DNA of 64,000 nt from an uncultured Dyadobacter sp. (GTDB lineage: Bacteria > Bacteroidota > Bacteroidia > Cytophagales > Spirosomataceae): NCBI RefSeq assembly GCF_946482605.1, contig NZ_CAMLSE010000001.1, forward strand, positions 248,001 through 312,000. Direction: 5' to 3'. The notes beneath the pieces are model-generated. The model saw nothing but the letters and a program-made list of their open reading frames with translations, made no database searches and was not told the origin of the DNA. This document shows, in pieces, positions 1 to 64,000 of this stretch (position 1 is the first letter of the stretch; the number at the start of each line of letters is the position of its first letter). The position numbers were made by a program, and so were the translations under genes.

Positions 1-1740
1 ATTCAGTACATCCAGTTGTGGATTCCCGATCTCTGCGGAATTAGCCGGGAAAAGGATCTCCTGAGACCTTCTTTCGAGCTTATATGGACTGGTGGCCAGT
101 GTTTTTCTGACCGAGTTCAACAGTTGCGTGTCTTTCGCGGCTACGATTGTTGCCATGGCACGTTCGGGAAAATTGTACCGACCTTTGCTGCGTTCGTAAA
201 AATTCCGCTGTCCGGTCGAATCGGATAGCGAACGCTGCCACACCTGTTCTTCCATAATCTGTGATAGCAATACTCCCTCGCGGATCTCGTTCATCAGGCT
301 GCGGAATTCAGGGCTGCTTTCTTCCAGATGCTCCCTTTCGTAGGCGGCGAGGCTCTCCGTGACATAGTCATCATAGTAATGCCGGAAGAGCACGCTCGGA
401 GAAGTATCTTTGGGTTTGGGTTGCTGTCTTCTTTTGACGTAGTTCAGGAAAGAAAGTGCGTCGTAAGGTTTTTCTCCGATCCGGAACAGGATTATGTTTG
501 CCCAGTCCGCAGTTACCGCACGCTGGTAATCCCATTTGCCTGTGCGCAGGGTGCTGTCGCCTAGGGGCGCGATGAGGTTCCATTGGTCTGCTGCTTCTTG
601 GACAGGGTACTTTTCTCTCAATCTTTTTGCATTAGCCTGCTCGATCACTTTTGCGCGTGAATCGTTGACAACCTTTTTCCGGAGTGTTGGGGCCATATTC
701 GCGAACGTTTCCAGCGGCTTCTTTTCAACCAGACGGATAATATGCCATCCGTACATCGTCAGCACCGGTTTTGAATACGAATTCGCCCGGGTCAGTCCAA
801 ATGCGGCTTCTTCGATTTCAGGCACCATCTGGCCTGTGCCGAAGATTGGCAGCAAGCCCCCATTCTTTCTCGACTCGCTGTCATCCGAGTAATTTGCGGC
901 GACCAGATTCCATTCGTCCCCGTTCTGCAACCGGGTATAGGCCTCTTCGATCCGGGTTTTTGCCGATTCTTTTTGTGCGGCTATGGCAGCAGTGTCCACT
1001 TTTATCATAATATGTGCTACCCGCACCATTCCTCTGTTGGGACGTCGTTCATTCACCTTAATGAGGTGATAGCCGGTTTTGGTGCGCACAGGCTGGGATA
1101 TCTTGCCGACAGCCAATGTATAGGCTGAGGATTCTATTGGATAGAGGGTCTGAAAAGCGGTGAAGTAGCCCAGGTCACCACTGGTAGTCTTAGCCGTAGG
1201 ATCTTTCGAAAACCTGACCGCCATATCTCCGAAATCGGCACCTTCTTCCAGCCTTCCGCGGAGCGAAATGGCAGCCCTGTAAGCTTCCAGCGTATCTGCC
1301 GGGGAGGCGTCTTCCGAAACGCCGACCAGTATATGGGAGGCGCGGACCTCGTACTTCAGACGATTGTAGGCTTCGGTGGTTAGTTTTTCAACGAACGCTT
1401 TGTCGACCAGGTGATTTTTTGCCAACTGGTCGCGATAGGAGGAAATTTCCTCCCGGTAATCGAGCGTGGTGTCTTTTCCTTCGGCTTTCGCTTGAAGGAC
1501 CTTCACCTTCTGATCCGTATAAAGTGGCAGATATTCTTCCGGTGTCAATGGTTTGGCGGAGTCGGAGGCAAATTTGTTCTTGTTGTAAGAGTCCTGGTAT
1601 TCGTCAATGGAGAATTGCTCGTTGCCGATTTCGATGAGGGGTTGGGTTTCGGCGACCGTCTGCACAGGCGGAGCCGAGGTTTTACATGCGGTGACAATGA
1701 AAATCGTAATGAAACCAATATGGAACTGGAATTTGGACAT
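1..1740 (-). CDS. Peptidyl-prolyl cis-trans isomerase lipoprotein (SurA/PrsA-like), 3' end outside window
   Basis: The reading frame opens at 1740 and stays open to base 1, so 580 residues are visible and the C-terminus is missing. The N-terminus is a lipoprotein signal with lipobox IVTAC (Cys19). Two parvulin-type rotamase modules follow: one opening at RASHILVG (about residues 134-225) and one at RVAHIMIK (about 241-350), each with the family's typical GDLGYF / GGLLPIFG and YHLIKV / WHIIRLVE segments. The family catalyses prolyl isomerisation and helps fold outer-membrane proteins in the periplasm. The remaining visible part (350-580) is helical and charged without a domain I can name. A TAACTTTG -7 box lies upstream at 1814-1821. 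Confidence 0.9.
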   Translation of the reverse strand, partial: MSKFQFHIGFITIFIVTACKTSAPPVQTVAETQPLIEIGNEQFSIDEYQDSYNKNKFASDSAKPLTPEEYLPLYTDQKVKVLQAKAEGKDTTLDYREEISSYRDQLAKNHLVDKAFVEKLTTEAYNRLKYEVRASHILVGVSEDASPADTLEAYRAAISLRGRLEEGADFGDMAVRFSKDPTAKTTSGDLGYFTAFQTLYPIESSAYTLAVGKISQPVRTKTGYHLIKVNERRPNRGMVRVAHIMIKVDTAAIAAQKESAKTRIEEAYTRLQNGDEWNLVAANYSDDSESRKNGGLLPIFGTGQMVPEIEEAAFGLTRANSYSKPVLTMYGWHIIRLVEKKPLETFANMAPTLRKKVVNDSRAKVIEQANAKRLREKYPVQEAADQWNLIAPLGDSTLRTGKWDYQRAVTADWANIILFRIGEKPYDALSFLNYVKRRQQPKPKDTSPSVLFRHYYDDYVTESLAAYEREHLEESSPEFRSLMNEIREGVLLSQIMEEQVWQRSLSDSTGQRNFYERSKGRYNFPERAMATIVAAKDTQLLNSVRKTLATSPYKLERRSQEILFPANSAEIGNPQLDVLN

Positions 1741-2085
1741 ATTCGGAAATTGTATTAAGCTATCGGTGCTGCCTTAGTTAACCCGCAATAGCGCTCAAAT
1801 ATTGTAAAGCCAGCAAAGTTAGCCGCTTTCTGGTCAGGAAAAAAAATGCGGGCAGGTATGTGATTTGTCTGTATGAATTTCCCCATTCCAGATCGCACGG
1901 CTAGGGCGATTTGACCCCATTTAAAGCGCGTAATTTTTGTAACTGATTTTAATAAAAAAGCTTATTTACGATATATTATAACTTAAAAAAGATTTAGTGT
2001 TCCAATTGTCATAAAGCTGCCGTTCGGATCAAATTCAGGAATGGTTTTTTAAGAACTTATTCTACAAGATTAACTTCAACGGTAT
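1741..2085. other. Intergenic region with divergent promoters
   Basis: These 345 bases separate two divergent genes. The only element I can support is the minus-strand -7 box at 1814-1821. The part from about 1915 to 2080 is AT-rich and probably holds the promoter of the plus-strand gene, but no exact TAnnTTTG match is present there. No ORF or RNA gene seen. Confidence 0.5.
1814..1821 (-). promoter_or_regulatory. Bacteroidota -7 promoter box (TAACTTTG) for the PPIase gene
   Basis: The minus strand reads TAACTTTG, an exact match to TAnnTTTG, 74 bases before the start codon at 1740. No clear TTTG -33 box is seen at the expected distance. Confidence 0.45.
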
Positions 2086-2568
2086 ATGGAAGCGAGCAAC
2101 GGAAATGAGTTCATTCAACTGATACGCTCATTGTGGAATGAGCAGAAAACGAGAGAGATCCTATATCTGGAAGCCTTGAAAAAAGACGGCATGGGCCCGT
2201 TCCGCCGCTTACTGAGCCAGGGGCATGTCAGCGCCGTTTTGTTTCAGAAAGAAATAAGGGCGATTTATGATTATTTCAAATGCTTTTTGAATGATCATGA
2301 ACTCGCCGAATACAATCATATTTCCGCTCATGCTTCACTGCTGCTACTGGAAAACGCCAGGGAAAAAGAAGAAGTAGCGTCTTGTCTGAAGAAGATAGAG
2401 GCGGCTGTCATTCAGCTTTATAAAGGTGTCAGGAGTTACCTTGAAAGGGAACCGGAGGCCCGGCGCCTGGTGGATGAACACCTGAGCCGAACCTCCGAAT
2501 TTTACGATATGCTGTGTAAACTCGAGGCCGGTGGCCGACGTAGTTTTGGCCTGACCGCAGCCGCCTGA
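2086..2568 (+). CDS. DUF2383/PA2169-like four-helix protein
   Basis: This 160-residue soluble protein has no signal peptide or membrane segment. It is almost wholly helical and its pattern (an RLLSQ...FQKEI helix, then a helix of charged residues ending in LKKIEAAVIQLYKGV) resembles the ferritin-like DUF2383 family, whose role is poorly known and sometimes stress-related. It is monocistronic: the next gene is convergent and its stop codon abuts this one (2568/2569). No terminator hairpin separates the two, so transcripts may overlap. Family assignment rests on helix pattern alone, so it is tentative. Confidence 0.6.
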   Translation: MEASNGNEFIQLIRSLWNEQKTREILYLEALKKDGMGPFRRLLSQGHVSAVLFQKEIRAIYDYFKCFLNDHELAEYNHISAHASLLLLENAREKEEVASCLKKIEAAVIQLYKGVRSYLEREPEARRLVDEHLSRTSEFYDMLCKLEAGGRRSFGLTAAA

Positions 2569-2958
2569 TCAGATTTCATACAGTTCAATCGGCAACTCGT
2601 CCGGATCTGCAAAAAAAGTAAACTTCTTCCCTGTAAACTCGTCTACTCGAACCGGTTCAGGGAAAATACCCTTGGCATTCAAATCCGAAATAGCGACTTC
2701 GACGTCGGATACTTTGAATGCAATGTGTCTCAACCCGCACGCTTCCGGGCGGGACACGCGGGGAGGGGGGGCAGGGAAGGAGAATAGCTCGATACAATAC
2801 TGTCCATTGAGCGAAAGGTCCAGTTTGTACGACCCACGTCCTTCACGATACACTTCGCGGTCTATATTGAATCCCAGAATTTCCGTGTAAAATCGTTTCG
2901 ACTTCTCGTAGTCGGAGCAAATGATGGCGATGTGATGTATGGCCTGTAAATGCAGCAT
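2569..2958 (-). CDS. VOC-family (glyoxalase-fold) protein
   Basis: A 129-residue vicinal-oxygen-chelate protein close to the YaeR / gloxylase-I-like group. Metal-ligand positions are visible: IHHIAI at the start, the acidic ELFSF in the middle, LRHIAFKV opening the second beta-alpha-beta-beta-beta unit and PIELYE at the end. I chose the ATG at 2958 because the family begins just before IHHIAI; an upstream ATG at 2988 would add ten non-conserved residues. VOC proteins are metal-dependent isomerases, lyases or dioxygenases; the substrate cannot be told from sequence. It is convergent with the DUF2383-like gene and lies 45 bases before the stop of the DUF5009 gene's start-side neighbour region, reading in the same direction as DUF5009. 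Confidence 0.88.
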   Translation of the reverse strand: MLHLQAIHHIAIICSDYEKSKRFYTEILGFNIDREVYREGRGSYKLDLSLNGQYCIELFSFPAPPPRVSRPEACGLRHIAFKVSDVEVAISDLNAKGIFPEPVRVDEFTGKKFTFFADPDELPIELYEI

Positions 2959-3003
2959 ATCGGAGACAATTTTTGAAAGTATCCCCAAATATAGAACAGC
3001 CGG

Positions 3004-4194
3004 TCAGATCTTGATGAAAATCTTCTTGTTGTACATCCAACGCAGGATCAGCCACTCGGTTAGCAGGATCAACGCACCGCTTACGAGCGAGCTATATGCC
3101 TCCCCGAATACAGAGTCATAGTTTTGCCCCAGATGGATTTTGAAAGATTCCCGTATAAAACTGCCGAATCCATCGGCGATCACGTAGGCGGCGATGGAGT
3201 TGGTCCCGATCACTATCAGCGGGAAAAACCAAGGCTTGTTGTCTTTTACATCAACCACAAAATAGAAGGCGGAAAGCAGCAAAAAAGCACAGCCGCCACT
3301 GAAAAGCGTCCAGGCAGGTGTCCAGATGCGTTTCACAATGGGATTGAGTCCGGTAAAATGAAGTAGCAAAGCGAGGACGAAAAGCATTACCGCCGTAATC
3401 GCAAAGCGTTTTAGGAGTTCGACCGACGACGTTGCCGATTTTAACCACTGCCCCGCAATTAAACCCAGTATCATTGTTCCCAATGTGGGAATAAAGCTGG
3501 TTGTGCTGTAACCGCCGCCATTGAACTGGAATGGTTTCTCGCGTGGGAACAGGTTCATAAACCACCGGTCAAATGCCCATGCTGCATTGGTATTTTTGTT
3601 CCAATGCGCTGCAAAACCCCTCAGGTTGTGCTCCCAGTCTGCCGTCGTGCCGGTTTGTGACCAGTCAAAACCCTGGCCGGGGAGCGGATACAACGCAAAT
3701 ACGGCGGCATAGCCTACGAGAATAATGCATAATGCGCCCCATTGAATTTTTTCAGAGGTGAATCCCAATGCAAAAAGGATCGGGTAGCCCATACCTATTT
3801 GCGTCAGCGTATCTTCAAATGTAAAATTGGTTTGCTCCGAATGCATCGACCGGAGGAAAATGCCCAGCAATATCAGGATCAGGGATCTTCGAATCGTGTG
3901 TAGCCACATGATTGCCGTGGACTGATTTTTGCTCGAACGGCTCGCCATCGAGTAAGGAAGCGCCACGCCCACAAGGAATGAAAAAGACGGCTGAATGAGA
4001 TCGTGCAATGAGCATCCCACCCAGGGGACATGACTTTGATGAAAATCCAAGAAAGCCCAGAAGGCACTATCGGGAAATGCTTCGGCCACCCGGCCGTACC
4101 GCAGCACTTCGACCATCATCAGGAACATTACAAATCCACGATAAGCGTCCACAGACGACACACGTTGAGGCGGCAGGGTAGTAGTTTCTTTCAA
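3004..4194 (-). CDS. DUF5009 / HGSNAT-like membrane acyltransferase
   Basis: 396 residues with about ten membrane segments. The N-terminal signature SVDAYRGFVMFLMM followed by an FLDFHQSHVPWVG segment and DLIQPSFSFLVGVALP is typical of the DUF5009/DUF1624 group, bacterial relatives of lysosomal heparan-alpha-glucosaminide N-acetyltransferase. The conserved His in the HQSH segment matches the family's proposed acyl-carrying or catalytic His. The family probably moves an acetyl group across the inner membrane to a sugar, but the acceptor is unknown. The gene reads in the same direction as the GMC operon upstream yet is cut off from it by a strong hairpin terminator at 4271-4293, so it is likely transcribed alone. 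Confidence 0.85.
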   Translation of the reverse strand: MKETTTLPPQRVSSVDAYRGFVMFLMMVEVLRYGRVAEAFPDSAFWAFLDFHQSHVPWVGCSLHDLIQPSFSFLVGVALPYSMASRSSKNQSTAIMWLHTIRRSLILILLGIFLRSMHSEQTNFTFEDTLTQIGMGYPILFALGFTSEKIQWGALCIILVGYAAVFALYPLPGQGFDWSQTGTTADWEHNLRGFAAHWNKNTNAAWAFDRWFMNLFPREKPFQFNGGGYSTTSFIPTLGTMILGLIAGQWLKSATSSVELLKRFAITAVMLFVLALLLHFTGLNPIVKRIWTPAWTLFSGGCAFLLLSAFYFVVDVKDNKPWFFPLIVIGTNSIAAYVIADGFGSFIRESFKIHLGQNYDSVFGEAYSSLVSGALILLTEWLILRWMYNKKIFIKI

Positions 4195-4270
4195 AACAAT
4201 GCGGTTTAGGGGAATGGTTACCTGGAATACTGATAAATGACCTGAAAGGGTTACACCCCAAAAGAAAAAA

Positions 4271-4298
4271 CCTCGCAGGATTTACCTGCGAGGTTTTT
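4271..4298 (-). terminator. Rho-independent terminator after the GMC gene
   Basis: Nine-base perfect stem (CCTCGCAGG / CCTGCGAGG, loop ATTTA) with an A-run on the left and a T-run on the right, so it can work in both directions. It lies 25 bases past the GMC stop codon on the minus strand. Confidence 0.85.
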
Positions 4299-4322
4299 AT
4301 GGGAATCCTGGGCAAATGCCCG

Positions 4323-6041
4323 TTACACATTCATTTTTTTCAACTCCTTTACCGCATGGTCAGCCGCGCGCGCAGTCATGGCCATATACGTCAGCGACGG
4401 GTTTACGCATGACGCCGAGGTCATGAAGGATCCGTCCGTTACGTACACGTTTTCAGCGCCCCAAACCTGGTTATGTTTGTTCAATACAGAAGTTTTAGCG
4501 TCGTTACCCATCCGGGCAGTACCCATTTCGTGGATACCAATGCCGGGATGCTTGGACTCGTCGTTGTATGGAGTTACATTTTTCAAGCCGGCTGCTTCAA
4601 GCATTTCGGCAGCGTCGTTCATCATATCCTGACGCATTTTTTTCTCATTGTCGCCGTAAGCAGCATCAAAGACGACGATCGGAAGCCCCCACTTATCTTT
4701 CTTGGTAGGGTGCAGTGTGAACCTGTTTTTTCCGTCCGGGATCATCTCTCCGAAACCGCCCAGGTTCATGCTCCAGCCGCCTGGCTGCGATATCGATTTC
4801 TTGAAGTCGGCTCCGAAGCCATCCGTTCCGACACCACGTCCCCAGCTTTCGCGGCTGGCTCCGCCCTGGTAGCCGAATCCGCGGATATAGTCGCGTTTGT
4901 CGGTGCCCCAGTTGCGGTAGCGCGGTACGTAGATACCGTTGGCACGGCGCCCGAAATAGTATTTGTCTTCAAAACCTTCCATGTCGCCCCGGGCACCTAC
5001 CGCGAGGTGGTGGTCCATAATATTGCGGCCAAGCTGGTCGCTGTCATTTCCAAGTCCATTCGGGAAGCGCTTGGATTTGGAGTTCATCATGATAGACGAG
5101 GAAGCAATGGCCGAGGCGTTCAGGAAAATGATTTTGGCAAAATATTCCTTTGTTTCCAGCGTGTTCTGGTTAATCACCCTTACGCCGGTAGCTTTGTTAA
5201 GCTTATCGTCGAAGATTACTTCCGACACGATTGTATCAGGTAGTAATGTCAGGTTGCCAGTCTTCTGAGCCGCGGGCAATGTTGCCGCCTGGGTACTGAA
5301 ATAACCTCCGTATGGACATCCGCGCATACACATGTTGCGGAACTGGCAAGCGGCACGTCCCAACTCGGTATGGAATGGCTGCGGTTGTGTAAGGTGCGCT
5401 GCACGCCCCATGATGACATGGCGGCCAGCGAATTTCTTCTCAACTTCACCTTTCACGTGTTTTTCAACGCAGTTCATTTGCATCGGGGGCAGGTAGTTCC
5501 CATCGGGAAGCACATCCAGGCCATCTTTCGCACCGCTGATCCCAGCAAACTTCTCCACGTAGTCGTACCATGGAGCAATTTCAGCGTATCGAACCGGCCA
5601 GTCGACGCCCACGCCATCCTTTGCATTGGCTTCGAAATCGAGCGCATTCAGACGGTAGCTCTGGCGTCCCCATAGCAATGAGCGGCCACCGACGTGGTAA
5701 GCACGGATCCAGTCGAATTTGCGCGTTTCGTCGTAGGGATTTTCCTTGTCGTTTTCGAAAAGATACCGGTGTTCTTCATTGGCGGTATAGCCTGTGCGCA
5801 TGCCGGCCCAGTACTCTTCTTTGGCCTGTGTTGTGACACGCCCGCGGTGTTCAAGTTCCCAGGGAGCTAGTGTTGCCGTCTTATAGTCAACAATATGCTT
5901 GATGTCTCTGCCTCTTTCCAGCATCAGGACTTTCAATCCTTTTTCCGTCAATTCCTTCGCGGCCCATCCGCCGCTGATTCCCGAACCAACCACTATGGCA
6001 TCATAAGTGGCCTGTTTTGTTGCTTTTAAGTTCAGATTCAT
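4323..6041 (-). CDS. GMC-family oxidoreductase (gluconate dehydrogenase-like large subunit)
   Basis: A 572-residue flavoprotein. The N-terminal FAD-binding Rossmann motif is VVGSGISGGWAAKEL (about 16-31) and the C-terminal GMC substrate domain ends with the usual catalytic pair: His504 in HEMGTARMG and Asn547 in CVNPS. A Cys-rich loop CQFRNMCMRGCPYGG in the middle is typical of gluconate-2-dehydrogenase and related alpha subunits, which pass electrons to cytochromes. There is no signal peptide of its own; family members of this type are carried out of the cell by the small subunit, here the upstream gene (60 bases away). Probably oxidises a sugar or polyol in the periplasm; substrate unknown. 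No cytochrome subunit is encoded nearby. Confidence 0.93.
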   Translation of the reverse strand: MNLNLKATKQATYDAIVVGSGISGGWAAKELTEKGLKVLMLERGRDIKHIVDYKTATLAPWELEHRGRVTTQAKEEYWAGMRTGYTANEEHRYLFENDKENPYDETRKFDWIRAYHVGGRSLLWGRQSYRLNALDFEANAKDGVGVDWPVRYAEIAPWYDYVEKFAGISGAKDGLDVLPDGNYLPPMQMNCVEKHVKGEVEKKFAGRHVIMGRAAHLTQPQPFHTELGRAACQFRNMCMRGCPYGGYFSTQAATLPAAQKTGNLTLLPDTIVSEVIFDDKLNKATGVRVINQNTLETKEYFAKIIFLNASAIASSSIMMNSKSKRFPNGLGNDSDQLGRNIMDHHLAVGARGDMEGFEDKYYFGRRANGIYVPRYRNWGTDKRDYIRGFGYQGGASRESWGRGVGTDGFGADFKKSISQPGGWSMNLGGFGEMIPDGKNRFTLHPTKKDKWGLPIVVFDAAYGDNEKKMRQDMMNDAAEMLEAAGLKNVTPYNDESKHPGIGIHEMGTARMGNDAKTSVLNKHNQVWGAENVYVTDGSFMTSASCVNPSLTYMAMTARAADHAVKELKKMNV

Positions 6042-6101
6042 GATGAATATTCGTCAATATTTTTAAATAGGGCCGCTATCGGCCGATTAGGGTTCGCAGG
6101 A

Positions 6102-6701
6102 TTACATTGCCCAGGCTTTCTGGCCTGGTTTCAGGTCAATGCAGCCATCGTACCGGCCAGGAACGGCCACATATTCCAACGACTGGGTCGCACCCGGTTC
6201 CGAAGTAAAATAACCCAGCAATGTCAGTTCTTTCATCAACCGGAAGAATGGCACGCCGGCATCGGTGTATTCCTTGCCTGCTTCCGTATATTTTTTCTTT
6301 TCTTCCCCTGCTTTGGCAAGCTCGTCTTTGGCAGCCGTTTCCATTTCTTTCAGGATGGCGGTTTGTTCTTCGGGCTTGGCTTTGAGGAAATCCTTTTTCT
6401 CTAGTTCCGACAAGCCTTTGCTGAAGCTGTCCTGATCCTTGGCTGCGTAGCAATCTTTCAGCATCATTTCAATGAACTCGCCTACTTTTGCATCCTTGGC
6501 CCCGGGAGTATCGGTTTTAGGAATAATGATCTCCGCCACTTCCGAAACCAGCGCCTTGCGGTCTGCCGAAAACGGGAAAGTTATTGCTGAGGAGCTTTCT
6601 GTCGACGACTTACAGCCTTCCAGAAAAGCCAGCATGGTGGGCGCGGAAAGTGTGCCACCCATTAACAGTGCCACACGACCAAGGGCATCACGTCTTTTCA
6701 T
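6102..6701 (-). CDS. Gluconate 2-dehydrogenase subunit 3-family protein
   Basis: 199 residues. It starts with a twin-arginine-like signal (KRRDALGR followed by a hydrophobic run) ending in a lipobox-like LEGC (Cys30), so it is exported and perhaps lipid-anchored. The mature part carries the subunit-3 pattern: ALVSEVAEIIIPKTDTPGA near residue 50 and the C-terminal LLGYFTSEPGATQSLEY block. Subunit 3 is known to escort the GMC flavoprotein subunit through the Tat system. The downstream GMC gene is in the same direction with a 60-base gap, so the two form an operon closed by the terminator at 4271-4298. Confidence 0.9.
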   Translation of the reverse strand: MKRRDALGRVALLMGGTLSAPTMLAFLEGCKSSTESSSAITFPFSADRKALVSEVAEIIIPKTDTPGAKDAKVGEFIEMMLKDCYAAKDQDSFSKGLSELEKKDFLKAKPEEQTAILKEMETAAKDELAKAGEEKKKYTEAGKEYTDAGVPFFRLMKELTLLGYFTSEPGATQSLEYVAVPGRYDGCIDLKPGQKAWAM

Positions 6702-6934
6702 CTGATATACTTAATATAGGTTAACAATCCAAAGTGTAATAATACATTTGATTAGTGCAATTTTGAATAGCCTGCTAATTTATGAAATATTCTCAGTTTT
6801 TGAATTGTTAGAATGATTCTATATAGACTCAAAAACCGTATTCGGCTATGTCAGAGTGTGGTCGGAGGGATTAAATTTCCATTAAATGTCACCAGCGAAT
6901 TCGTAAAGACAGTCACTGCCGGTAAGCCAACGCT

Positions 6935-7990
6935 TCACAGAACCATTAAATTGCAGCCGCGGATATCTGAATTGTCGAAGCGGCCCATTACATAGAATGT
7001 CCCCCGCTTTTCCCCGAATCGTCCCAGGTCCTGCGTTTCAATAAAAGAGCATGTGTCCAGATTTGCCAGGTCGACTACATTGATGCCGCCCGTTTTCAAA
7101 GACCCCGAATGATAGTCGCTGAGCGCAAAGGGATCGTTGATATCCCTCAGCAGGATGCGCATCGAATAACCGGGAGAGAACAGCCCGGAACCGTGAGAAT
7201 AGCCCTGAGACAGTAGTTCAGTCATTCCGTATTCGGAATGGATGACCGGAACCCCGAGGCTACCGGTCAGTATGTCGTGCACCTCCTCCCGGAGAAGCTC
7301 CTTTCTGCGACCTTTCATGCCGCCCGTGTCCATGACGGTCAGGTGCGGGATGTCACGCAGAAATGACAAATCATAGCGTCCCTCTGCCAGGTCCAGCAGG
7401 GCGAACGTGACACCCAGCAGCAATATACCCTTTCCATCAGGGTGATCGGCCATGTATTTCAGGTTGTGCAGCATTTCATCCGTATTGTTCAGATAGAACC
7501 CCGAGAACTCGGAGGCGCTCTCCTCAATAAAATGTTGCATCATATACACGAGCGAAGAATTGTTTCGTTCAAGGTATGACGGTAGCAAAGCCAGAATGTG
7601 GAAATGGTTCAGATCACCATAGCTTTGCTGGAAAATACGATAGGAAACCGCTTTGTAAAGTGGCTCATCATATAAATGGTGACTGCTGGTTGCCTGCCCG
7701 GTAGTTCCGCTGCTCTGGAAAACAACCGATGCGTTTGTTGAATGGCCCGTGGCGACACGATGGCTTTTGAAGAACTGAATAGGAAGGAAAGGGACTTGAG
7801 TCAGTGCAGTTATATTTGCCGGAACGACACCGAGATGTTGAATGTAGGACCGGTACACGTCGTTATATTCCGCCTGATAACGGAAAATCCGGAGAGCCAG
7901 CGCTTCAAAATCGGCCGGTTCGACAGTTACGATCTGCTCCCGGAGAGCCCCCCGTATTTCAGCAATAGTTTTGTTGTTTTGAAATTCCAA
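6935..7990 (-). CDS. LuxE/PaaK-type acyl-protein synthetase-like protein
   Basis: 351 residues, cytoplasmic, no membrane segment. The adenylate-forming signature is visible as VVFQSSGTTGQATS (about 88-101), and an MDTGGMKGRR block and HSEYGMTELLSQGYS follow, as in LuxE and related phenylacetate-CoA-ligase-like enzymes. LuxE itself activates fatty acids for the bioluminescence reductase, but there is no luxC, luxD or luxAB here, so this is one of the orphan LuxE-domain proteins found in Bacteroidota, often of unknown role. It may activate an acyl group for transfer to a protein or carrier. Divergent from two lipoprotein genes; its promoter box overlaps theirs. Confidence 0.75.
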   Translation of the reverse strand: MEFQNNKTIAEIRGALREQIVTVEPADFEALALRIFRYQAEYNDVYRSYIQHLGVVPANITALTQVPFLPIQFFKSHRVATGHSTNASVVFQSSGTTGQATSSHHLYDEPLYKAVSYRIFQQSYGDLNHFHILALLPSYLERNNSSLVYMMQHFIEESASEFSGFYLNNTDEMLHNLKYMADHPDGKGILLLGVTFALLDLAEGRYDLSFLRDIPHLTVMDTGGMKGRRKELLREEVHDILTGSLGVPVIHSEYGMTELLSQGYSHGSGLFSPGYSMRILLRDINDPFALSDYHSGSLKTGGINVVDLANLDTCSFIETQDLGRFGEKRGTFYVMGRFDNSDIRGCNLMVL

Positions 7991-8019
7991 TCCTGTTACT
8001 TTCGTAGGTAGTAAAAAAG

Positions 8020-8027
8020 CAAAGTTA
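8020..8027 (-). promoter_or_regulatory. -7 promoter box (TAACTTTG) for the LuxE-like gene
   Basis: Minus strand reads TAACTTTG, 30 bases before the start codon at 7990. A plus-strand TAGTTTTG at 7966-7973 could serve the divergent lipoprotein gene, which would make the two promoters overlap. Confidence 0.45.
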
Positions 8028-8041
8028 AAAATAGAAGTGAT

Positions 8042-8569
8042 ATGAAGGTGAAAGTTTCCCTGTTCATCATGTTGGCCGTTGCAGCGGCGGGATGTGTAGA
8101 TATTCCCGATTTCAGTGATACGCCGCGAATTGATTACAATGGGGTTTCACAGTCAACCGAGGTCAATGACTCCACCGGTAAAAAGGTGCGGGAGAATGTG
8201 GTCATTACCGTTGATTTTGAAGACGGCGATGGCGACCTGGGGGCGTCGGCACAGGAACGGTCCGATTCCAGCTTCCTGCGCCCTTACGGGAACTGGGGAA
8301 ATTATGAACTGATCACCGCTCGCCGTGAAGCCAATGGGAAGTGGACTGAATCCATTCTGGCGGAAGATCAGTTCAAATGGATGCCCATCCTGAAACCGGA
8401 CGGCAAACCAGGCCCCATCAAAGGTAAGCTGGATCTTAATACGAGCTTCCTGTATGGTAACAGCACCGTGCCTATCTGGGTCAGATTTAAAGTTCGCATC
8501 CGGGATCGTGCATTGCGCGTGAGTAATCAGATCCAAACGGATAGTATCCAGGTGCCAGGTTATCGTTAA
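8042..8569 (+). CDS. Hypothetical lipoprotein with Asp-rich motif (copy 1)
   Basis: 175 residues with a lipoprotein signal ending in AAAGC (Cys18). The mature protein has an acidic motif DFEDGDGDLG (about 60-69), then GNWGNYEL, KGKLDLN and KVRIRDRAL, and ends in PGYR. I do not know a function; acidic DGDGD-type motifs near the start of Bacteroidota lipoproteins often sit in a beta-sandwich and may bind calcium. The gene after it is a clear paralogue with the same motif order, 45 bases downstream, so the two arose by tandem duplication and are probably co-transcribed. Confidence 0.75.
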   Translation: MKVKVSLFIMLAVAAAGCVDIPDFSDTPRIDYNGVSQSTEVNDSTGKKVRENVVITVDFEDGDGDLGASAQERSDSSFLRPYGNWGNYELITARREANGKWTESILAEDQFKWMPILKPDGKPGPIKGKLDLNTSFLYGNSTVPIWVRFKVRIRDRALRVSNQIQTDSIQVPGYR

Positions 8570-8614
8570 ATGGAGTAGCCGACACTGCACAACGCTATTT
8601 TAACACATAATGCC

Positions 8615-9139
8615 ATGAAATTTGTTTACCTGACGACCTTTTCCCTGGCTATTGCTTTTACCGGATGTAACCCTACACCGGATTTTGATTCAGTTCCGAA
8701 GATCAGCTACGCAGGGATTTCAAAAACAGAGCAGACGGATCCCGTATCCGGCAAAAAGAGCGACAGGGTAACCGTGACGGTTACATTTGAGGATAAGGAG
8801 GGCGATTTGGGAGCTGCCGTCAGTGAATACAACGATCCTGCATTTACTTCACAATACGATGACTGGGGCAACTACGAATTGGTGACCGTCATTAAGGAGC
8901 TGAATGGGGAGTTGACCGAAATGGTTTTTACCGAGGATAAGCCCAAATGGTTCCCTATTATGAAAACCGACAAAGGGACCGGTTCTATCAAAGGCAAGTT
9001 GGATCTTAACTTCGATCGTCGCCATGGTAATTCGACGAAGATGATCGAGCAAAAATTCAAGGTCCGTATCCGCGACCGTGCATTACATTACAGCAACCAG
9101 ATCGAGACGGACTTCATTACGCTGCCAGGCTACCGCTAG
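8615..9139 (+). CDS. Hypothetical lipoprotein with Asp-rich motif (copy 2)
   Basis: 174 residues, lipobox AFTGC (Cys18). It aligns from end to end with the preceding gene: TFEDKEGDLG for the acidic motif, DDWGNYEL, KGKLDLN, KVRIRDRAL, SNQIETD and PGYR. The acidic motif is degenerate here (DKEGDLG rather than DGDGDLG), which suggests that one copy has changed its ligand. It is convergent with the sensor kinase gene (18 bases between the stops), and no hairpin terminator is seen in that short gap. Function unknown. Confidence 0.75.
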   Translation: MKFVYLTTFSLAIAFTGCNPTPDFDSVPKISYAGISKTEQTDPVSGKKSDRVTVTVTFEDKEGDLGAAVSEYNDPAFTSQYDDWGNYELVTVIKELNGELTEMVFTEDKPKWFPIMKTDKGTGSIKGKLDLNFDRRHGNSTKMIEQKFKVRIRDRALHYSNQIETDFITLPGYR

Positions 9140-9157
9140 TCTGCTTCCGGAAATAGA

Positions 9158-10435
9158 CTAATCATTAGCATTGGCGTTGAGGATAATTCTGAAAGTCGTC
9201 CCTTTCCCGGCCTCTGAGTTTTTTACGAAAAGCTTCCCTGCGTGATAATTCTCAATAATTCTTTTAGCGAGCGTTAATCCCAATCCCCAACCCCGTTTTT
9301 TAGTACTGAACCCCGGGTTGAATATTTTGCTGATCTGTGCCTTGCTCATGCCCTTACCGGTATCGGCGATGTCGATCCAGATTTCCTTTGCCTGAGGCGG
9401 CGCCTGAAGTGTGACATGGATTTCGCCAATACCGCTCATGGCATCCACGGCATTTTTACAGATATTCTCGATAACCCATTCAAACAGGTTTTTATTTAGA
9501 AGCGCCGTTTGCTCCTCCGCCAGTTCGTTGTGGACTGTGAACTTCACCTTGGACGATACGCGTTTTTCGAGATAATTGATAAAATGCGTGACGATGGCTG
9601 CAATGGGCTCCTGTTTGAGGGTAGGGACAGAACCAATGTTGGAAAATCTTGTAGTAATCATTTCCAGCCTCACCACATCCTTTTCAATCTCCTCGGCAAT
9701 GGACGGGTCGAACGTGGGGTCGCTGCGGAAATACTCGACCCATGCCATCAGGGACGAAAGCGGTGTGCCGAGCTGGTGCGCCGTTTCTTTTGCCAGCCCC
9801 ACCCAAACGCGGTTCTGCTCCGCTTTGCGTGCGGAACTGAATGCCAGATAAGCCAGGTAGCCGATCAGGAGCATTACCGACAGTTGCAAAAACGGGTAGT
9901 AACGTAGCTGGGTCAGGAGGAACGAGTTGCTGTAATAAATGCGGCCTGTGCGGCCTTTTCCAAGCTCAACCGGAATGGGTGGATGTTCGAGCTTCATTTC
10001 TTCCAGCTTTTCCTGGATGATCCTTTCGCGTTCCCGGCGACTTACTTTTTCAGGAAACTTGATATTCTTGTTGGGGTTTGGGAGATTGTTTTCGTCGACA
10101 TAAATCGCCGGTATTTGGTAGAAATTTACGGCATCTTCGATCACCTGATAAATGACGTTGAAATTTTCGTCGAGCGGACTGTTTACCACGTACCGCAACC
10201 CTTCCGCATACAATTGCACTTCACGCTCCTCACGCTCTTCCAGCTCCTCCACGAGTTTATCGGTGTAAAACAGGGAACCGATGCTCAGGATCAGCAATAT
10301 GATGCCAATCATGTATTTGTAAAAGCTCTTCTGATCGTAGGTGTCCATCAATGAACGGCGTAAACGCTGGCTGTTCAGGATGGCTACCGGGTGGAGTCTG
10401 AAACGTGGTTTTTCCTTTGGGGTTTCGCTAATCAT
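9158..10435 (-). CDS. Membrane sensor histidine kinase
   Basis: 425 residues. Two membrane segments (about 41-58 and 181-200) bracket a periplasmic sensor region of about 120 residues with a coiled-coil-like LEEREEREVQ start. The HisKA helix carries the phospho-acceptor His220 in KETAHQLGTP, and the ATPase domain has an N box NICKNAVDAM (Asn328), G1 DTGKGM (358-363) and G2 GWGLGL (382-387). All catalytic elements are present. No response regulator gene is adjacent, so the partner is encoded elsewhere. It is divergent from hemA across a 272-base gap. The signal sensed is unknown. Confidence 0.92.
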   Translation of the reverse strand: MISETPKEKPRFRLHPVAILNSQRLRRSLMDTYDQKSFYKYMIGIILLILSIGSLFYTDKLVEELEEREEREVQLYAEGLRYVVNSPLDENFNVIYQVIEDAVNFYQIPAIYVDENNLPNPNKNIKFPEKVSRRERERIIQEKLEEMKLEHPPIPVELGKGRTGRIYYSNSFLLTQLRYYPFLQLSVMLLIGYLAYLAFSSARKAEQNRVWVGLAKETAHQLGTPLSSLMAWVEYFRSDPTFDPSIAEEIEKDVVRLEMITTRFSNIGSVPTLKQEPIAAIVTHFINYLEKRVSSKVKFTVHNELAEEQTALLNKNLFEWVIENICKNAVDAMSGIGEIHVTLQAPPQAKEIWIDIADTGKGMSKAQISKIFNPGFSTKKRGWGLGLTLAKRIIENYHAGKLFVKNSEAGKGTTFRIILNANAND

Positions 10436-10678
10436 TCCAAGTCGGGCACATTACGCACGATGTTAATGTTATAGTCTACAAATAACGTAAATAATTTAAG
10501 GTTAGTGGCTTCAAGCCCGTTTAAGTTGGCCGGAACGGTCATTTTGTAATATGACAAAAGTCATGTTTTTCCGTCTTCGTTACCGGTTATTTTGTTCTGT
10601 TCAAGCGGAGTTTATTTAAATGCTTTCTAAATAACTGAACGGTCATTGTTCCACGTTTCTATTATGATTTTTGTGCTG

Positions 10679-10686
10679 TATTTTTG
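10679..10686 (+). promoter_or_regulatory. -7 promoter box (TATTTTTG) for hemA
   Basis: Exact TAnnTTTG match 22 bases before the ATG at 10708. The leader would be only about 15 nt. The rest of the 10436-10704 gap shows no gene; it must also hold the promoter of the divergent kinase. Confidence 0.45.
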
Positions 10687-10707
10687 TGAATCGAATTAGA
10701 CTAAGTG

Positions 10708-11967
10708 ATGTATAACCAGTTCAAATCAGTAAGTTTATCACATCGGAATGCTCCTCTTGCTATCAGAGAAAAGCTTGCATTGAATGAGGCGGAAGCAAAG
10801 AGCATGATGCTTCGTCTAAAGGATTTTTTCGATATCGCCGACGTCCTCACCGTATCTACCTGCAACCGCACCGAAATATATTATTCCTCTGCCAGCGACC
10901 TTAATGAGGAGATTATCAAGCTCCTGCTGATCGAAAAGGGAATTACGGAAGGAGATTCTTTTCACGCCTATTTCGAACAGTTTTCAGAAGGCGAGTCGGC
11001 TGTGCAACATCTTTTCCACGTTGCAACCGGTTTGCAGTCCCAGGTCGTAGGGGATATGCAGATTCCCAATCAGATCAAACACGCCTATCAATGGTCGGCG
11101 GACATGAACATGGCCGGGCCGTTTTTGCACCGGTTGTTACACACTATCTTTTTTGCCAATAAAAGGGTTGCACAGGAAACATTTTTCCGGGATGGTGCAG
11201 CGTCTGTGTCCTACGCGGCAGTGGAATTGCTCGAAGGGCTGATGCCGAACCCGAAAATACTTGTCGTAGGGCTTGGAGAGATCGGTACCGATGTGTGCCG
11301 GAACCTGTCACAGAATACAGACACCGAAGTGACCCTGGTCAACAGAACACGCAGCAAGGCTGAAAACCTGGGTGCCGAACTGGGTTTCCGGGTTGCCGAT
11401 TTCGCAGATATCGAAGCCGAGATATCACGTGCCGACATTATTGTATCATCCATTCAGCGTGACGAACCTTTCTTTACGAAGGAAATGATGGTCCGCCTGC
11501 GTGGCATGTCTTTCAAATATTTCATAGACCTTTCAGTTCCCCGCAGCGTTTCTCCGGAAGTGGAGGAGGTTCCCGGTGTAATGCTCTATACGATCGACTC
11601 CATTCGTTCTAAGGCTGATGAGGCATTACAACGCCGCATGGATGCCGTACCGCATGTGGAGGAGATTATCAACGAAGCTGTTGTGGAGTTCAATGACTGG
11701 TCGAGGGAAATGATCGTGTCACCCACCATTCAGAAATTGAAGGGAGCTCTTGAGCAGATCCGGAAAGAGGAGCTGACGCGTTTTACAAAGAGCCTGAGCG
11801 AGTCGGAACTTGAAAAGGTGGAACGCATTACCACCAGTATGATGCAGAAAATCCTTAAACTGCCAGTACTTCAGTTGAAAGCAGCTTGTAAAAGGGGTGA
11901 AGCGGAAACACTGATCGACGTTTTGAACGATCTGTTCAACCTCGAAAAAGAAAAGGAAAATCATTGA
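10708..11967 (+). CDS. hemA: Glutamyl-tRNA reductase
   Basis: 419 residues. First committed step of tetrapyrrole (heme) synthesis by the C5 route: reduces glutamyl-tRNA(Glu) to glutamate-1-semialdehyde with NADPH. The catalytic Cys52 sits in the signature STCNRTEIY; GLQSQVVGDMQI, the Rossmann motif VVGLGEIG with ATG-like fold, and FIDLSVPRS are also visible, and a C-terminal dimerisation helix follows. Length is normal for the family. I start at the ATG at 10708; the GTG directly before it (10705) would only add one residue. Ends with a good terminator at 11997. No other hem gene is adjacent. Confidence 0.97.
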   Translation: MYNQFKSVSLSHRNAPLAIREKLALNEAEAKSMMLRLKDFFDIADVLTVSTCNRTEIYYSSASDLNEEIIKLLLIEKGITEGDSFHAYFEQFSEGESAVQHLFHVATGLQSQVVGDMQIPNQIKHAYQWSADMNMAGPFLHRLLHTIFFANKRVAQETFFRDGAASVSYAAVELLEGLMPNPKILVVGLGEIGTDVCRNLSQNTDTEVTLVNRTRSKAENLGAELGFRVADFADIEAEISRADIIVSSIQRDEPFFTKEMMVRLRGMSFKYFIDLSVPRSVSPEVEEVPGVMLYTIDSIRSKADEALQRRMDAVPHVEEIINEAVVEFNDWSREMIVSPTIQKLKGALEQIRKEELTRFTKSLSESELEKVERITTSMMQKILKLPVLQLKAACKRGEAETLIDVLNDLFNLEKEKENH

Positions 11968-11996
11968 TACAACATAAACCTCTTCCAATATCATGG

Positions 11997-12026
11997 CTCC
12001 CGGGAATCTTTTCCGGGAGTTTTTTA
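11997..12026 (+). terminator. Rho-independent terminator of hemA
   Basis: Seven-base stem CTCCCGG / CCGGGAG followed by TTTTTTATT, 30 bases after the hemA stop. Confidence 0.9.
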
Positions 12027-12040
12027 TTGAACCGGTCTCA

Positions 12041-12072
12041 AAAAAGAGAGGGAGGCATTTGCCTCCCTCTCT
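12041..12072 (-). terminator. Rho-independent terminator on the minus strand
   Basis: Thirteen-base perfect stem (AGAGAGGGAGGCA and its complement, 2-nt loop). On the minus strand it runs directly into a T-run; on the plus strand there is none. It lies 266 bases past the helicase stop, unusually far. Confidence 0.85.
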
Positions 12073-12338
12073 ATGTATTACCTTACCCTCCACAATAATT
12101 AATTGTATCTTCAAATCCGCGCCGGAACCGGCTACGAATGGTCAGTATACACCTTGTACCTGCACATACGACAGCAAGATCACTTTAGATCAAGCCCGCT
12201 GAAATTTTTTTAAATTTTTTCAACGGATGTGCTGCAGATCGTGACTTTTCGTCCTGGAAGGATAAGGGTTAATATTTAATACGTTGATAATTAGATAGTT
12301 GGTTTCCGTGCCTCTGCGAACGTAACCCGCGAGTATTT

Positions 12339-13667
12339 TTATTTTTTTCCGGATCTTTTGATCGGACGCCCGTACTTGATCATTTTTTCCTGTGCATAAT
12401 CCCTGCGAACGTTCACTTTTTTATTCTTGGCGATCTTTTCGTGAAATGCCGGTCCTACGTCTTCCCGTTTGGGACGTTTCATTTCAATATTCTTCATATT
12501 GAACTTTGGTTCTTCATCCGGGGTCAGGATTTCTGAAATTTTCAGGCTTTCCGGTAAAGGGAGAATCGGAATCTGAAAATCCATCAGCTCTTCAATCTGC
12601 TCCTGGAATGGTTTCTCCCGCTCTGTAATGAACGAAATCGCAATGCCTTTCCGGTCTGCCCGGCCGGTACGCCCAATCCGGTGGATATAGTTTTCGGGCA
12701 CCTCGGGAATGTCGAAATTGAAGACGTGAGAGACTTCTGCGACATCGAGCCCGCGGGCAATGATATCGGTGGCGATCAGAATGCGATAAGTCCCGGCATG
12801 GAATTGCCTGATGGTGTTAAACCGGTGGTTTTGGTCTTTATTGGAATGGATTACCCCGATCTTGTTGAGATATCCCAGTTCAAGCTGACCATACAACTGA
12901 TCCGCGAGCCTCTTGGTTGCGACGAAGATCAATACCTTGCTCATGTCCTCATTTTGGTCAAGGAGGAGGTCCAGCAAATTCACTTTGGTGTAGAAGTTAG
13001 GGACATTGTAAGCTTGCTGCTCGATGTTTTCAAGCGGAGTTCCGACAGGAGCTGCTTCAATGCGGACGGGGTCATTGAAATAAGTTTTCATCAATGTCTC
13101 CACTTCCGGCGTGATCGTTGCTGAAAAGAGGAGATTCTGACGTCTTTGAGGCAGGAGATCCAATATGTTTTTTAGCTGTGTGCGGAAACCCAGGTTCAGC
13201 ATTTCGTCTACCTCGTCGATCACGAGTTTCTTGATTGATTTTGTCTTTAGGGACCCATTCATCGCCAGATCGAACAGCCGTCCCGGTGTCGCGACGACCA
13301 CGTCTGCACCTGTTTTCAACTCGGCCATCTGCACTTTGATGTTTCCTCCTCCGTATACGCCCACGACTTCAAGCGTAAGATAGGCAGCCAGCTTCCGGAC
13401 CTCTTCAACGACCTGTACCACCAGTTCGCGCGTGGGCACCAGGACAAGCAGCTGCGGCAGACGGTCTTTGGCGTATTCCACTTGCCTTAGCGTCGGGAGC
13501 AGGTATGCGAATGTCTTTCCCGTTCCCGTTTGCGCAATGCCACAAACGTCTTTTCCCGACATCATCACGGAGAAGACCTTTTGCTGGATCGTTGTGGGGG
13601 TTGTATATCCCGCTTCCGAGAGTGCTCTCAAAAGCGGTTTGGTGAGGTTTAAATCTTCAAAAGTCAT
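12339..13667 (-). CDS. DEAD-box-family ATP-dependent RNA helicase (motif II is DEVD)
   Basis: 442 residues. Both RecA-like domains are complete: Q-motif region TTPTTIQQKV, motif I AQTGTGKT (45-52), PTREL, ATPGR, motif II DEVD (151-154), SAT (182-184), and in domain 2 RGLDV and the HRIGRTGR motif VI. After about residue 370 comes a basic tail (KRPKRED, KNKKVNVRRDY, GRPIKRSGKK) suited to RNA binding. The family unwinds short RNA duplexes in ribosome assembly, mRNA decay or cold adaptation; which one cannot be told. Motif II has Val where the family normally has Ala. A TACATTTG -7 box lies 23 bases upstream. Confidence 0.92.
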   Translation of the reverse strand: MTFEDLNLTKPLLRALSEAGYTTPTTIQQKVFSVMMSGKDVCGIAQTGTGKTFAYLLPTLRQVEYAKDRLPQLLVLVPTRELVVQVVEEVRKLAAYLTLEVVGVYGGGNIKVQMAELKTGADVVVATPGRLFDLAMNGSLKTKSIKKLVIDEVDEMLNLGFRTQLKNILDLLPQRRQNLLFSATITPEVETLMKTYFNDPVRIEAAPVGTPLENIEQQAYNVPNFYTKVNLLDLLLDQNEDMSKVLIFVATKRLADQLYGQLELGYLNKIGVIHSNKDQNHRFNTIRQFHAGTYRILIATDIIARGLDVAEVSHVFNFDIPEVPENYIHRIGRTGRADRKGIAISFITEREKPFQEQIEELMDFQIPILPLPESLKISEILTPDEEPKFNMKNIEMKRPKREDVGPAFHEKIAKNKKVNVRRDYAQEKMIKYGRPIKRSGKK

Positions 13668-13689
13668 AATTCAAGCTGTAAAAGAACAG

Positions 13690-13697
13690 CAAATGTA
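13690..13697 (-). promoter_or_regulatory. -7 promoter box (TACATTTG) for the helicase gene
   Basis: Exact TAnnTTTG on the minus strand, 23 bases before the start codon at 13667. Confidence 0.4.
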
Positions 13698-13743
13698 CCG
13701 CTTATTCTCTTAGTAACAGTTGTGTGCTTGCCGGCGTCTCCGT

Positions 13744-15144
13744 TCAGAGCCGGATAAGGACCTTCGCATTGACGACACTATTCCGTTCGGCAGGATCCAA
13801 AAAACGCATATCCCAAACGCGGCCCGGATAATCATAGCTGGTGCCCAGGATTTTCAGATCCGGACGGATGGCGCGGAATTCATCCAGAAAATTCTGGTGT
13901 GTATAAACCAGGCAGCCTTTGGTTGCGACCAGTTGACCGAAGTCGCTGTTTTCGATGACGTCGACGCCGGCGTAGAATCGTAGACTGTAAGGCATTCCGG
14001 CCTGGTAGCTGAACAGGTGCCCCTCTTTTGCGCCGTTTGACCGGGCCAGAATGCCCAGTTTTGCGCCTGCCCTGTATTCGGCAATGTTTGGGTAGAAATA
14101 GGTGGTAAGCACCAGATTTGACCCGATTGCGAAAATGACACAACCGATGATCAGTTTTTGGCGTACCGCCGAAAAGAAAACCAGCCAGGTAAGTATACTA
14201 AGCAAGGCCATAAAGTGAATCAGGCCGAAATAATTATTTGCGGGAAAGGAAAACCAGACCAGGCAAAATAGCAATGCAACCCAGGCGTAAGCCGCGACTG
14301 CATGGAGATATCCGAGCAATGCCGAGACATGGCGCGAGACCGGGTCGACAATGCGGACAATGTATGAGGAGGTAAGGACGGCGCCTACCGGAAAGGCCAT
14401 ATAAATGTCAAAAGTAGACCTGAGCGGGTTAAGGTAGCTGAAAGTGAATGGCATGATGAACGCCAGCATAGTGGCTACTTCATGCTTTTGTACAACTTCA
14501 TACTCGCGCGGGAGAATTCGCCGGAAAAAGTCCAGCAAGGCCAGGATGAGGAAAATCGTCCAGGGGGTGAAGGTGATCAGTAAAGTGAGGATCGGGTCGG
14601 TGGATATCCGGGGGAATGAGCTGTCGGGAGAGCTGTTTTTGATCGTGGCTACGCATACCGCACCAGCGATAGCAAGAATAAGATTGACTGCTTTTTTAGC
14701 TTCAATGAATGTCAGAATTTGCCACAGCATGAAAATGTAGCAGGCGGCGAGGTAAGTTGAATCACCGATGTCATTATTTACAAAGAAAGTGGCTTGACTG
14801 GTTGCGAGGATCAATACCGCTAGAAGGCCAGCCTCGGCACTGAAGAAAGACTTCGCAACCCGGAAAGTGCTGTACAGTGAGATCAGAATAGCGATAAACC
14901 CGGGAAGATGCAATGCAATGCCGTTTTTACCAAGGATTCGCATGGCATCGGCGGACAATCTGACGACGGGTTCTGACAAGTCGGATTGGCCAGGGGCGGG
15001 TTTATTTTTGAGCAGATCCGCCGCCAACGCCGCAATCTGGGCGGGCATCCCTTCCGGAATCAATGTAAGCCACCCTGCAAACCAGATCAGTATCGTGGCT
15101 GGCAGCGCCCATTTGGCAATCTTAAACAAATCCTTTTGAAGCAT
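13744..15144 (-). CDS. Polytopic membrane protein, GT-C glycosyltransferase-like
   Basis: 466 residues with about ten to twelve membrane segments and a soluble C-terminal part (about 375-466). The architecture, with a first membrane helix, a long loop and then many helices, recalls ArnT/PMT-like (GT-C) glycosyltransferases that use lipid-linked sugars, as does the HLPGFIAI and LILATSQATFF type sequence near the second and third helices. I cannot see a decisive catalytic DE pair, so the class is tentative. The gene stands alone between the helicase and an outer-membrane protein gene, separated from the latter by a terminator hairpin at 15182-15212. Confidence 0.6.
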   Translation of the reverse strand: MLQKDLFKIAKWALPATILIWFAGWLTLIPEGMPAQIAALAADLLKNKPAPGQSDLSEPVVRLSADAMRILGKNGIALHLPGFIAILISLYSTFRVAKSFFSAEAGLLAVLILATSQATFFVNNDIGDSTYLAACYIFMLWQILTFIEAKKAVNLILAIAGAVCVATIKNSSPDSSFPRISTDPILTLLITFTPWTIFLILALLDFFRRILPREYEVVQKHEVATMLAFIMPFTFSYLNPLRSTFDIYMAFPVGAVLTSSYIVRIVDPVSRHVSALLGYLHAVAAYAWVALLFCLVWFSFPANNYFGLIHFMALLSILTWLVFFSAVRQKLIIGCVIFAIGSNLVLTTYFYPNIAEYRAGAKLGILARSNGAKEGHLFSYQAGMPYSLRFYAGVDVIENSDFGQLVATKGCLVYTHQNFLDEFRAIRPDLKILGTSYDYPGRVWDMRFLDPAERNSVVNAKVLIRL

Positions 15145-15181
15145 GATCGGAGTGCATTAAATCAACCGAACATCAAAGTAA

Positions 15182-15212
15182 AGAAGGGCATTCCAAAAAT
15201 GGATGCCCTTCT
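15182..15212 (-). terminator. Hairpin terminator after the outer-membrane protein gene
   Basis: Ten-base stem AGAAGGGCAT / ATGCCCTTCT followed on the minus strand by a T-rich TTTACTTTG. Lies 18 bases past the stop at 15230. Confidence 0.75.
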
Positions 15213-15229
15213 GTTCAGTTTATAGTGTG

Positions 15230-15871
15230 TTATCGCGTACGTAACCTTCCGGTGTTCTTATCGTAGGTTCCCAGCGGGAAGCTTAAACCTACATTGATAC
15301 CCCAGTTATTATTTTTGATATTGGTATTATCAACCCGGGTTATATCAATCAATCCGAGACCATAGCGGGCATCGAAGTTCAGCCAGACTTTGTTCTGAAG
15401 GCGGTAGTTGAGTCCGCCGCCGAAGGTGAGGCCGAGATCGAAAGGACTGAAAACCCGGTTGTTTGAATCCCCGTTGATATTGTTGCCGTCTTTATCCCTT
15501 GCGCCTACGAGAAAGTTCAGGTTTGGACCCAGGAAGATCTTCGGTCTAAGCCGGTCTCCATAGCGTCCAAAAAAGAAAGTGGCCAGCAACGGGGCCTGAA
15601 TGTAGTTCAGCGTTACCTTGTTATTCTTATTATTGACCTGAGCCCCCAGCTGGGTAAAGAGCAGCTGGCCGCTGAATCCGAATCCCGATCTGGAACTGTA
15701 GTTGTAGAATCCCCCTACGGTCAATCCCGCTTTCCAGTCGGTGTTGGCTACATCGCCCCGGAAGTTTGCGATAGATACCCCCGCGATCGGACCGATGGAA
15801 ACGTTTTCCTGCGCTTGTGCCCGTGAGATACAAAAAGTAGCCACGAGCAGTAAAATAATGCAATTTTTCAT
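15230..15871 (-). CDS. PorT-family outer-membrane beta-barrel protein
   Basis: 213 residues. Sec signal peptide ending SRAQA (about residue 20), then alternating beta strands typical of small eight-stranded barrels: GPIAGVSIANFRGD, LTVGGFYNYSS, SGQLLFTQLG, IQAPLLATFFFG, FLGPNLNFLVG, FGGGLNYRL, ARYGLGLIDI and a final WGINVGLSFPLG. The middle segment IQAPLLATF matches the PorT/outer-membrane-protein-beta-barrel-2 group of Bacteroidota. Probably sits in the outer membrane; cargo or ligand unknown. Confidence 0.85.
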   Translation of the reverse strand: MKNCIILLLVATFCISRAQAQENVSIGPIAGVSIANFRGDVANTDWKAGLTVGGFYNYSSRSGFGFSGQLLFTQLGAQVNNKNNKVTLNYIQAPLLATFFFGRYGDRLRPKIFLGPNLNFLVGARDKDGNNINGDSNNRVFSPFDLGLTFGGGLNYRLQNKVWLNFDARYGLGLIDITRVDNTNIKNNNWGINVGLSFPLGTYDKNTGRLRTR

Positions 15872-16062
15872 TGAGGTATAAGTTTGAGTGCGTCATAGCT
15901 CAACGAAACAAAGTATGTGCCAGATGGCTCGTATCGCCGGATTATAGATAACCGGCTAGTACATAGATTCCTGGATTGACATATTTATATATTTATATTT
16001 ACGTCAGGAGCGAATTTCGTGGAAAAACCTCTACGGATTGTATACGTTTCCCTCAAAAACAA

Positions 16063-17139
16063 TCAGAAATCCTCGTAATCGGAATCGTCTGCGGGCTGGT
16101 TGGGAATCTGATAAGTTTTGAGATACGTTTTCAGTTGTGACGGGACAGCCCAGTGTTTCAGGATTCGCCGAATGTCTTTGATGCTGATTTTAAGCTCGTT
16201 GATATTGCCATTGAACCGGGCGATAACAGTGACCTTCGAATTGGCGTGCTGGTAGGGTAGTCCACAAATCCCTTCAATTTGTTTCTGGACCGCTGTTTTT
16301 TGTTGATCCAGCTCTTCCACCTGCTCCCGAAGCATTTTGTTGTAGTAGCTCAATTGGTTCTTTCCCAGCGTCCCGAGTTGACTCCGGTCGATTTGCTGCA
16401 ATTCCATTTGAAGTTTGAGCAAACCAAGCAGATTATTCGTCTGATAGGCCTCGGTGATGCGCTGCATGGTTTCGGTTTTTTGCTGTTTTTGGGCTTCGTC
16501 AATTTCCCGGTCGGGATGAAAAGATTTCACCAGTTCCATATAAACACTCCTTACCGAGCGGGTCGTTCTGGCTTGGCTGGCTTCCTGAATACGTTGTTCG
16601 GTTCGCTGTTCACGCCTTTCGGCTTTGATGCGCTGCTGTTCCGCCTCGGACAAATCATGGAAGGAGACCTCAGCGGTCAACTCATTTTCGCTTTCCAGCA
16701 GGAACGCCGGATCTTTGATGGTTGAAGCTTCGCGTAGTCTTTTTTCTTCCAGCAGCGCATCGATATCGACTGCGCTATATTTGTTGAACAATAATTTGAG
16801 TTCCGCAAATCCATAATGGATGATCAGTTCATAGGCCGCCTCGGTGATGAGGTATTCCAATTTGGTCTGATAAGCTTTACGGAAATGTTCGGCTTCATGC
16901 GCACGGTCCCAAAGCTTCACGATTTCGGCGCGATATCCCTGGTATTCGCGCACCAGGGGATCAAGCTCAGAAGGCATTCTTCGCAGCATTTCGTCATATG
17001 CATCCCGAAGTTCGGCCAACTGGCGATCGAGGGTGTCGATGGTTTCTGAAAGCTGGTTGAATTCCTTTTGCTTTTTGTTAAGCGGCTTATCGCTTTCGGC
17101 GATGTGCAGAATGGCGGTGTCAGTCATGATGATGGGCAT
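16063..17139 (-). CDS. J-domain protein with long coiled coil
   Basis: 358 residues, soluble. Residues about 20-100 and 155-195 are strongly coiled-coil-forming. A J domain follows at about 195-245 with the HPD triplet at 208-210 (LVKSFHPDREID), so it should stimulate a DnaK-type Hsp70. The C-terminal 110 residues have no zinc-finger or client-binding domain of DnaJ, so this is a class-III-like co-chaperone. The start could also be an ATG at 17127. Upstream, the DMT transporter ends 17 bases before, so it is the last gene of a purN-DMT-J operon. Confidence 0.8.
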   Translation of the reverse strand: MPIIMTDTAILHIAESDKPLNKKQKEFNQLSETIDTLDRQLAELRDAYDEMLRRMPSELDPLVREYQGYRAEIVKLWDRAHEAEHFRKAYQTKLEYLITEAAYELIIHYGFAELKLLFNKYSAVDIDALLEEKRLREASTIKDPAFLLESENELTAEVSFHDLSEAEQQRIKAERREQRTEQRIQEASQARTTRSVRSVYMELVKSFHPDREIDEAQKQQKTETMQRITEAYQTNNLLGLLKLQMELQQIDRSQLGTLGKNQLSYYNKMLREQVEELDQQKTAVQKQIEGICGLPYQHANSKVTVIARFNGNINELKISIKDIRRILKHWAVPSQLKTYLKTYQIPNQPADDSDYEDF

Positions 17140-17156
17140 TCAATCCCTGGAAATGT

Positions 17157-18080
17157 TTAAAGATTCAACTCCTGGTACGAGATCAGGATGATAGCGACGA
17201 CTGCGAGAACGAGCCCCCATTTATTGGCTGTACTGAGCCTTTCTTTATAAATGACCCATGCTGCCAGTGCAGACACGAGCATTGTCAGAATGTTATAGAT
17301 CGGGAAAACGTACGCAGCACTATTCCCGAATGCGGCCAGGGCGAGCAGTAGAAAATAGAGTGACAGGAAGTTCGGTACTCCAAGTAATAATCCGCCTACG
17401 ACGCTTCTGAAATGCAACCGATGACCGTGTGCAATCATTCTGTAAAGCAGGATCAGCGTGCCGATCACCACCGCCCCGAAACAGGCACTGATCATGAAGA
17501 CAGTGATCTGATCCGGCTGGTAGTATCTGGACGATAGGTAGTTGATCAGCGTATTGTTTGTTCCGGACGCAAAAAATGTCAGCACCGGAAATATCCACAA
17601 TGCCTGCGACGCATTCCGCTGGTCTGCACTTGCTTTTTCATTTCCGACGGGTTCGGGCGACCTTTGGATAGCGCCCAGCGCCAGCGCGACCAGGGCAATG
17701 GCCAGGCCGAGGTAGTTGAGGGCGGTGAAGTCTTTGTTGTTGTTTCTGAAAACAAACAACCCGAATAGCACCGGAATGACCAATGACATATTACCGGCCA
17801 ATGAGGTTGCCGTAACGCTCACTTTTTGCGCCGTGAGACCGATCAGCATAAATGCGGTGACGAACATGGCGCCCAGGGCCAATGTCAGGAGCGTGCCCTC
17901 GGATGCCCAGCTGATCTTTTGGAATACGCTCAATTCGGGCGTAAGCACGAGTCCTGTGAGGACGCACGAGTAATAGTTGAAAACCACCGCATGAAACGAA
18001 TCTACACGATAGCGCGGATATGCCCGCATGATCAGGTAGAGCATTACCGTGAAGACAACAGCCAGCAGGAAAAACAGCAT
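17157..18080 (-). CDS. EamA/DMT-family transporter
   Basis: 307 residues with ten membrane segments in two five-helix halves, the normal drug/metabolite transporter plan. The second half carries NTLINYLSSRY and the closing GFxxVIYKERLSTANKWG-like motif (AAWVIYKERLSTANKWG), which is the EamA signature. Transports an unknown small metabolite across the inner membrane. It lies 12 bases after purN and 17 bases before the J-domain gene, so it is translated from the same message. Confidence 0.88.
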   Translation of the reverse strand: MLFFLLAVVFTVMLYLIMRAYPRYRVDSFHAVVFNYYSCVLTGLVLTPELSVFQKISWASEGTLLTLALGAMFVTAFMLIGLTAQKVSVTATSLAGNMSLVIPVLFGLFVFRNNNKDFTALNYLGLAIALVALALGAIQRSPEPVGNEKASADQRNASQALWIFPVLTFFASGTNNTLINYLSSRYYQPDQITVFMISACFGAVVIGTLILLYRMIAHGHRLHFRSVVGGLLLGVPNFLSLYFLLLALAAFGNSAAYVFPIYNILTMLVSALAAWVIYKERLSTANKWGLVLAVVAIILISYQELNL

Positions 18081-18092
18081 GCGGTGCGACGT

Positions 18093-18662
18093 TTACCGGT
18101 TAGCAAGGATTTCGTCAATTACACGGGGATAATGCTCGTATTCCAGAGCGTGAACTTTCCGTGCTACGTCTTCGGGCGAGTCGGTCGGAGCCACGTCGCA
18201 GCTCGCCTGGAATATCACATTTCCCTCATCGTAATGCTCATTGACGTAGTGGATCGTGATGCCCGATTGGGTGTCACCTGCATTGACCACAGCTTCATGC
18301 ACAAAATGGCCATACATACCCTTTCCGCCGTACTTGGGAAGCAAAGCCGGATGGATGTTGATCATCTTGTTGGGAAATAGTTTGACGAGTACGGGAGGTA
18401 CGAGCATCATAAAGCCCGCCAGAACTACCAGGTCGATACCTTCATTTTGCAGGATCTGCGGGATCTTACCGGTGTGATAAAAGGTCTTTCTATCAAAAAA
18501 CACGACCGGTATCTGCAATTTGAGCGCCCTTTTAATTACTCCGGCCATGGGATTATTGGTGAATATCAGCGACACATCCACGTCTTCCCTGTCAGAGAAA
18601 TGTTCACAGATCTTTTCAGCATTGGACCCGGAGCCGGAGGCAAAAATGGCAATTCTCTTCAT
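18093..18662 (-). CDS. purN: Phosphoribosylglycinamide formyltransferase (GAR transformylase 1)
   Basis: 189 residues. Transfers a formyl group from 10-formyl-tetrahydrofolate to GAR in purine synthesis. Visible: the N-terminal IFASGSGSN phosphate loop, the catalytic N-x-H-D-region INIHPALLPKYGGKGMYG, then SGITIHYVNEHYDEG with the conserved His and Asp. I start at the ATG at 18662 (MKRIAIFAS); a longer frame to 18716 would begin inside the -7 box TAGCTTTG at 18714-18721. First gene of the purN-DMT-J operon. Confidence 0.96.
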   Translation of the reverse strand: MKRIAIFASGSGSNAEKICEHFSDREDVDVSLIFTNNPMAGVIKRALKLQIPVVFFDRKTFYHTGKIPQILQNEGIDLVVLAGFMMLVPPVLVKLFPNKMINIHPALLPKYGGKGMYGHFVHEAVVNAGDTQSGITIHYVNEHYDEGNVIFQASCDVAPTDSPEDVARKVHALEYEHYPRVIDEILANR

Positions 18663-18713
18663 GTAAGTGTAGTTAATGATTGATGGATAATGATATCGTT
18701 GAGATTCTTTGAA

Positions 18714-18721
18714 CAAAGCTA
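18714..18721 (-). promoter_or_regulatory. -7 promoter box (TAGCTTTG) for purN
   Basis: Exact TAnnTTTG on the minus strand, 52 bases before the purN start and directly behind the terminator of the upstream gene. It decides the shorter purN start. Confidence 0.55.
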
Positions 18722-18724
18722 TAA

Positions 18725-18761
18725 AAAGAACGGCTTGCCCGGGTGTGGGAAGCCGTTCTTT
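18725..18761 (-). terminator. Hairpin terminator after the TapB-like gene
   Basis: Twelve-base stem AAAGAACGGCTT with its complement, 13-nt loop; the minus strand then reads TTTTTAT. 32 bases past the stop at 18793. Confidence 0.85.
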
Positions 18762-18792
18762 AGGTAAATGTTAATACTCCCGATTTAAAAAA

Positions 18793-19488
18793 TCAATAAA
18801 TTTTTGCCAGCTCACTATATCCCATCAGTTTCCCTTTACGATAAGTCTCTGTTTTAAGATCCCAGATGATTCCTGGTGCACGGTAAGAAATGGTTTGCAT
18901 TTCCATTTTTACCGGAAAACCTATCACCATATCCATCAACATATCGGAATTGACTTTGTATACATCATAGCTGCCCGCAGGGATTGTCAGCTTTTCCTGG
19001 CCTGCGACCGTACGGTTCCGGATAAGAAGGTTGAAAGTAACCGGCATTGGTCCCGATCGGCCTTCGCCTTTTACAGAGGCATCCTTCCATGTATCGCCGA
19101 CGTTGTATTTGGATGGATATTCAATATTGTCATAGGTAAATTTCATTTCCATATTCTGAAATGATTTGAGTTGTTCCTGGCTGATCAGCGCTGCGGCGTC
19201 GAGTGTGAGGGTATTCCCGTCACATTTCATTTGGTAAGTGTTTTTCAACTCAGATTTGCCTTTGTTGTTCAAAGATTCCATATCGATGGTCACGACGGTA
19301 TTGCTGCCTTCAATATTAACTTTGGCAATTTTATAAATGAGTTTTCCGATAGCCTTGCCCTTGCCGTCATAGTTATTCATTTCAAATCTGCCTCCTTCTT
19401 TAAAAGCAAACCCGGCACATTCCTGTGCATGAACTTTTGAACTAAGCGTGATAATGCAGACGAGGCTCCACACGAGTAACTTTTTCAT
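18793..19488 (-). CDS. Secreted TapB/DUF3108-like protein
   Basis: 231 residues. Sec signal ending in SKVHAQ (about 22). The mature part has the beta-rich DUF3108/TapB pattern: FKEGGRFEMNNYDGKGKAIGK at the start, NVGDTWKD in the middle and IPAGSYDVYKVNSD..TISYRAPGIIWDLKTETY near the end. These proteins are common in Bacteroidota envelopes; the name comes from a type-IX-secreted or pili-linked family, but the role is unclear. Single-gene unit, with a terminator at 18725-18761. Confidence 0.7.
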   Translation of the reverse strand: MKKLLVWSLVCIITLSSKVHAQECAGFAFKEGGRFEMNNYDGKGKAIGKLIYKIAKVNIEGSNTVVTIDMESLNNKGKSELKNTYQMKCDGNTLTLDAAALISQEQLKSFQNMEMKFTYDNIEYPSKYNVGDTWKDASVKGEGRSGPMPVTFNLLIRNRTVAGQEKLTIPAGSYDVYKVNSDMLMDMVIGFPVKMEMQTISYRAPGIIWDLKTETYRKGKLMGYSELAKIY

Positions 19489-19580
19489 GATCGTAACTGA
19501 GATTTAGTTTTGGTGAGATAAATATATGCTTTTTCATACCGGTTTATACCGCCATACACCTTGCTAAATTTCGGGACAAA

Positions 19581-20462
19581 TCAGGTCCAGATCATGGTGA
19601 TCAATCCCAGGAGCATAATGATTTTGCAGAGACTGCTGATCTGCCTGAAATCCCGTCGCGTATCAGCCTGATAGAGCCTGAGTAGCAGCAGCGCAATGGG
19701 TATCAGCAGGAGCAGAAACAGCAGGGTGAGAAGATTATTGTGAAGCGCACGTGCCATGACGAAAAGTGCGAATACAAAGAGCACGATCACCGAGTAAAGG
19801 AAAGTTTTGGTCCGTCTGATCCCCCAGATGATGGGCAGGGTCCGGCAGCCGTGAGCTTCGTCGCCCCGGATGTCTTCCATGTCCTTGACCACCTCGCGGA
19901 TTAGCGAAATGAAAAAGGAAAATACCGCGTAAATGAAGACGAGATGGCGGTTGGCCGGGTAATGGACCGTCAGAATCAGCAGGGTGAGGCCGGTCAATAA
20001 GGAAACGATGAAATTCCCGATGAATGGCAGCCGCTTGTATCGTTCGGAATAAAACCAGAGTAGCGTGATGGAGAAGACATTAATGATGAAGATGTAGGGG
20101 CTGACCGCCAGCCCAAGGATGGCGCCCAGAACATTCAGCACCTGATGCGCCCCGATTGCCCACCGACGTTTCAGATAGCGCCCCACAACAACCCGCTCCG
20201 GCTTATTCACAATGTCGATCTTGATGTCAAAATAGTCGTTGATAATGTAACCTGCCGCGGCTATGCAGACCGTCGAAAGCGATAGTATAAACAAGTCGAC
20301 ATCACTGACAATGGCCCGCCACTCATGCCTTGGGCCGATCAGTAGAATGCGGGTGAGGTATTGGGTGAGAGCGACAATGATCAGGTTCGTCATGCGCACA
20401 AGCCGCGCACTACCGGTGACATAATCCCATGTTGTGATCTTGGGTCTCGCCGACACATTCAT
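19581..20462 (-). CDS. UbiA-family prenyltransferase (GGGP-synthase-like)
   Basis: 293 residues with eight to nine membrane segments. The two Asp-rich metal/diphosphate motifs are visible: NDYFDIKIDIVNKPER (about 90-105) and DMEDIRGDEAHGCRTLP (about 193-209). The family transfers a prenyl chain from its diphosphate to an aromatic ring or to glycerol phosphate. Bacteroidota members of this type are usually named geranylgeranylglycerol-phosphate geranylgeranyltransferase. There is no quinone gene nearby that would favour a ubiquinone or menaquinone role. Single gene, divergent from bshA. Confidence 0.85.
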   Translation of the reverse strand: MNVSARPKITTWDYVTGSARLVRMTNLIIVALTQYLTRILLIGPRHEWRAIVSDVDLFILSLSTVCIAAAGYIINDYFDIKIDIVNKPERVVVGRYLKRRWAIGAHQVLNVLGAILGLAVSPYIFIINVFSITLLWFYSERYKRLPFIGNFIVSLLTGLTLLILTVHYPANRHLVFIYAVFSFFISLIREVVKDMEDIRGDEAHGCRTLPIIWGIRRTKTFLYSVIVLFVFALFVMARALHNNLLTLLFLLLLIPIALLLLRLYQADTRRDFRQISSLCKIIMLLGLITMIWT

Positions 20463-20644
20463 GAAGTTTGACGCTGGGAAAAAGAAGGTTTAGGCGATAA
20501 AATTATTCATTTTATACCATTAACGACAATTATTGACATCTTTATCCATTTGGGGGATAAAAAACAGTCATTTGTTGTTAGCTAATGGAAGCCGCCGTAG
20601 GGTGGCTGCCGAGACCGGACATTCAACCATTTGCTGACCTATAT

Positions 20645-21784
20645 ATGAAAATTGGTATCGTATGCTATCCTACCTTCGGAGGAAGCGGAGTGGTAGCTAC
20701 CGAACTTGGAAAAGCGCTTGCGAAAGCTGGCCACCAGGTTCATTTTATTACCTATTCCCAGCCTCAGCGGCTGGATTTTTTTAATGAGAATCTTTACTAT
20801 CATGAAGTAAATATACCGGCCTATCCATTATTCCAGTACCCGCCCTATGAATCGGCGCTTTCGAGTGAGATGGTGCATGTAGCTGCTAATGCGGGACTGG
20901 ATCTCCTGCATGTGCATTATGCCATTCCACATGCTTCTTCGGCCTACCTGGCCAAGCAGATCCTGGCAGCGCAAGGCATTAATATCCCGGTGATCACGAC
21001 CCTGCATGGAACGGATATTACCCTGGTAGGCAAAGATCCCTCGTATGAGCCTGTGGTTACTTTCAGTATCAATCAATCGGACGGCATTACCGCAGTGTCC
21101 GAATCGCTGAAACGGGATACCTACGATCACTTCAACATTACGAAAGACATTGAAGTGATCCCCAACTTCATTGATTTGGATCGGTTCAACCGGCAGAAGA
21201 AAGACCATTTTAAGCTGGCGATCTGCCCGAATAATGAGAAGCTGATCGTTCACACATCCAACTTCCGGAAGGTCAAAAGGATCGACGATGTGATCATGAT
21301 CTTCGAAAAACTCAGGAAGCTGCTTCCCAGTAAGTTGTTGCTGGTAGGGGACGGCCCGGATCGCATGCGCATTGAGCGGCTTTGCAAGGACCTGGATATG
21401 CTTTCGGATGTACGGTTCCTGGGGAAACTCGATGCCATTGAGGAGGTACTCTCGGTGGCCGACCTGTTCCTGATGCCTTCGGAGTCGGAAAGTTTCGGAC
21501 TGGCCGCTTTGGAAGCGCTCGCATGTGAAGTGCCCATTATCACATCCAACGCAGGGGGGCTACCGGAACTGAATGTACACGGAGTAACAGGTTTTCTCAG
21601 TGATGTTGGAGATGTGGAAGATATGGTCAAACACGCTGCCTATATCCTGGACGATGCGAACCTGCCCACTTTCAAGACTAATGCACTGGCAAGGGCGAGA
21701 GAGTTTGATGTTGCCAAGATCCTGCCCCATTACGAGGCGTACTATGAACGGGTCGTCGAAAGCAGCAAGGCCGTTGAGATCTGA
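20645..21784 (+). CDS. bshA: N-acetyl-alpha-D-glucosaminyl L-malate synthase (bacillithiol synthesis)
   Basis: 379 residues, GT4 glycosyltransferase, GT-B fold. Joins GlcNAc from UDP-GlcNAc to L-malate, the first step of bacillithiol synthesis. BshA features are clear: the start KIGIVCYPTFGGSGVVATELG, QRLDFFNENLYYHEV, LHVHYAIPHASSAYLA, TTLHGTDITLVG and the C-terminal donor-site PSESESFGLAALEALA. I start at the ATG at 20645, where BshA proteins begin; the frame is open to 20585 but that extension is not conserved. The other bsh genes are not in the window. Confidence 0.95.
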   Translation: MKIGIVCYPTFGGSGVVATELGKALAKAGHQVHFITYSQPQRLDFFNENLYYHEVNIPAYPLFQYPPYESALSSEMVHVAANAGLDLLHVHYAIPHASSAYLAKQILAAQGINIPVITTLHGTDITLVGKDPSYEPVVTFSINQSDGITAVSESLKRDTYDHFNITKDIEVIPNFIDLDRFNRQKKDHFKLAICPNNEKLIVHTSNFRKVKRIDDVIMIFEKLRKLLPSKLLLVGDGPDRMRIERLCKDLDMLSDVRFLGKLDAIEEVLSVADLFLMPSESESFGLAALEALACEVPIITSNAGGLPELNVHGVTGFLSDVGDVEDMVKHAAYILDDANLPTFKTNALARAREFDVAKILPHYEAYYERVVESSKAVEI

Positions 21785-21913
21785 CATCGAGCCGCCGGTA
21801 ATCCGATAGTGCCGCTCAATGACCGGTTTCGTCTTTCATGAGGTTTTGCTTATCTTCGTGTGTTATTTATGGTAGGTTTACGTTATTGATAGAGGTAAAA
21901 ACATAATTAAAAC

Positions 21914-22171
21914 ATGAATATGTTATTTAAGATATTATTCATATTCCTCCTACTGATTGCATTCGTACCGTTTTTCAGACGGTTCCTTTTCCACTTGCTG
22001 GTAGGCAGGCAATTGATAAAACAACAGGAAAGAGCATTTCGCGCACAACGACAGCAGGAGCAGGCCCGGACCAAGCCGGGCGGTATCCGGGTCGACAGTA
22101 ATCCACAAGGCAACAGTGAGTCGTCGAGGTTCAAAGGCGGTGAATATGTGGATTATGAGGACGTGAAATAG
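21914..22171 (+). CDS. Small membrane-anchored DUF4834-like protein
   Basis: 85 residues: one N-terminal membrane segment (about 4-28) and then a basic, Gln-rich coiled segment (QQERAFRAQRQQEQAR) and a polar tail. Matches the pattern of DUF4834 proteins, short Bacteroidota proteins of unknown role with the tail in the cytoplasm. Ends 31 bases before a shared terminator with carB. Confidence 0.65.
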   Translation: MNMLFKILFIFLLLIAFVPFFRRFLFHLLVGRQLIKQQERAFRAQRQQEQARTKPGGIRVDSNPQGNSESSRFKGGEYVDYEDVK

Positions 22172-22201
22172 GAATCAGCTTTTTTGATATGCTATAAAAT
22201 G

Positions 22202-22230
22202 AGAAAGCCCGGGTCATCCCCGGGCTTTCT
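22202..22230. terminator. Bidirectional terminator between the DUF4834-like gene and carB
   Basis: Twelve-base perfect stem AGAAAGCCCGGG with 5-nt loop between two convergent genes; T-rich on both sides. Confidence 0.8.
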
Positions 22231-22246
22231 GCATTATTGCCTTATA

Positions 22247-25090
22247 TTACCGGCTCAGATAAAGATTCCTTTCGCCGTAAATTTTCTGAAAAAACTCGTC
22301 TTCGAGATCTTTGATAAAATAGATCGCTTCGCCGGTCGATTTCATTTCGGGGCCGAGCTCCTTGTTCACATTCGGGAATTTGTTGAATGAGAATACAGGG
22401 ATCTTGATCGCCCAGCCGTTTTTCTCCGGTTTGAAGTTGAAATCCTTCACCTTTTTGTCACCCAGCATGAGCTTGGTAGCGTAGTTCACGTAAGGCTCTT
22501 TGTATGCCTTGCAAATGAACGGTACGGTACGCGATGCACGCGGGTTGGCCTCGATCACGTAAACGACACCGTCTTTCACCGCGAATTGCACGTTGATAAG
22601 TCCTTTTACGTTCATCGCCAGCGCGATTTTTCGCGTATGCTCCTCAATCTGGCGGATTTCGTCCGCGGTAAGGTCGAATGGCGGCAATGCAGCGTGTGAG
22701 TCGCCCGAGTGGATACCCGCCGGCTCGATATGCTCCATCACACCGATGATATAGGCGTCTTCGCCGTCACAAATAGCATCTGCCTCAGCTTCCAATGCTC
22801 CTTCGAGGAAATGGTCGAGGAGAATATTGTTGTCCGGAATGTCTTGGAGGATCTTTACCACATGTTGTTCCAGCTCCTTCTCGTTGATCACGATCTTCAT
22901 GCTCTGGCCGCCCAAAACGTAGCTTGGCCGTACCAGCAACGGGAAGCCGAGCCCACGGGAAAGTTCTACGGCTGCATCGGAGGTTCTCACCGTGCCGAAT
23001 TTCGGGAACGGGATACCCAGTTCTTCAAGCAACGAAGAGAAACGCCCGCGATCCTCTGCCCAGTCGAGCGAGTGGTAGTCGGTACCGATGATCTTCACAC
23101 CGTATTTTTCAAGTTTCTCAGCCATCTTCAAGGCAGTTTGCCCACCCAGCTGCACGATTACTCCCTCCGGTTTCTCATGTTCGATGATATCGAAAACATG
23201 TTCCCAGAAGACAGGTTCGAAGTAAAGTTTATCGGAAATATCCGGGTCGGTGGAAACGGTTTCAGGGTTACAGTTGACCATGATCGTTTCGTAGCCAGCC
23301 TCCTTGGCCGCAAGTACGCCGTGTACGCAGGAGTAGTCGAATTCGATACCCTGGCCAATGCGGTTCGGACCTGAGCCGAGAACAACCACTTTCTTCCGGT
23401 CGCTCACTATGGATTCGTTATCAGGGAATTCCTGCGAAGTATTGAAAGTAGAGTAATAGTAAGGTGTTTTGGCTTCGAACTCGGCTGCACAGGTGTCCAC
23501 GCATTTGTAAACACGTTTGATACCCAGTGACTTCCGGCGGTCGTAAACTTTACTTTCCTTGGTATTCAGCAAATGCGCGATCTGACGGTCGGCATAACCT
23601 TTCTGTTTCGCGGTCAGGAGCAGGTCCTTTGGCAGATCATCAAGGTCGAATTTCTCGATCTCGTGTTCCAGTTCGATCAGTTCTTCGATCTGGCGCAGGA
23701 ACCAGGCGTCTATTTTGGTAAGGTTCTGGATCGTTTTGAACGACAATCCTATTTTGAAAGCATCATATATATGGAAAAGGCGGTCCCAGCTAGGATGTTG
23801 CAAGCTTTGTTTGATTGCTTCCTGATCACGTAGCTCGCGGCCATCGGCACCAAGGCCGTTTCTGCGGATTTCCAGCGACTGACAAGCCTTTTGCAGTGCT
23901 TCCTGGAAGTTACGTCCGATACCCATCGCTTCACCTACCGACTTCATTTGCAGACCCAGTGTGCGGTCGGCACCTTTGAATTTATCAAAGTTCCAGCGCG
24001 GCACTTTCACGATCACGTAATCGATCGAAGGCTCGAAGAATGCGGACGTGCTGCCGGTGATCGGGTTGATCAGCTCGTCGAGGTCGTAACCGATCGCCAT
24101 TTTAGCAGCGATTTTCGCAATGGGGTAACCGGTTGCTTTCGATGCGAGCGCCGAAGAACGGGAAACGCGTGGGTTGATCTCGATTGCGATAATCTTGTCA
24201 TCCGCAGGGTTAACCGAGAACTGGACGTTACATCCTCCTGCAAATTTCCCGATCCCGTTCATCATTTTGATGGACAGATCACGCATTTGCTGGTACAATG
24301 TATCCGGAAGTGTCATTGCGGGAGCGACCGTGATGCTGTCACCGGTGTGTACACCCATCGGGTCGAAGTTTTCGATCGAACAGATGATGATGAAGTTACC
24401 CTTGCTGTCGCGAAGCAGTTCGAGCTCGTATTCTTTCCATCCCATTACACTTTGCTCAACCAATACCTCATGTACAGGCGAAGCGTGCAGACCGTAGTTG
24501 AGCGCTTTGTCGAAATCTTCTTCTTTTTCCACAAAACCACCTCCTGTACCACCCAGGGTAAATGAGGGGCGGATTACCAATGGGAATCCGATCTCCTGGG
24601 CGATCTCTTTTCCTTCCAGGAACGAGCGTGCAGTACGTCCTTCGCAGACATTCACGCCGAGTTCCAGCATTTTAAGGCGGAATTTCTCCCGGTCCTCGGT
24701 AGTTTCGATCGCTTTGATGTCCACACCGATAATTTCAATGTCATACTTTTTCCAAATACCTGCCTTATCGCAATCAATTGCCAGGTTTAGCGCCGTTTGG
24801 CCTCCCATGGTAGGGAGTACCGCGTCGATGGGCTTACCCATCGCCTTGTGTTTTTCCAGAATTTCAACGATGTACTTCTTTTCCAGTGGCAACAGATACA
24901 CATGATCTGCACTGATAGGGTCAGTCATGATTGTTGCAGGATTGGAGTTGATCAGAACTACCTCAATCCCTTCTTCGCGTAGTGAACGGGCTGCCTGAGA
25001 GCCTGAGTAGTCAAACTCGCACGCCTGACCGATGACAATGGGACCTGAACCGATAATCAGAACGGAATTGATATTCGTATTTTTGGGCAC
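22247..25090 (-). CDS. carB: Carbamoyl-phosphate synthase large subunit without the C-terminal MGS-like domain
   Basis: 947 residues. Makes carbamoyl phosphate for pyrimidines and arginine. Two ATP-grasp halves are visible: the first opens with [21 protein letters not shown], the second with [20 protein letters not shown] about 560 residues later. The protein ends shortly after the second ATP-grasp unit ([17 protein letters not shown] ... NLYLSR), so the roughly 120-residue MGS-like allosteric domain of the E. coli enzyme is absent. Start: the GTG at 25090 (first residues [10 protein letters not shown]) because an ATG at 25183 lies inside the -7 box TAACTTTG (25183-25190). No carA is adjacent. 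Confidence 0.95.
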
Positions 25091-25182
25091 AGTAAATGGT
25101 AATTTGTAGAATTGAAGGAAATACTTTAACAACTTTTGGTGTTGCCTGACGATTTTGAGCAGGGGTACGTCCAAAAATTCCA

Positions 25183-25190
25183 CAAAGTTA
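25183..25190 (-). promoter_or_regulatory. -7 promoter box (TAACTTTG) for carB
   Basis: Exact TAnnTTTG on the minus strand. Transcription would begin near 25176, giving an 86-nt leader to the GTG at 25090 and excluding the ATG at 25183. Confidence 0.55.
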
Positions 25191-25249
25191 ATCCTCCTAT
25201 CGGAAAATGAAGGGGTTGTTTCTTGAAATAACTATAAAAATTTAATAAT

Positions 25250-25275
25250 ACTGATTTATTGATCTGATAATCAGT
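25250..25275 (-). terminator. Weak hairpin terminator after the BamA-like gene
   Basis: Seven-base stem ACTGATT / AATCAGT, then an AT-rich run on the minus strand, 23 bases past the stop at 25299. Confidence 0.35.
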
Positions 25276-25298
25276 TTATTAAACATATAAATTTTGAG

Positions 25299-27119
25299 TT
25301 ACTGGAACGGCGCGATCGCCGGTGCGGAGATATCGAAGTCCCGGAGACGCAACGGAACGTTGCCGGAAGTAGCGATGCGGGTAGGGGATGAGAGTTCGGG
25401 AATATTGACATAGTAGCCAAAACGCAGTTGCAGGGTATTAAACGCCAGGTTTTCGTTCCGGAGGCGCAGCCCCAGCCCGTAACCCTGGTAGAGCGGACTT
25501 TCCCAGAGATGCGGCACGCCATTAACAAGTCCCAGATCCGCAAAGACAAAATAGGCGATCCGGAAGCCTAAGAGACTCTTATCCGAGAAAAAAACCGTTT
25601 CGGTACCGATCGTGAATTTCTTCGTTCCGATCAGCCGGTCATTGTTAATGCCCCTTATCCCACGGTCCCCACTGATATTGAGGTAGTCGAGCGGATCACG
25701 GTTAATGCCCTTGGCAAATTTGATATTGACGAATTGCCGGAAAAAGCTGTAACGGAAGGGGATGAGGTTGCTGATGTAGTTGATCTCTCCATTAATGACT
25801 CCCTGCTGTGCGACGCCCTTTTTGGAATAAGTGCCCAAATTGGCCAATGCATACATATAGCCCAGGTTATGAGGGAGGTATTTGCCGGTGGCAAACTGAA
25901 CGCCGCCATAGCCGCGCGCGCCATACTCCGTGTTCTCGCGACCGATGGTGAGCGCAAAAAGGCTACCGACGGGAACGTCCTCCGTCCGGCCGAAGCCGTA
26001 GATCAATACGTCGCGCTTGTAGTTACGGTTGGAAAAACCAAGGCTGATCAGCGTCGCCGTTCGGTTCCAGTAATTTTTGTTAAGGCTGGGCGACACCTCG
26101 GGGCGTTCGTCGTAATTGTACTTGTTATGCCTGAAAGCGGTCACGATCCGGGAGTTCTGGGCGAGCTTGCTGTTGGAAAACGGGAACTTGAACGATCGCC
26201 CGATCCAGAAATCGTAGTACTTGTAATCGGTCACCAAAAGCCGCAGCGAGTCAGTGGTTTCGACCTCCCGCTTAAATTGCCTCGTCTTATAATGGCCCAA
26301 TTCCAATGCGCCGGCATACTTGGTTTCCGTGGTAATGAAGCGGCGGTACATCCGGACCGATTGTTCTTTGAGCTCCCTTTCGTAGATAAAGCTGGCCTGC
26401 GCGGTAATAAAGGTCTTACCAATGTAGGGAACGGTGTAAATGGCCCTGAACTGAAATGTAGAGTCCCATTTAATGGCTGTTCGCTGCGAATGCGTAGTCC
26501 CTCGGACGTTGATGTTTTCCAGCCCTACCCTGAATTTTTTAAAAGAACTGAAACTTCCCGAGAAATTGAGCGACCAGGCGTCCTGTATGAGCACCATAAT
26601 GTCGGCCATCCAGGTTACGTCTTTCCGCGGTATGACAATGATACGCGCATCGACGAACATCCGGTTCGAACGCAAAAGACGCTCGGTGTCTTTCAAAACA
26701 TGGGCCTGAATGTCATCGCCTTCCGAAAAGAGCAGGAAAGATTTCCGGATAATGCCCTCGCGGGTGTTGGTATGAAGACTTTTACTTAAAAACCTTTCGA
26801 GCTGGTTTCCTTTCCGCGTTGTGTCGTAGACCGACTCACCGAGCATATTGAGCTGCCGGATGTAGATTTTACGGATCACCATTCCCTCGTACGGGGTAAA
26901 CGGGTTCGTTTCGATCTCTTTGACTTCCGTCACTTTTCCCTGGTTATATACATCCCTGAACAAGAGCCGGTACACTGCACGCGAGAATTTCGTTTTGGAC
27001 ATCCTCGCTTTGAGATTCGTGTAGCGAATACTGTCGCGGCTGTGCGTTTCCAGGCTGTCGGTGTTTTGAGCCGAAGCAAAATAGGGGAGCATCAAAAACA
27101 GCAACAGATATTTATACAT
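25299..27119 (-). CDS. BamA/TamA-like outer-membrane protein (Omp85 superfamily)
   Basis: 606 residues. Sec signal ending YFASAQ (about 18). Residues about 75-200 hold at least one POTRA-like unit (IRKIYIRQLNMLG, EGDDIQAHVLKDTERLLRSN, FVDARIIV). The rest is a 16-stranded barrel; the family GxRGxxxDRL-like motif is visible as GIRGINNDRLIG about residue 495 and the last strands end in ISAPAIAPFQ. Such proteins insert or export other outer-membrane proteins, or pass lipids. It ends shortly before carB's promoter. A TAACTTTG -7 box lies at 27187-27194. Confidence 0.85.
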   Translation of the reverse strand: MYKYLLLFLMLPYFASAQNTDSLETHSRDSIRYTNLKARMSKTKFSRAVYRLLFRDVYNQGKVTEVKEIETNPFTPYEGMVIRKIYIRQLNMLGESVYDTTRKGNQLERFLSKSLHTNTREGIIRKSFLLFSEGDDIQAHVLKDTERLLRSNRMFVDARIIVIPRKDVTWMADIMVLIQDAWSLNFSGSFSSFKKFRVGLENINVRGTTHSQRTAIKWDSTFQFRAIYTVPYIGKTFITAQASFIYERELKEQSVRMYRRFITTETKYAGALELGHYKTRQFKREVETTDSLRLLVTDYKYYDFWIGRSFKFPFSNSKLAQNSRIVTAFRHNKYNYDERPEVSPSLNKNYWNRTATLISLGFSNRNYKRDVLIYGFGRTEDVPVGSLFALTIGRENTEYGARGYGGVQFATGKYLPHNLGYMYALANLGTYSKKGVAQQGVINGEINYISNLIPFRYSFFRQFVNIKFAKGINRDPLDYLNISGDRGIRGINNDRLIGTKKFTIGTETVFFSDKSLLGFRIAYFVFADLGLVNGVPHLWESPLYQGYGLGLRLRNENLAFNTLQLRFGYYVNIPELSSPTRIATSGNVPLRLRDFDISAPAIAPFQ

Positions 27120-27186
27120 GGACTATCCAGATTCCAGACCAACAGACTTAACGTAAACGCACCTGTGCCAGGTATAGCCGGTAGAC

Positions 27187-27194
27187 CAAAGTTA
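27187..27194 (-). promoter_or_regulatory. -7 promoter box (TAACTTTG) for the BamA-like gene
   Basis: Exact TAnnTTTG on the minus strand, 68 bases before the start at 27119, overlapping the stop codon of the upstream gene. Confidence 0.45.
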
Positions 27195-28883
27195 GGGGCG
27201 ATTGGCCTCGGTAAGCGCCTGCACGATCTTTTCCTGCGCACTTGGTGCGGGGGCATTTTTCAGCGCAAATTTCCCGTTAGGTCTGATAATGGAGAATGTT
27301 CCCGAATCCAGCGGATTTAGCCTGAACAGCAGATCCATCATCTGGGTCTCATTTACCGACATATGAATACCTTTCAGTTTGTGTCTGATCACGTATTGTT
27401 TCAAAAGGGCATCGGAAACGGAGTAGTCATCGGCCGAAAGATGTACGTACAGAAATACGATATTCTCGGGTAAGCGTGCCTGTAATGCCGGAATAAAATC
27501 CAGTTCCTCCCGGCTTTTGGGGTCTTCAATATTCCATTTTACAAGATAAATAGTCTTCCCGTTCAAACCATCTACTATACGGTTGAACCAGGCATTTCCC
27601 CGGTCGTTGGAAGCGGTCAGGTAATAACCCGGCAGCGCCTCGACAGGGTCCGTGCGGAGATTTTTAAACTCAACCAGTTTCCTGATATCGCTGCTGTCCT
27701 TGGTTTCCAGCCTGACGATCTCATCCAATGATTGTTTGAACTGCGGAATGCCTGTTCGGGATTGGATATGCCTGCTCAGCAGTTCCTGCTGTTTGTAGGT
27801 ATATTTATAGAGGTTTTTTGTGAGATATCTTACTTTCAGAAACTCGGTGGCCGTACTGTCGTAAAGATCGCCGTAAATCCTGCTCTCCCGCTCGTAGTTG
27901 AACAGCAGGTTGAGTACCGTCTCATTTCGTGCGAAGAGTTTGTTCATGAAATCCAGTTCGCCTTTTTCGGCCAGCCCGTTATCCACAATCTGGTTAAGGT
28001 GTTGCCGGTCTTCCGCAGACAGACTGGTTGCATTGTCACGGATCAGCGAGGCCATCAGTTTAACCGGAAGGGAATTGGTACGACTGGGGTTGTCGAATTT
28101 TTTACCTTCCACCATCAGGTCTGCATAATTACCGAAACGATTGGCCCAGATCACCCGTTGCCCGGTAAGCGGAGCTTTATCCAGTCGTTTGAGGCTGTCG
28201 AGCAGGCCCTTGCTCACGTTGTACTGGTTGCTCAGCGCATGTTCGTAAAGCAGTTGCAATTGCTCTTCGTCGGTAATGGACTTCACCCACTGGTAGAGCG
28301 CGGGTGCAGCCACAGTACGCTGTGTGGCAGTCTGTACCGATCCCAGGCGGAACTCCCCTCTTTGTTCGGCAGCGAACCGGGCGTCGGAAGGGCTTTTGTC
28401 CCAAAAATTCTTAAAGAAGCTGGTCCCAAGTGTGATGCTTCCATTCAGACGCTGGTTTTCCGCAGTCACGTAAAGCGGATATTGGTTATTAGCATCTGCA
28501 TTGACCCCCGCGAAGAAAAACAGCTTTTTAGCTTTTCCGATGGAATCACCATTGAATGTAACTTCGACTGTACCTGGCGAGCCCAGAAAAGTCGTGAAGG
28601 CTTTGCCGCCGTAATCCATGTAGATTTCCTCCTGGGGGAATAGAAGGGGCAGTGACACCCGAAAGCTGCCGTCAGCTTCCAGAGAGGCCTGCTTACTAAG
28701 CTCCGATTGAGGTTGGAGTATATTGTTACGAGAAAATGTAATGAAAGGTGCCTGCCTGTATAGTCTTCCGTTCAGGTTTTGGATCCTGCCTTTAATAATA
28801 AGAGAATCGGTAACGGCAGATGCAGAATGCAAAAAACCTAGAAAGAGGGCGGCCAGTAAGATGAAGCGCATGCGGGTGATCAT
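27192..28883 (-). CDS. Exported TlpA-like protein with a degenerate thioredoxin domain
   Basis: 563 residues. Sec signal ending HSASA (about 23), then a DUF4369-like beta-domain (IIKGRIQNLNG, DGSFRVSLPL, 25-125), a long helical region (150-420) and a C-terminal thioredoxin fold (about 440-560). At the place where TlpA proteins have the WCxxC active site this protein reads VKWNIEDPKSREELDFIPAL, so both cysteines are missing and it cannot act as a disulfide reductase. It may bind a ligand or partner instead. Alone in its unit, between nuoC and the BamA-like gene, all on one strand. Confidence 0.75.
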   Translation of the reverse strand: MITRMRFILLAALFLGFLHSASAVTDSLIIKGRIQNLNGRLYRQAPFITFSRNNILQPQSELSKQASLEADGSFRVSLPLLFPQEEIYMDYGGKAFTTFLGSPGTVEVTFNGDSIGKAKKLFFFAGVNADANNQYPLYVTAENQRLNGSITLGTSFFKNFWDKSPSDARFAAEQRGEFRLGSVQTATQRTVAAPALYQWVKSITDEEQLQLLYEHALSNQYNVSKGLLDSLKRLDKAPLTGQRVIWANRFGNYADLMVEGKKFDNPSRTNSLPVKLMASLIRDNATSLSAEDRQHLNQIVDNGLAEKGELDFMNKLFARNETVLNLLFNYERESRIYGDLYDSTATEFLKVRYLTKNLYKYTYKQQELLSRHIQSRTGIPQFKQSLDEIVRLETKDSSDIRKLVEFKNLRTDPVEALPGYYLTASNDRGNAWFNRIVDGLNGKTIYLVKWNIEDPKSREELDFIPALQARLPENIVFLYVHLSADDYSVSDALLKQYVIRHKLKGIHMSVNETQMMDLLFRLNPLDSGTFSIIRPNGKFALKNAPAPSAQEKIVQALTEANRP

Positions 28884-28968
28884 TAAAATTTGGTAACGAA
28901 AAATAATGAGGCTTTTTCATGCTACCAAATCTCGGTGATTATTTGCTGTGCGCTCACAAAGCGGTCTC

Positions 28969-29511
28969 CTACGCTCTATCGGGATCTGTGATCGGTTCTT
29001 CGGATTTTCCGTCTTCATAACGGACATAAATCCCGTGGTATCGCTCTTGCAGCACATAGTCTTTGCGCAAGGGATGGCCCTCCCAGTCTTCGGGTAGCAG
29101 AATGCGGCGAAGGTCGGTGTGTCCTTCAAAATGGATGCCCATCAGGTCATACGCTTCCCGCTCATGCCAGTCGGCTGTGCGCCAGATATGGCTTACGGTA
29201 GGTACTGCCGGCAATGCAAGGCCTGCGGTATTGCGGGGGAAGACTGTTTTTACGACCAGGTCCAGGGCGTAGGGAATGGAAGTGAGGTTGTAAATCAGCT
29301 CCATCGTATCTATGCTTGGCCCGTTGTCAATGGCAGTAATACAAGCCAGATAATCAAAATAGAGCCTTTCGTCTTCGTGTAGAAACTGGCAGATAGCTGC
29401 GACACTTTGTGCCGGGACCAATAATACGGGTTGGGGATTTTTGGTATCGGTAGCTATATCGTACTCCGGAAAACGGGCAACAACGATATCGGTGATTTCC
29501 TGAAAAGTCAT
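28969..29511 (-). CDS. nuoC: NADH-quinone oxidoreductase subunit C
   Basis: 180 residues. Complex I 30-kDa-type subunit of the peripheral arm. Signature [38 protein letters not shown] lies at residues about 128-165. nuoB ends 9 bases upstream, so the two are co-translated. The next gene downstream is not nuoD. Confidence 0.93.
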
Positions 29512-29520
29512 AGCGTTGTG

Positions 29521-30051
29521 TTAAGATAATATGGTTTCTTTGCCGGCAGCCTCCATTTCCAGAAAGAGCTCGGGGACGACCTCCTGCTTTCCACGGATTT
29601 TTTCCTGCAATTTCATAAACCCGCCAATGAGCGCCTCGGGACGCGGCGGGCAGCCGGGTACATATACATCCACAGGTATGATCCTGTCCACGCCTTTTAC
29701 CACATGATAGCCATGTTCCCAGTAAGGGCCTCCGCAATTAGAGCAACTACCCATTGAGATGACGTACCTCGGTTCGGGCATTTGTTCATATAATCTCCGG
29801 ATGCGGTCGGCCATTCTGAATGTAACGGTGCCGGCCACGATCATCACATCCGACTGGCGGGGCGAGGGCCTTGGCATGATCCCGAAGCGTTCGAGGTCGT
29901 AATTGGCCGCGTAGGTCGCCATCATTTCAATGGCGCAGCATGCCAGTCCGAAGCCCATGGGCCATAATGACGACAGGCGGGCCCAGTTCATCAGGTCCTC
30001 GGCATTCGTCAGGATAATGCCGCCATCGCCGGTTTTAATTCGTTCACTCAT
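29521..30051 (-). CDS. nuoB: NADH-quinone oxidoreductase subunit B
   Basis: 176 residues. Carries the N2 iron-sulfur cluster of complex I: the tandem cysteines in [10 protein letters not shown], then [11 protein letters not shown] and VPGCPPRPE provide the four ligands. I start at the ATG at 30051 (MSERIKTG); the frame is open to 30276, but a TACTTTTG -7 box at 30115-30122 lies in that extension. First gene of a nuoB-nuoC pair. Confidence 0.95.
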
Positions 30052-30114
30052 GAATATTTTCAGGAAGTCGGGAGTTGGTATGGATATTGCTTTAAAACAG
30101 CTTTCACCATCTTG

Positions 30115-30122
30115 CAAAAGTA
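30115..30122 (-). promoter_or_regulatory. -7 promoter box (TACTTTTG) for nuoBC
   Basis: Exact TAnnTTTG on the minus strand, 64 bases before the nuoB ATG at 30051; supports the short start. Confidence 0.5.
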
Positions 30123-30184
30123 ACCATATTTGGCAAGAAAGGGTTTCTGACAGCGTTACAAAACAAATACAACACTTCAACTCT

Positions 30185-30928
30185 ATGAAACACAAATTAC
30201 TCTTCTGCTTTCTCTTCCTGACCTTTATGGCAGGGAACTCCCATGCGCAGACTGATTCCACCGTGAGAATTTTCAAGACCGGAATGGCGATCTATGCCGA
30301 GTTCGGGTTGCTGCCGAATAACAAGGCCATCCGCGACGAGTTGGCTCGGTTACAAGTCAAGCCGTTTACTTCACTCATGGGCAATCTGGTGCTTGCTAGG
30401 CGCACGGAGTCTGAAAAATGGTTCTCAGAGGCGAGGATCATCATCATGAACAGTACCAATTACACGACGGACCGTGATGAAAAAAAGGCGTATCTCAACG
30501 GAATCGGCATTGGTACCGATGGAGGCCCCAAGCTTGTGAATACCTCCCGCTGGAATGTGACCATTCCGCTCGGGGCTGACTTCATGCTCTACCGGATGAA
30601 TATCAAAAGCAACGGATCGGCCACCATGCAGCAGTTACTCAATAACCCCTCGGCTTACCAGTCGGTGAAAATATTTACCGCTAACATTAACCTTCACGGT
30701 GGAGTAGGGGTGGATTACAAGATGAACTTTCTTCCAAAAATTAATGAAAAGGTATACCTGAGCGCAAAAGTCACCTATCATCATCCCATTCTGGGGCGCC
30801 GGAAATGGAAAGGCGATAATGTAACGATCGACGACTTCCCGAGACTTAAAACCAACCAGATCTATACGCAGGTCGGATTGGTTTTCTTTCCCAAACCGCA
30901 CGCGAAAAAGTGGGGCAGGATGCATTGA
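30185..30928 (+). CDS. Secreted hypothetical protein, probable outer-membrane barrel
   Basis: 247 residues from the ATG at 30185, which starts a good Sec signal ([21 protein letters not shown]). The mature part alternates polar and hydrophobic residues ([49 protein letters not shown]) as in a beta-barrel, and the last residues before a basic tail form a barrel strand. I do not recognise the family. It is inserted on the plus strand between nuoB and the regulator gene, breaking the nuo order. Its stop (30928) is two bases from the regulator's stop (30931) on the other strand. Confidence 0.7.
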
Positions 30929-30930
30929 TA

Positions 30931-31263
30931 TTATCCGTTTTTTTTCGCGAGTAAGATCCTCAGCTGATTTTCCAGGATCCGTATGTAAGTATCCTTGTCG
31001 GCTTCGCTCAGTAATTCAGGCGTAAAATGTACTCCGGAAGGCCGGTGGGCTGTTTCCCGCAACGGCAAGTCGGAAATCAGCTCGGTGACGGGAGTTTTGA
31101 AAACCTGAGATAAAAGTTTTAGAACAGGTACCGAAGGAAGGGAGGAGCCGTCTTCCAGTTCGGAGTAGGACGCTTCGGTCATTTCCAGAAGGAGTGCCAT
31201 ATAACTTTGGGAAAAGTCCCTTTCCGCCCGGAACCTCCGCAGGTTGCTTGCAAAAGCTTCCAT
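30931..31263 (-). CDS. XRE-family helix-turn-helix regulator
   Basis: 110 residues. The N-terminal HTH (about 5-65) reads LRRFRAERDFSQSYMALLLEMTEASYSELEDGSSLPSVPVLKLLSQVF, the usual Cro/C1-type fold. The tail (about 70-110) ends with a helix ILENQLRILLAKK that could be a dimerisation coil. ATG at 31263 chosen because the HTH begins there; the frame is open to 31371. Target genes unknown; nuoA lies 145 bases upstream on the same strand. Confidence 0.8.
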   Translation of the reverse strand: MEAFASNLRRFRAERDFSQSYMALLLEMTEASYSELEDGSSLPSVPVLKLLSQVFKTPVTELISDLPLRETAHRPSGVHFTPELLSEADKDTYIRILENQLRILLAKKNG

Positions 31264-31407
31264 AAGATGTTTTTGTTGATGATTAATTGATCGGTAAACT
31301 ACCCAGGCAAAATCGGTAATTTTTAAGTCACTGTCAATATAATCAGTCAAAACCCTGCTGGAATACGGCAAATTATAACTCTGGTTATCAGGTTATTGTA
31401 ATTGCTG

Positions 31408-31875
31408 CTACTTTTTGTAGCGTTCGTTCACTTTGGCATACAAGTCTGCGGGGACGTGGGAAGTCACTTCCGGGACCTGTGGTTTGGGCAATACCCAGTC
31501 CAGGTAACCTTTTGCCCATGCATAGGCGAGACCTAAAATCAGGATACCGATAAATACCGTCATTTCTGCCATGGCGAACCACCCCCATTGCCCGTTTGTC
31601 TGCGCGATGAGCTCCTCACTTCCGAAAACGACAGACCAGGGGAAAAGGAACAGCAGTTCCACTTCGAAGAGTACGAAAATCAATGCAACGACATAAAAGC
31701 GCACATTGAACTGGATATTGGCATTGCCGAGCGGATCTTCGCCGGATTCATAGGTGGTCAGTTTCTCTTCGTTGGGTTTGTGCGGCCTCAGGAATTTTGC
31801 AATGGTCAGCATCACACCCAGGAGGATGAGCGCGGCAATAACGAATAGAAGAATATAACCGAAATCGGAAAGCAT
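31408..31875 (-). CDS. nuoA: NADH-quinone oxidoreductase subunit A
   Basis: 155 residues, three membrane segments (about 5-25, 60-85, 95-120). Signature segments are TYESGEDPLGNANIQFNVRFY and FEVELLFLFPWSVV. Part of the complex I membrane arm. It stands apart from nuoB by 1.36 kb holding two unrelated genes. Confidence 0.93.
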   Translation of the reverse strand: MLSDFGYILLFVIAALILLGVMLTIAKFLRPHKPNEEKLTTYESGEDPLGNANIQFNVRFYVVALIFVLFEVELLFLFPWSVVFGSEELIAQTNGQWGWFAMAEMTVFIGILILGLAYAWAKGYLDWVLPKPQVPEVTSHVPADLYAKVNERYKK

Positions 31876-31894
31876 AGGATCTGCCTGTTTACAG

Positions 31895-31902
31895 CAAAAC
31901 TA
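31895..31902 (-). promoter_or_regulatory. -7 promoter box (TAGTTTTG) for nuoA
   Basis: Exact TAnnTTTG on the minus strand, 20 bases before the nuoA ATG at 31875. Confidence 0.45.
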
Positions 31903-31937
31903 GGCAAAATGGACGGGAATATGGCGGAATGACCTTA

Positions 31938-32819
31938 TTAAATGCTCAACAGGATCGTGCGGATACTCAGCCCGATCACCAATGTGCCTACGATCAGCAT
32001 TAGCGGTTTGCGTTTGATCTTACCAACCAGCATGGCACCAAACGGCGCGGCCATTACGCCGCCGACGATCAGTCCCAGGACCACTTTCCAGCTGTCCACC
32101 CCTGTGAAGAGCATGAAGGTGATCCCGCTCGCGAATGCCACCGCAAATTCCGCTGCATTCACAGAGCCGATGGTGTAGCGGGGATCGCGCCCCTGTCCGA
32201 GTAGCGTAGAAGTAACGATAGGACCCCAGCCGCCCCCGCCGACGGAATCCAGAAAGCCACCGGCAGCGGCCAGTACGCTGATGCGTTTGGTTTTATTTTT
32301 GACAATGTTCTTTTGTATGGCCTTGCGGATGATAATCACTCCGAGTATCAGCATATAGAATGCGATGAAAGGCTTGATCATATTGCCGTCGATAACATCA
32401 GAAAGCAGGTAGGCACCTACGATGGATCCCGCAACACCGGGGATCAGAAGGCTTTTGAAGAGTTTCTTATTGATATTTTTAAACCGGAAATGGGATATCG
32501 CCGAAGCACCGGTCGTAAACATCTCAGCAAAATGGACACTCGCACTGCTCACTGCGGGCGTAACACCCAGGCTGAGCAGGAAGGAATTCGAAGTAACACC
32601 GTAAGCCATACCCAGGGCGCCATCCACCAGCTGCGCTCCCAGTCCCACCAGCACGTATAATGCAAATTCCCCCGTCAGGAAAGAGGTAACTTCTTCGGAG
32701 CTGACAGAAATTATTCCGCTTGTCAGCAGCACGCCCACAAGGAGTACGATGGCCGCGGCGGGAATGAGGTACCAGGTTGCTGATGAAGGGAGTCTGAGTG
32801 CGAGGACTTTGGCAAGCAT
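31938..32819 (-). CDS. TauE/SafE-family sulfite/sulfonate exporter-like permease
   Basis: 293 residues with eight to nine membrane segments. The family's internal repeats are visible: VGLGAQLVDGALGMAYG near residue 60 and AAAGGFLDSVGGGGWGPIVTSTLLGQGRDPRYTIGSVN near 185-215. Members move sulfite, sulfoacetate or other sulfur oxyanions. No sulfur-metabolism gene is close by. -7 boxes TATTTTTG (32857-32864) or TAGTTTTG (32866-32873) lie upstream. Confidence 0.9.
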   Translation of the reverse strand: MLAKVLALRLPSSATWYLIPAAAIVLLVGVLLTSGIISVSSEEVTSFLTGEFALYVLVGLGAQLVDGALGMAYGVTSNSFLLSLGVTPAVSSASVHFAEMFTTGASAISHFRFKNINKKLFKSLLIPGVAGSIVGAYLLSDVIDGNMIKPFIAFYMLILGVIIIRKAIQKNIVKNKTKRISVLAAAGGFLDSVGGGGWGPIVTSTLLGQGRDPRYTIGSVNAAEFAVAFASGITFMLFTGVDSWKVVLGLIVGGVMAAPFGAMLVGKIKRKPLMLIVGTLVIGLSIRTILLSI

Positions 32820-32856
32820 TACCGTGAATTTTAGAATGTTGGAATCTTTGAGATTA

Positions 32857-32873
32857 CAAAAATAGCAAAACTA
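32857..32873 (-). promoter_or_regulatory. Two possible -7 boxes for the TauE gene
   Basis: Minus strand carries TATTTTTG (32857-32864) and TAGTTTTG (32866-32873), both exact TAnnTTTG, 38-54 bases before the ATG at 32819. Confidence 0.4.
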
Positions 32874-32932
32874 TTTAATCTACGTAATTGATAGATTATT
32901 AAATTTTACTTAAAGTGCACGGATGGTGGCGC

Positions 32933-34072
32933 TTATAGCTCGCCTTTTACGAAATCGATAAAATTGTCGCGGTTGATCCAATGCGTCGCCGCGTCGGGGT
33001 AAGCTTCGACAAAAGCCTTGGGGAATTTGATTTTGCTGTCGTTCCATTTGAATTCATATCCTGCGAGTTTCTCGTCGGCCACTTCGAGCCAGTCGAGTTC
33101 TTGCTGATCGTAGGTTCGCCAGAAATAACAAAGCGGATTTTTTCTCGAATAGAAATTATACTTGATGCGTTCGGCGATCAGGTAATTTTCCCACAATGCA
33201 CCGGTGTCTTGTCGTTGATTGATGGGTAGGAAGTTATTAATAAGTGCATTACGAATGCCATTGTCAAGGAAGTACCACTTAGATGATTTGGTCACCTCCT
33301 TTCGCAGGTTCCGGCTGAACCCACCCAGCCGGAAGATGATAAAGACTTTCGAGAACAGGTCGAGGTAGCGTTCGACGGTGTTGCGGTCAATTTGCAGCGC
33401 TCTCGATAGTTCGTCGTAAGACACTTCCTGACCGGTTTGATAGGCGACCAGCTGCAACAACTGCAGCATTTTATGAGAGTGCCTTACCTGTTCAAATGTG
33501 AGGATGTCTTTGAGAAGATAGGCATTGGTCAAACCCCTTAGGTAGTCTGTTTTGGCTTCTGCTGTTTCCGCGAGCAGGACGTCGGGATAACTGCCGAAGA
33601 TCAACCGGTTTTCGAGTTGCTGCCGGGTCTCTATGTAGTTTTCCTGGCCGGACAATTCCAACTGGGCCATGGGAAATAGCTGGTAGTTGATCTGCCTTCC
33701 GACCAGCGGCTCCCCTGTTCTGTTGGATAACTCAAAGGCTGAGGAACCGCTGGCAATGATCGTGAGTTTAGGGAACGAGTCGATTAGCAGTTTCAGCGAT
33801 TTGCCGATTTCAGGAACGACTTGCGCTTCATCGATCAAAAGCAGTTCGATATCAGTTACCCAGCGTTGATAGGAGGCCACGCGGCGATCGGACAGCAATG
33901 CGGCCGTATCCAGATCTTCCCCATTTAAGAAAAGAGATTTTCCCTCGAAACGCTCCTGAATGTTCCGGAGGAGAAACGTTTTTCCAACGCGCCTTGCTCC
34001 GTAAAGCGTCAGCACTTTGTTAGAACGAACGTTCCGCAGCATTTCGTCGAATAGGTATCTGGAATAGCTCAT
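32933..34072 (-). CDS. AAA+ ATPase with C-terminal DUF4143 domain
   Basis: 379 residues. Walker A YGARRVGKT (about 20-28), Walker B LLLIDEAQ (75-82) and sensor IIASGSSAFEL are clear. After the ATPase a winged-helix-like segment follows (YDELSRALQIDRNTVERYLDLFSKVFII, about 218-246), then DUF4143 with an REKNPLCYFWRT.. nuclease-like fold (about 250-370: YNFYSRKNPLCYFWRTYDQQELDWLEV). These proteins are widespread in archaea and Bacteroidota; their role is not settled. The wHTH suggests DNA binding. Two 16-bp palindromes lie 26-73 bases before the ATG (34099-34146). Confidence 0.85.
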   Translation of the reverse strand: MSYSRYLFDEMLRNVRSNKVLTLYGARRVGKTFLLRNIQERFEGKSLFLNGEDLDTAALLSDRRVASYQRWVTDIELLLIDEAQVVPEIGKSLKLLIDSFPKLTIIASGSSAFELSNRTGEPLVGRQINYQLFPMAQLELSGQENYIETRQQLENRLIFGSYPDVLLAETAEAKTDYLRGLTNAYLLKDILTFEQVRHSHKMLQLLQLVAYQTGQEVSYDELSRALQIDRNTVERYLDLFSKVFIIFRLGGFSRNLRKEVTKSSKWYFLDNGIRNALINNFLPINQRQDTGALWENYLIAERIKYNFYSRKNPLCYFWRTYDQQELDWLEVADEKLAGYEFKWNDSKIKFPKAFVEAYPDAATHWINRDNFIDFVKGEL

Positions 34073-34094
34073 GATTGCAGCAAACTGATGTATT

Positions 34095-34150
34095 CAACGA
34101 ATTTAGCTAAATTCATCGGATTTATTCAATGAATTTAGCTAAATTCGTTG
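34095..34150. repeat. Double 16-bp palindrome, probable operator, before the DUF4143 ATPase gene
   Basis: GAATTTAGCTAAATTC, a perfect 16-bp palindrome, occurs at 34099-34114 and again at 34131-34146. Each copy also sits in a near-identical 24-base direct repeat (34091 and 34123, one mismatch), 32 bases apart, and together they form a 20-base perfect inverted repeat (34095-34114 with 34131-34150). The spacing is about three helical turns, so two dimers would bind on one DNA face. A TTCG-loop hairpin (34147-34162) lies next to the nitrilase stop and may be part of its terminator. Confidence 0.8.
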
Positions 34151-34171
34151 AGTTCGCTCAACCAATTCGTA

Positions 34172-35113
34172 TTATAGCCACACTACCTTCTGCTCCGACT
34201 TATGTTCCTGTCCGATAATATGCCCGTACAGTTCGGGCCTCCGTGCTTGCAGGTAGCGGTAGCCGCCGGCGCGTTGTAGTTTTTCGGGCGTGATGGTGGC
34301 GATGGCTATGTCGTTATCCAGTGCCCTGCACTCCGCGATGATGTCTCCATAGGGGTCAAGGATCATGGAGCAGCCGTTTTTTAACTGGTCATCATCCATT
34401 CCGATGGGATTAGAGAAGATCGCATACACAGCATTGTCGTACGCGCGGGCCGGAAGCCATTTCATGAGCCATGCGCGGCCTTTGAGTCCGTCGAATTCCT
34501 GACGAAGCGAGGTGGGATCGGCCTCGCGGTTTTGCCATAATGCCGGATCGACGAAACCCGCACCCGGCCGTGTGGATGGCGTGCACATCGTCACGTGCGG
34601 CATGAAAACGATGTCGGCACCCAACAGTTTAGTTGCCCGGACGTGCTCGATGATGTTATTATCATAGCATATCAGTATGCTGCATTTCCATCCGTACAGA
34701 TCAAAAATGACATACTGATCGCCCGGAGTAAGATGTGGATTGATAAATGGGTGCAGTTTCCTGTACTTGGCTACCAGGCCGTTGCGATCTACACAGACAT
34801 AAGCTTTGTACATTTTGTCGTCGGCATCCCTTTCGAACAAGCCCGCCAAAATGGCGATGTCATGTTCGGCTGCGATGCTCTGGAGGGCGCGAATGCTTGG
34901 GCCATCGGGAATTGGCTCGGCAACCGCAAGCAATTCTTCGCGGGACAAATGCCTGGCAAATGTGTAGCCGGTTATGGAACATTCATGAAACGCGATCGCC
35001 TTCGCCCCTTGCCGGGCTGCCTGAGCGCTCATTTGGCGGATTATGCCAAGGTTGTAGGCTTTGTCGTTGCTCTTATTTTCGAACTGAGCGGTCGCAATTT
35101 TGATAGGTTCCAT
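34172..35113 (-). CDS. Carbon-nitrogen hydrolase (nitrilase superfamily)
   Basis: 313 residues, soluble. The catalytic triad is visible: Glu44 (AFHECSITGY), Lys119 (KYRKLHPF) and Cys149 (SILICYDNN). Hydrolyses a nitrile or amide C-N bond of an unknown substrate; the GLFERDADDKMYKAYVCVD segment and long C-terminus fit the amidase-type branches (aliphatic amidase, N-carbamoyl hydrolase). Single gene; a TATTTTTG -7 box at 35136-35143 is 23 bases upstream. Confidence 0.9.
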   Translation of the reverse strand: MEPIKIATAQFENKSNDKAYNLGIIRQMSAQAARQGAKAIAFHECSITGYTFARHLSREELLAVAEPIPDGPSIRALQSIAAEHDIAILAGLFERDADDKMYKAYVCVDRNGLVAKYRKLHPFINPHLTPGDQYVIFDLYGWKCSILICYDNNIIEHVRATKLLGADIVFMPHVTMCTPSTRPGAGFVDPALWQNREADPTSLRQEFDGLKGRAWLMKWLPARAYDNAVYAIFSNPIGMDDDQLKNGCSMILDPYGDIIAECRALDNDIAIATITPEKLQRAGGYRYLQARRPELYGHIIGQEHKSEQKVVWL

Positions 35114-35135
35114 AGCTTTTCCTGGTTTTTTTTAC

Positions 35136-35143
35136 CAAAAATA
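35136..35143 (-). promoter_or_regulatory. -7 promoter box (TATTTTTG) for the nitrilase gene
   Basis: Exact TAnnTTTG on the minus strand, 23 bases before the ATG at 35113. Confidence 0.4.
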
Positions 35144-35181
35144 AATAATGCTGCCGATCAAGTATTGTACAAACCCGACAG

Positions 35182-35985
35182 TCAGGACGGAATGTGTATC
35201 AGGTTCGCAGCCAGGAGATTCTGGCTTTGGATATGTTGAGTGGGAGTAAGGCCGGATATGTTTTTCAGTTCCCTGATCAGGTGGGCCTGGTCGTAAAATC
35301 CGCCTTCATAAGCGAGCCCGGCGAGTGGAGTATCATGCTGCCTCGTCCGGAGCAATTTTAAAAAGTATTGAATGCGGGTAATGCCGGCATAGCGTTTGGG
35401 CGAAATGCCGATCTGCTGTTCAAAAACGCGTTGGATTTGTCTTTCCTGAACACGGAGTGTCGAGGCCATTTGCGTGACGGTAAGCAGGCCGTGCGCGGAA
35501 TGGATCAGGTTTACAGCTTCCGCAGCCAGAGAAACGCCACCGGCAGGACTTGCCATTATCCCCAGCAGCCAGTTTTCAATGAGACCGATTTTATCTGAAT
35601 AGGTGGAAATGCCTGCCAGCTGATCAGGTAGTGAATGCGCCCCGGCCCGGAATGTGTCCAGGCTCAAAATCTCGTTTTTGAGCTTACAAGCAGGTATTTT
35701 GAACGGCATACCGGAAGCAAACGGATGGAGGACAACGATGAGAAGCCCTATTTTACCTGCGGCGATCACGTTCCGGTAGCTATCGAGTTGCCCGTAGAGA
35801 AAGTGGGCGGGAAGCGGTTCCGGTACAATGCATTGTTGTGTGTGATGAAAAAGCGGATCGCCGTAGTTGAATGCCAGCCCCGTATTACCGTCCGAGAAAA
35901 TGCGCATCGTCGCTGCCTGGTCGGTTTCCAGGATCAGAAAATGCTTCACGATGCCTGAAAGCAGAGGCAATGGTTTGATCTGCAT
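35182..35985 (-). CDS. AraC-family transcriptional regulator
   Basis: 267 residues. The C-terminal HTH pair (about 165-255) is typical: LTVTQMASTLRVQERQIQRVFEQQIGISPKRYAGITRIQYFLKLL and then LAGLAYEGGFYDQAHLIRELKNISGLTPTQHI, with the conserved G-F-x-D-Q-x-H core. The N-terminal 150 residues form a ligand-sensing domain of the DUF6597 type (MRIFSDGNTGLAFNYGD). It lies between the nitrilase and the thiamine operon, same strand; it may control the nitrilase 69 bases downstream, but no operator is recognised. Confidence 0.88.
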   Translation of the reverse strand: MQIKPLPLLSGIVKHFLILETDQAATMRIFSDGNTGLAFNYGDPLFHHTQQCIVPEPLPAHFLYGQLDSYRNVIAAGKIGLLIVVLHPFASGMPFKIPACKLKNEILSLDTFRAGAHSLPDQLAGISTYSDKIGLIENWLLGIMASPAGGVSLAAEAVNLIHSAHGLLTVTQMASTLRVQERQIQRVFEQQIGISPKRYAGITRIQYFLKLLRTRQHDTPLAGLAYEGGFYDQAHLIRELKNISGLTPTQHIQSQNLLAANLIHIPS

Positions 35986-36009
35986 ATGCTTTGCCTTGTT
36001 GAAAAGGTT

Positions 36010-37065
36010 CTACCAATGCTGTGCCCAGTAGGCCGGTCCTCCGTAACCGCTCTGCATGAGTAATTTGGCGGCCTGTATGCTCCTTTTACCGCTTTGGCAA
36101 TAAAAAACGAGCGTTTTGCCGGCCGGGAAACTTCCGATGCTTTCCGGGATATCGGAGAGCGGGATGTTTTCACCACCAAAATTGTCAGCTTCGAATTCGA
36201 TGTATTCCCGGACATCCACCAGGAAAACACTTTCAGGGTCAGATTCTTTTAATGCTTCAAATTCTTCGAAAGAAATTTCCTTCGGCAATACTCCGCTCTC
36301 GTCGGCTCGCGGATTTGCTGACTTCTGAGGGCGCGGCAGCAATGCGTCGGCAGATCTGGAAAATCTGAATAGGGAAGTGCTGTTTGTCAGTGTATTGATG
36401 ATCAACAGCTGGCCTGACAACGGCTCGCCGATGCCTGCAATGATCTTCATAGCTTCATTCGCCATGTAGGTGCCTATAATTCCCGGCAATATCCCTATCA
36501 CACCCGCTTCGGCACAGTTATCACCTTCTTCCGCATCAGGAAATAGGCATCGGTAGGTAGGACCTCCCTGGTAATTGAAAACCGACACCTGGCCTTCAAA
36601 GCGTAATATCGATCCGAAAACAAACGGTTTGTTCAGTTGTACGCAAAAATCGTTGACCAGATAACGGGTTTCAAAGTTATCGGACCCGTCGATCACCAGA
36701 TCGTAGCCGCTCAGCAGGTCGGTTGCATTTTCAGCATTGAGCCGGTCGGGATAGGCAGTCAGGCGTACAAACGGATTGAGCACCGACAATTTTTCAACGG
36801 CCGTGATGGCTTTGTTTTGACCGACATCGTGCGCAGAGTAAAGGATCTGCCGATGCAGGTTAGTGAGATCCACCGTGTCGTCATCGATAATGCCGATTTC
36901 CCCCACACCAGCCGCAACGAGATATTGCAGCACCGGGCAACCCAATCCACCCGCGCCCACCACTACGATTTTGGCGGCCCGCAGCCTGTCCTGTCCGGCA
37001 AGGCCCAGTTCCGGTAATAAAATCTGTCGGCTATATCTTTTTCTTTCGATCGGTTCCAGCATCAC
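36010..37065 (-). CDS. thiF: ThiF/MoeB-type adenylyltransferase fused to a rhodanese domain
   Basis: 351 residues. E1-like nucleotide-binding domain with VVGAGGLG (36-42), the Arg-finger-type HRQILYSAHDVGQNKA and substrate Cys184 (GDNCAEAG). A rhodanese domain follows (about 265-351) with catalytic Cys323 in YCQSGKRS. It should adenylate the C-terminus of ThiS and pass sulfur to it. It lacks the zinc-binding CxxC pairs of E. coli ThiF/MoeB (TYRC in place of CYRC, no second CxxC near residue 245). Last gene of the thiamine operon, 36 bases after thiH. Confidence 0.9.
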   Translation of the reverse strand: MMLEPIERKRYSRQILLPELGLAGQDRLRAAKIVVVGAGGLGCPVLQYLVAAGVGEIGIIDDDTVDLTNLHRQILYSAHDVGQNKAITAVEKLSVLNPFVRLTAYPDRLNAENATDLLSGYDLVIDGSDNFETRYLVNDFCVQLNKPFVFGSILRFEGQVSVFNYQGGPTYRCLFPDAEEGDNCAEAGVIGILPGIIGTYMANEAMKIIAGIGEPLSGQLLIINTLTNSTSLFRFSRSADALLPRPQKSANPRADESGVLPKEISFEEFEALKESDPESVFLVDVREYIEFEADNFGGENIPLSDIPESIGSFPAGKTLVFYCQSGKRSIQAAKLLMQSGYGGPAYWAQHW

Positions 37066-37101
37066 TATATCGTTTCAGAACACGAAACTATCAATTTGTT
37101 T

Positions 37102-38211
37102 TCAAACCAGCACGGCATCCCAGTCTTTCCACACCGGTTCATAGCCCATTTTGCGGATCTGCGCTGCGAAGTCGGAAGGACTCCGTTCGTCGGAAATTTC
37201 GAATTGTTCCAACGATTCCGGCTCTACTGCATAGCCTCCGGGATTGGTTTTGGATCCTGCGCTGATGGATGTTACACCGAGTTGAATGCAATGGTTCCTG
37301 AACTGCTCGGATTCGCGTGTCGACAGCGATATTTCCACCTCCCCATTAAAGATCCTGTAAGCGCAGATCAGTTGCACCAGTTCCCGATCCGACATTTCAA
37401 CTTTCGGTTCAAGTCCGCCGGAAAACGGGCGGAGGCGCGGAAAAGACAGGCTGTATCGCGTTTGCCAGTAGGTTTTTTCGAGATAGGTCAAATGTAGCGC
37501 GGTAAAAAAACTGTCGGTACGCCAGTCTTCCAGGCCGATCAACACGCCGAGGCCCATTTTGTGGATACCGGCTTTGCCGAGCCGGTCGGGTGTTTCCAGG
37601 CGGTAGTTGAAATTTGATTTCTTGCCTTTCGGATGATGCTTCCGGTAGTCATCCCGGTGATAGGTCTCCTGGTACACCAGCACGGAATGCAGTCCCAACG
37701 GAATCAGCTCTTCATATTCATTCTGATCCAATGGCTGCACCTCCATCGAGACCTGCGCAAAATGCGGGCGGATCAGGTCGAGCACCATTTTGAAATAGTC
37801 CACATGAACAGTCTGATTGGCCTCGCCGGTGACCAGCAGCACATGTTCATACCCCATCGCCTTGATCACTTCCACTTCTTGCAGGATCTCGCGGGCAGTC
37901 AGTGTCCGCCGCCTGACCTTGTTATCCAGGCTGAATCCACAGTAGGTACAGATATTGGTGCATTCATTGGAGAGGTATAGCGGTACGTACATCTGAATGG
38001 TTTTTCCAAAACGCTTCTGCGTCAGTTGCCGGCTGAGCCTTGCCATCGGTTCCAGATAGGCGGCCGCGGCAGGAGAGATCAGTGCTTTGAAATCCTCGAT
38101 TGTCCTTTTGGAAGCGAGTAATGCCCTTTCCACATCAGCCGCGGTTTTGGCATAGATACTTTCTTTTACCGTATCCCAATGGTGTTTTTCAAACTCGATT
38201 TTAAAGCTCAT
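37102..38211 (-). CDS. thiH: 2-iminoacetate synthase
   Basis: 369 residues. Radical SAM enzyme that cleaves tyrosine to dehydroglycine for the thiazole ring. The [4Fe-4S] motif is CTNICTYC (Cys84, Cys88, Cys91). Further family segments: [35 protein letters not shown] and [10 protein letters not shown]. Overlaps the end of thiG by 11 bases, typical of translational coupling. Anaerobic-type ThiH rather than the oxygen-dependent ThiO, so it needs protection from oxygen. Confidence 0.96.
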
Positions 38212-38968
38212 CCAAAAATGCGGTTAGCGGGCTGCTGGCATTCGCCAGGGACCCTTTTGCTCCTAATCTGGCCTCGTAGGCCATTCTGCCTGATTGTACC
38301 GCCAGCCTGAATGCTTCGGCCATTGCCGCCGGATCGCCCGCGACCGCAATGGCGGTGTTCACCAGTACCGCATCCGCCCCGATCTCCATGGCTTTGGCGG
38401 CATCCGACGGAGCGCCGATACCCGCGTCGACCACCACCGGTACTTTACTTTGCTCTATGATAATTTCAAGGAAATCGATGGTTTTGAGCCCTTTGTTGCT
38501 CCCAATCGGCGCGCCTAGAGGCATTACCGCGGATGCGCCGGCTTCTTCCAGCCGTTTGCACAGTACCGGATCGGCGTGGATGTATGGTAGAATGATAAAG
38601 CCAAGCCTGGCCAGTTCCTCCGTTGCTTTTAACGTTTCGATGGGATCGGGAAGCAGGTATTTGGGATCCGGATGGATTTCCAGTTTGAGCCAGTTGGTTT
38701 CCAATGCCTCGCGCGCCAGCTGGGCTGCGAAAACCGCTTCCCTGGCAGTACGGACGCCGGAGGTGTTGGGTAATAAATGGATATGGGCATGGTTCAGGTG
38801 GCTGAGGATGTCGTCACCTTCGTCGTGTACATCCACACGGCGCAATGCGACGGTCACCAGCTCGGAGCCCGAAGCCAGCAATGCTTCCTCCATGAGCGCC
38901 GCCGAACTGAATTTGCCGGTCCCTGTAAAGAGCCTGGATTGAAATGTTTTATCTGCGATGGTCAGCAT
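38201..38968 (-). CDS. thiG: Thiazole synthase
   Basis: 255 residues, TIM barrel. Condenses 1-deoxyxylulose-5-phosphate, dehydroglycine and ThiS-thiocarboxylate. The Schiff-base Lys lies in [18 protein letters not shown] (about residue 96). GTGKFSSAA opens the protein, and [30 protein letters not shown] is the phosphate-binding C-terminal segment. Its start overlaps the thiE fusion gene's stop by a few bases. Confidence 0.97.
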
Positions 38969-40413
38969 AATGCCTGGTGGATTTGATAAACAGTTTTTTT
39001 CGGATCGTCTGCGTTGATAACCGCTGAGGACATCGCCACACCATGTACGCCCGCTGCGCGGAGAGCGGGGATATCTTCCGGTAAAATGCCGCCAATGGCA
39101 ATGATCGGTACGGACCGTGCTGCATGAGCCATCCGGGCTATCAGGGAATCGTAGCCTGTCGCACCTAGGACAGGACTCAGGTTTTGCTTGGTGGTGGTAA
39201 ATCGGAATGGCCCGAGACCGACGTAATCGGCCCCCTCATTCATGCGCAATGCAATGTCTTCCCAGGTGTTGGCGGTACCGCCGATGACCATATCGCTTCC
39301 TACGAGCGCGCGAGCGTCGGGTATGGGCATATCCGTGAGGCCGAGGTGCAACCCATAGGCTTCCACGGCCCGGGCTACGCGCGGGAAATCGTTGATAACG
39401 AGTTTCGCGGCGTAGGAATCGCAAAGGCGCGTAGCTTCCCAGGCCAGTGAAAGTACCTCTTCTTCCGGGCGGTTCTTTACCCGCAGCTGTATCCACCGGC
39501 AGCCTGCACCGAGTGCGAGGTGGATGCTGTCGATATGCGACATCGATTCGGTCTCGTTCGAGATGAAGTGGAGGCGGTCGATGACCCGCAGGTCCTGCTG
39601 TGGCAGGTCCGCCGAGTGCGGGTGCCCTGTCTGGGCTGCTGTGCTGCTCCCAGCCTGGTCTGCCGCGCGGCCCCAGGGTTGAAACCCTGGGTTGCGCGCG
39701 CGCGCGGAGCGGAGGTGCGTGTAGGCGGCCGCCGGGTGCAGGTGCTCTGTCTGGTCTGCTGTGCGGCTCCCAGCTTGGTCTGCCGTGCTGCCCCAGGGTT
39801 GAAACCCTGGGTTGGGGGGGGGCGCCGAGCGGAGGTGCCGGAGCTGTGCGGAGGCGGCCGCCGGGTTCTGCCAGATGGTGCCTAGGACTGCTGCTCCATC
39901 AAAGCCCATGTCCGGCACACGTGCGAGGTTACCGTACTCAATGCCGCCCAACGCGATCACTTTGCCGGGAAATCCCGACCGGTCCAGTTTGAAATCGACC
40001 GGTAGCGCAGCCTGATAGCCTCTTTTGGAGACACTATCAAACACTGGGCTTAAAAACACATAGTGAAACCATCCGGGCAATGTCCGTAGCCTGTCCGGGT
40101 GATGGATGGACGTGCTCAATACAAACCCTGAATCGTGCAATGCAGCCAGGTGCTGAGGGGGTACAGTGTCCAGGTTGGCCTCCGTGAAATGCAGCCTACG
40201 GATGCCCAATCTTTCGGCAAGACCGTGGTGCTGATGCAGTGAAATGCGTCCACGCCATTCCGGAGCAATCGATAAAATTAATGCGGCGAGCTGCTCCTCT
40301 GAATAGCCGGGTTTCCTCAAATGCAGACATTCGAGCCCTTCTGTAAAAAGGTCGTTGATAATGCTTGCTTCTCCCGCTACTTTTTCAGGATTTGATATGA
40401 CAATGAGGTCCAT
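38962..40413 (-). CDS. thiE: Fused TenI-like and ThiE (thiamine-phosphate synthase) protein with a repeat-derived linker
   Basis: 483 residues from the ATG at 40413, one base after the thiC stop. Residues 1-184 are a TenI/ThiE-like barrel ([37 protein letters not shown]). Residues 275-483 are a second barrel that looks catalytically competent: [45 protein letters not shown] and GVAMSS. The linker (about 185-265) consists of two 40-residue repeats, each with NPGFQPWG, encoded by two 120-bp DNA repeats (39621-39860). ThiE joins the pyrimidine and thiazole phosphates into thiamine phosphate. Normal ThiE is about 210 residues. Confidence 0.9.
39621..39860. repeat. Two in-frame tandem 120-bp repeats, each with a 20-nt inverted repeat, inside the thiE gene
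   Basis: Positions 39621-39740 and 39741-39860 align along the first 95 or so bases of a 120-base period. Each carries CCCAGGGTTGAAACCCTGGG (39672-39691, 39792-39811), two 9-base complementary arms around GA. After it a variable run differs: alternating GC in copy 1, a run of G in copy 2. Period 120 keeps the reading frame; the arms are translated as NPGFQPWG. Confidence 0.9.
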
Positions 40414-40414
40414 G

Positions 40415-42340
<1,926 letters not shown>

Positions 42341-42544
42341 CTAGCCGCCCTGAGTGGCGGTAATGAGGGTAACCTGGTCGTGGGGGCGGAGCAGATGGTC
42401 GGGCCAGTGGGATCTGGGAACGACCGATTGGTTAATGGCGATGGCGATGCCTTTGGCAGATGCCGGAAACAGTTCTGACAAAAGTTCCTCTACCGAGTAC
42501 GATGCGGCGATTTCTCTGGATTTACCGTTGATTGTGATTTCCAT
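42341..42544 (-). CDS. thiS: Sulfur-carrier protein ThiS
   Basis: 67 residues, ubiquitin-like fold ending in the Gly-Gly tail (TATQGG) needed for thiocarboxylation. I take the ATG at 42544 (MEITINGKSREI); the frame is open to 42616, which lies outside the family. First gene of the thiamine operon, 42 bases before thiC. Confidence 0.94.
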   Translation of the reverse strand: MEITINGKSREIAASYSVEELLSELFPASAKGIAIAINQSVVPRSHWPDHLLRPHDQVTLITATQGG

Positions 42545-42629
42545 TCCAGGTTCAATTTTGCGTAAAAACCTTAGGAATGGACCTATGAGGAAAGAATAAC
42601 AGAGATACATTGACAACAGTATCTCCTGC

Positions 42630-42702
42630 TTTTCCCTTCGGCAGTACTAGCTGCATCAGGTTCAAAGGGTATGATCTCAGTCCGCATGTCGGGACACCCC
42701 TA
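42630..42702 (-). ncRNA. TPP riboswitch (THI element)
   Basis: On the minus strand the conserved parts are in order: GGGGTGTCCCGA, GGACTGAGATCATACCC, TTTGAACCTGATGCAGCTAG and the closing CTGCCGAAGGGAA. The sequence lies about 85 bases before thiS, starting at the predicted transcription start. It turns the thi operon off when thiamine pyrophosphate is plentiful. Confidence 0.95.
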
Positions 42703-42711
42703 AAGTTGAGG

Positions 42712-42741
42712 CAAAGCTATTCTAAAAACCCGATTTTCAAA
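42712..42741 (-). promoter_or_regulatory. Thiamine operon promoter (TTTG ... TAGCTTTG)
   Basis: On the minus strand the -33 box TTTG (42738-42741) and the -7 box TAGCTTTG (42712-42719) are 18 bases apart, the best promoter match in the window. Transcription would start near 42705, directly at the riboswitch 5' end. Confidence 0.75.
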
Positions 42742-42804
42742 AGAATTATAAAAAAACGTAATACGGATCGGGGATAGGACATGAAATTTTCTAAAATTAT
42801 AAGG

Positions 42805-42812
42805 TATTTTTG
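42805..42812 (+). promoter_or_regulatory. -7 promoter box (TATTTTTG) for the GNAT gene
   Basis: Exact TAnnTTTG on the plus strand, 40 bases before the ATG at 42853. Confidence 0.45.
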
Positions 42813-42852
42813 ACCTTAATAATAAACCTAGATAACGACCCGTTTTATTTTG

Positions 42853-43356
42853 ATGGATTTGATCATCAGAAGTGCCGCTCCTAAGGATCTGCCTTCGCTG
42901 TTAGAAATAATTAACCACGCTATCCTGCACACCACGGCTATTTATGATTACGAACCCAGGACTTTGGAACAACAAAAGGCCTGGTTTGAGCAAATGTTCA
43001 ATGATGGAATGCCGGTGATTGTTGCAGAGCTGGAAGGCGAAGTGATCGGTTATGGCTCCTACAATATCTTCCGTCCCAAAATCGGGTACAAGTTCAGTGT
43101 GGAGCATTCTATCTACCTTGATGAAAAATCGCGGGGAATGGGTGTAGGCGGCAAATTACTCGGCAGCCTTATCCAGCGCGCCAAGGAATCGGGGCTACAC
43201 ACGATGATCGGCTGCATCGATGCCTCGAATCGTGCCAGCATTGAGTTCCACAAGAAATATGGTTTCGTGGAAAAAGGATATCTCAAAGAAGTAGCTTATA
43301 AATTCGACGAATGGCTCGACCTCGTCTACATGCAGCTCTTGCTGGAAGAGGATTGA
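42853..43356 (+). CDS. GNAT-family N-acetyltransferase (phosphinothricin/MddA-like)
   Basis: 167 residues. The acetyl-CoA pocket RGMGVGGKLLGSLIQRAKE (about 97-115) and the surrounding VEHSIYLDEK and IGCIDASNRASIEFHKKYGFVEKG are typical of the phosphinothricin or methionine-sulfoximine acetyltransferase branch. Acetylates an amino group of a small molecule. ATG at 42853 (the ORF also includes a TTG one codon earlier). It ends directly in a 60-base polypurine run. Confidence 0.88.
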   Translation: MDLIIRSAAPKDLPSLLEIINHAILHTTAIYDYEPRTLEQQKAWFEQMFNDGMPVIVAELEGEVIGYGSYNIFRPKIGYKFSVEHSIYLDEKSRGMGVGGKLLGSLIQRAKESGLHTMIGCIDASNRASIEFHKKYGFVEKGYLKEVAYKFDEWLDLVYMQLLLEED

Positions 43357-43414
43357 AAGAAGGGAGGAAGGAAGAAAGGGAGAAAGGAAGGAAAGGAAGG
43401 AAAGGAGAAAGGAA
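43355..43414. repeat. 60-base polypurine tract at the 3' end of the GNAT gene
   Basis: From the last two bases of the GNAT stop codon to 43414 every base is A or G, in irregular GGAAGGAAAGG units. Next to it (43421-43444) lies a GTCAGTCTGAGCGGAGCCGA stretch that resembles an interspersed intergenic element I recognise from Bacteroidota genomes. A comparable tract follows the ridA-like gene at 58171-58285. Confidence 0.8.
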
Positions 43415-43470
43415 CAGATTGTCAGTCTGAGCGGAGCCGAAGACAGGCCATACAGTCCCAATACATAAAC

Positions 43471-43503
43471 AAACGAGGCGCAGTGTTTTGCTGCGCCTCG
43501 TTT
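43471..43503. terminator. Bidirectional terminator between the GNAT and BASS genes
   Basis: Thirteen-base stem AAACGAGGCGCAG and its complement, 7-nt loop, followed by GTTATT on the plus strand, between two convergent genes. Confidence 0.85.
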
Positions 43504-43507
43504 GTTA

Positions 43508-44614
43508 TTAATGGGCTCTGCCCGTTTCTACGTAAGTATCTTCATCGCCGGTTGGCTTGCCCTGCCACCACGACGCGAGTATCGACCCGGTGATGTTCAT
43601 CAATGGCCCGAAAATCGCCGGTGCCAGCCCCACGGTTGCCATTTTGCCCATTTCCTTGGCAATACCGGATGCCAAACCGCCATTCTGCATACCTACCTCG
43701 ATCGCAATGGTGCGGCAATCGCGTTCACTCATCCTGAACAAACGGCCCGACCAGTAACCCAGCGTGTAACCCGACAGATTGTGGATCAGGACGAGCAGGA
43801 GCAGGGTAGGTCCGATCGACAAGAGATTGTCACGGCCGGCTGCGGTAATGATCACGATAATGAATGCGATCCCGGCCATGGAAACCAGCGGCATCGCGGC
43901 ATCGAGCCATTTTACCTTACCGCTGAACAGTTTGTTGAACAGTAACCCTGCACCGATCGGGATGATCACCATTTTGATAATATCCCACATCATGTGCAGC
44001 GTATCGATCTTCACGAACGCCCCCGCGAGCATGCTCATCAGGACGGGTGTTACGATGGGCGCCAGCATGGTGGAGATGGCGGTAATGGTGATGGATAATG
44101 CAAGATTTGCTTTGGCAAGATAAGAGATCACATTCGAAGCCATACCGTTTGGAGAGCAGCCGATCAAAATGATACCTGCCGCGATCTCAGGCGGGAAACC
44201 ACTGAGGTTCGCCAGGGTATAACCGATGGTTGGCATAATAATAAAGTGGCTCACGACGCCGATCAGCACGCCTTTCGGCATTTTAACGACGCCCACAAAA
44301 TCACCGAAGCTCATGGACGTGCCCATGCCGAACATGATGATCTGGATCAACGGAGTAATGAGTGCGGCCAGTTTGAAATCACCTACCGTGAGGAAATGCT
44401 GCGGGTAGTACAGCGCGGTGGTCACTGCCGCAAAAATGACAGTGGTGTAGGTAAAACCTTTCAATTTTTCATAACCCCGGAAGCTGACAGCAAGTGAAAT
44501 AAAGAACGCGATAAAAAAGGGGCCGGCCGAGGGGAGGTTTCCGCTGAATGCCAGATAGAGTGCTATCAGCAGGCAAACCACGGCGACGCCGGACAGAAGC
44601 TTGTAAATATTCAT
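43508..44614 (-). CDS. Bile acid:sodium symporter (BASS) family transporter
   Basis: 368 residues with ten membrane segments. The family pattern is visible: the fourth-helix signature IILIGCSPNGMASNVISYLAKANLALSITITAIST (about 155-190) with the sodium-site Gly-Ser-Pro, and ECDR-like GRLFRMSERDCRTIAIEVGMQNGGLA in helix 8. BASS proteins carry bile acids, pantoate, pyruvate or other organic acids with Na+. It closes the deacetylase-hydrolase-RraA gene row, after a terminator at 44655-44684, so it is transcribed from its own promoter or by read-through. Start ATG 44614; a longer frame to 44635 exists. Confidence 0.9.
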   Translation of the reverse strand: MNIYKLLSGVAVVCLLIALYLAFSGNLPSAGPFFIAFFISLAVSFRGYEKLKGFTYTTVIFAAVTTALYYPQHFLTVGDFKLAALITPLIQIIMFGMGTSMSFGDFVGVVKMPKGVLIGVVSHFIIMPTIGYTLANLSGFPPEIAAGIILIGCSPNGMASNVISYLAKANLALSITITAISTMLAPIVTPVLMSMLAGAFVKIDTLHMMWDIIKMVIIPIGAGLLFNKLFSGKVKWLDAAMPLVSMAGIAFIIVIITAAGRDNLLSIGPTLLLLVLIHNLSGYTLGYWSGRLFRMSERDCRTIAIEVGMQNGGLASGIAKEMGKMATVGLAPAIFGPLMNITGSILASWWQGKPTGDEDTYVETGRAH

Positions 44615-44654
44615 ATAAATGTATTTAAAATGCAATTTGAAAAAAGGAAAGAAA

Positions 44655-44684
44655 ATTTCCTGTCTGCTTTACCAAACAGGAAAT
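44655..44684 (-). terminator. Hairpin terminator after the RraA-like gene
   Basis: Nine-base stem ATTTCCTGT / ACAGGAAAT; on the minus strand the run TTTTCTTTCCTTTTTTC follows. 27 bases past the stop at 44711. Confidence 0.75.
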
Positions 44685-44710
44685 GCTGAAAACCGGGCCG
44701 GGTTACCCCC

Positions 44711-45643
44711 TTACCAGGTTCTTTTTTTCATGTATTCGTCGAGTTCCGAACGCTTCATGGGGATTTCGTTCGGGTTTTTGTCAAGCCATTTCAGGAAGTC
44801 ATTTTTCAATGAATCGCTCCATTGGCTGTCGATCTGGCCCGGTGTGTACTTGCCTTCTTTCAGCATTTGAATGCCGAATTTGTCACGTAGTGCAATGAAC
44901 TCAGCAGTTTGGACCACTTTCTCGACCATATGTGCGGGGATGAAGATCACGCCTTCTTTTTTGGCAAGCACCAGGTCTCCGGGCAGCACGATGGCGCGTC
45001 CGATCCGGATCGGCGTGTTAAGGCCTGTCAAAACCTCATCTTTCAGATAAGACGGGTCAAAGTCGCGGACAAATGCATTGAAACCCGGAATTTTGGATAG
45101 GCCGTCGAGGTCGCGTGCAGAGGCGTCGAATACCACTCCATTGCCTGTTTTGGCGAAAATGGAGTTCGCCAGATTATCTCCGATCAGCGTTCCTTCGACG
45201 ATTTTCCCCATGCCGTCGGCCACGTATACGTCGCCTTTCGTCAGCACGTCAATCGGCCAGGAGTTGGTATTTCCGATACGGCCGTTTTTGGCGCCGCGAT
45301 CTTTGATATTTTTTTCGATATCGGGGCGTGAAGGCATGAACTGCGCTGTTACTGCACGCCCGGCGATCACGACGTCGTCGTGCACAATTTTCCAATTGCC
45401 TTCGAACTGGCAGTTGTATCCGTCATTTTTGAGTACAACCCAGGCCTCCTCCGTATTGATTTCCTTCGCACGGCGAACGAGGTCGTCGGAAATCTTGGGG
45501 CGTCCGTCGGGGAAGCGTTCGCCTTTCCATTCGGAGGTCAGGAAAATGAGTTCTTCCTTCGGGATGGTTTGGGATTCGGCCGTTTGCAGGCCTCCCAGTG
45601 TCAGGGTTAGGATCGTTGTTAAAGAGAGAATCGGTAATTTCAT
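44711..45643 (-). CDS. Exported RraA/HMG-aldolase-fold protein
   Basis: 310 residues. Begins with a Sec signal (LSLTTILTLTLGGLQTAESQ, cleavage near 25), unusual for this normally cytoplasmic fold. The RraA core (about 60-260) is present: GRAVTAQFMP, GDNLANSIF (155-163), NGVVFDASARDLDGL with Arg177-Asp178, which in the aldolase members bind the metal and oxo-acid, and VLPGDLVLAKKEGVIFIPA. About 45 extra residues form a C-terminal tail. Members cleave or decarboxylate 4-hydroxy-4-methyl-2-oxoglutarate-type acids, or inhibit RNase E; the former role fits an exported protein. 54 bases after the CocE hydrolase gene. Confidence 0.85.
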   Translation of the reverse strand: MKLPILSLTTILTLTLGGLQTAESQTIPKEELIFLTSEWKGERFPDGRPKISDDLVRRAKEINTEEAWVVLKNDGYNCQFEGNWKIVHDDVVIAGRAVTAQFMPSRPDIEKNIKDRGAKNGRIGNTNSWPIDVLTKGDVYVADGMGKIVEGTLIGDNLANSIFAKTGNGVVFDASARDLDGLSKIPGFNAFVRDFDPSYLKDEVLTGLNTPIRIGRAIVLPGDLVLAKKEGVIFIPAHMVEKVVQTAEFIALRDKFGIQMLKEGKYTPGQIDSQWSDSLKNDFLKWLDKNPNEIPMKRSELDEYMKKRTW

Positions 45644-45697
45644 GAGATAAGAAAAAAGAGTTCAGCTAGAATGTGAGTGGATAAAATTAGGCAAAAA

Positions 45698-47485
45698 TCA
45701 GTTACCGCTGAGGTCGCTGACGACGGGCAGCAAGATATGACTTACACGCGCACCGCCGTAATGGACGGTCTGGCTGGCAATCCGGGTTTTGGTACTCGTC
45801 CCCAGCGGCTCCCCGGTGTTGGGGTTTCTGTCGAATTGCGGGAAGTTGCTCGATGTAATGTCGACCCGGATGCGGTGGCCGGGCTGGAACACGTTGGCGG
45901 TTCCTGTCATTTCGATATCGTATTCATAAACCTGGCCTGGCGTGAGGAGCTTCATTTTATCCAGCCCTTCACGGAACTTGGCTCGGATAATGCCCTCCGA
46001 AACCGGCATTGCGAAGCCGTCGGGATAGACATCCACCAATTTGATCATCCAGTCGGTATCACGTCCATCGGTAGCAGCGTGCAGCTTCATTTTCACCGGA
46101 CCGGCGATCGTCACCGGTTTTTCGAGGAAGTCGCCCGTGTATACGAGTACGTCCCCGCGCTGTTCAAGCGGGCGCTGGTCGCGAGGGCCGGCGGGGGTAG
46201 GCGTACCGCAGCAGTTGTTGCCGCCTGTGGTCGGTACCGGGCTTTGCGGATCATAGGCATATTGGTCGGTTCCCGCTTTGGCAGGCTTGCTGAATGACAG
46301 TTTGCCCTGGCCGCGCACAGAGTTGGCTGCCGCATTGCCGTCGAGGTACAATTCCCTGAACTGTGTCCCGGGAACAGGCCAGTCCGTTTCGGCCCGCCAT
46401 TGATTTACACCCATATAAAACAATCGCACGGGCTTGTCAGTATCGATGCTGTTTTTGATGCCTTTCAAATGGTAGTCGAAAAATGCGAGCTCGGTTTCGA
46501 ACTGCTCTACGAAAGCGGCTGGGGTAAAATCGACGTCGCCGAATTTCTGCGATGGGCCATGTCCCCACGGACCAATGATCATGCGGGCTCCGTTGCGGGC
46601 CTCCGGCGTCGCTCCCTTATTTTTCATCCCGACATACCCGTTGATCGTTCCCATGACGAAAATGTCGAACCAACCGCCGGAGACGTAAGTAGGCACTTTG
46701 ATTTTATCAAAACGCTCCTCGTCGCTGATCGCCTTCCAGTAATCGTCGTAACTCTCGTGCCTGATCCAGTCGCGGTAATGCGGTACCACGGCGCCTGCAC
46801 TCTGAAGGTCGCCGTTCTGCAAAGGCAAATGCATGAGGACATTAGCGTATTTCAGTTCTTCGGGCGTATAATTTTCGGTATGCCAGTACTGCGGCAGCAT
46901 GATGCGGTTGGGCATTCTCACGACGCCCCAGCCATAGTTGAAGCTGAGACGGAACGCGCCACCCATGGTGATCCAGTTGGCATAAATATTGGTGGAGGCC
47001 AGCGAGGGGAACGCCGCCACCAGATGCGGCGGGTTCAGGCTTGCGGCCTGCCACTGGTTATGTCCAAGATAACTTCCACCCTGCGTTGCCACCTTTCCAT
47101 TCGAAAACGGCTGAGCGGCAGCCCATTCGATGGTGTCGTAACCATCCTTCGCCTCGTCACGGAACGGCTCCCATTTGCCGTCGCTCTCGTAGCGGCCGCG
47201 CACGTCCTGCACTACTACCGCATAGCCGCGCTGCGCAAACCTGATCATCGTTTGGTGGACACCGTCGCGCTGCACGCCGTAGGGTGTGCGCGTGATGATA
47301 GTAGGGTAGCGCCCGGGCGTTGCAGGCATGTACACATCTGCATACAGCACCACGCCGTCGCGCATACGCACGGCTTTGTGCCGTTCGATGCGGATCTCAT
47401 TGAGCGTGTTATCCGCAAAGAGGGAAGCACCCGCCGAGAGAATGGCCAGGACCGCCAGCAAGAGGGAACGAAAGGGTTTCAGCAT
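45698..47485 (-). CDS. Exported CocE/NonD-family serine hydrolase
   Basis: 595 residues. Sec signal ending GASLFA (about 24). Alpha/beta-hydrolase domain (30-400) with nucleophile Ser138 in GGSYLGHNQW; residues about 400-590 form the jelly-roll X-Pro dipeptidyl-peptidase C-terminal domain (PVKMKLHAATDGRDTDWMIKLVDVYPDG, RIRVDITSSNFPQFDRNPNTGE). Such enzymes hydrolyse cocaine-type esters, alpha-amino-acid esters or X-Pro peptides in the periplasm. Between the deacetylase and the RraA-like gene, with 32- and 54-base gaps, so in one transcript. Confidence 0.93.
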   Translation of the reverse strand: MLKPFRSLLLAVLAILSAGASLFADNTLNEIRIERHKAVRMRDGVVLYADVYMPATPGRYPTIITRTPYGVQRDGVHQTMIRFAQRGYAVVVQDVRGRYESDGKWEPFRDEAKDGYDTIEWAAAQPFSNGKVATQGGSYLGHNQWQAASLNPPHLVAAFPSLASTNIYANWITMGGAFRLSFNYGWGVVRMPNRIMLPQYWHTENYTPEELKYANVLMHLPLQNGDLQSAGAVVPHYRDWIRHESYDDYWKAISDEERFDKIKVPTYVSGGWFDIFVMGTINGYVGMKNKGATPEARNGARMIIGPWGHGPSQKFGDVDFTPAAFVEQFETELAFFDYHLKGIKNSIDTDKPVRLFYMGVNQWRAETDWPVPGTQFRELYLDGNAAANSVRGQGKLSFSKPAKAGTDQYAYDPQSPVPTTGGNNCCGTPTPAGPRDQRPLEQRGDVLVYTGDFLEKPVTIAGPVKMKLHAATDGRDTDWMIKLVDVYPDGFAMPVSEGIIRAKFREGLDKMKLLTPGQVYEYDIEMTGTANVFQPGHRIRVDITSSNFPQFDRNPNTGEPLGTSTKTRIASQTVHYGGARVSHILLPVVSDLSGN

Positions 47486-47517
47486 GATGGTATCACACTT
47501 TTAGAGGGTTTGAATGA

Positions 47518-48789
47518 CTATCTTCTGGAAACGACGATCGGATTGGTCAGACCGTTGAGGTCATACACGACTCTGCCGGCCCGGATCGTTACTTCCGCTT
47601 CGAGTTTCTGTTTGCCCTGCACTTTGGAACCCGTATAATCGAAGAACCCGAATGTTCCGGTGTCGTTCATCTGGAATTTACCGTCGAGCACACGTAATAC
47701 CGAGACGTCGGCGCGTGAGCCTACCGAAAGGTTGCCCAGCTCTTCCCGGTGGATAGCCTGTGCGGGTGCCCAGGTGCTGGCCTTGATGACCGCCGGCAGG
47801 TCCATGCCCATGGCCAGGAACTTGGACATGACGTTGAGCATGTCCTTCATCGCATTGTTCATGCTGCCGGTGTGAATGTCGGTGCTGATGGTATTGGGAT
47901 AAAAGCCTGTTTTGACGGCAGGAATGGCCTGCGAGAATGCAAAACTGATACCGCCGTAACCCACGTCGAAAATGATGCCTTTCTTGCGTGCTTCATAAAC
48001 GAAAGGCTTCACCTTGCCCGCCGCTACATCCACGATCGGTTCCCGGCTGCTGAGCTGACCGAAGCAATGCGTGAAAATATCACCGGGGCGGAGGTGTTTC
48101 ATGAATAGCTCTTCAATCGGCAATACAGGCTGGCTGCCGCCGAAGTCGATCATGACCGGGATGTTGGCAAGTTTGCCTGCTTCCACGGCACGGTCGGTGG
48201 GTGCCCAGTTGTAGCCATTAAAGTGGGCCAGCTTGATACCGACAATGTATTCGGGATACTCCTTGGCAACTTTTGCAGTGGCGGCGGCATCCATATCCTC
48301 CACGTTCTGCTCGTAAGTGCCTCCGCGCATTCCCTCTCCTACGATGTTGAGGAACGAGAGTACCCGGGTTCTGGAAATGTCAATGGTTTGTTTCTTGAAA
48401 TCGGGGAAGGACTTCCAACCTGCGCAGCCCGCGTCTACCACGGTGGTTACACCGGTGCGGAACGTAAAGCCGTCGGGAGGGAGGGCATTGGGACCATTGC
48501 TGTAAGTCTGGTCCATTTTAGTGCCATAGAAATTGTGGGAATGGATGTCGATCAGGCCGGGCGTTACGAAAAGCCCTTTGGCATTCACCACCTGCACCCC
48601 TTCTTTGGCGTCGATGTTTTTGGCTACCAGCATAACAGTATCGCCTTTGAGCGCGACGTCCATGATGCTGTTGACGTTGTTTTTAGGGTCAATTACATGA
48701 CCGCCCTTGATAATAACCGAATACTTTTGCGCATGGGCGATACCGGCACAGCAGAAAAGGGCAGCGGCAAATAATACTTTTTTGATCAT
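47518..48789 (-). CDS. Exported amidohydrolase/deacetylase-family metallohydrolase (copy 1)
   Basis: 423 residues. Sec signal ending GIAHAQ (about 21). A metal-dependent TIM-barrel amidohydrolase: DIHSH (first two metal His), VGIKLAHFNG with a Lys that is often carboxylated, PGDIFTHCFG and STDIHTGSM for the remaining ligands. It matches the amidohydrolase/deacetylase group near dihydroorotase and EF_0837, which removes acyl groups from amino acids or amino sugars. Its cytoplasmic relatives have no signal. A second copy lies at the window end (62786-64000). First gene of the deacetylase-CocE-RraA operon; the SusD terminator lies upstream. Confidence 0.9.
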   Translation of the reverse strand: MIKKVLFAAALFCCAGIAHAQKYSVIIKGGHVIDPKNNVNSIMDVALKGDTVMLVAKNIDAKEGVQVVNAKGLFVTPGLIDIHSHNFYGTKMDQTYSNGPNALPPDGFTFRTGVTTVVDAGCAGWKSFPDFKKQTIDISRTRVLSFLNIVGEGMRGGTYEQNVEDMDAAATAKVAKEYPEYIVGIKLAHFNGYNWAPTDRAVEAGKLANIPVMIDFGGSQPVLPIEELFMKHLRPGDIFTHCFGQLSSREPIVDVAAGKVKPFVYEARKKGIIFDVGYGGISFAFSQAIPAVKTGFYPNTISTDIHTGSMNNAMKDMLNVMSKFLAMGMDLPAVIKASTWAPAQAIHREELGNLSVGSRADVSVLRVLDGKFQMNDTGTFGFFDYTGSKVQGKQKLEAEVTIRAGRVVYDLNGLTNPIVVSRR

Positions 48790-48882
48790 GGGTTTGGGAT
48801 TAGGATTATGCTATTATTGATAAGACAAAAAACGGGTTGAAATTCCTCATTCAGCGGGCGAATTTTTTTGGGATACAAAAAG

Positions 48883-48925
48883 CGATACGGATTGCCGATT
48901 TTGGTCAGCAATCCGTATCGGTCAT
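48883..48925 (-). terminator. Terminator of the SusCD operon
   Basis: Thirteen-base stem CGATACGGATTGC / GCAATCCGTATCG, then TTTTTG on the minus strand, 38 bases past the susD stop. Confidence 0.85.
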
Positions 48926-48957
48926 TTACTTCTTAAACAGGCAGCGCACCGCTCTGC

Positions 48958-50526
48958 TTATTTATCCCACCAAACCACACTCGAAAGCGTATTCGTGCCG
49001 CCCTGACGCGTACGTGCTTCGTAAAAGTTCACCTGATTGTATTGCTCTTCCGAATCGGGAATGACGAAACGGGTAGGGATTTTACCACCTGTCAGGTTAC
49101 CTGGATAGTTGGTAGGTGTCAGTTTTGGATAGCCGGTACGTCTCCAGTTAGAGAAGATCTCATATTCGTCTTCCAGGAAAAGGGTTACCCATTTCTGCGT
49201 ACCGATCTGTTCCATTTTGTCAGCCATTGTGCCAGCCGCTTTGAAAGGGTTTGCTTTCAGGTAAGCAGCGATCTTCGCGTCGGAAATCACTCCGGCAGTA
49301 CCGAACAATGCCCATTGTTTCAGCCCCGACGTTACCGCCGCATTGTAAGACGCTTCCGCAGTAGCGCCGCTATACCAGCCTCTCAGATTGGCTTCTGCAA
49401 GCAGGAGGTGCATTTCCGCAGGCGTCAGAACCAGCAAAGGTGCATTGTATTTCAGGATAGTGGCAGGGTTAGGCTCCGAGTAAGAGTCAAAATCTGCCGG
49501 CAATCCGTTGAAGGCTGCGTTTGGCATACCTTTCTGGAGTGCCGTCGTAGTGTCAGCCACATATGCGGAATTGGCAGTAGGCTTCGTCCATACGATGGCG
49601 ATCACATTAAGGCGTGGATCCTTGGTCGTTTTCAGGTGGTCGATCAGCGTTTTGGCAAACTTGCCGCCTTCGACGTTATCACCGCCCGGATTTACGTAAT
49701 CGGTACTCATCAGGCCCGCTGAAATGAAGTTACGGCTTGCAGTAATGGAACCATCCACGTAGTCGATTTTAGCCAGATCTGAGTCGGCCGTGATCACACC
49801 GCCTGCAATGGCTTTCTTCACCCAGGTTTCAGCCATAGCGGGATCTATTTCGGTCAAACGCATTCCGAGTCGCAACATCAGCGAATAACCGAATTTTTTC
49901 CACTGTCCCACATTCCCGCCGTAAACCAGGTCTGCATTGCCGAAAGTTACCTTGCTGGCATCAAATGCGGCAATCGACTCGTCGAGTTCTTTCAGCAGAT
50001 CCGCATAAATGGCCTGCTGCGTGTCGTACTTGGGCGTAAAGTTCTTGTCTGTCAGCGCCTTGCCTGCTTCCTTGTATGGGATATCTCCGTACATGTCTGT
50101 CAGGCGGTGGTACAAATAGGCCTTCCAGATGCGGGCTACCGACAGTTTGTTCACGTCATCGGGCGATGTTTTTACCGCGCTGATGACCTGTTCCACGTCA
50201 ATTACCGCACCCGCCGTAGCCGGATCCCCGCCAAAAAGCGCCCAGCTGCCGGTGGAATAGGAGTAATTGAAGTATTTGTCACCTGCGGCCGGCACTTCTT
50301 TGTAAGTCGCGAAGTGCTGCATGGAACCGCCGATGGTCAGGTAAGCGGCACCGGTAAAGTTGTTGCTCACGGTCGTCAGCTGCGTACGGGTGAACAGGAA
50401 GCCTGGCACTACTTCCGTGGAAGCATTGGGATTCACATTCATCTCCTCAAAATTTTTGTCGCAGGAGGAAACGAAGAGGGCCATGGGGGCCAGGTATATT
50501 AATTTCAGGAATTTGTTCATCGTCAC
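48958..50526 (-). CDS. SusD/RagB-family lipoprotein (SusD-like_2 type)
   Basis: 522 residues. Lipobox VSSC (Cys22) anchors it to the outer-membrane surface. CDKNFEEMNVNPNAST at the start of the mature part and the TPR-rich WKAYLYHRLTDMYGDIPYKEAGKAL block are typical of the second SusD-like family, which binds ligands other than starch, often peptides or small organics. The C-terminal part (EQIGTQKWVTLFLEDEYEIFSNWRRTGYPKL) is the usual helical-repeat face. Starts 15 bases after susC, so the pair is co-translated and forms the surface uptake complex. Confidence 0.95.
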   Translation of the reverse strand: MTMNKFLKLIYLAPMALFVSSCDKNFEEMNVNPNASTEVVPGFLFTRTQLTTVSNNFTGAAYLTIGGSMQHFATYKEVPAAGDKYFNYSYSTGSWALFGGDPATAGAVIDVEQVISAVKTSPDDVNKLSVARIWKAYLYHRLTDMYGDIPYKEAGKALTDKNFTPKYDTQQAIYADLLKELDESIAAFDASKVTFGNADLVYGGNVGQWKKFGYSLMLRLGMRLTEIDPAMAETWVKKAIAGGVITADSDLAKIDYVDGSITASRNFISAGLMSTDYVNPGGDNVEGGKFAKTLIDHLKTTKDPRLNVIAIVWTKPTANSAYVADTTTALQKGMPNAAFNGLPADFDSYSEPNPATILKYNAPLLVLTPAEMHLLLAEANLRGWYSGATAEASYNAAVTSGLKQWALFGTAGVISDAKIAAYLKANPFKAAGTMADKMEQIGTQKWVTLFLEDEYEIFSNWRRTGYPKLTPTNYPGNLTGGKIPTRFVIPDSEEQYNQVNFYEARTRQGGTNTLSSVVWWDK

Positions 50527-50541
50527 TAAAATTTTGAATGA

Positions 50542-53500
50542 TTAAAACTTCACTGTCAGGTTCACACCGATGTTACGGGTTCTGGGTACACCGAATGCTT
50601 CCAGGCCCTGTGCGTTGCCGTTGGTGTAGCTCGATTCAGGATCGAAGTACTTGTTTCTCTTGTCCTTGTAAAGCAGGGCAAGGTTACGTCCCACGATCGA
50701 AACAGAGGCCGACTGCAGCTTGGTGCCGAGGATCGAGAACTTGCCAACCGGCAGGTTGTAGCTCAGGATCACCTGACGCAGTTTCACGAAGTCGTTGTTG
50801 AATGTGAAAATGCCTGTGTAGTTCTTGTCATTGTCATAGTAGGTATCTATATCTTTCTTTTCCCAGTTTTTCGAGAAAGGAGCTCCTTCGGGTGTTACAC
50901 CGGTTACGGTCAGACCTGTTTCACGGCCTGGCAATGTTTCCTTAGGCAAACCAAAACGGTAGGCATACTGATACATGTTCGAGTACACGACGCTTCCGAA
51001 TTTACCGTCGATCAGAATATTCAGAGAGAAGTTTTTGTACTTGAAGTTATTGGTGATCCCCATGGTCAACGGAGGAGTACCATTACCGAGTTTTTCCAGG
51101 TTTCCTCTCACTGCATATCCGCTGGCTGTGTTGAATACGGTGTTGCCAGAGGCATCTTTGAGTTTATTGTAACCCCAAACCTCTCCGTAAGTGCCGCCTT
51201 CCACGTTGTTGATCAAACCACCACCCACACCGGTTCCGATGCTCAGAGACTTAAGGTTATCAGCCAGCTTGATGATCTTGCTCTTGTTGTAAGCCATGTT
51301 GTAGCTGATGTCCCACATAAAGTCATTGTTTTTGATCGCGGTTCCGGTCAGCAGGAGTTCGACACCCTTGTTGCTCAGTTCGCCCACGTTCAGCAATGCA
51401 GCAGTGTAACCCGAAGACGAGGCAATGTTGCTTTGAACGATGTCGTTGGTAGTCTTGCGGTTGTACAGCGTAATATCAAGACCCAAACGGTTTTGCAGGA
51501 ATTTAGCTTCGAGACCGGCTTCGTAAGTTGTAGATGTAAGCGGTTTCAGGTCGGGGTTTGGAACCACGGAAGACGACAGCTGCTGAACAGGACGTCCGTT
51601 GTGACCGCCGACCGCCATTGCATAGCTTTGGTAGATCTGGTAAGGAACCACGTTTGCGCCACCCACCTGCGCCCATGAACCGCGTAGTTTTGCAAAGCTT
51701 ACGACAGTAGGCAATTTGAATGCTTCCGAAAGAATCAATGAACCACCGATAGCAGGGTAGAAGATGCTGTTGCTTTTGCTGTTCAGCACCGAGAACCAGT
51801 CCTGACGGCCGGAAACAGTAAGGTAAGCCAATCCTTTATAGCCCAGATCCGCGGAACCGAACAAGGAGTTGATGGCGCTTTTGTTATAAGTAGGCACCAC
51901 GGTCGACGTAGCCAGGTTAGTGAAGCTGTAAAAGCCGGGGATCGTGAATTCCGAACCGTTGAAGGCTGTCTGGTCGTAAATGCTCTTTTGCATGTTGCCG
52001 CCCACCAGTGCCGAGAAGTTGAAATCGTCGGAAAAGTCCTTGGAGTAATTCAGTGTCAGCATTCCGTTGGTTTCCGAAGAAGTTACTTTCTTGGCTTCGT
52101 AAGTTCCCAGCGGCTGGTATGCATTGGCGGTCGGCACTACAAACTCGTAATTGAAGTTGTAGTAGTCGCGGCTTACGCTTCCTTTGATGAACAGGTTGTC
52201 CAAAATGTCATACTTGATATTAGCCTGACCAAGGAAACGGTTCTTCTGATCTTCGTTGATAAACTTGTTGACCACGAAATAAGGGTTCGGAGCCGCAGGT
52301 ACGGGGTTCCATTCCACTTCTTTACCGGTAGTGGCGTCATAGCCCGGCGAAAGGCTCCTAATGTCTACCGTGTTTGCAACCAGGTAAGTGGCCCAGTGCG
52401 GGTTATAGTCGGCGTAACCCACTTTCGGGCGGTTATGGCCGTTTTCGATGTTATACTGAACAACGGTTTCAATGCTCAGTTTTTTACCTAAAAACGCATT
52501 CAGGTTCAGGTTCGCAATTCTTCTGGTGAAAGAAGAGTTAGGTACGATACTGTTCGAGCTGGTGTTGTTCAGACCAAAACGGAAGTTGACGGACTCATTA
52601 CCACCTGTAAATGAGATGGAGTTGATGTAGTTGGTTCCTGCACGGTAGAAGTTTTTCAGGTTGTCTTTCTGAGGTGAATAAGGACGTTCCACGCCGTCAA
52701 ACTGCACGACGGGCGTACCGTCCATTTTCGCTCCGTAAGACAAACGGCCTGAGCTTTTCGCCTGCGTCTGGGTGGTCGGTTTTACGCCGTCGACACCCTG
52801 GCCATACTCATATTGCCAATCAGGAATAATGGAAAGATTGTCCACCGAAAAGTTGCCATTGTACTCGACACCGATTCCTTTTTGCGCACGGCCTTTTTTG
52901 GTAGTAATCAAAATCACACCATTGGATGCGCGCGCGCCGTAAAGAGCCGCAGCAGGGCCACCTTTCAAAACGCTGATCGACTCGATGTCGTCCGGGTTAA
53001 TCCCACCGATACCATCTCCACGGTCGGTGTTGTTACCGTTACCGTCCGACGCATTGCCGCCACCAGGAACACTGTTGTCCATCGGCATACCATTGATCAC
53101 ATACAACGGCTGGTTATTACCACTCAGAGAACCGTTACCACGGATGATGATCCGGCTGGATCCACCGGGGCCGGTAGACATCCCTGTTGCATTCACACCG
53201 GCAATCTTACCGGTCAATGCATTCGCAATGTTGTTTTCACGTGCCTGGGTGAACTCGCTGCCTTTGACTTCCGTCACGGCGTAGGCCAGTGCTTTCTTCT
53301 CTTTGGAAATACCCAAGGCCGTTACCACGACTTCGTTCAGCGCTTTCGCCTCAGGATCCAGCTGGATGTCAAGGTTGGTTTGACTGCCCACCGTCACTTC
53401 CTTGGTGGTGTAACCTACAAAACTAAAAACCAGTACCGCGGCCGAAACTTCGCCATCGGGAATATCCAGGAAAAATTTACCTTCGGCGTCTGTGGAAGTA

Positions 53501-53988
53501 CCTCGCTGGGTTCCTTTCACGAGCACGCTCACACCAGGGAGGCCTGCGCCTGTTTCGTCCTTCACGTTACCCGTTACATTGCGTTTCGGGGCGGTTTTGG
53601 CACCGGATGCATTCTCTTCCACGGGAGCCTGATCGCGACGCAGGATAATGCGGTCCTGGACGACTTCATAAGTGACTTTATGCGGGGTCAGAATTTTCGA
53701 AAGTACTTCGGATAGGGATTCGTCCTGAAATTTGTAGGATGCTTTCTGGTTATTGAAAATCTGAGGGTTGTACATAAACTTAACCTTCGTCACATTCTCG
53801 ATCTTCTCCAAAGCCTTGTCAATCTCGGAATTAGCTAAACGCAAAGTCACTTTTTGTTCTAACACCCTTTGCCCACGCACGTCGTTCGCGTGAACGAAAG
53901 TGCTGAACGCAATAGAGAGCAGGGCTTGATACAGCGTAATGCGCATGATTTTCTGTAAAGCATGGTGAAATTGTACTTCTTTTGACAT
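50542..53988 (-). CDS. SusC/RagA TonB-dependent transporter with STN signalling domain
   Basis: 1148 residues. Starts at the ATG at 53988, giving a Sec signal (ALLSIAFSTFVHA). Domains in order: STN domain (about 40-115: KVTLRLANSEIDKALEKIENVTKVKF), carboxypeptidase-regulatory-like (about 135-225), plug with VVTALGISKEKKALAYAV and IRGNGSLSGNNQPLYVINGMP (about 225-355), and a 22-strand barrel. The STN domain is the signalling module that contacts a FecR anti-sigma factor in the periplasm, which fits the upstream fecR gene. Imports an unknown ligand captured by SusD, driven by TonB. Confidence 0.97.
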   Translation of the reverse strand: MSKEVQFHHALQKIMRITLYQALLSIAFSTFVHANDVRGQRVLEQKVTLRLANSEIDKALEKIENVTKVKFMYNPQIFNNQKASYKFQDESLSEVLSKILTPHKVTYEVVQDRIILRRDQAPVEENASGAKTAPKRNVTGNVKDETGAGLPGVSVLVKGTQRGTSTDAEGKFFLDIPDGEVSAAVLVFSFVGYTTKEVTVGSQTNLDIQLDPEAKALNEVVVTALGISKEKKALAYAVTEVKGSEFTQARENNIANALTGKIAGVNATGMSTGPGGSSRIIIRGNGSLSGNNQPLYVINGMPMDNSVPGGGNASDGNGNNTDRGDGIGGINPDDIESISVLKGGPAAALYGARASNGVILITTKKGRAQKGIGVEYNGNFSVDNLSIIPDWQYEYGQGVDGVKPTTQTQAKSSGRLSYGAKMDGTPVVQFDGVERPYSPQKDNLKNFYRAGTNYINSISFTGGNESVNFRFGLNNTSSNSIVPNSSFTRRIANLNLNAFLGKKLSIETVVQYNIENGHNRPKVGYADYNPHWATYLVANTVDIRSLSPGYDATTGKEVEWNPVPAAPNPYFVVNKFINEDQKNRFLGQANIKYDILDNLFIKGSVSRDYYNFNYEFVVPTANAYQPLGTYEAKKVTSSETNGMLTLNYSKDFSDDFNFSALVGGNMQKSIYDQTAFNGSEFTIPGFYSFTNLATSTVVPTYNKSAINSLFGSADLGYKGLAYLTVSGRQDWFSVLNSKSNSIFYPAIGGSLILSEAFKLPTVVSFAKLRGSWAQVGGANVVPYQIYQSYAMAVGGHNGRPVQQLSSSVVPNPDLKPLTSTTYEAGLEAKFLQNRLGLDITLYNRKTTNDIVQSNIASSSGYTAALLNVGELSNKGVELLLTGTAIKNNDFMWDISYNMAYNKSKIIKLADNLKSLSIGTGVGGGLINNVEGGTYGEVWGYNKLKDASGNTVFNTASGYAVRGNLEKLGNGTPPLTMGITNNFKYKNFSLNILIDGKFGSVVYSNMYQYAYRFGLPKETLPGRETGLTVTGVTPEGAPFSKNWEKKDIDTYYDNDKNYTGIFTFNNDFVKLRQVILSYNLPVGKFSILGTKLQSASVSIVGRNLALLYKDKRNKYFDPESSYTNGNAQGLEAFGVPRTRNIGVNLTVKF

Positions 53989-54197
53989 AATTTTGATTTT
54001 TGTCGGGTTAAAATTCGGCATAATAGTTCCCACAGCAGCCTCATTCAGATGCTGTTAAGCGTACACAAGCATGGGGATTGATCGGGTCGGTGATGTTGCA
54101 GCATCATCGGCCTTTTTTGGAAATGGAAATTAGTAGTCGTTTCTGGTCATAGGCACCGCTGAATTTGTCATAAAGTATTGAGAGAAAGGTAATTTCA

Positions 54198-55304
54198 TTA
54201 GCATCCTTTGCTGGTGATAATAATGCTGGCGTCCAGTTGCTCGTAATGAGCGCCAATGGTCTTGCAGATCAGGTCGATCTTCTCGAACAGCGGTTCATCG
54301 GAGAGCGAGGCCGTGAGATAGCAGTTCTGCATCACCTCCGCGTCGAAAACGATTTTTACACCATATGATTTTTCCAATGCCGCGAACACTTCGGTGATCG
54401 GCGTTCCCTTGAATTCAAATGACTGACGCTGTATCGGAAGTTCCAACAGCTTGGGATCGGGGATCAGGCTGCGCGTGAGTCGTAACTCCTTGGGAGCGAA
54501 TGTAATCTGCTGATTTGGCGTCAGTACCATCCCGCCCAGTTTGTCATCCGCATGCTGGCTGGCAATGGCTTCTTTCGTCATCGGGAAAACAGACACCTTA
54601 CCCGTTTTGACCACAACCTTGACCTCCTGATCGTCGAATGCACTCACTTTGAAACTGGTGCCCAAGACTTTCGTTGCCAGCGTATGCGCATACACGTAAA
54701 AAGGTTTGTCCGGATTTTTGGCCACCTCGAAGAAAGCCTCGCCCCTCAGGAAAACTTCGCGTTTGCGATCTTCGAACTTGCGCGGGTAGGTGATGCGGCT
54801 GTTGGGCTGTAACACTACCGAACTGCCGTCTTCCAGGATTACCAGCTGCGCTTTGCCTGTGGTATTGACCGCTTCGATCAGCGGCTCACTGATCTGGCTG
54901 AGTATCACTTTATATTGGTCCGATTGCTGCTGCGAAAGCGTTTGCTTATTGTACCACCAGCCCGCTATCATCAGGATCAGTACCGATGCGGCCATATGGT
55001 ACCAGTTGGGTCTGAAACGTAACCAGATCGACGACTTTTTAGCGTGGTTTTTACCGATCGCATGGGATAGCCGGTAAATTTCATTCGCCACTTCCTCATC
55101 CCGGATCTGATCGAATGCCGCTTCCGTCATCATCAGAAAATCCCGGGCGCCATTAACTAGAGCCTGTTTGTCCGGATTGTGTTCGAGCCACTCAGCCCAA
55201 ACAGCCTCGTCGGCGGGGTTGCTGAAAAGCACCCAGCGTCTGAAAGATGGATCGGCGGCCAGTTCCTCCGGAAGAAAATTGCGGTAATGGAGCATATTGG
55301 GCAA
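54198..55304 (-). CDS. FecR-family anti-sigma factor
   Basis: 368 residues. Cytoplasmic N-terminus with helical FecR_N-like region (about 10-80), one membrane helix (about 102-118), a periplasmic FecR beta-domain (about 150-255: ITYPRKFEDRKREVFLRGEAFFEVAKNPDKPFYVY) and a C-terminal DUF4974 (about 285-360). Receives the ligand signal from the STN domain of SusC and releases the sigma factor. The likely partner sigma is at 57399, on the same strand but separated by hicBA and an acyltransferase. 209 bases before susC. Confidence 0.94.
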   Translation of the reverse strand: MPNMLHYRNFLPEELAADPSFRRWVLFSNPADEAVWAEWLEHNPDKQALVNGARDFLMMTEAAFDQIRDEEVANEIYRLSHAIGKNHAKKSSIWLRFRPNWYHMAASVLILMIAGWWYNKQTLSQQQSDQYKVILSQISEPLIEAVNTTGKAQLVILEDGSSVVLQPNSRITYPRKFEDRKREVFLRGEAFFEVAKNPDKPFYVYAHTLATKVLGTSFKVSAFDDQEVKVVVKTGKVSVFPMTKEAIASQHADDKLGGMVLTPNQQITFAPKELRLTRSLIPDPKLLELPIQRQSFEFKGTPITEVFAALEKSYGVKIVFDAEVMQNCYLTASLSDEPLFEKIDLICKTIGAHYEQLDASIIITSKGC

Positions 55305-55681
55305 ATAATAATATGGCTAATTTTAATAAGGATGCAAGAAGATTAGGTCAATACTCTCTTTTTGAGAAATTTTTTTGATCTTTTTGCGAAACAGGCACCA
55401 TGCCGAGCGACTTCCTGATCGCGTTGTTCCGCCGCCATTTGTATAGTGATAGTGGCCTGTGGATCATTGATTGATTTCAATAATATCCATTACTCAATAT
55501 TTTGCGCGCTACTTTATCCGGTAATTGTTTGGCGGAGGGGCTGCCGGTGTCAGAAAATAATTACGCGGATGGCTTTTCAAGGGAGTTGTAAAGTGCTCAA
55601 TGTAAGTGGAGCACTGCCAGATGTAATGCCGAAATTGTTAAATTTGGTGACGGTCAATCAAGGGTCTTAAAAGCGGAAACG
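55305..55681. other. Intergenic region between fecR and hicB
   Basis: 377 bases between divergent genes. It must hold the fecR and hicBA promoters; no exact TAnnTTTG box is seen. A short ORF (about 55401-55472, 23 codons) and the 55568-55670 stretch have no recognisable product and may be remnants. No hairpin or repeat of note. Confidence 0.4.
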
Positions 55682-55906
55682 ATGAAGCTAACTGTTGTAA
55701 TTACTCAAGGTGAGGAAATGCTGATCGGGCAAGTTCGGGAAGTACCCGGTGTTATCACGCAAGGAAACAATGTGGAGGAGGTCATGGACAACATTCAGGA
55801 GGCTTTGGAACTGTATTTCCTGGATTCAGATGTAGTTCTGGAAAGTAATAGCGCAAAACTCAACTTCAAAAACATCGTATCCACTCAGGAACTTGAATTT
55901 GCCTGA
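55682..55906 (+). CDS. hicB: HicB-type antitoxin
   Basis: 74 residues. A short HicB of the single-domain kind: a beta-strand (LTVVITQGEEMLIGQV), EVPGVITQGNNVEEVMDNIQEALELYF helix, no DNA-binding C-terminal domain. Forms a complex with HicA to block it. The stop overlaps the hicA start by one base (TGATG). The order is antitoxin first, reversed from E. coli hicAB but common in Bacteroidota. Confidence 0.85.
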   Translation: MKLTVVITQGEEMLIGQVREVPGVITQGNNVEEVMDNIQEALELYFLDSDVVLESNSAKLNFKNIVSTQELEFA

Positions 55907-56097
55907 TGTCAGTAAAGCGCAACGAATTTATAAAGCATCTGGAAAAGCATGGATGTTTTCTCAGAAGGCATGGGGCAAAGCATGATCTCTATGTCAATCG
56001 AAATCAAAATTCGCGCACAACTGTCCCGAGACACCCGAGGTTAGATAAATCGCTTTGCGACGCGATATGCAGGCAACTGAGTATCGATAAGTTCTAA
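55906..56097 (+). CDS. hicA: HicA-type mRNA interferase toxin
   Basis: 63 residues with the double-stranded-RNA-binding fold of HicA. KHLEKHGCFLRRHGAKHDLY contains the catalytic His of the GxKHxxY motif, and the VPRHPRLDKSLCDAICRQL end fits the family. Cleaves mRNA and arrests growth when free of HicB. Ends 20 bases before the acyltransferase stop on the other strand. Plus-strand island in a minus-strand cluster. Confidence 0.88.
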   Translation: MSVKRNEFIKHLEKHGCFLRRHGAKHDLYVNRNQNSRTTVPRHPRLDKSLCDAICRQLSIDKF

Positions 56098-56117
56098 ACA
56101 GTTCTTGCAAGGATACT

Positions 56118-57308
56118 TTACAGGTACTTTTTTATAACCGGCAGTTTTCGTAGCGGAATGGCCAATGCCCAACTACCTGCGACCGAGACGAAGACTACCA
56201 TCATGAATTTGGCAAATACAGGGAATGGCGTTTGGAGCAGGTAGTATTGTGTCCAAATCACGAATGGATAGTGCAGCAAATAGATCAGGTATGCATGCTC
56301 CGACAGTGAATCCCACACGGCATTCTGCTTTCGGGCCAATGCTCTGAACGTGGTCATAAAAGCAATGCAGCTGAAAGTACAGGACGCGATGTAAATAGAG
56401 AAGTAGATGAGATAGCCGGTGAGCTCGGTTAAGGTTCCTTGCTTCACCAATTCTGTAAGGAGCGGTGACGAAAGCGTGAGTAACGTATAGACACCAGCGC
56501 ACATGACCAGCCATAGGGGATAGCGGCGGACGAGCAACGAATCGATGCCGAACAGTCGATCATTGAAACGTACCTTGCCCAGCCAGGCACCGAGCATAAA
56601 ATATCCAAAATACAATGCTGCCCTCGTGATCTGCATGTCGAACGGCCCGAAGCCTGTCCATTTACCCGGGCCGAGCCAGAACGCGAAGGGAACATACAAT
56701 ACAAAGGTGAACAGAAACCAGAGCAGGATGACGATCGCGGGTGTGTATGTGCGGGGGGCTGGCGCTTCCACCGATGCATTCGCGGCAGATCTGAAGACCG
56801 ATTTTTTGAGAACATAGATCAATGCGAATGCTACATTGAACAGGAACAGCACCCATATAAACCATGGCGGCCCGACCGGCCATTGTTCGATGCCGAAGAA
56901 GTCAATCACGTAATCCCGGATGTTTCCATTGCCGTGGGCGATCAGGTAGGCTGGGTAATGGGCAATGAGATTGAGCAGGGTGCCGCCCAGCAGGAATGGT
57001 ATAAACAGCCGGAAAAACCGGTCGCGTATGAACGCGAATGCGCCTTTACGCTCTACGCTTTTGACGACGAACAGCCCGGCGACCAGGAACATCAGCGACA
57101 TGAAGAAAACGTCGTTGAAGTTCTCGAAAATATCCATCCCGATCCAGCGGCTTGCGTCCACGACAGGATGGGTGGAGCGAATGTAAGCGACTTTGTCAAA
57201 ACTGGCGAAAGTAGTGTAGGCCAGGGAGGAATGGTGCGCTACCACCAGAACGGTCAGAAAAGAACGGAGGTAGTCGATCCAGAGGGTTCGGCTGGCAGCT
57301 TGGTTCAT
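56118..57308 (-). CDS. Acyltransferase-3-family (OpgC/OafA-like) membrane protein
   Basis: 396 residues with ten membrane segments. The catalytic motif RTLWIDYLRSFLTVLVVAHHSSLAY begins the protein, with the conserved Arg and His (VVAHHS). The cluster members transfer acetyl, succinyl or other acyl groups to sugars, lipids or antibiotics in the periplasm. Start: ATG at 57308 (MNQAAS), the family's usual first segment; the frame is open to 57359. Lies 90 bases after the sigma gene on the same strand. Confidence 0.87.
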   Translation of the reverse strand: MNQAASRTLWIDYLRSFLTVLVVAHHSSLAYTTFASFDKVAYIRSTHPVVDASRWIGMDIFENFNDVFFMSLMFLVAGLFVVKSVERKGAFAFIRDRFFRLFIPFLLGGTLLNLIAHYPAYLIAHGNGNIRDYVIDFFGIEQWPVGPPWFIWVLFLFNVAFALIYVLKKSVFRSAANASVEAPAPRTYTPAIVILLWFLFTFVLYVPFAFWLGPGKWTGFGPFDMQITRAALYFGYFMLGAWLGKVRFNDRLFGIDSLLVRRYPLWLVMCAGVYTLLTLSSPLLTELVKQGTLTELTGYLIYFSIYIASCTFSCIAFMTTFRALARKQNAVWDSLSEHAYLIYLLHYPFVIWTQYYLLQTPFPVFAKFMMVVFVSVAGSWALAIPLRKLPVIKKYL

Positions 57309-57398
57309 ACGTAATAGTTTGTTACCGAAAGGATGCATGCGATATGCCTTCGGTTGCACGGAGTGAGGGATTTGTTAAAAAAGAGATACTAACGTTGC

Positions 57399-58010
57399 CT
57401 AGGCGATCAGTGTGAAGCAAAGCAAGAGCAGGTTGCTGATCGGGTGAATGTGCTGTTTGAGCGAGGTAATGGCTTTGAAAAGCAGGTTGGCGACGGATTG
57501 CCGGTTTACCTGCATCAGATCGGCGATCTGCTCATTGTCCATGCCTTCAAAGTATTTGAGAAAAACGGCTTCTTTCTGGCGGCGTGGCAACTCGTCAATC
57601 GCAATCCTCACTTTGACCTGATTCTCGGTGAGCAGCTCATTGCGTTCAATCTCTGTTTCTATAGTCTGGTAATCGGATAACTGTCCGGCTTCGTCGATAT
57701 CCAGAAAGGGGTGGGAGCCATTGCTGCGGCGAAACTCCTGCATGAGCTGGTTTCGCAATGCACGCAGGAAATAAATGGTTACGAACTGGATCTGAATATT
57801 TTGTCGCCTTTCCCAAATATGGATCAAAAGGTCCTGAATGGCGTCTTTGATGAATTCGCGGTCGGCGGAGAAGTGGCAGGCGTAGTTGAAAAGCGTGCGG
57901 TATTGTTTGTCGGCCAGTTGGCAAAATGCCAGACTGTCCCCGGCCTGGCTTTGTTGCCAGAGATTCAAAAGCACTTCATTCTCTTCAGCGATGCGTTGTC
58001 TCTTGTTCAA
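57399..58010 (-). CDS. ECF RNA polymerase sigma factor
   Basis: 203 residues. Region 2 (about 25-95) has the KDAIQDLLIHIWERRQN core; region 4 (about 130-185) has PRRQKEAVFLKYFEGMDNEQIADLMQVNRQSVANLLFKAI. A Bacteroidota-type sigma regulated by FecR. It likely controls the fecR-susC-susD genes. No cognate promoter box is recognised. Confidence 0.92.
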   Translation of the reverse strand: MNKRQRIAEENEVLLNLWQQSQAGDSLAFCQLADKQYRTLFNYACHFSADREFIKDAIQDLLIHIWERRQNIQIQFVTIYFLRALRNQLMQEFRRSNGSHPFLDIDEAGQLSDYQTIETEIERNELLTENQVKVRIAIDELPRRQKEAVFLKYFEGMDNEQIADLMQVNRQSVANLLFKAITSLKQHIHPISNLLLLCFTLIA

Positions 58011-58289
58011 ATCTTATCGGGTCATTTAAACAAATTAACTGTTAAATAGCCGGAATCTAAAATATAAGTATGACTTTATTTTTAGTGAGCGAATTTAATG
58101 CGGGCTAATTGTATTATTCCGGAATAAAAATCTGAAAAAATAGAGGTAAGTGGCTGGCCTGTGTGGTATAGGAGGGAAGGGGGAATGGAGGAAAGGAGGA
58201 AAGGAGGAAAGGAGGAAGGGAGGAAGGGTGTCACGGGTGGAAATTCCTCCCTTTTCTCCATCCTCCCCCTCCTCCTCCCTCCCTACCTG
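58011..58289. other. Gap before the sigma gene containing a polypurine/polypyrimidine hairpin
   Basis: It holds the sigma promoter region (58011-58140, AT-rich, no exact box) and then a purine-rich run 58171-58228 facing a pyrimidine-rich run 58245-58283. The two can pair as a long imperfect hairpin, and the purine strand follows the ridA-like stop at 58290 on the coding strand. Confidence 0.6.
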
Positions 58290-58748
58290 CTAAACATATG
58301 CAATACAGTCGATTTCGACGAGGGAGTCTCCTGGCACACCGCCATATACCGCTACGGTGGTGCGGCAGGGCGGCTTGCTGCCGAAGCGTCCTTTGTATGC
58401 TTCGTTCATCGCCTTATAATCGTTCAGGTCGTGCAGGAACACACTGCATTTCAGCACTTTTTCCATCGATGAGCCTGCTTTGATCAACTCCTTTTCCAGC
58501 TCATCCAGTACGTGCTTGGTGTGGGCCGTGATGTCGCCGTCGAAGTGGGCTCCTTTGCCTGCGACGAATACCAGGTTATTGAATTTGGTGTGTCCGGAGA
58601 AAAGGGGAACATCCTGGTACATTTCCACATCACCTACCTCTTTCTCAGGTGCAGCCTCGGCCTTTGCCTTCGATGCAACACCCAGACCTGCTACTCCGGC
58701 GACGGATGCAAACAGCTTTTTAATAATGGATCTTCTTTCAGATTTCAT
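58290..58748 (-). CDS. Exported RidA-family protein (YjgF fold)
   Basis: 152 residues. Unlike typical RidA it starts with a signal peptide (ERRSIIKKLFASVAGVAGLGVASKAKA, cleavage near 32, with a twin-Arg-like start). The core (about 45-152) has the RidA pattern: FVAGKGAHFDGDITAHTKHVLDELEKELIKAGSSMEKVLKC, Arg129 that binds the substrate carboxylate, and the final GDSLVEIDCIAYV. RidA hydrolyses reactive imines or enamines formed from amino acids by PLP enzymes or oxidases. In the periplasm it would act on imines made by the dehydrogenases next door. 38 bases after the 493-residue dehydrogenase gene. Confidence 0.9.
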   Translation of the reverse strand: MKSERRSIIKKLFASVAGVAGLGVASKAKAEAAPEKEVGDVEMYQDVPLFSGHTKFNNLVFVAGKGAHFDGDITAHTKHVLDELEKELIKAGSSMEKVLKCSVFLHDLNDYKAMNEAYKGRFGSKPPCRTTVAVYGGVPGDSLVEIDCIAYV

Positions 58749-58786
58749 AATGGAATGATTAAAGTTATATGTAGAACGAGATGTAA

Positions 58787-60268
58787 TTACGAGGTCTTCT
58801 TTTTGGATTTTTTGGCTACCTTTTCATTGGCAGGAAGTGTAATTTTCCAAAGGCTTCCGCCCGCTTTGTTCCCACCCTGCTTGCCGCCATACTCGATCAC
58901 GTAAAGGGTGTTACCGATAAGCAGCGCATCGGTAGGAGCGGTGAAATTATTGATAATACTTGTGGTCTTGGTTTTGTAATTGTCGGTCTTCTTATCGTAG
59001 ACCATTTCCAGGTGGAGCAGATCCTTGCCATACCTGCGCAATGGGTTCGGATTGACGACGCCGTTGCGGGGCCCGCCCGTGTAGCGGATCACGAAACCAT
59101 CACCGGTTAGATCCTTACCGAGCGTGTTATGCGTATCGAAGAAAAGGCCTAGCGGGGATGAATGCGCATTGAATGTACCCACGGTTACGCCGGTGGTGTC
59201 TCCATCCATGACCACGCCGGTATTGCGGTCGCGGTACTCGTTGGCATCCGGCCCCATGTTCTGCACTGCAGGGGAAAATTTCACGCCCTCAGGCCTTTTC
59301 GGAAACTCCGGATCGTTGTGAAAATATTTCATCAGAAAGGCAAATGCAAACTTGCTCAGGAATGGATCTTTCTCAGGATCGGGTTGGAAATCCGGAAACT
59401 GCTGAGGGTTATCAATGCCCCCCATTACCCACGGAAAACCATAGTGATGCCCCTTGCGCACCCAGAACATATCTTCCGGGTGATCGTAGTCCCCGGAGTT
59501 GGATACCGCGAAAAGGTTGCCTTTGGCATCAAATGCCATATCGTAGGCATTTCGGATTCCTTCCGCGTAGATATAGCCATCGGCTTTCAGCTTGGCCACA
59601 TCGGTTGAAAGCAGCAGATCCTTGGAGTCGATCGGGAAGCGGAAGATGTTAGCGGTGAGGGCGTTATCGCGGGCGTTGGGGTATTCGCCTCCATTGTCCT
59701 GCACTTCGCCGTGGTCGGTGCGCGCGCCGGTATTCACGTAAATGTATTTACCGTCCGGACTGATTTCCAATGCATTCCAGCCATGGTCGAAAGTGGTTTT
59801 GTTGGCTCCGTATTCCACCGTATTGAACACCACCGTCATTTCAGGTTTTTCAACACCCTTCGTCATTTCGTAACGGACCATACGGCCTTTGTTACCCTTG
59901 TTGTTGTTCACGCTCACGTTCCCTGCGAGGAATAATGTGTTGCCATGGAAGGCCGTGCCCTGTAAGCGGGGAATACCATGATCTTCCACAGAGAGCAGTT
60001 TCTTGCTCACCGGCTTGCCATCTTCGATTACGATTTTAACCACATCTCCGAAAAAGGTCGTGTAATAGATTTCTCCGGTGACCGGATGCTGGATGAGGCG
60101 AACAGCTTCCGGCTCTACCTTCATGTACTCTTCAATGGTAATGTCGTCGCGAAGTGCTTTGGGGACGGACGTGGTGACCTCCCGTTGTTGTCCGAAAATA
60201 GGAAACGTCATGCCCAGAGCGAGCACCGACGTAAATCCGGACTTGATAATGCGGCTGTAAGGGAACAT
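58787..60268 (-). CDS. Exported sorbosone/glucose-dehydrogenase-like beta-propeller (493 residues)
   Basis: Sec signal ending TFPIFGQ (about 27). Six-bladed propeller of the GSDH/PQQ-dependent sugar dehydrogenase type; blades start with VRLIQHPVTGEIYYTTFFGDV, YGFPWVMGG carries the region that holds PQQ and Ca in soluble glucose dehydrogenase, and DGFVIRYTGGPRNG closes a blade. Oxidises a sugar or alcohol and passes electrons to a quinone or cytochrome. No cytochrome domain of its own, unlike the next gene. Between the cytochrome c gene (60407) and ridA-like gene. Confidence 0.8.
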   Translation of the reverse strand: MFPYSRIIKSGFTSVLALGMTFPIFGQQREVTTSVPKALRDDITIEEYMKVEPEAVRLIQHPVTGEIYYTTFFGDVVKIVIEDGKPVSKKLLSVEDHGIPRLQGTAFHGNTLFLAGNVSVNNNKGNKGRMVRYEMTKGVEKPEMTVVFNTVEYGANKTTFDHGWNALEISPDGKYIYVNTGARTDHGEVQDNGGEYPNARDNALTANIFRFPIDSKDLLLSTDVAKLKADGYIYAEGIRNAYDMAFDAKGNLFAVSNSGDYDHPEDMFWVRKGHHYGFPWVMGGIDNPQQFPDFQPDPEKDPFLSKFAFAFLMKYFHNDPEFPKRPEGVKFSPAVQNMGPDANEYRDRNTGVVMDGDTTGVTVGTFNAHSSPLGLFFDTHNTLGKDLTGDGFVIRYTGGPRNGVVNPNPLRRYGKDLLHLEMVYDKKTDNYKTKTTSIINNFTAPTDALLIGNTLYVIEYGGKQGGNKAGGSLWKITLPANEKVAKKSKKKTS

Positions 60269-60300
60269 ATTGCTTTTAAGGGGTTTAGATAACTTAGTTT

Positions 60301-60387
60301 TGGGCGGTCGGTAGGCGGCTTTCGGCTATCGGCAATCGGCAATCGGCTTTCAGCTTTTTAGTTCGACTGCCGATTGCCGATTGCCGA
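60301..60387. repeat. REP-like heptamer inverted repeat
   Basis: Arms TCGGCAATCGGCAATCGGC (60329-60347) and its exact complement (60369-60387), built of ATCGGCA heptamers. Lies 20 bases past the cytochrome c stop on the minus strand. A related element is at 62719-62784. Confidence 0.75.
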
Positions 60388-60406
60388 AGTATATTTAAAA
60401 ATTGTT

Positions 60407-60838
60407 TCACTCTGTTTTACCCAGATGCCGGATATATGCCACTAGCTGCCACCTCTGCTCGGCGGTGAAGACATCCTGGAACGGCGGCATGTTACCGCGG
60501 CCATTGGACATTTTCCAATACAAGGAGCCATCACTCTGCGCTTTGACGAGCGTGTCGTGGAAATTCGCCGGTTTTTGTCCCAGCGCACCGCCTGCGGCAC
60601 CGTCGCCATAGCCGGTTTCGCCATGGCAGGAGGAACAGTACAGTGTAAAAAGTTCTTCACCCTGGGCGAGCGTCAGCGGTTCTTCGTGATATGGGCTTTT
60701 TAATGTATCGGCCCAGGCCGGTGCTTTCCAGGGCTCCTGGCTGTTATGTTCAAAATGATGTTTTTCCGAAGAGAACCCAGCGAGGCCCAGTCCGGAAAGA
60801 ATGATGAAGCTTGCGGCTGAAATTTTATTCTTAAGCAT
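60407..60838 (-). CDS. Small c-type cytochrome
   Basis: 143 residues. Sec signal ending LAGFSS (about 25). Heme motif CSSCH (Cys68, Cys71, His72) and distal Met117 in RGNMPPF. Class I monoheme cytochrome, periplasmic, that probably takes electrons from the neighbouring dehydrogenases to the respiratory chain. Confidence 0.92.
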   Translation of the reverse strand: MLKNKISAASFIILSGLGLAGFSSEKHHFEHNSQEPWKAPAWADTLKSPYHEEPLTLAQGEELFTLYCSSCHGETGYGDGAAGGALGQKPANFHDTLVKAQSDGSLYWKMSNGRGNMPPFQDVFTAEQRWQLVAYIRHLGKTE

Positions 60839-60866
60839 GGATACAGAAATGGTGGATTATAAGCTT

Positions 60867-60950
60867 GCCATTCTTCCTCCAACCCCTGTAAAGGAACACT
60901 CAATTGCCGGAGAGTAATATCCGCTCAAACGGGGTTGGAAGATGAATGGC
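60867..60950. repeat. Long imperfect inverted repeat between the cytochrome and dehydrogenase genes
   Basis: Two 20-base arms, GCCATTCTTCCTCCAACCCC (60867-60886) and a complementary copy at 60931-60950, differ at two positions. The 44-base loop shows nothing I recognise. No T-run follows, so it is not a standard terminator; it may stabilise or process the mRNA. Confidence 0.65.
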
Positions 60951-60961
60951 GTAATGTCTTG

Positions 60962-62692
60962 CTATTTGAGCGATGCTCGCACCTTAGCTACTTCTTCTGT
61001 CGTGACAGGCCCTGCATTGTTTCCGAAATTGCTCCGGATATGTGTCAGTACCTCTGATATTTCTTCATCCTTCAAAAAGCTGTGCTGCGGCATTACATTG
61101 TTATAGGCCTGTCCTTTTACCTCGATAGGGCCTTCCAGTCCACTCAACAGTACTTTAATGAGCCGCTCTTTGTCGCCGGTAACCCATTCTGCGCCTCCCA
61201 ATGGTGGAAAACGCTGTGAGTCGCCCATACCATTGCGCTGGTGGCAGGCCGTGCAATACACGCTGTAAACCTTTCCGCCGGCAACCGGTTTGTCTTTATC
61301 CAGATTATCGTTCACGAAGTCGGGCGTACGGATGTGCGACATCGTTTTGCGTTGCTCCATTTTCGCCAGCGCAGGTTTCCCGAATTTCTTCTTATTGCCT
61401 TTGTAGGTCACTTTCCAGATCTTACCTTTTTCCGTTTCCGCAATGTAGATCGATCCGTCAGGCCCCATGGCTATTCCCATCGGACGGTAAACTGCGTCGC
61501 TGACGTTCACGACCGGGTCGAGGCCGGCGAAACCGTCGGCAAAAACTTCATATTCGCCTGCTACCTGGCCATTTTTGAAAGGAACGAATCCGATAAAATA
61601 GCTCGATTGCGGGTACGGTGCGCGGTTGGTGGAGCCGTGGAATGCGATGAACGATCCGTTTTTGTAATGCTCAGGCAACTGGTTTCCCTGGTAGAACAAG
61701 ATGTCGTTCGGTGCCCAGTGACCGGGGAAGCCGATCAACGGTTTTTCATATTGATCGCATTGGCCTACGATTTTACCGTCTCCGCCATATTCGGGGTTCA
61801 GGACTTTTTTGGATTGCATCTGGTCCCAGTAGCAGTAGGGCCAGCCCGCGTGGGTTCCTTCTTTGACTCTCAGAAACTCTTCGGACGGGAGCATGGCGCT
61901 TTGCCAGCCGTTGTAAAGCTGTGGCCAGAGCCGCAACAGGTCGTCGCGACCGTGTTGTACTGCATATAGATTATTGTCGGCAAAATTCCAGTCCAGAGCC
62001 ACCACGCTTCTGAGGCCGGTGGCAAACTTGGTGCCGTCTTTCTGCAATTGCCCCGTTTTGTTGGCGTCGAATTTCCAGATACCGCCGTGGTCTTCGAGGA
62101 TCGGGCATGGATCCATTCCTTTGGAGCCCGGTGTGCGGTTTTGTTCCTGGCAGGCATTGGAATTGGCACCGAAAGGGACGTACATGAAACCCTTGTCGTC
62201 GAATGTAATGGGTTTAGCAATGTGCTCGTGCATGCCGTGTGGGTGATCGTCGGTCAGGATCACTTCCTCGGGGCTATCGGGTACAAGTTGTCCGGGCGTG
62301 AGCTTGTAGCGATAAACCACCAGCTCAGAGCTGAAATACAGGTAACCTTTGTAGATGCGCATGGCCGTTCCATAGGCGCGCTCTTTGGCCGCACCACCGA
62401 ATCGCTTGATGATGTCCGCGCGGCCATCCTTGTTCGTATCACGCAATGCGATCACGGATTCGCCCTTGTCGGCGAACCGTGCTTTTACATATATGTCTCC
62501 GTTATCGTTGATCGCAATGTGCCTTGCGCGACCCGGAAGGCTGTCGACTACCACAGTGGCTTCGAACCCGTCCGGTAAAAACAAACCGCCGTTCTTTGTA
62601 TTAACGACCGGCAAATCCTGATCAGAATGCTGCGTAAACCCCAGTGCAAACAGCACGAGAAGAGAAGCAGACCATTTGAAACGCGTTTTCAT
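60962..62692 (-). CDS. Exported propeller dehydrogenase fused to cytochrome c (576 residues)
   Basis: Sec signal ending ALGFTQ (about 20). N-terminal six-bladed GSDH/PQQ-type propeller (about 30-430: FLPDGFEATVVVDSLPGRARHIAINDNGDIYVK, FGANSNACQEQNRTPGSKGMDPCPIL, MGIAMGPDGSIYIAETEKGKIWKVTYKG). A C-terminal cytochrome c domain (about 470-550) carries CTACH (Cys480, Cys483, His484) and distal Met534. Electrons can thus flow from substrate to heme within one protein. Related to but not identical with the 493-residue neighbour. 123 bases before the small cytochrome. Confidence 0.85.
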   Translation of the reverse strand: MKTRFKWSASLLVLFALGFTQHSDQDLPVVNTKNGGLFLPDGFEATVVVDSLPGRARHIAINDNGDIYVKARFADKGESVIALRDTNKDGRADIIKRFGGAAKERAYGTAMRIYKGYLYFSSELVVYRYKLTPGQLVPDSPEEVILTDDHPHGMHEHIAKPITFDDKGFMYVPFGANSNACQEQNRTPGSKGMDPCPILEDHGGIWKFDANKTGQLQKDGTKFATGLRSVVALDWNFADNNLYAVQHGRDDLLRLWPQLYNGWQSAMLPSEEFLRVKEGTHAGWPYCYWDQMQSKKVLNPEYGGDGKIVGQCDQYEKPLIGFPGHWAPNDILFYQGNQLPEHYKNGSFIAFHGSTNRAPYPQSSYFIGFVPFKNGQVAGEYEVFADGFAGLDPVVNVSDAVYRPMGIAMGPDGSIYIAETEKGKIWKVTYKGNKKKFGKPALAKMEQRKTMSHIRTPDFVNDNLDKDKPVAGGKVYSVYCTACHQRNGMGDSQRFPPLGGAEWVTGDKERLIKVLLSGLEGPIEVKGQAYNNVMPQHSFLKDEEISEVLTHIRSNFGNNAGPVTTEEVAKVRASLK

Positions 62693-62718
62693 AGGTTAAT
62701 TAAGAGGGGTTTAGGGAA

Positions 62719-62784
62719 ACTTCGGCTATCGGCAGTCGGCTATCGAACTTTGTAAGCCGATGGCCGACTGCCGACAGCCGAAGT
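62719..62784. repeat. REP-like inverted repeat next to the copy-2 deacetylase stop
   Basis: 27-base arms (62719-62745 and 62758-62784) with two mismatches, built of CGGC-x-ATCGGC-type units like those at 60329-60387. The right arm ends one base before the deacetylase stop codon (62786). Confidence 0.75.
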
Positions 62785-62785
62785 A

Positions 62786-64000
62786 CTACTTCAAATATAT
62801 CGGCTTCGTGATCCCGTTTAGATCATAGACAATTTTTCCGCCCATGACGGTCAATTCGCATTCGAGTTTTTCTTTGCCTTCGACTTTATAACCGGTTTTG
62901 TCATAAAAGCCGAAGTTGCCTTTGCGCATCGAGAATACAGCCACATCGGCGATCGCTCCTTCCGAGATGTGTCCCAATTGTTCGCGGTGGATCACTTTGG
63001 CGGGTTCCCAGGTGCTGGCCCTGATCACCGCCGGGAGGTTCATTCCCATATTATAAAACTTCGACATAATGCTCAGCATATCCTTCATCGAGCCGTTCAT
63101 GCTGCCCGTGTGGAGGTCGGTGCTGATGGTATTGGGATAAAAACCGGCTTTCATGGCCGGGATCGCCTGCGAGTAGTTGAAACTTGCGCCGCCGTAGCCT
63201 ACGTCAAAAATAATGCCTTTTTTACGCGCTTCCAGTGCGAATGGTTTTACTTTTTGTGTGGCTTCATCCACGATGGTTTCCCGCACATTGCCTTCCAGCA
63301 ACGTGTATGCGTGTGTGTATATGTCGCCGGGGCGAAGGTGCTTCATAAACAGCTCTTCGAGTGGGAGCGGAGGCGTGCTGCCGCCGAAATCGATCATAAC
63401 CGGCATATTGGCCAGCTTTCCGGCTTTCACCGCATTATCGACCGGCTTCCAGTCCTTACCCATGAAATGCGCAACTTTAAAGCCGACCACGTCATTGCGG
63501 TTCTTGATCGCAACGCCAGCGGCCAGGTTGGGGTCCATATCTGCCGTGTCCTGCTCCCAGTTGCCGCCGCGCATGCCTTGTCCCACGATGTTGAGCAGGG
63601 ATAATACGCGTGTTTTTGAATTGAAAATTACATTGTTTTTAAATTCAGAAAACGAGTCCCAGCCGGCACCGCCTGCATCGACGATCGTCGTCACGCCTAC
63701 GCGGAAGGTGAAACCGTCGGGCGGTAACGCCACCAAACCATTACTGAGGTAATGGTTTGGCTCGGTACCGAAAAACACATGTCCGTGAATATCGATCAGT
63801 CCTGGCGTTACGTACATGCCTTTGGCGTCCACGACCTGCCGGGCTTCCGCGGGATCAATGTCCCGGGCAACCTTTTTGATTTTCCCCTCAAAAATACCGA
63901 CGTCCATCACGGCATCGATATTGTTTTTGGGGTCGATCACCGTGCCGCCTTTGATCAGTACGCTGTAAGTCTGGGCGTTGCAAACCGCACCGGCCAGACA
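62786..64000 (-). CDS. Exported amidohydrolase/deacetylase-family metallohydrolase (copy 2), 5' end outside window
   Basis: 405 codons are visible; the frame runs past base 64000, where it reads CLAGAVCNAQTYSVLIKGG, i.e. a signal-peptide end. It aligns along its length with the 47518-48789 gene: DIHGH, GVTTIVDAGGAGWDSF, VGFKVAHFMG, PVMIDFGGSTPPLP, PGDIYTHAY, STDLHTGSMN, and the C-terminal block YDLNGITKP. The first metal motif is DIHGH here and DIHSH in copy 1. Same predicted function and compartment. It opens the dehydrogenase-cytochrome-RidA row. Confidence 0.9.
   Translation of the reverse strand, partial: CLAGAVCNAQTYSVLIKGGTVIDPKNNIDAVMDVGIFEGKIKKVARDIDPAEARQVVDAKGMYVTPGLIDIHGHVFFGTEPNHYLSNGLVALPPDGFTFRVGVTTIVDAGGAGWDSFSEFKNNVIFNSKTRVLSLLNIVGQGMRGGNWEQDTADMDPNLAAGVAIKNRNDVVGFKVAHFMGKDWKPVDNAVKAGKLANMPVMIDFGGSTPPLPLEELFMKHLRPGDIYTHAYTLLEGNVRETIVDEATQKVKPFALEARKKGIIFDVGYGGASFNYSQAIPAMKAGFYPNTISTDLHTGSMNGSMKDMLSIMSKFYNMGMNLPAVIRASTWEPAKVIHREQLGHISEGAIADVAVFSMRKGNFGFYDKTGYKVEGKEKLECELTVMGGKIVYDLNGITKPIYLK

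Follow-up and report, generated by a model that had tools for sequence, protein, structure and literature searches.

The locus described here finds its nearest described counterparts in the ong cluster of Pseudoalteromonas prydzensis ACAM 620, the Salmonella Dga pathway, the enzyme FlDet of Flavobacterium sp. UMI-01 and the soluble PQQ sugar dehydrogenases. The ong cluster, which serves oxidative chitin use by way of GlcNAc1A, shares with the pathway proposed here, as far as the available part of its description goes, uptake by a TonB-dependent system, removal of the acetyl group from an unphosphorylated N-acetyl-aminoaldonate, PLP-dependent deamination to KDG and ammonia, and a RidA-family protein, OngD, that is essential and whose role is left unexplained (PMC9537276). 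The Dga pathway shares the family and fold of its PLP lyase (DgaE, or DGL) and a 2-keto-3-deoxy product, which is cut by the aldolase DgaF; in the accessible portion of that account, Arg301, Arg332 and Arg346 form the phosphate site of DGL, and His163 is the proton donor, the loss of which leads to enamine release (PMC9529869). FlDet, likened here by its description, is a Bacteroidota RraA-family enzyme acting on a 2-keto-3-deoxy sugar acid, and is described, in the part available, as a 2-keto-3-deoxy-D-glucarate dehydratase/decarboxylase and not an aldolase (PMC8563752). The soluble PQQ sugar dehydrogenases (sGDH, Asd, AA12) share the Pfam GSDH domain.

In a 64,000-nucleotide stretch of DNA from an uncultured Dyadobacter sp. 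(the window), a run of co-oriented genes, all on the minus strand, occupies positions 43508–64000. The original prediction had proposed a 20-kb set of mostly minus-strand genes, and every gene that it named was found with family matches, separated by gaps of 15–279 bp with a single exception of 813 bp between the FecR and acyltransferase genes. A PUL-type relay set is complete, its members lying near one another: a SusD-like lipoprotein (48958–50526; PF12771, E 2.5e-83), a SusC-like TonB-dependent transporter with Plug, CarbopepD_reg_2 and STN matches (50542–54033), a FecR anti-sigma factor (54198–55304; PF04773 and PF16344) and a sigma factor (57399–58010; PF08281, E 1.2e-12, region 4 matched), which is of the ECF type by its FecR neighbourhood. 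By a crude hydropathy test, as distinct from SignalP, hydrophobic N-terminal stretches are present in RraA, CocE, deacetylase 1, GSDH1, the cytochrome, GSDH2c and SusD; together with a twin-arginine (Tat) motif on RidA, they bear out, at the level of predicted leaders, the export signals previously claimed for these proteins other than SusD.

Conservation was examined by tblastn in 80 loci (30 Dyadobacter and 50 others) covering 10 kb upstream of RraA, and in longer upstream stretches from 12 Dyadobacter genomes; as ORF calling is blind to genes under longer antisense ORFs (the deacetylase of L007 and the RidA of L032), the neighbour counts taken from called ORFs are lower bounds. Because the core gene set recurs beyond Dyadobacter in several genera, the cluster is not a chance association. 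Among 194 Cytophagales genomes, the lyase introduced below occurs in 14, the RidA of the cluster in 13 and cog3964 in 14, in the same genomes, although one of the 14 lyase genomes (G302) carries only a distant, longer lyase type (37 percent). Loci L037, L039 and L048, from Mucilaginibacter, Niastella and Chitinophaga, each hold RidA, lyase, deacetylase, RraA and carrier in one compact run. In the acidobacterial Granulicella, RraA (30 percent identity, over just 110 residues), lyases, RidA and a deacetylase lie in one run together with a berberine-type (BBE) oxidase, which has no leader as annotated. In Pantoea, cog3964 adjoins RraA and a DASS carrier, with no annotated lyase, and a comparable gene set was not found at the cog3964 loci of Mesorhizobium, Thermomicrobium and Rhizobium. 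GH20 genes neighbour the cluster at three loci, none of them in Dyadobacter; GH35 was also counted among its sugar-type neighbours. The original prediction had named a lack of joint conservation in relatives as what would overturn it, and the core genes instead prove to be one conserved unit across relatives.

A PLP lyase of the DgaE family (D-glucosaminate-6-P ammonia-lyase) with a Tat motif adjoins deacetylase 2 on its upstream side in all 12 Dyadobacter genomes checked, so that, by analogy with these relatives, it is expected just past the window end in the source strain. A second copy lies beside deacetylase 1 in four of the 12 (G006, G009, G010 and G008). The Tat arginines are invariant in 45 of 45 lyases, and the PLP-binding lysine and the overall DgaE-family fold are retained. 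TIGR01437 is the best NCBIfam match, and the L023 lyase scores below the cut-offs of both TIGR01437 (173.5 vs 385.3) and NF047797 (134.9 vs 600). At the positions of the DGL phosphate site (301, 332 and 346), arginine is found in 1, 0 and 0 of 17 lyases in one alignment and in 0, 0 and 0 of 28 in another; histidine is found at the His163 column in 0 of 17 and 0 of 28, within a gapped loop that makes this the least certain column. A lyase of this family would supply an enamine or imine for RidA, and the lack of the proton-donor histidine would explain its tie to that protein. DgaE-type genes also occur apart from the cluster. Several genomes hold copies of a distant, longer type (about 35 percent identity), whose surroundings contain no other cluster gene (L172), a deacetylase alone (L174), deacetylases and one GSDH2c (L173), or GSDH1, the cytochrome, a deacetylase, RidA and SusCD (L166), while the copies of about 60 percent in L175 and L176 are solitary; a lone DgaE is thus not enough to infer the pathway. 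In a phylum-wide sample of 118 genomes, 46 had a lyase match at or below E 0.001; apart from those in G001, all were weak (E 5e-8 or worse), and we read them as class-V aminotransferases of the general kind or as SelA-like enzymes and left them out of the DgaE count.

RidA (58290–58748; PF01042, E 1.8e-19) begins with the leader MKSERRSIIKK and scores below the TIGR00004 cut-off (63.4 vs 106.25). PLP lyases and RidA are normally regarded as cytoplasmic. Here, all 20 aligned members of the family share the twin-arginine motif, together with Arg129, which we take to be the conserved catalytic arginine of RidA, and Glu145; this motif evidence supports the envelope location suggested before. All 12 Dyadobacter upstream regions have the sigma factor beside RidA. 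We think that the substrate of RidA is an enamine or imine arising from β-elimination by the lyase, rather than from oxidation.

Both deacetylases are cog3964 amidohydrolases exceeding the NF006689 cut-off of 371: deacetylase 1 (47518–48789; 446 bits) has a Sec-like leader, and deacetylase 2 (62786–64000; 432 bits), truncated 5′ where the window ends, has a leader only partly within the window, its L093 counterpart beginning with a Sec-like one. Against PpOngB (9kb1), the best matched stretch of the cog3964 deacetylase spans residues 22–87 (E 2.6e-5). The protein Atu3266 has acetyl-(R)-mandelate esterase activity. The dehydrogenase GSDH1 (58787–60268), with a GSDH domain match and a Sec-like leader, is followed by a c-type cytochrome (60407–60838; PF13442, E 7.1e-14) and by GSDH2c (60962–62692; PF07995 and PF00034), which is fused to cytochrome c, unlike the soluble enzymes. 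The GSDH2c family profile matches AA12 quinoproteins (6i1q, 6h7t and 6i1t; E 7e-5); the GSDH1 profile gave no match to PDB sequences up to E 0.1, and a low-confidence GSDH1 model, of use for fold ranking only, placed the soluble enzymes of the sGDH, Asd and AA12 types as the nearest folds, at 11–18 percent identity in the structural alignments. By domain and fold, both are putative PQQ-type sugar dehydrogenases. Lactonase genes, of the SGL or 7-blade type, occur in the clusters of relatives, and none was found in the stretches of three of the 12 Dyadobacter genomes, including L093, the best RraA match.

The RraA-fold enzyme (44711–45643; PF03737, E 1.8e-16) has a Sec-like leader and an Arg177-Asp178 pair, presumably that of the metal site of the fold, that is invariant in 12 of 12 aligned sequences, and it reaches no NCBIfam RraA-type cut-off. 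It is adjoined by a PanS-like carrier of the BASS/SBF family (43508–44635; PF01758, E 1.6e-37; NF047939 PanS, 235 bits, under the cut-off of 400) in at least 27 of 30 Dyadobacter loci. RraA is not specific to the module, since 34 of the 194 Cytophagales genomes have it and 14 have the lyase; of these 14, seven have it no more than about 20 kb from the lyase and six have it elsewhere in the genome, and in the remaining one (G194) it stands beside cog3964 with the lyase on another contig. RraA paralogues adjoin exported-type sugar-acid dehydratases, the 20 dehydratase-only loci not being independent cases, as many come from the related genera Larkinella, Spirosoma and Fibrisoma. The substrate of RraA is, we think, a 2-keto-3-deoxy sugar acid, on which it would work as an aldolase or a dehydratase/decarboxylase. 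The lyase, the lactonases and the sugar-acid setting of RraA had escaped the original prediction.

From gene content, conservation, co-occurrence, leader motifs and kept or lost catalytic residues, all read directly, we infer the reactions, their order and the substrate: the conserved cluster, of which the run in the window makes up the greater part, probably degrades an N-acetylated amino sugar in the envelope as the free sugar acid. The lactonases, the three GH20 neighbours and the acidobacterial cluster with its berberine-type oxidase point to a C1-oxidised N-acetyl-amino sugar, which would be N-acetylglucosaminate or one of its stereoisomers; that it is the gluco form is somewhat less likely than not. 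SusCD would carry a glycan fragment into the periplasm, where one or both PQQ-type dehydrogenases would carry out oxidation at C1, with cytochrome c as electron acceptor, and a lactonase such as those of relatives would open the lactone. A cog3964 enzyme would then strip the acetyl group to leave a glucosaminate-like 2-amino-2-deoxy-aldonate, from which the Tat-exported lyase would eliminate water across C2–C3; the resulting enamine or imine would be converted by Tat-exported RidA into ammonia and a KDG-like 2-keto-3-deoxy-aldonate. Exported RraA would cleave, or dehydrate and decarboxylate, this product, the BASS/PanS-like carrier would take the oxo-acid across the inner membrane, and the sigma/FecR/STN-SusC relay would sense uptake. 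The import, deacetylation, quinoprotein-type oxidation with cytochrome c and imine clearing by RidA foreseen earlier are thus consistent with the gene set. More tentatively, and with some doubt on our part, the whole non-phosphorylative pathway for an amino-sugar acid, including periplasmic RraA cleavage, may lie outside the inner membrane, the His-less lyase freeing an enamine that would make exported RidA an obligatory catalytic step and not housekeeping clean-up.

The earlier view that no described pathway has such a composition holds in that none was found in the open-licence literature, but the ong cluster is a described cytoplasmic analogue. There, according to the available part of the report, OngB and OngC are predicted to be cytoplasmic, whereas the present cluster carries Tat- and Sec-type leaders by motif; OngB resembles D-aminoacylases, whereas the deacetylases here are cog3964; an SSS carrier, the KdgK kinase and the OngR repressor stand in place of BASS, RraA and sigma/FecR; the substrate comes from an LPMO and hydrolases; and RraA, GSDH and cytochrome are not named in that part (PMC9537276). 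The Dga pathway differs, in the portion available, by PTS uptake and a phosphorylated substrate (PMC9529869); the lyase here has a Tat leader and lacks both His163 and, with one exception at 301, the three arginines, and a DgaF-type aldolase was not identified in the cluster, where RraA would take its place. FlDet differs in belonging to an alginate pathway, in the part of the source available (PMC8563752).

An N-acyl amino acid or amide substrate, as first suggested, is now the weaker option. In such an exported pathway, cog3964 would deacylate an N-acyl D-amino acid, the lyase would eliminate from a D-serine- or threonine-like amino acid, RidA would clear aminoacrylate and the dehydrogenases would serve another substrate. 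As far as the available parts of the sources go, GlcNAc1A deacetylases branch as sisters to the D-aminoacylases (PMC12017989), although cog3964 is a different family, DGL has D-amino-acid specificity, and 2-aminoacrylate is a RidA substrate (PMC9529869). The nearest family of known substrate uses glucosaminate-6-P, however, and the lactonases, PQQ-type sugar dehydrogenases, GH20/GH35, BBE oxidase and the placing of RraA by sugar-acid dehydratases would be left unexplained, which makes this reading unlikely. Still less probable is a lyase that acts like Cap15, a PLP- and oxygen-dependent enzyme, in which case a sugar derivative resembling an amino acid would be oxidised to the imine that RidA hydrolyses: Cap15 equals DGL in structural nearness to the lyase and, in the alignment as read, apparently also lacks His163, yet it retains the three arginines absent from the cluster lyases, the family profile favours DGL (185 vs 167 bits), and TIGR01437 is the best match.

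That two units with two substrates merely touch, one of sigma, FecR, SusCD, deacetylase, RraA and carrier and the other of lyase, deacetylase, dehydrogenases, cytochrome and RidA, would fit the two deacetylases, the second lyase copy beside deacetylase 1 and the separate RraA of six lyase genomes, but is improbable given the single runs in Mucilaginibacter, Niastella, Chitinophaga and Granulicella. The CocE/NonD serine hydrolase (45698–47485; TIGR00976, 494 bits) and the Acyl_transf_3 membrane acyltransferase (56118–57359; PF01757, E 1.4e-32) lie inside the same run, and the original, broader pathway had them as working parts. CocE, present in two of 80 loci, is not conserved with the core and was set aside as a passenger; the acyltransferase was likewise rejected, being patchy within Dyadobacter (nine of 30 loci, a lower bound, and three of the 12 longer stretches) and found in none of the 50 others, so that the broader pathway is very unlikely. 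The conserved unit and, on motif evidence, the exported RidA of the first reading stand, and these two parts fall away.

The envelope degradation of an amino-sugar acid would have several consequences. With conserved Tat leaders on both the lyase and RidA, the entire breakdown of an amino sugar would be located in the envelope and linked to respiration through the quinoproteins, and the cluster would give RidA a defined pathway substrate. If true, the exported-RidA reading also suggests a role for OngD, which is essential in the ong system as described in the available part of PMC9537276. The cluster makes both the part played by RidA in GlcNAc1A breakdown and the natural substrate of Bacteroidota cog3964 deacetylases testable, and it would add one more route by which Bacteroidota and Acidobacteriota handle oxidised amino sugars.

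The 14 minus-strand genes at 43508–64000 extend from a BASS-family carrier at 43508 to a deacetylase truncated by the window end at 64000, so that the 20-kb run of the original prediction is borne out, with the genes as described there. Intergenic gaps are short, except for 813 bp upstream of FecR; this spacer, between FecR and the acyltransferase (55305–56117), has 42 percent GC, and small opposite-strand ORFs lie near the same gap in some other Dyadobacter loci. The closest RraA (the proposed 2-keto-3-deoxy-sugar-acid enzyme) among relatives is that of Dyadobacter sp. CY261 (L001; 97 percent), and several Dyadobacter stretches share about 82–87 percent DNA identity with the final 6 kb of the window. 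Away from this run, a minus-strand ORF at 38962–40503 appears, when read by eye, to resemble two fused thiamine-phosphate-synthase/TenI-type domains, connected by a linker in which a motif (GFQPWG...ADQAG...) recurs imperfectly; its putative setting resembles a thiamine operon, with ThiC-, ThiG-, ThiH- and ThiF-like ORFs nearby.

With RraA as the query, loci were retrieved for the best 80 of 307 relatives (30 Dyadobacter and 50 others). SusC and SusD are present in all 30 Dyadobacter loci, the carrier in 27, and deacetylase 1 (47518–48789), one of two cog3964 amidohydrolases, in 24 by tblastn (absent from L009, L010, L011, L018, L019, and L026). Beyond this genus, Mucilaginibacter, Niastella, and Chitinophaga (L037, L039, L048) have a compact run in the order RidA–PLP enzyme–deacetylase–RraA–carrier, whereas Xanthocytophaga, Parachryseolinea, and Flagellimonas (L041, L044, L071) have these genes arranged differently. 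The earlier interpretation of a degradation pathway is partly supported and is now narrowed to a specific pathway: the cluster is conserved across genera, but CocE (2/80 loci) and the acyltransferase (9/30 Dyadobacter loci, 0/50 others, and 3/12 longer Dyadobacter stretches) do not hold as members and are treated as passengers. In one Pedobacter locus (L031, 11295–12452), a DUF5009 membrane protein directly follows RraA; NagX-like proteins are tied to N-acetylglucosamine use elsewhere.

The PLP enzyme, of about 409 residues, repeatedly lies between RidA and the deacetylase in non-Dyadobacter loci, and a match of 173 bits to TIGR01437, under the curated cut-off, places it among the DgaE-family ammonia-lyases. 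This lyase was detected in all 12 Dyadobacter genomes searched, and reading of the upstream DNA placed a copy 65–68 percent identical to the query beside deacetylase 2 in every one. The order there is lyase–deacetylase 2–GSDH2c (a PQQ-type dehydrogenase fused to cytochrome c)–CytC–GSDH1 (a PQQ-type sugar dehydrogenase)–RidA–sigma, with GSDH2c in 11/12 and not found in L099; by analogy, the lyase of the window strain would sit just past base 64000. Some clusters carry a longer DgaE type of about 543–561 residues (L166, 8855–10540; L069, 1396–3042; L071, 7731–9359), with a C-terminal extension in L069 and L071. In alignments of deacetylases 1 and 2 (47518–48789 and 62786–64000), Asp replaces the His of the MVHVG motif of Atu3266 (2OGJ), and a MIDFGG-like form is present in 43 of the 45 full-length cog3964 family members fetched.

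Among 194 evenly drawn Cytophagales genomes, the lyase was found in 14 (E <= 1e-30), cluster-type RidA in 13 (E <= 1e-20), and cog3964 in 14 (E <= 1e-60). These are the same 14 genomes; G194 alone lacks RidA, and its lyase match covers just part of the query (207–406, 45 percent). Assuming independent genomes, the probability that all 13 RidA genomes fall inside the 14 lyase genomes is 2.4e-19, a value that serves for ranking only because the genomes are not independent: in five of the 14, G001 among them, the lyase is at least 87 percent identical to that of CY261. G302 carries the longer, more distant lyase type (37 percent). A cog3964 gene, RidA, and a GSDH surround the lyase in 13/14 genomes, the exception being G194. 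RraA is commoner (34/194 genomes, including all 14). In seven of the 14, about 20 kb at most separates it from the lyase; in six it is found elsewhere, and in G194 it is beside cog3964.

The partners of RraA in the 50 non-Dyadobacter loci, counted from ORF clusters and hence lower bounds, fall into two main groups: 16 loci hold two or all three of the amino-module genes (RidA, lyase, cog3964 deacetylase) without a dehydratase, and 20 hold an MR/MLE dehydratase without an amino-module gene, the rest having both (1), one amino-module gene only (7), or neither (6). These dehydratases are nearest to the NCBIfam models for galactonate/gluconate dehydratase, under cut-off. The split suggests that two routes to a 2-keto-3-deoxy acid feed the same RraA type. 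For the reaction of RraA itself, an aldolase and a decarboxylase are both options, given that the RraA-family enzyme FlDet of Flavobacterium acts on 2-keto-3-deoxy-glucarate by dehydration/decarboxylation (PMC8563752).

Leader motifs suggest that the cluster enzymes are exported. Twin arginines are invariant in 20/20 RidAs, in 17/17 lyases from RraA loci, and in 28/28 further lyases, among them the 12 adjoining deacetylase 2 in Dyadobacter; an RRx-hydrophobic motif occurs in all 22 full-length sugar-acid dehydratases beside RraA paralogues, and RraA, deacetylase 1, GSDH1, CytC, and GSDH2c have hydrophobic leaders. In Dyadobacter frigoris, an additional gene stands between those for deacetylase 2 and GSDH2c (L104, 12022–12573); its product is of the YjgF/RidA family and has a Sec-like leader.

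Several neighbours bear on the substrate. A 7-blade lactonase (PF10282) or SGL gluconolactonase (matches of at least 58 percent) lies in the stretch in 8/14 genomes; the lactonase is full-length in 8/12 Dyadobacter stretches, with an edge fragment in one more, and SGL occurs in 5/80 RraA loci. The GSDH domains score over the Pfam cut-off, the GSDH2c profile matches AA12 quinoproteins at E 7e-5, and a low-confidence model of GSDH1 ranks PQQ sugar dehydrogenases first by fold. A GH20 beta-N-acetylhexosaminidase adjoins the cluster in L030, L165, and L167, with no match in the other loci searched for it; as GH20 is common in the phylum Bacteroidota, these three cases are suggestive only. A haloarchaeal DgaE adjoins heparinase II/III genes. 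In another phylum, plasmid pACIX902 of Granulicella tundricola carries a comparable co-directional cluster: a carboxypeptidase-regulatory-like gene (1081 residues, which we read as TonB receptor-like), RraA, DgaE, RidA, a second DgaE, cog3964, a lactonase, a BBE/FAD oxidase, a short lactonase-like gene, and GH35. The RraA of this cluster is only remotely similar (30 percent identity over 110 residues); both lyases, RidA, and the lactonase have Tat motifs, and the BBE protein lacks a leader in its annotated form. Some BBE oxidases oxidise chito-oligosaccharides at C1. The presence of a sugar oxidase of another type among the same neighbours is, in our view, the most persuasive reason to place sugar oxidation at the start of the pathway.

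The Pseudoalteromonas ong pathway comprises GlcNAc1A deacetylation, PLP deamination, and kinase steps by enzymes that its authors predict to be cytoplasmic, with an essential RidA-family protein, OngD, whose role they left open (PMC9537276). The present cluster would work alike but form a distinct pathway: its deacetylase is from another family (against PpOngB 9kb1, the best-matching stretch covers residues 22–87), and it has another carrier, exported-type enzymes, RraA, sugar dehydrogenases, and cytochromes. No description of an exported RidA/DgaE/cog3964 pathway was found in the open-licence literature searched. The probable substrate of the cluster is an N-acetyl-amino sugar acid, broken down in the envelope; more tentatively, this may be the gluco form.
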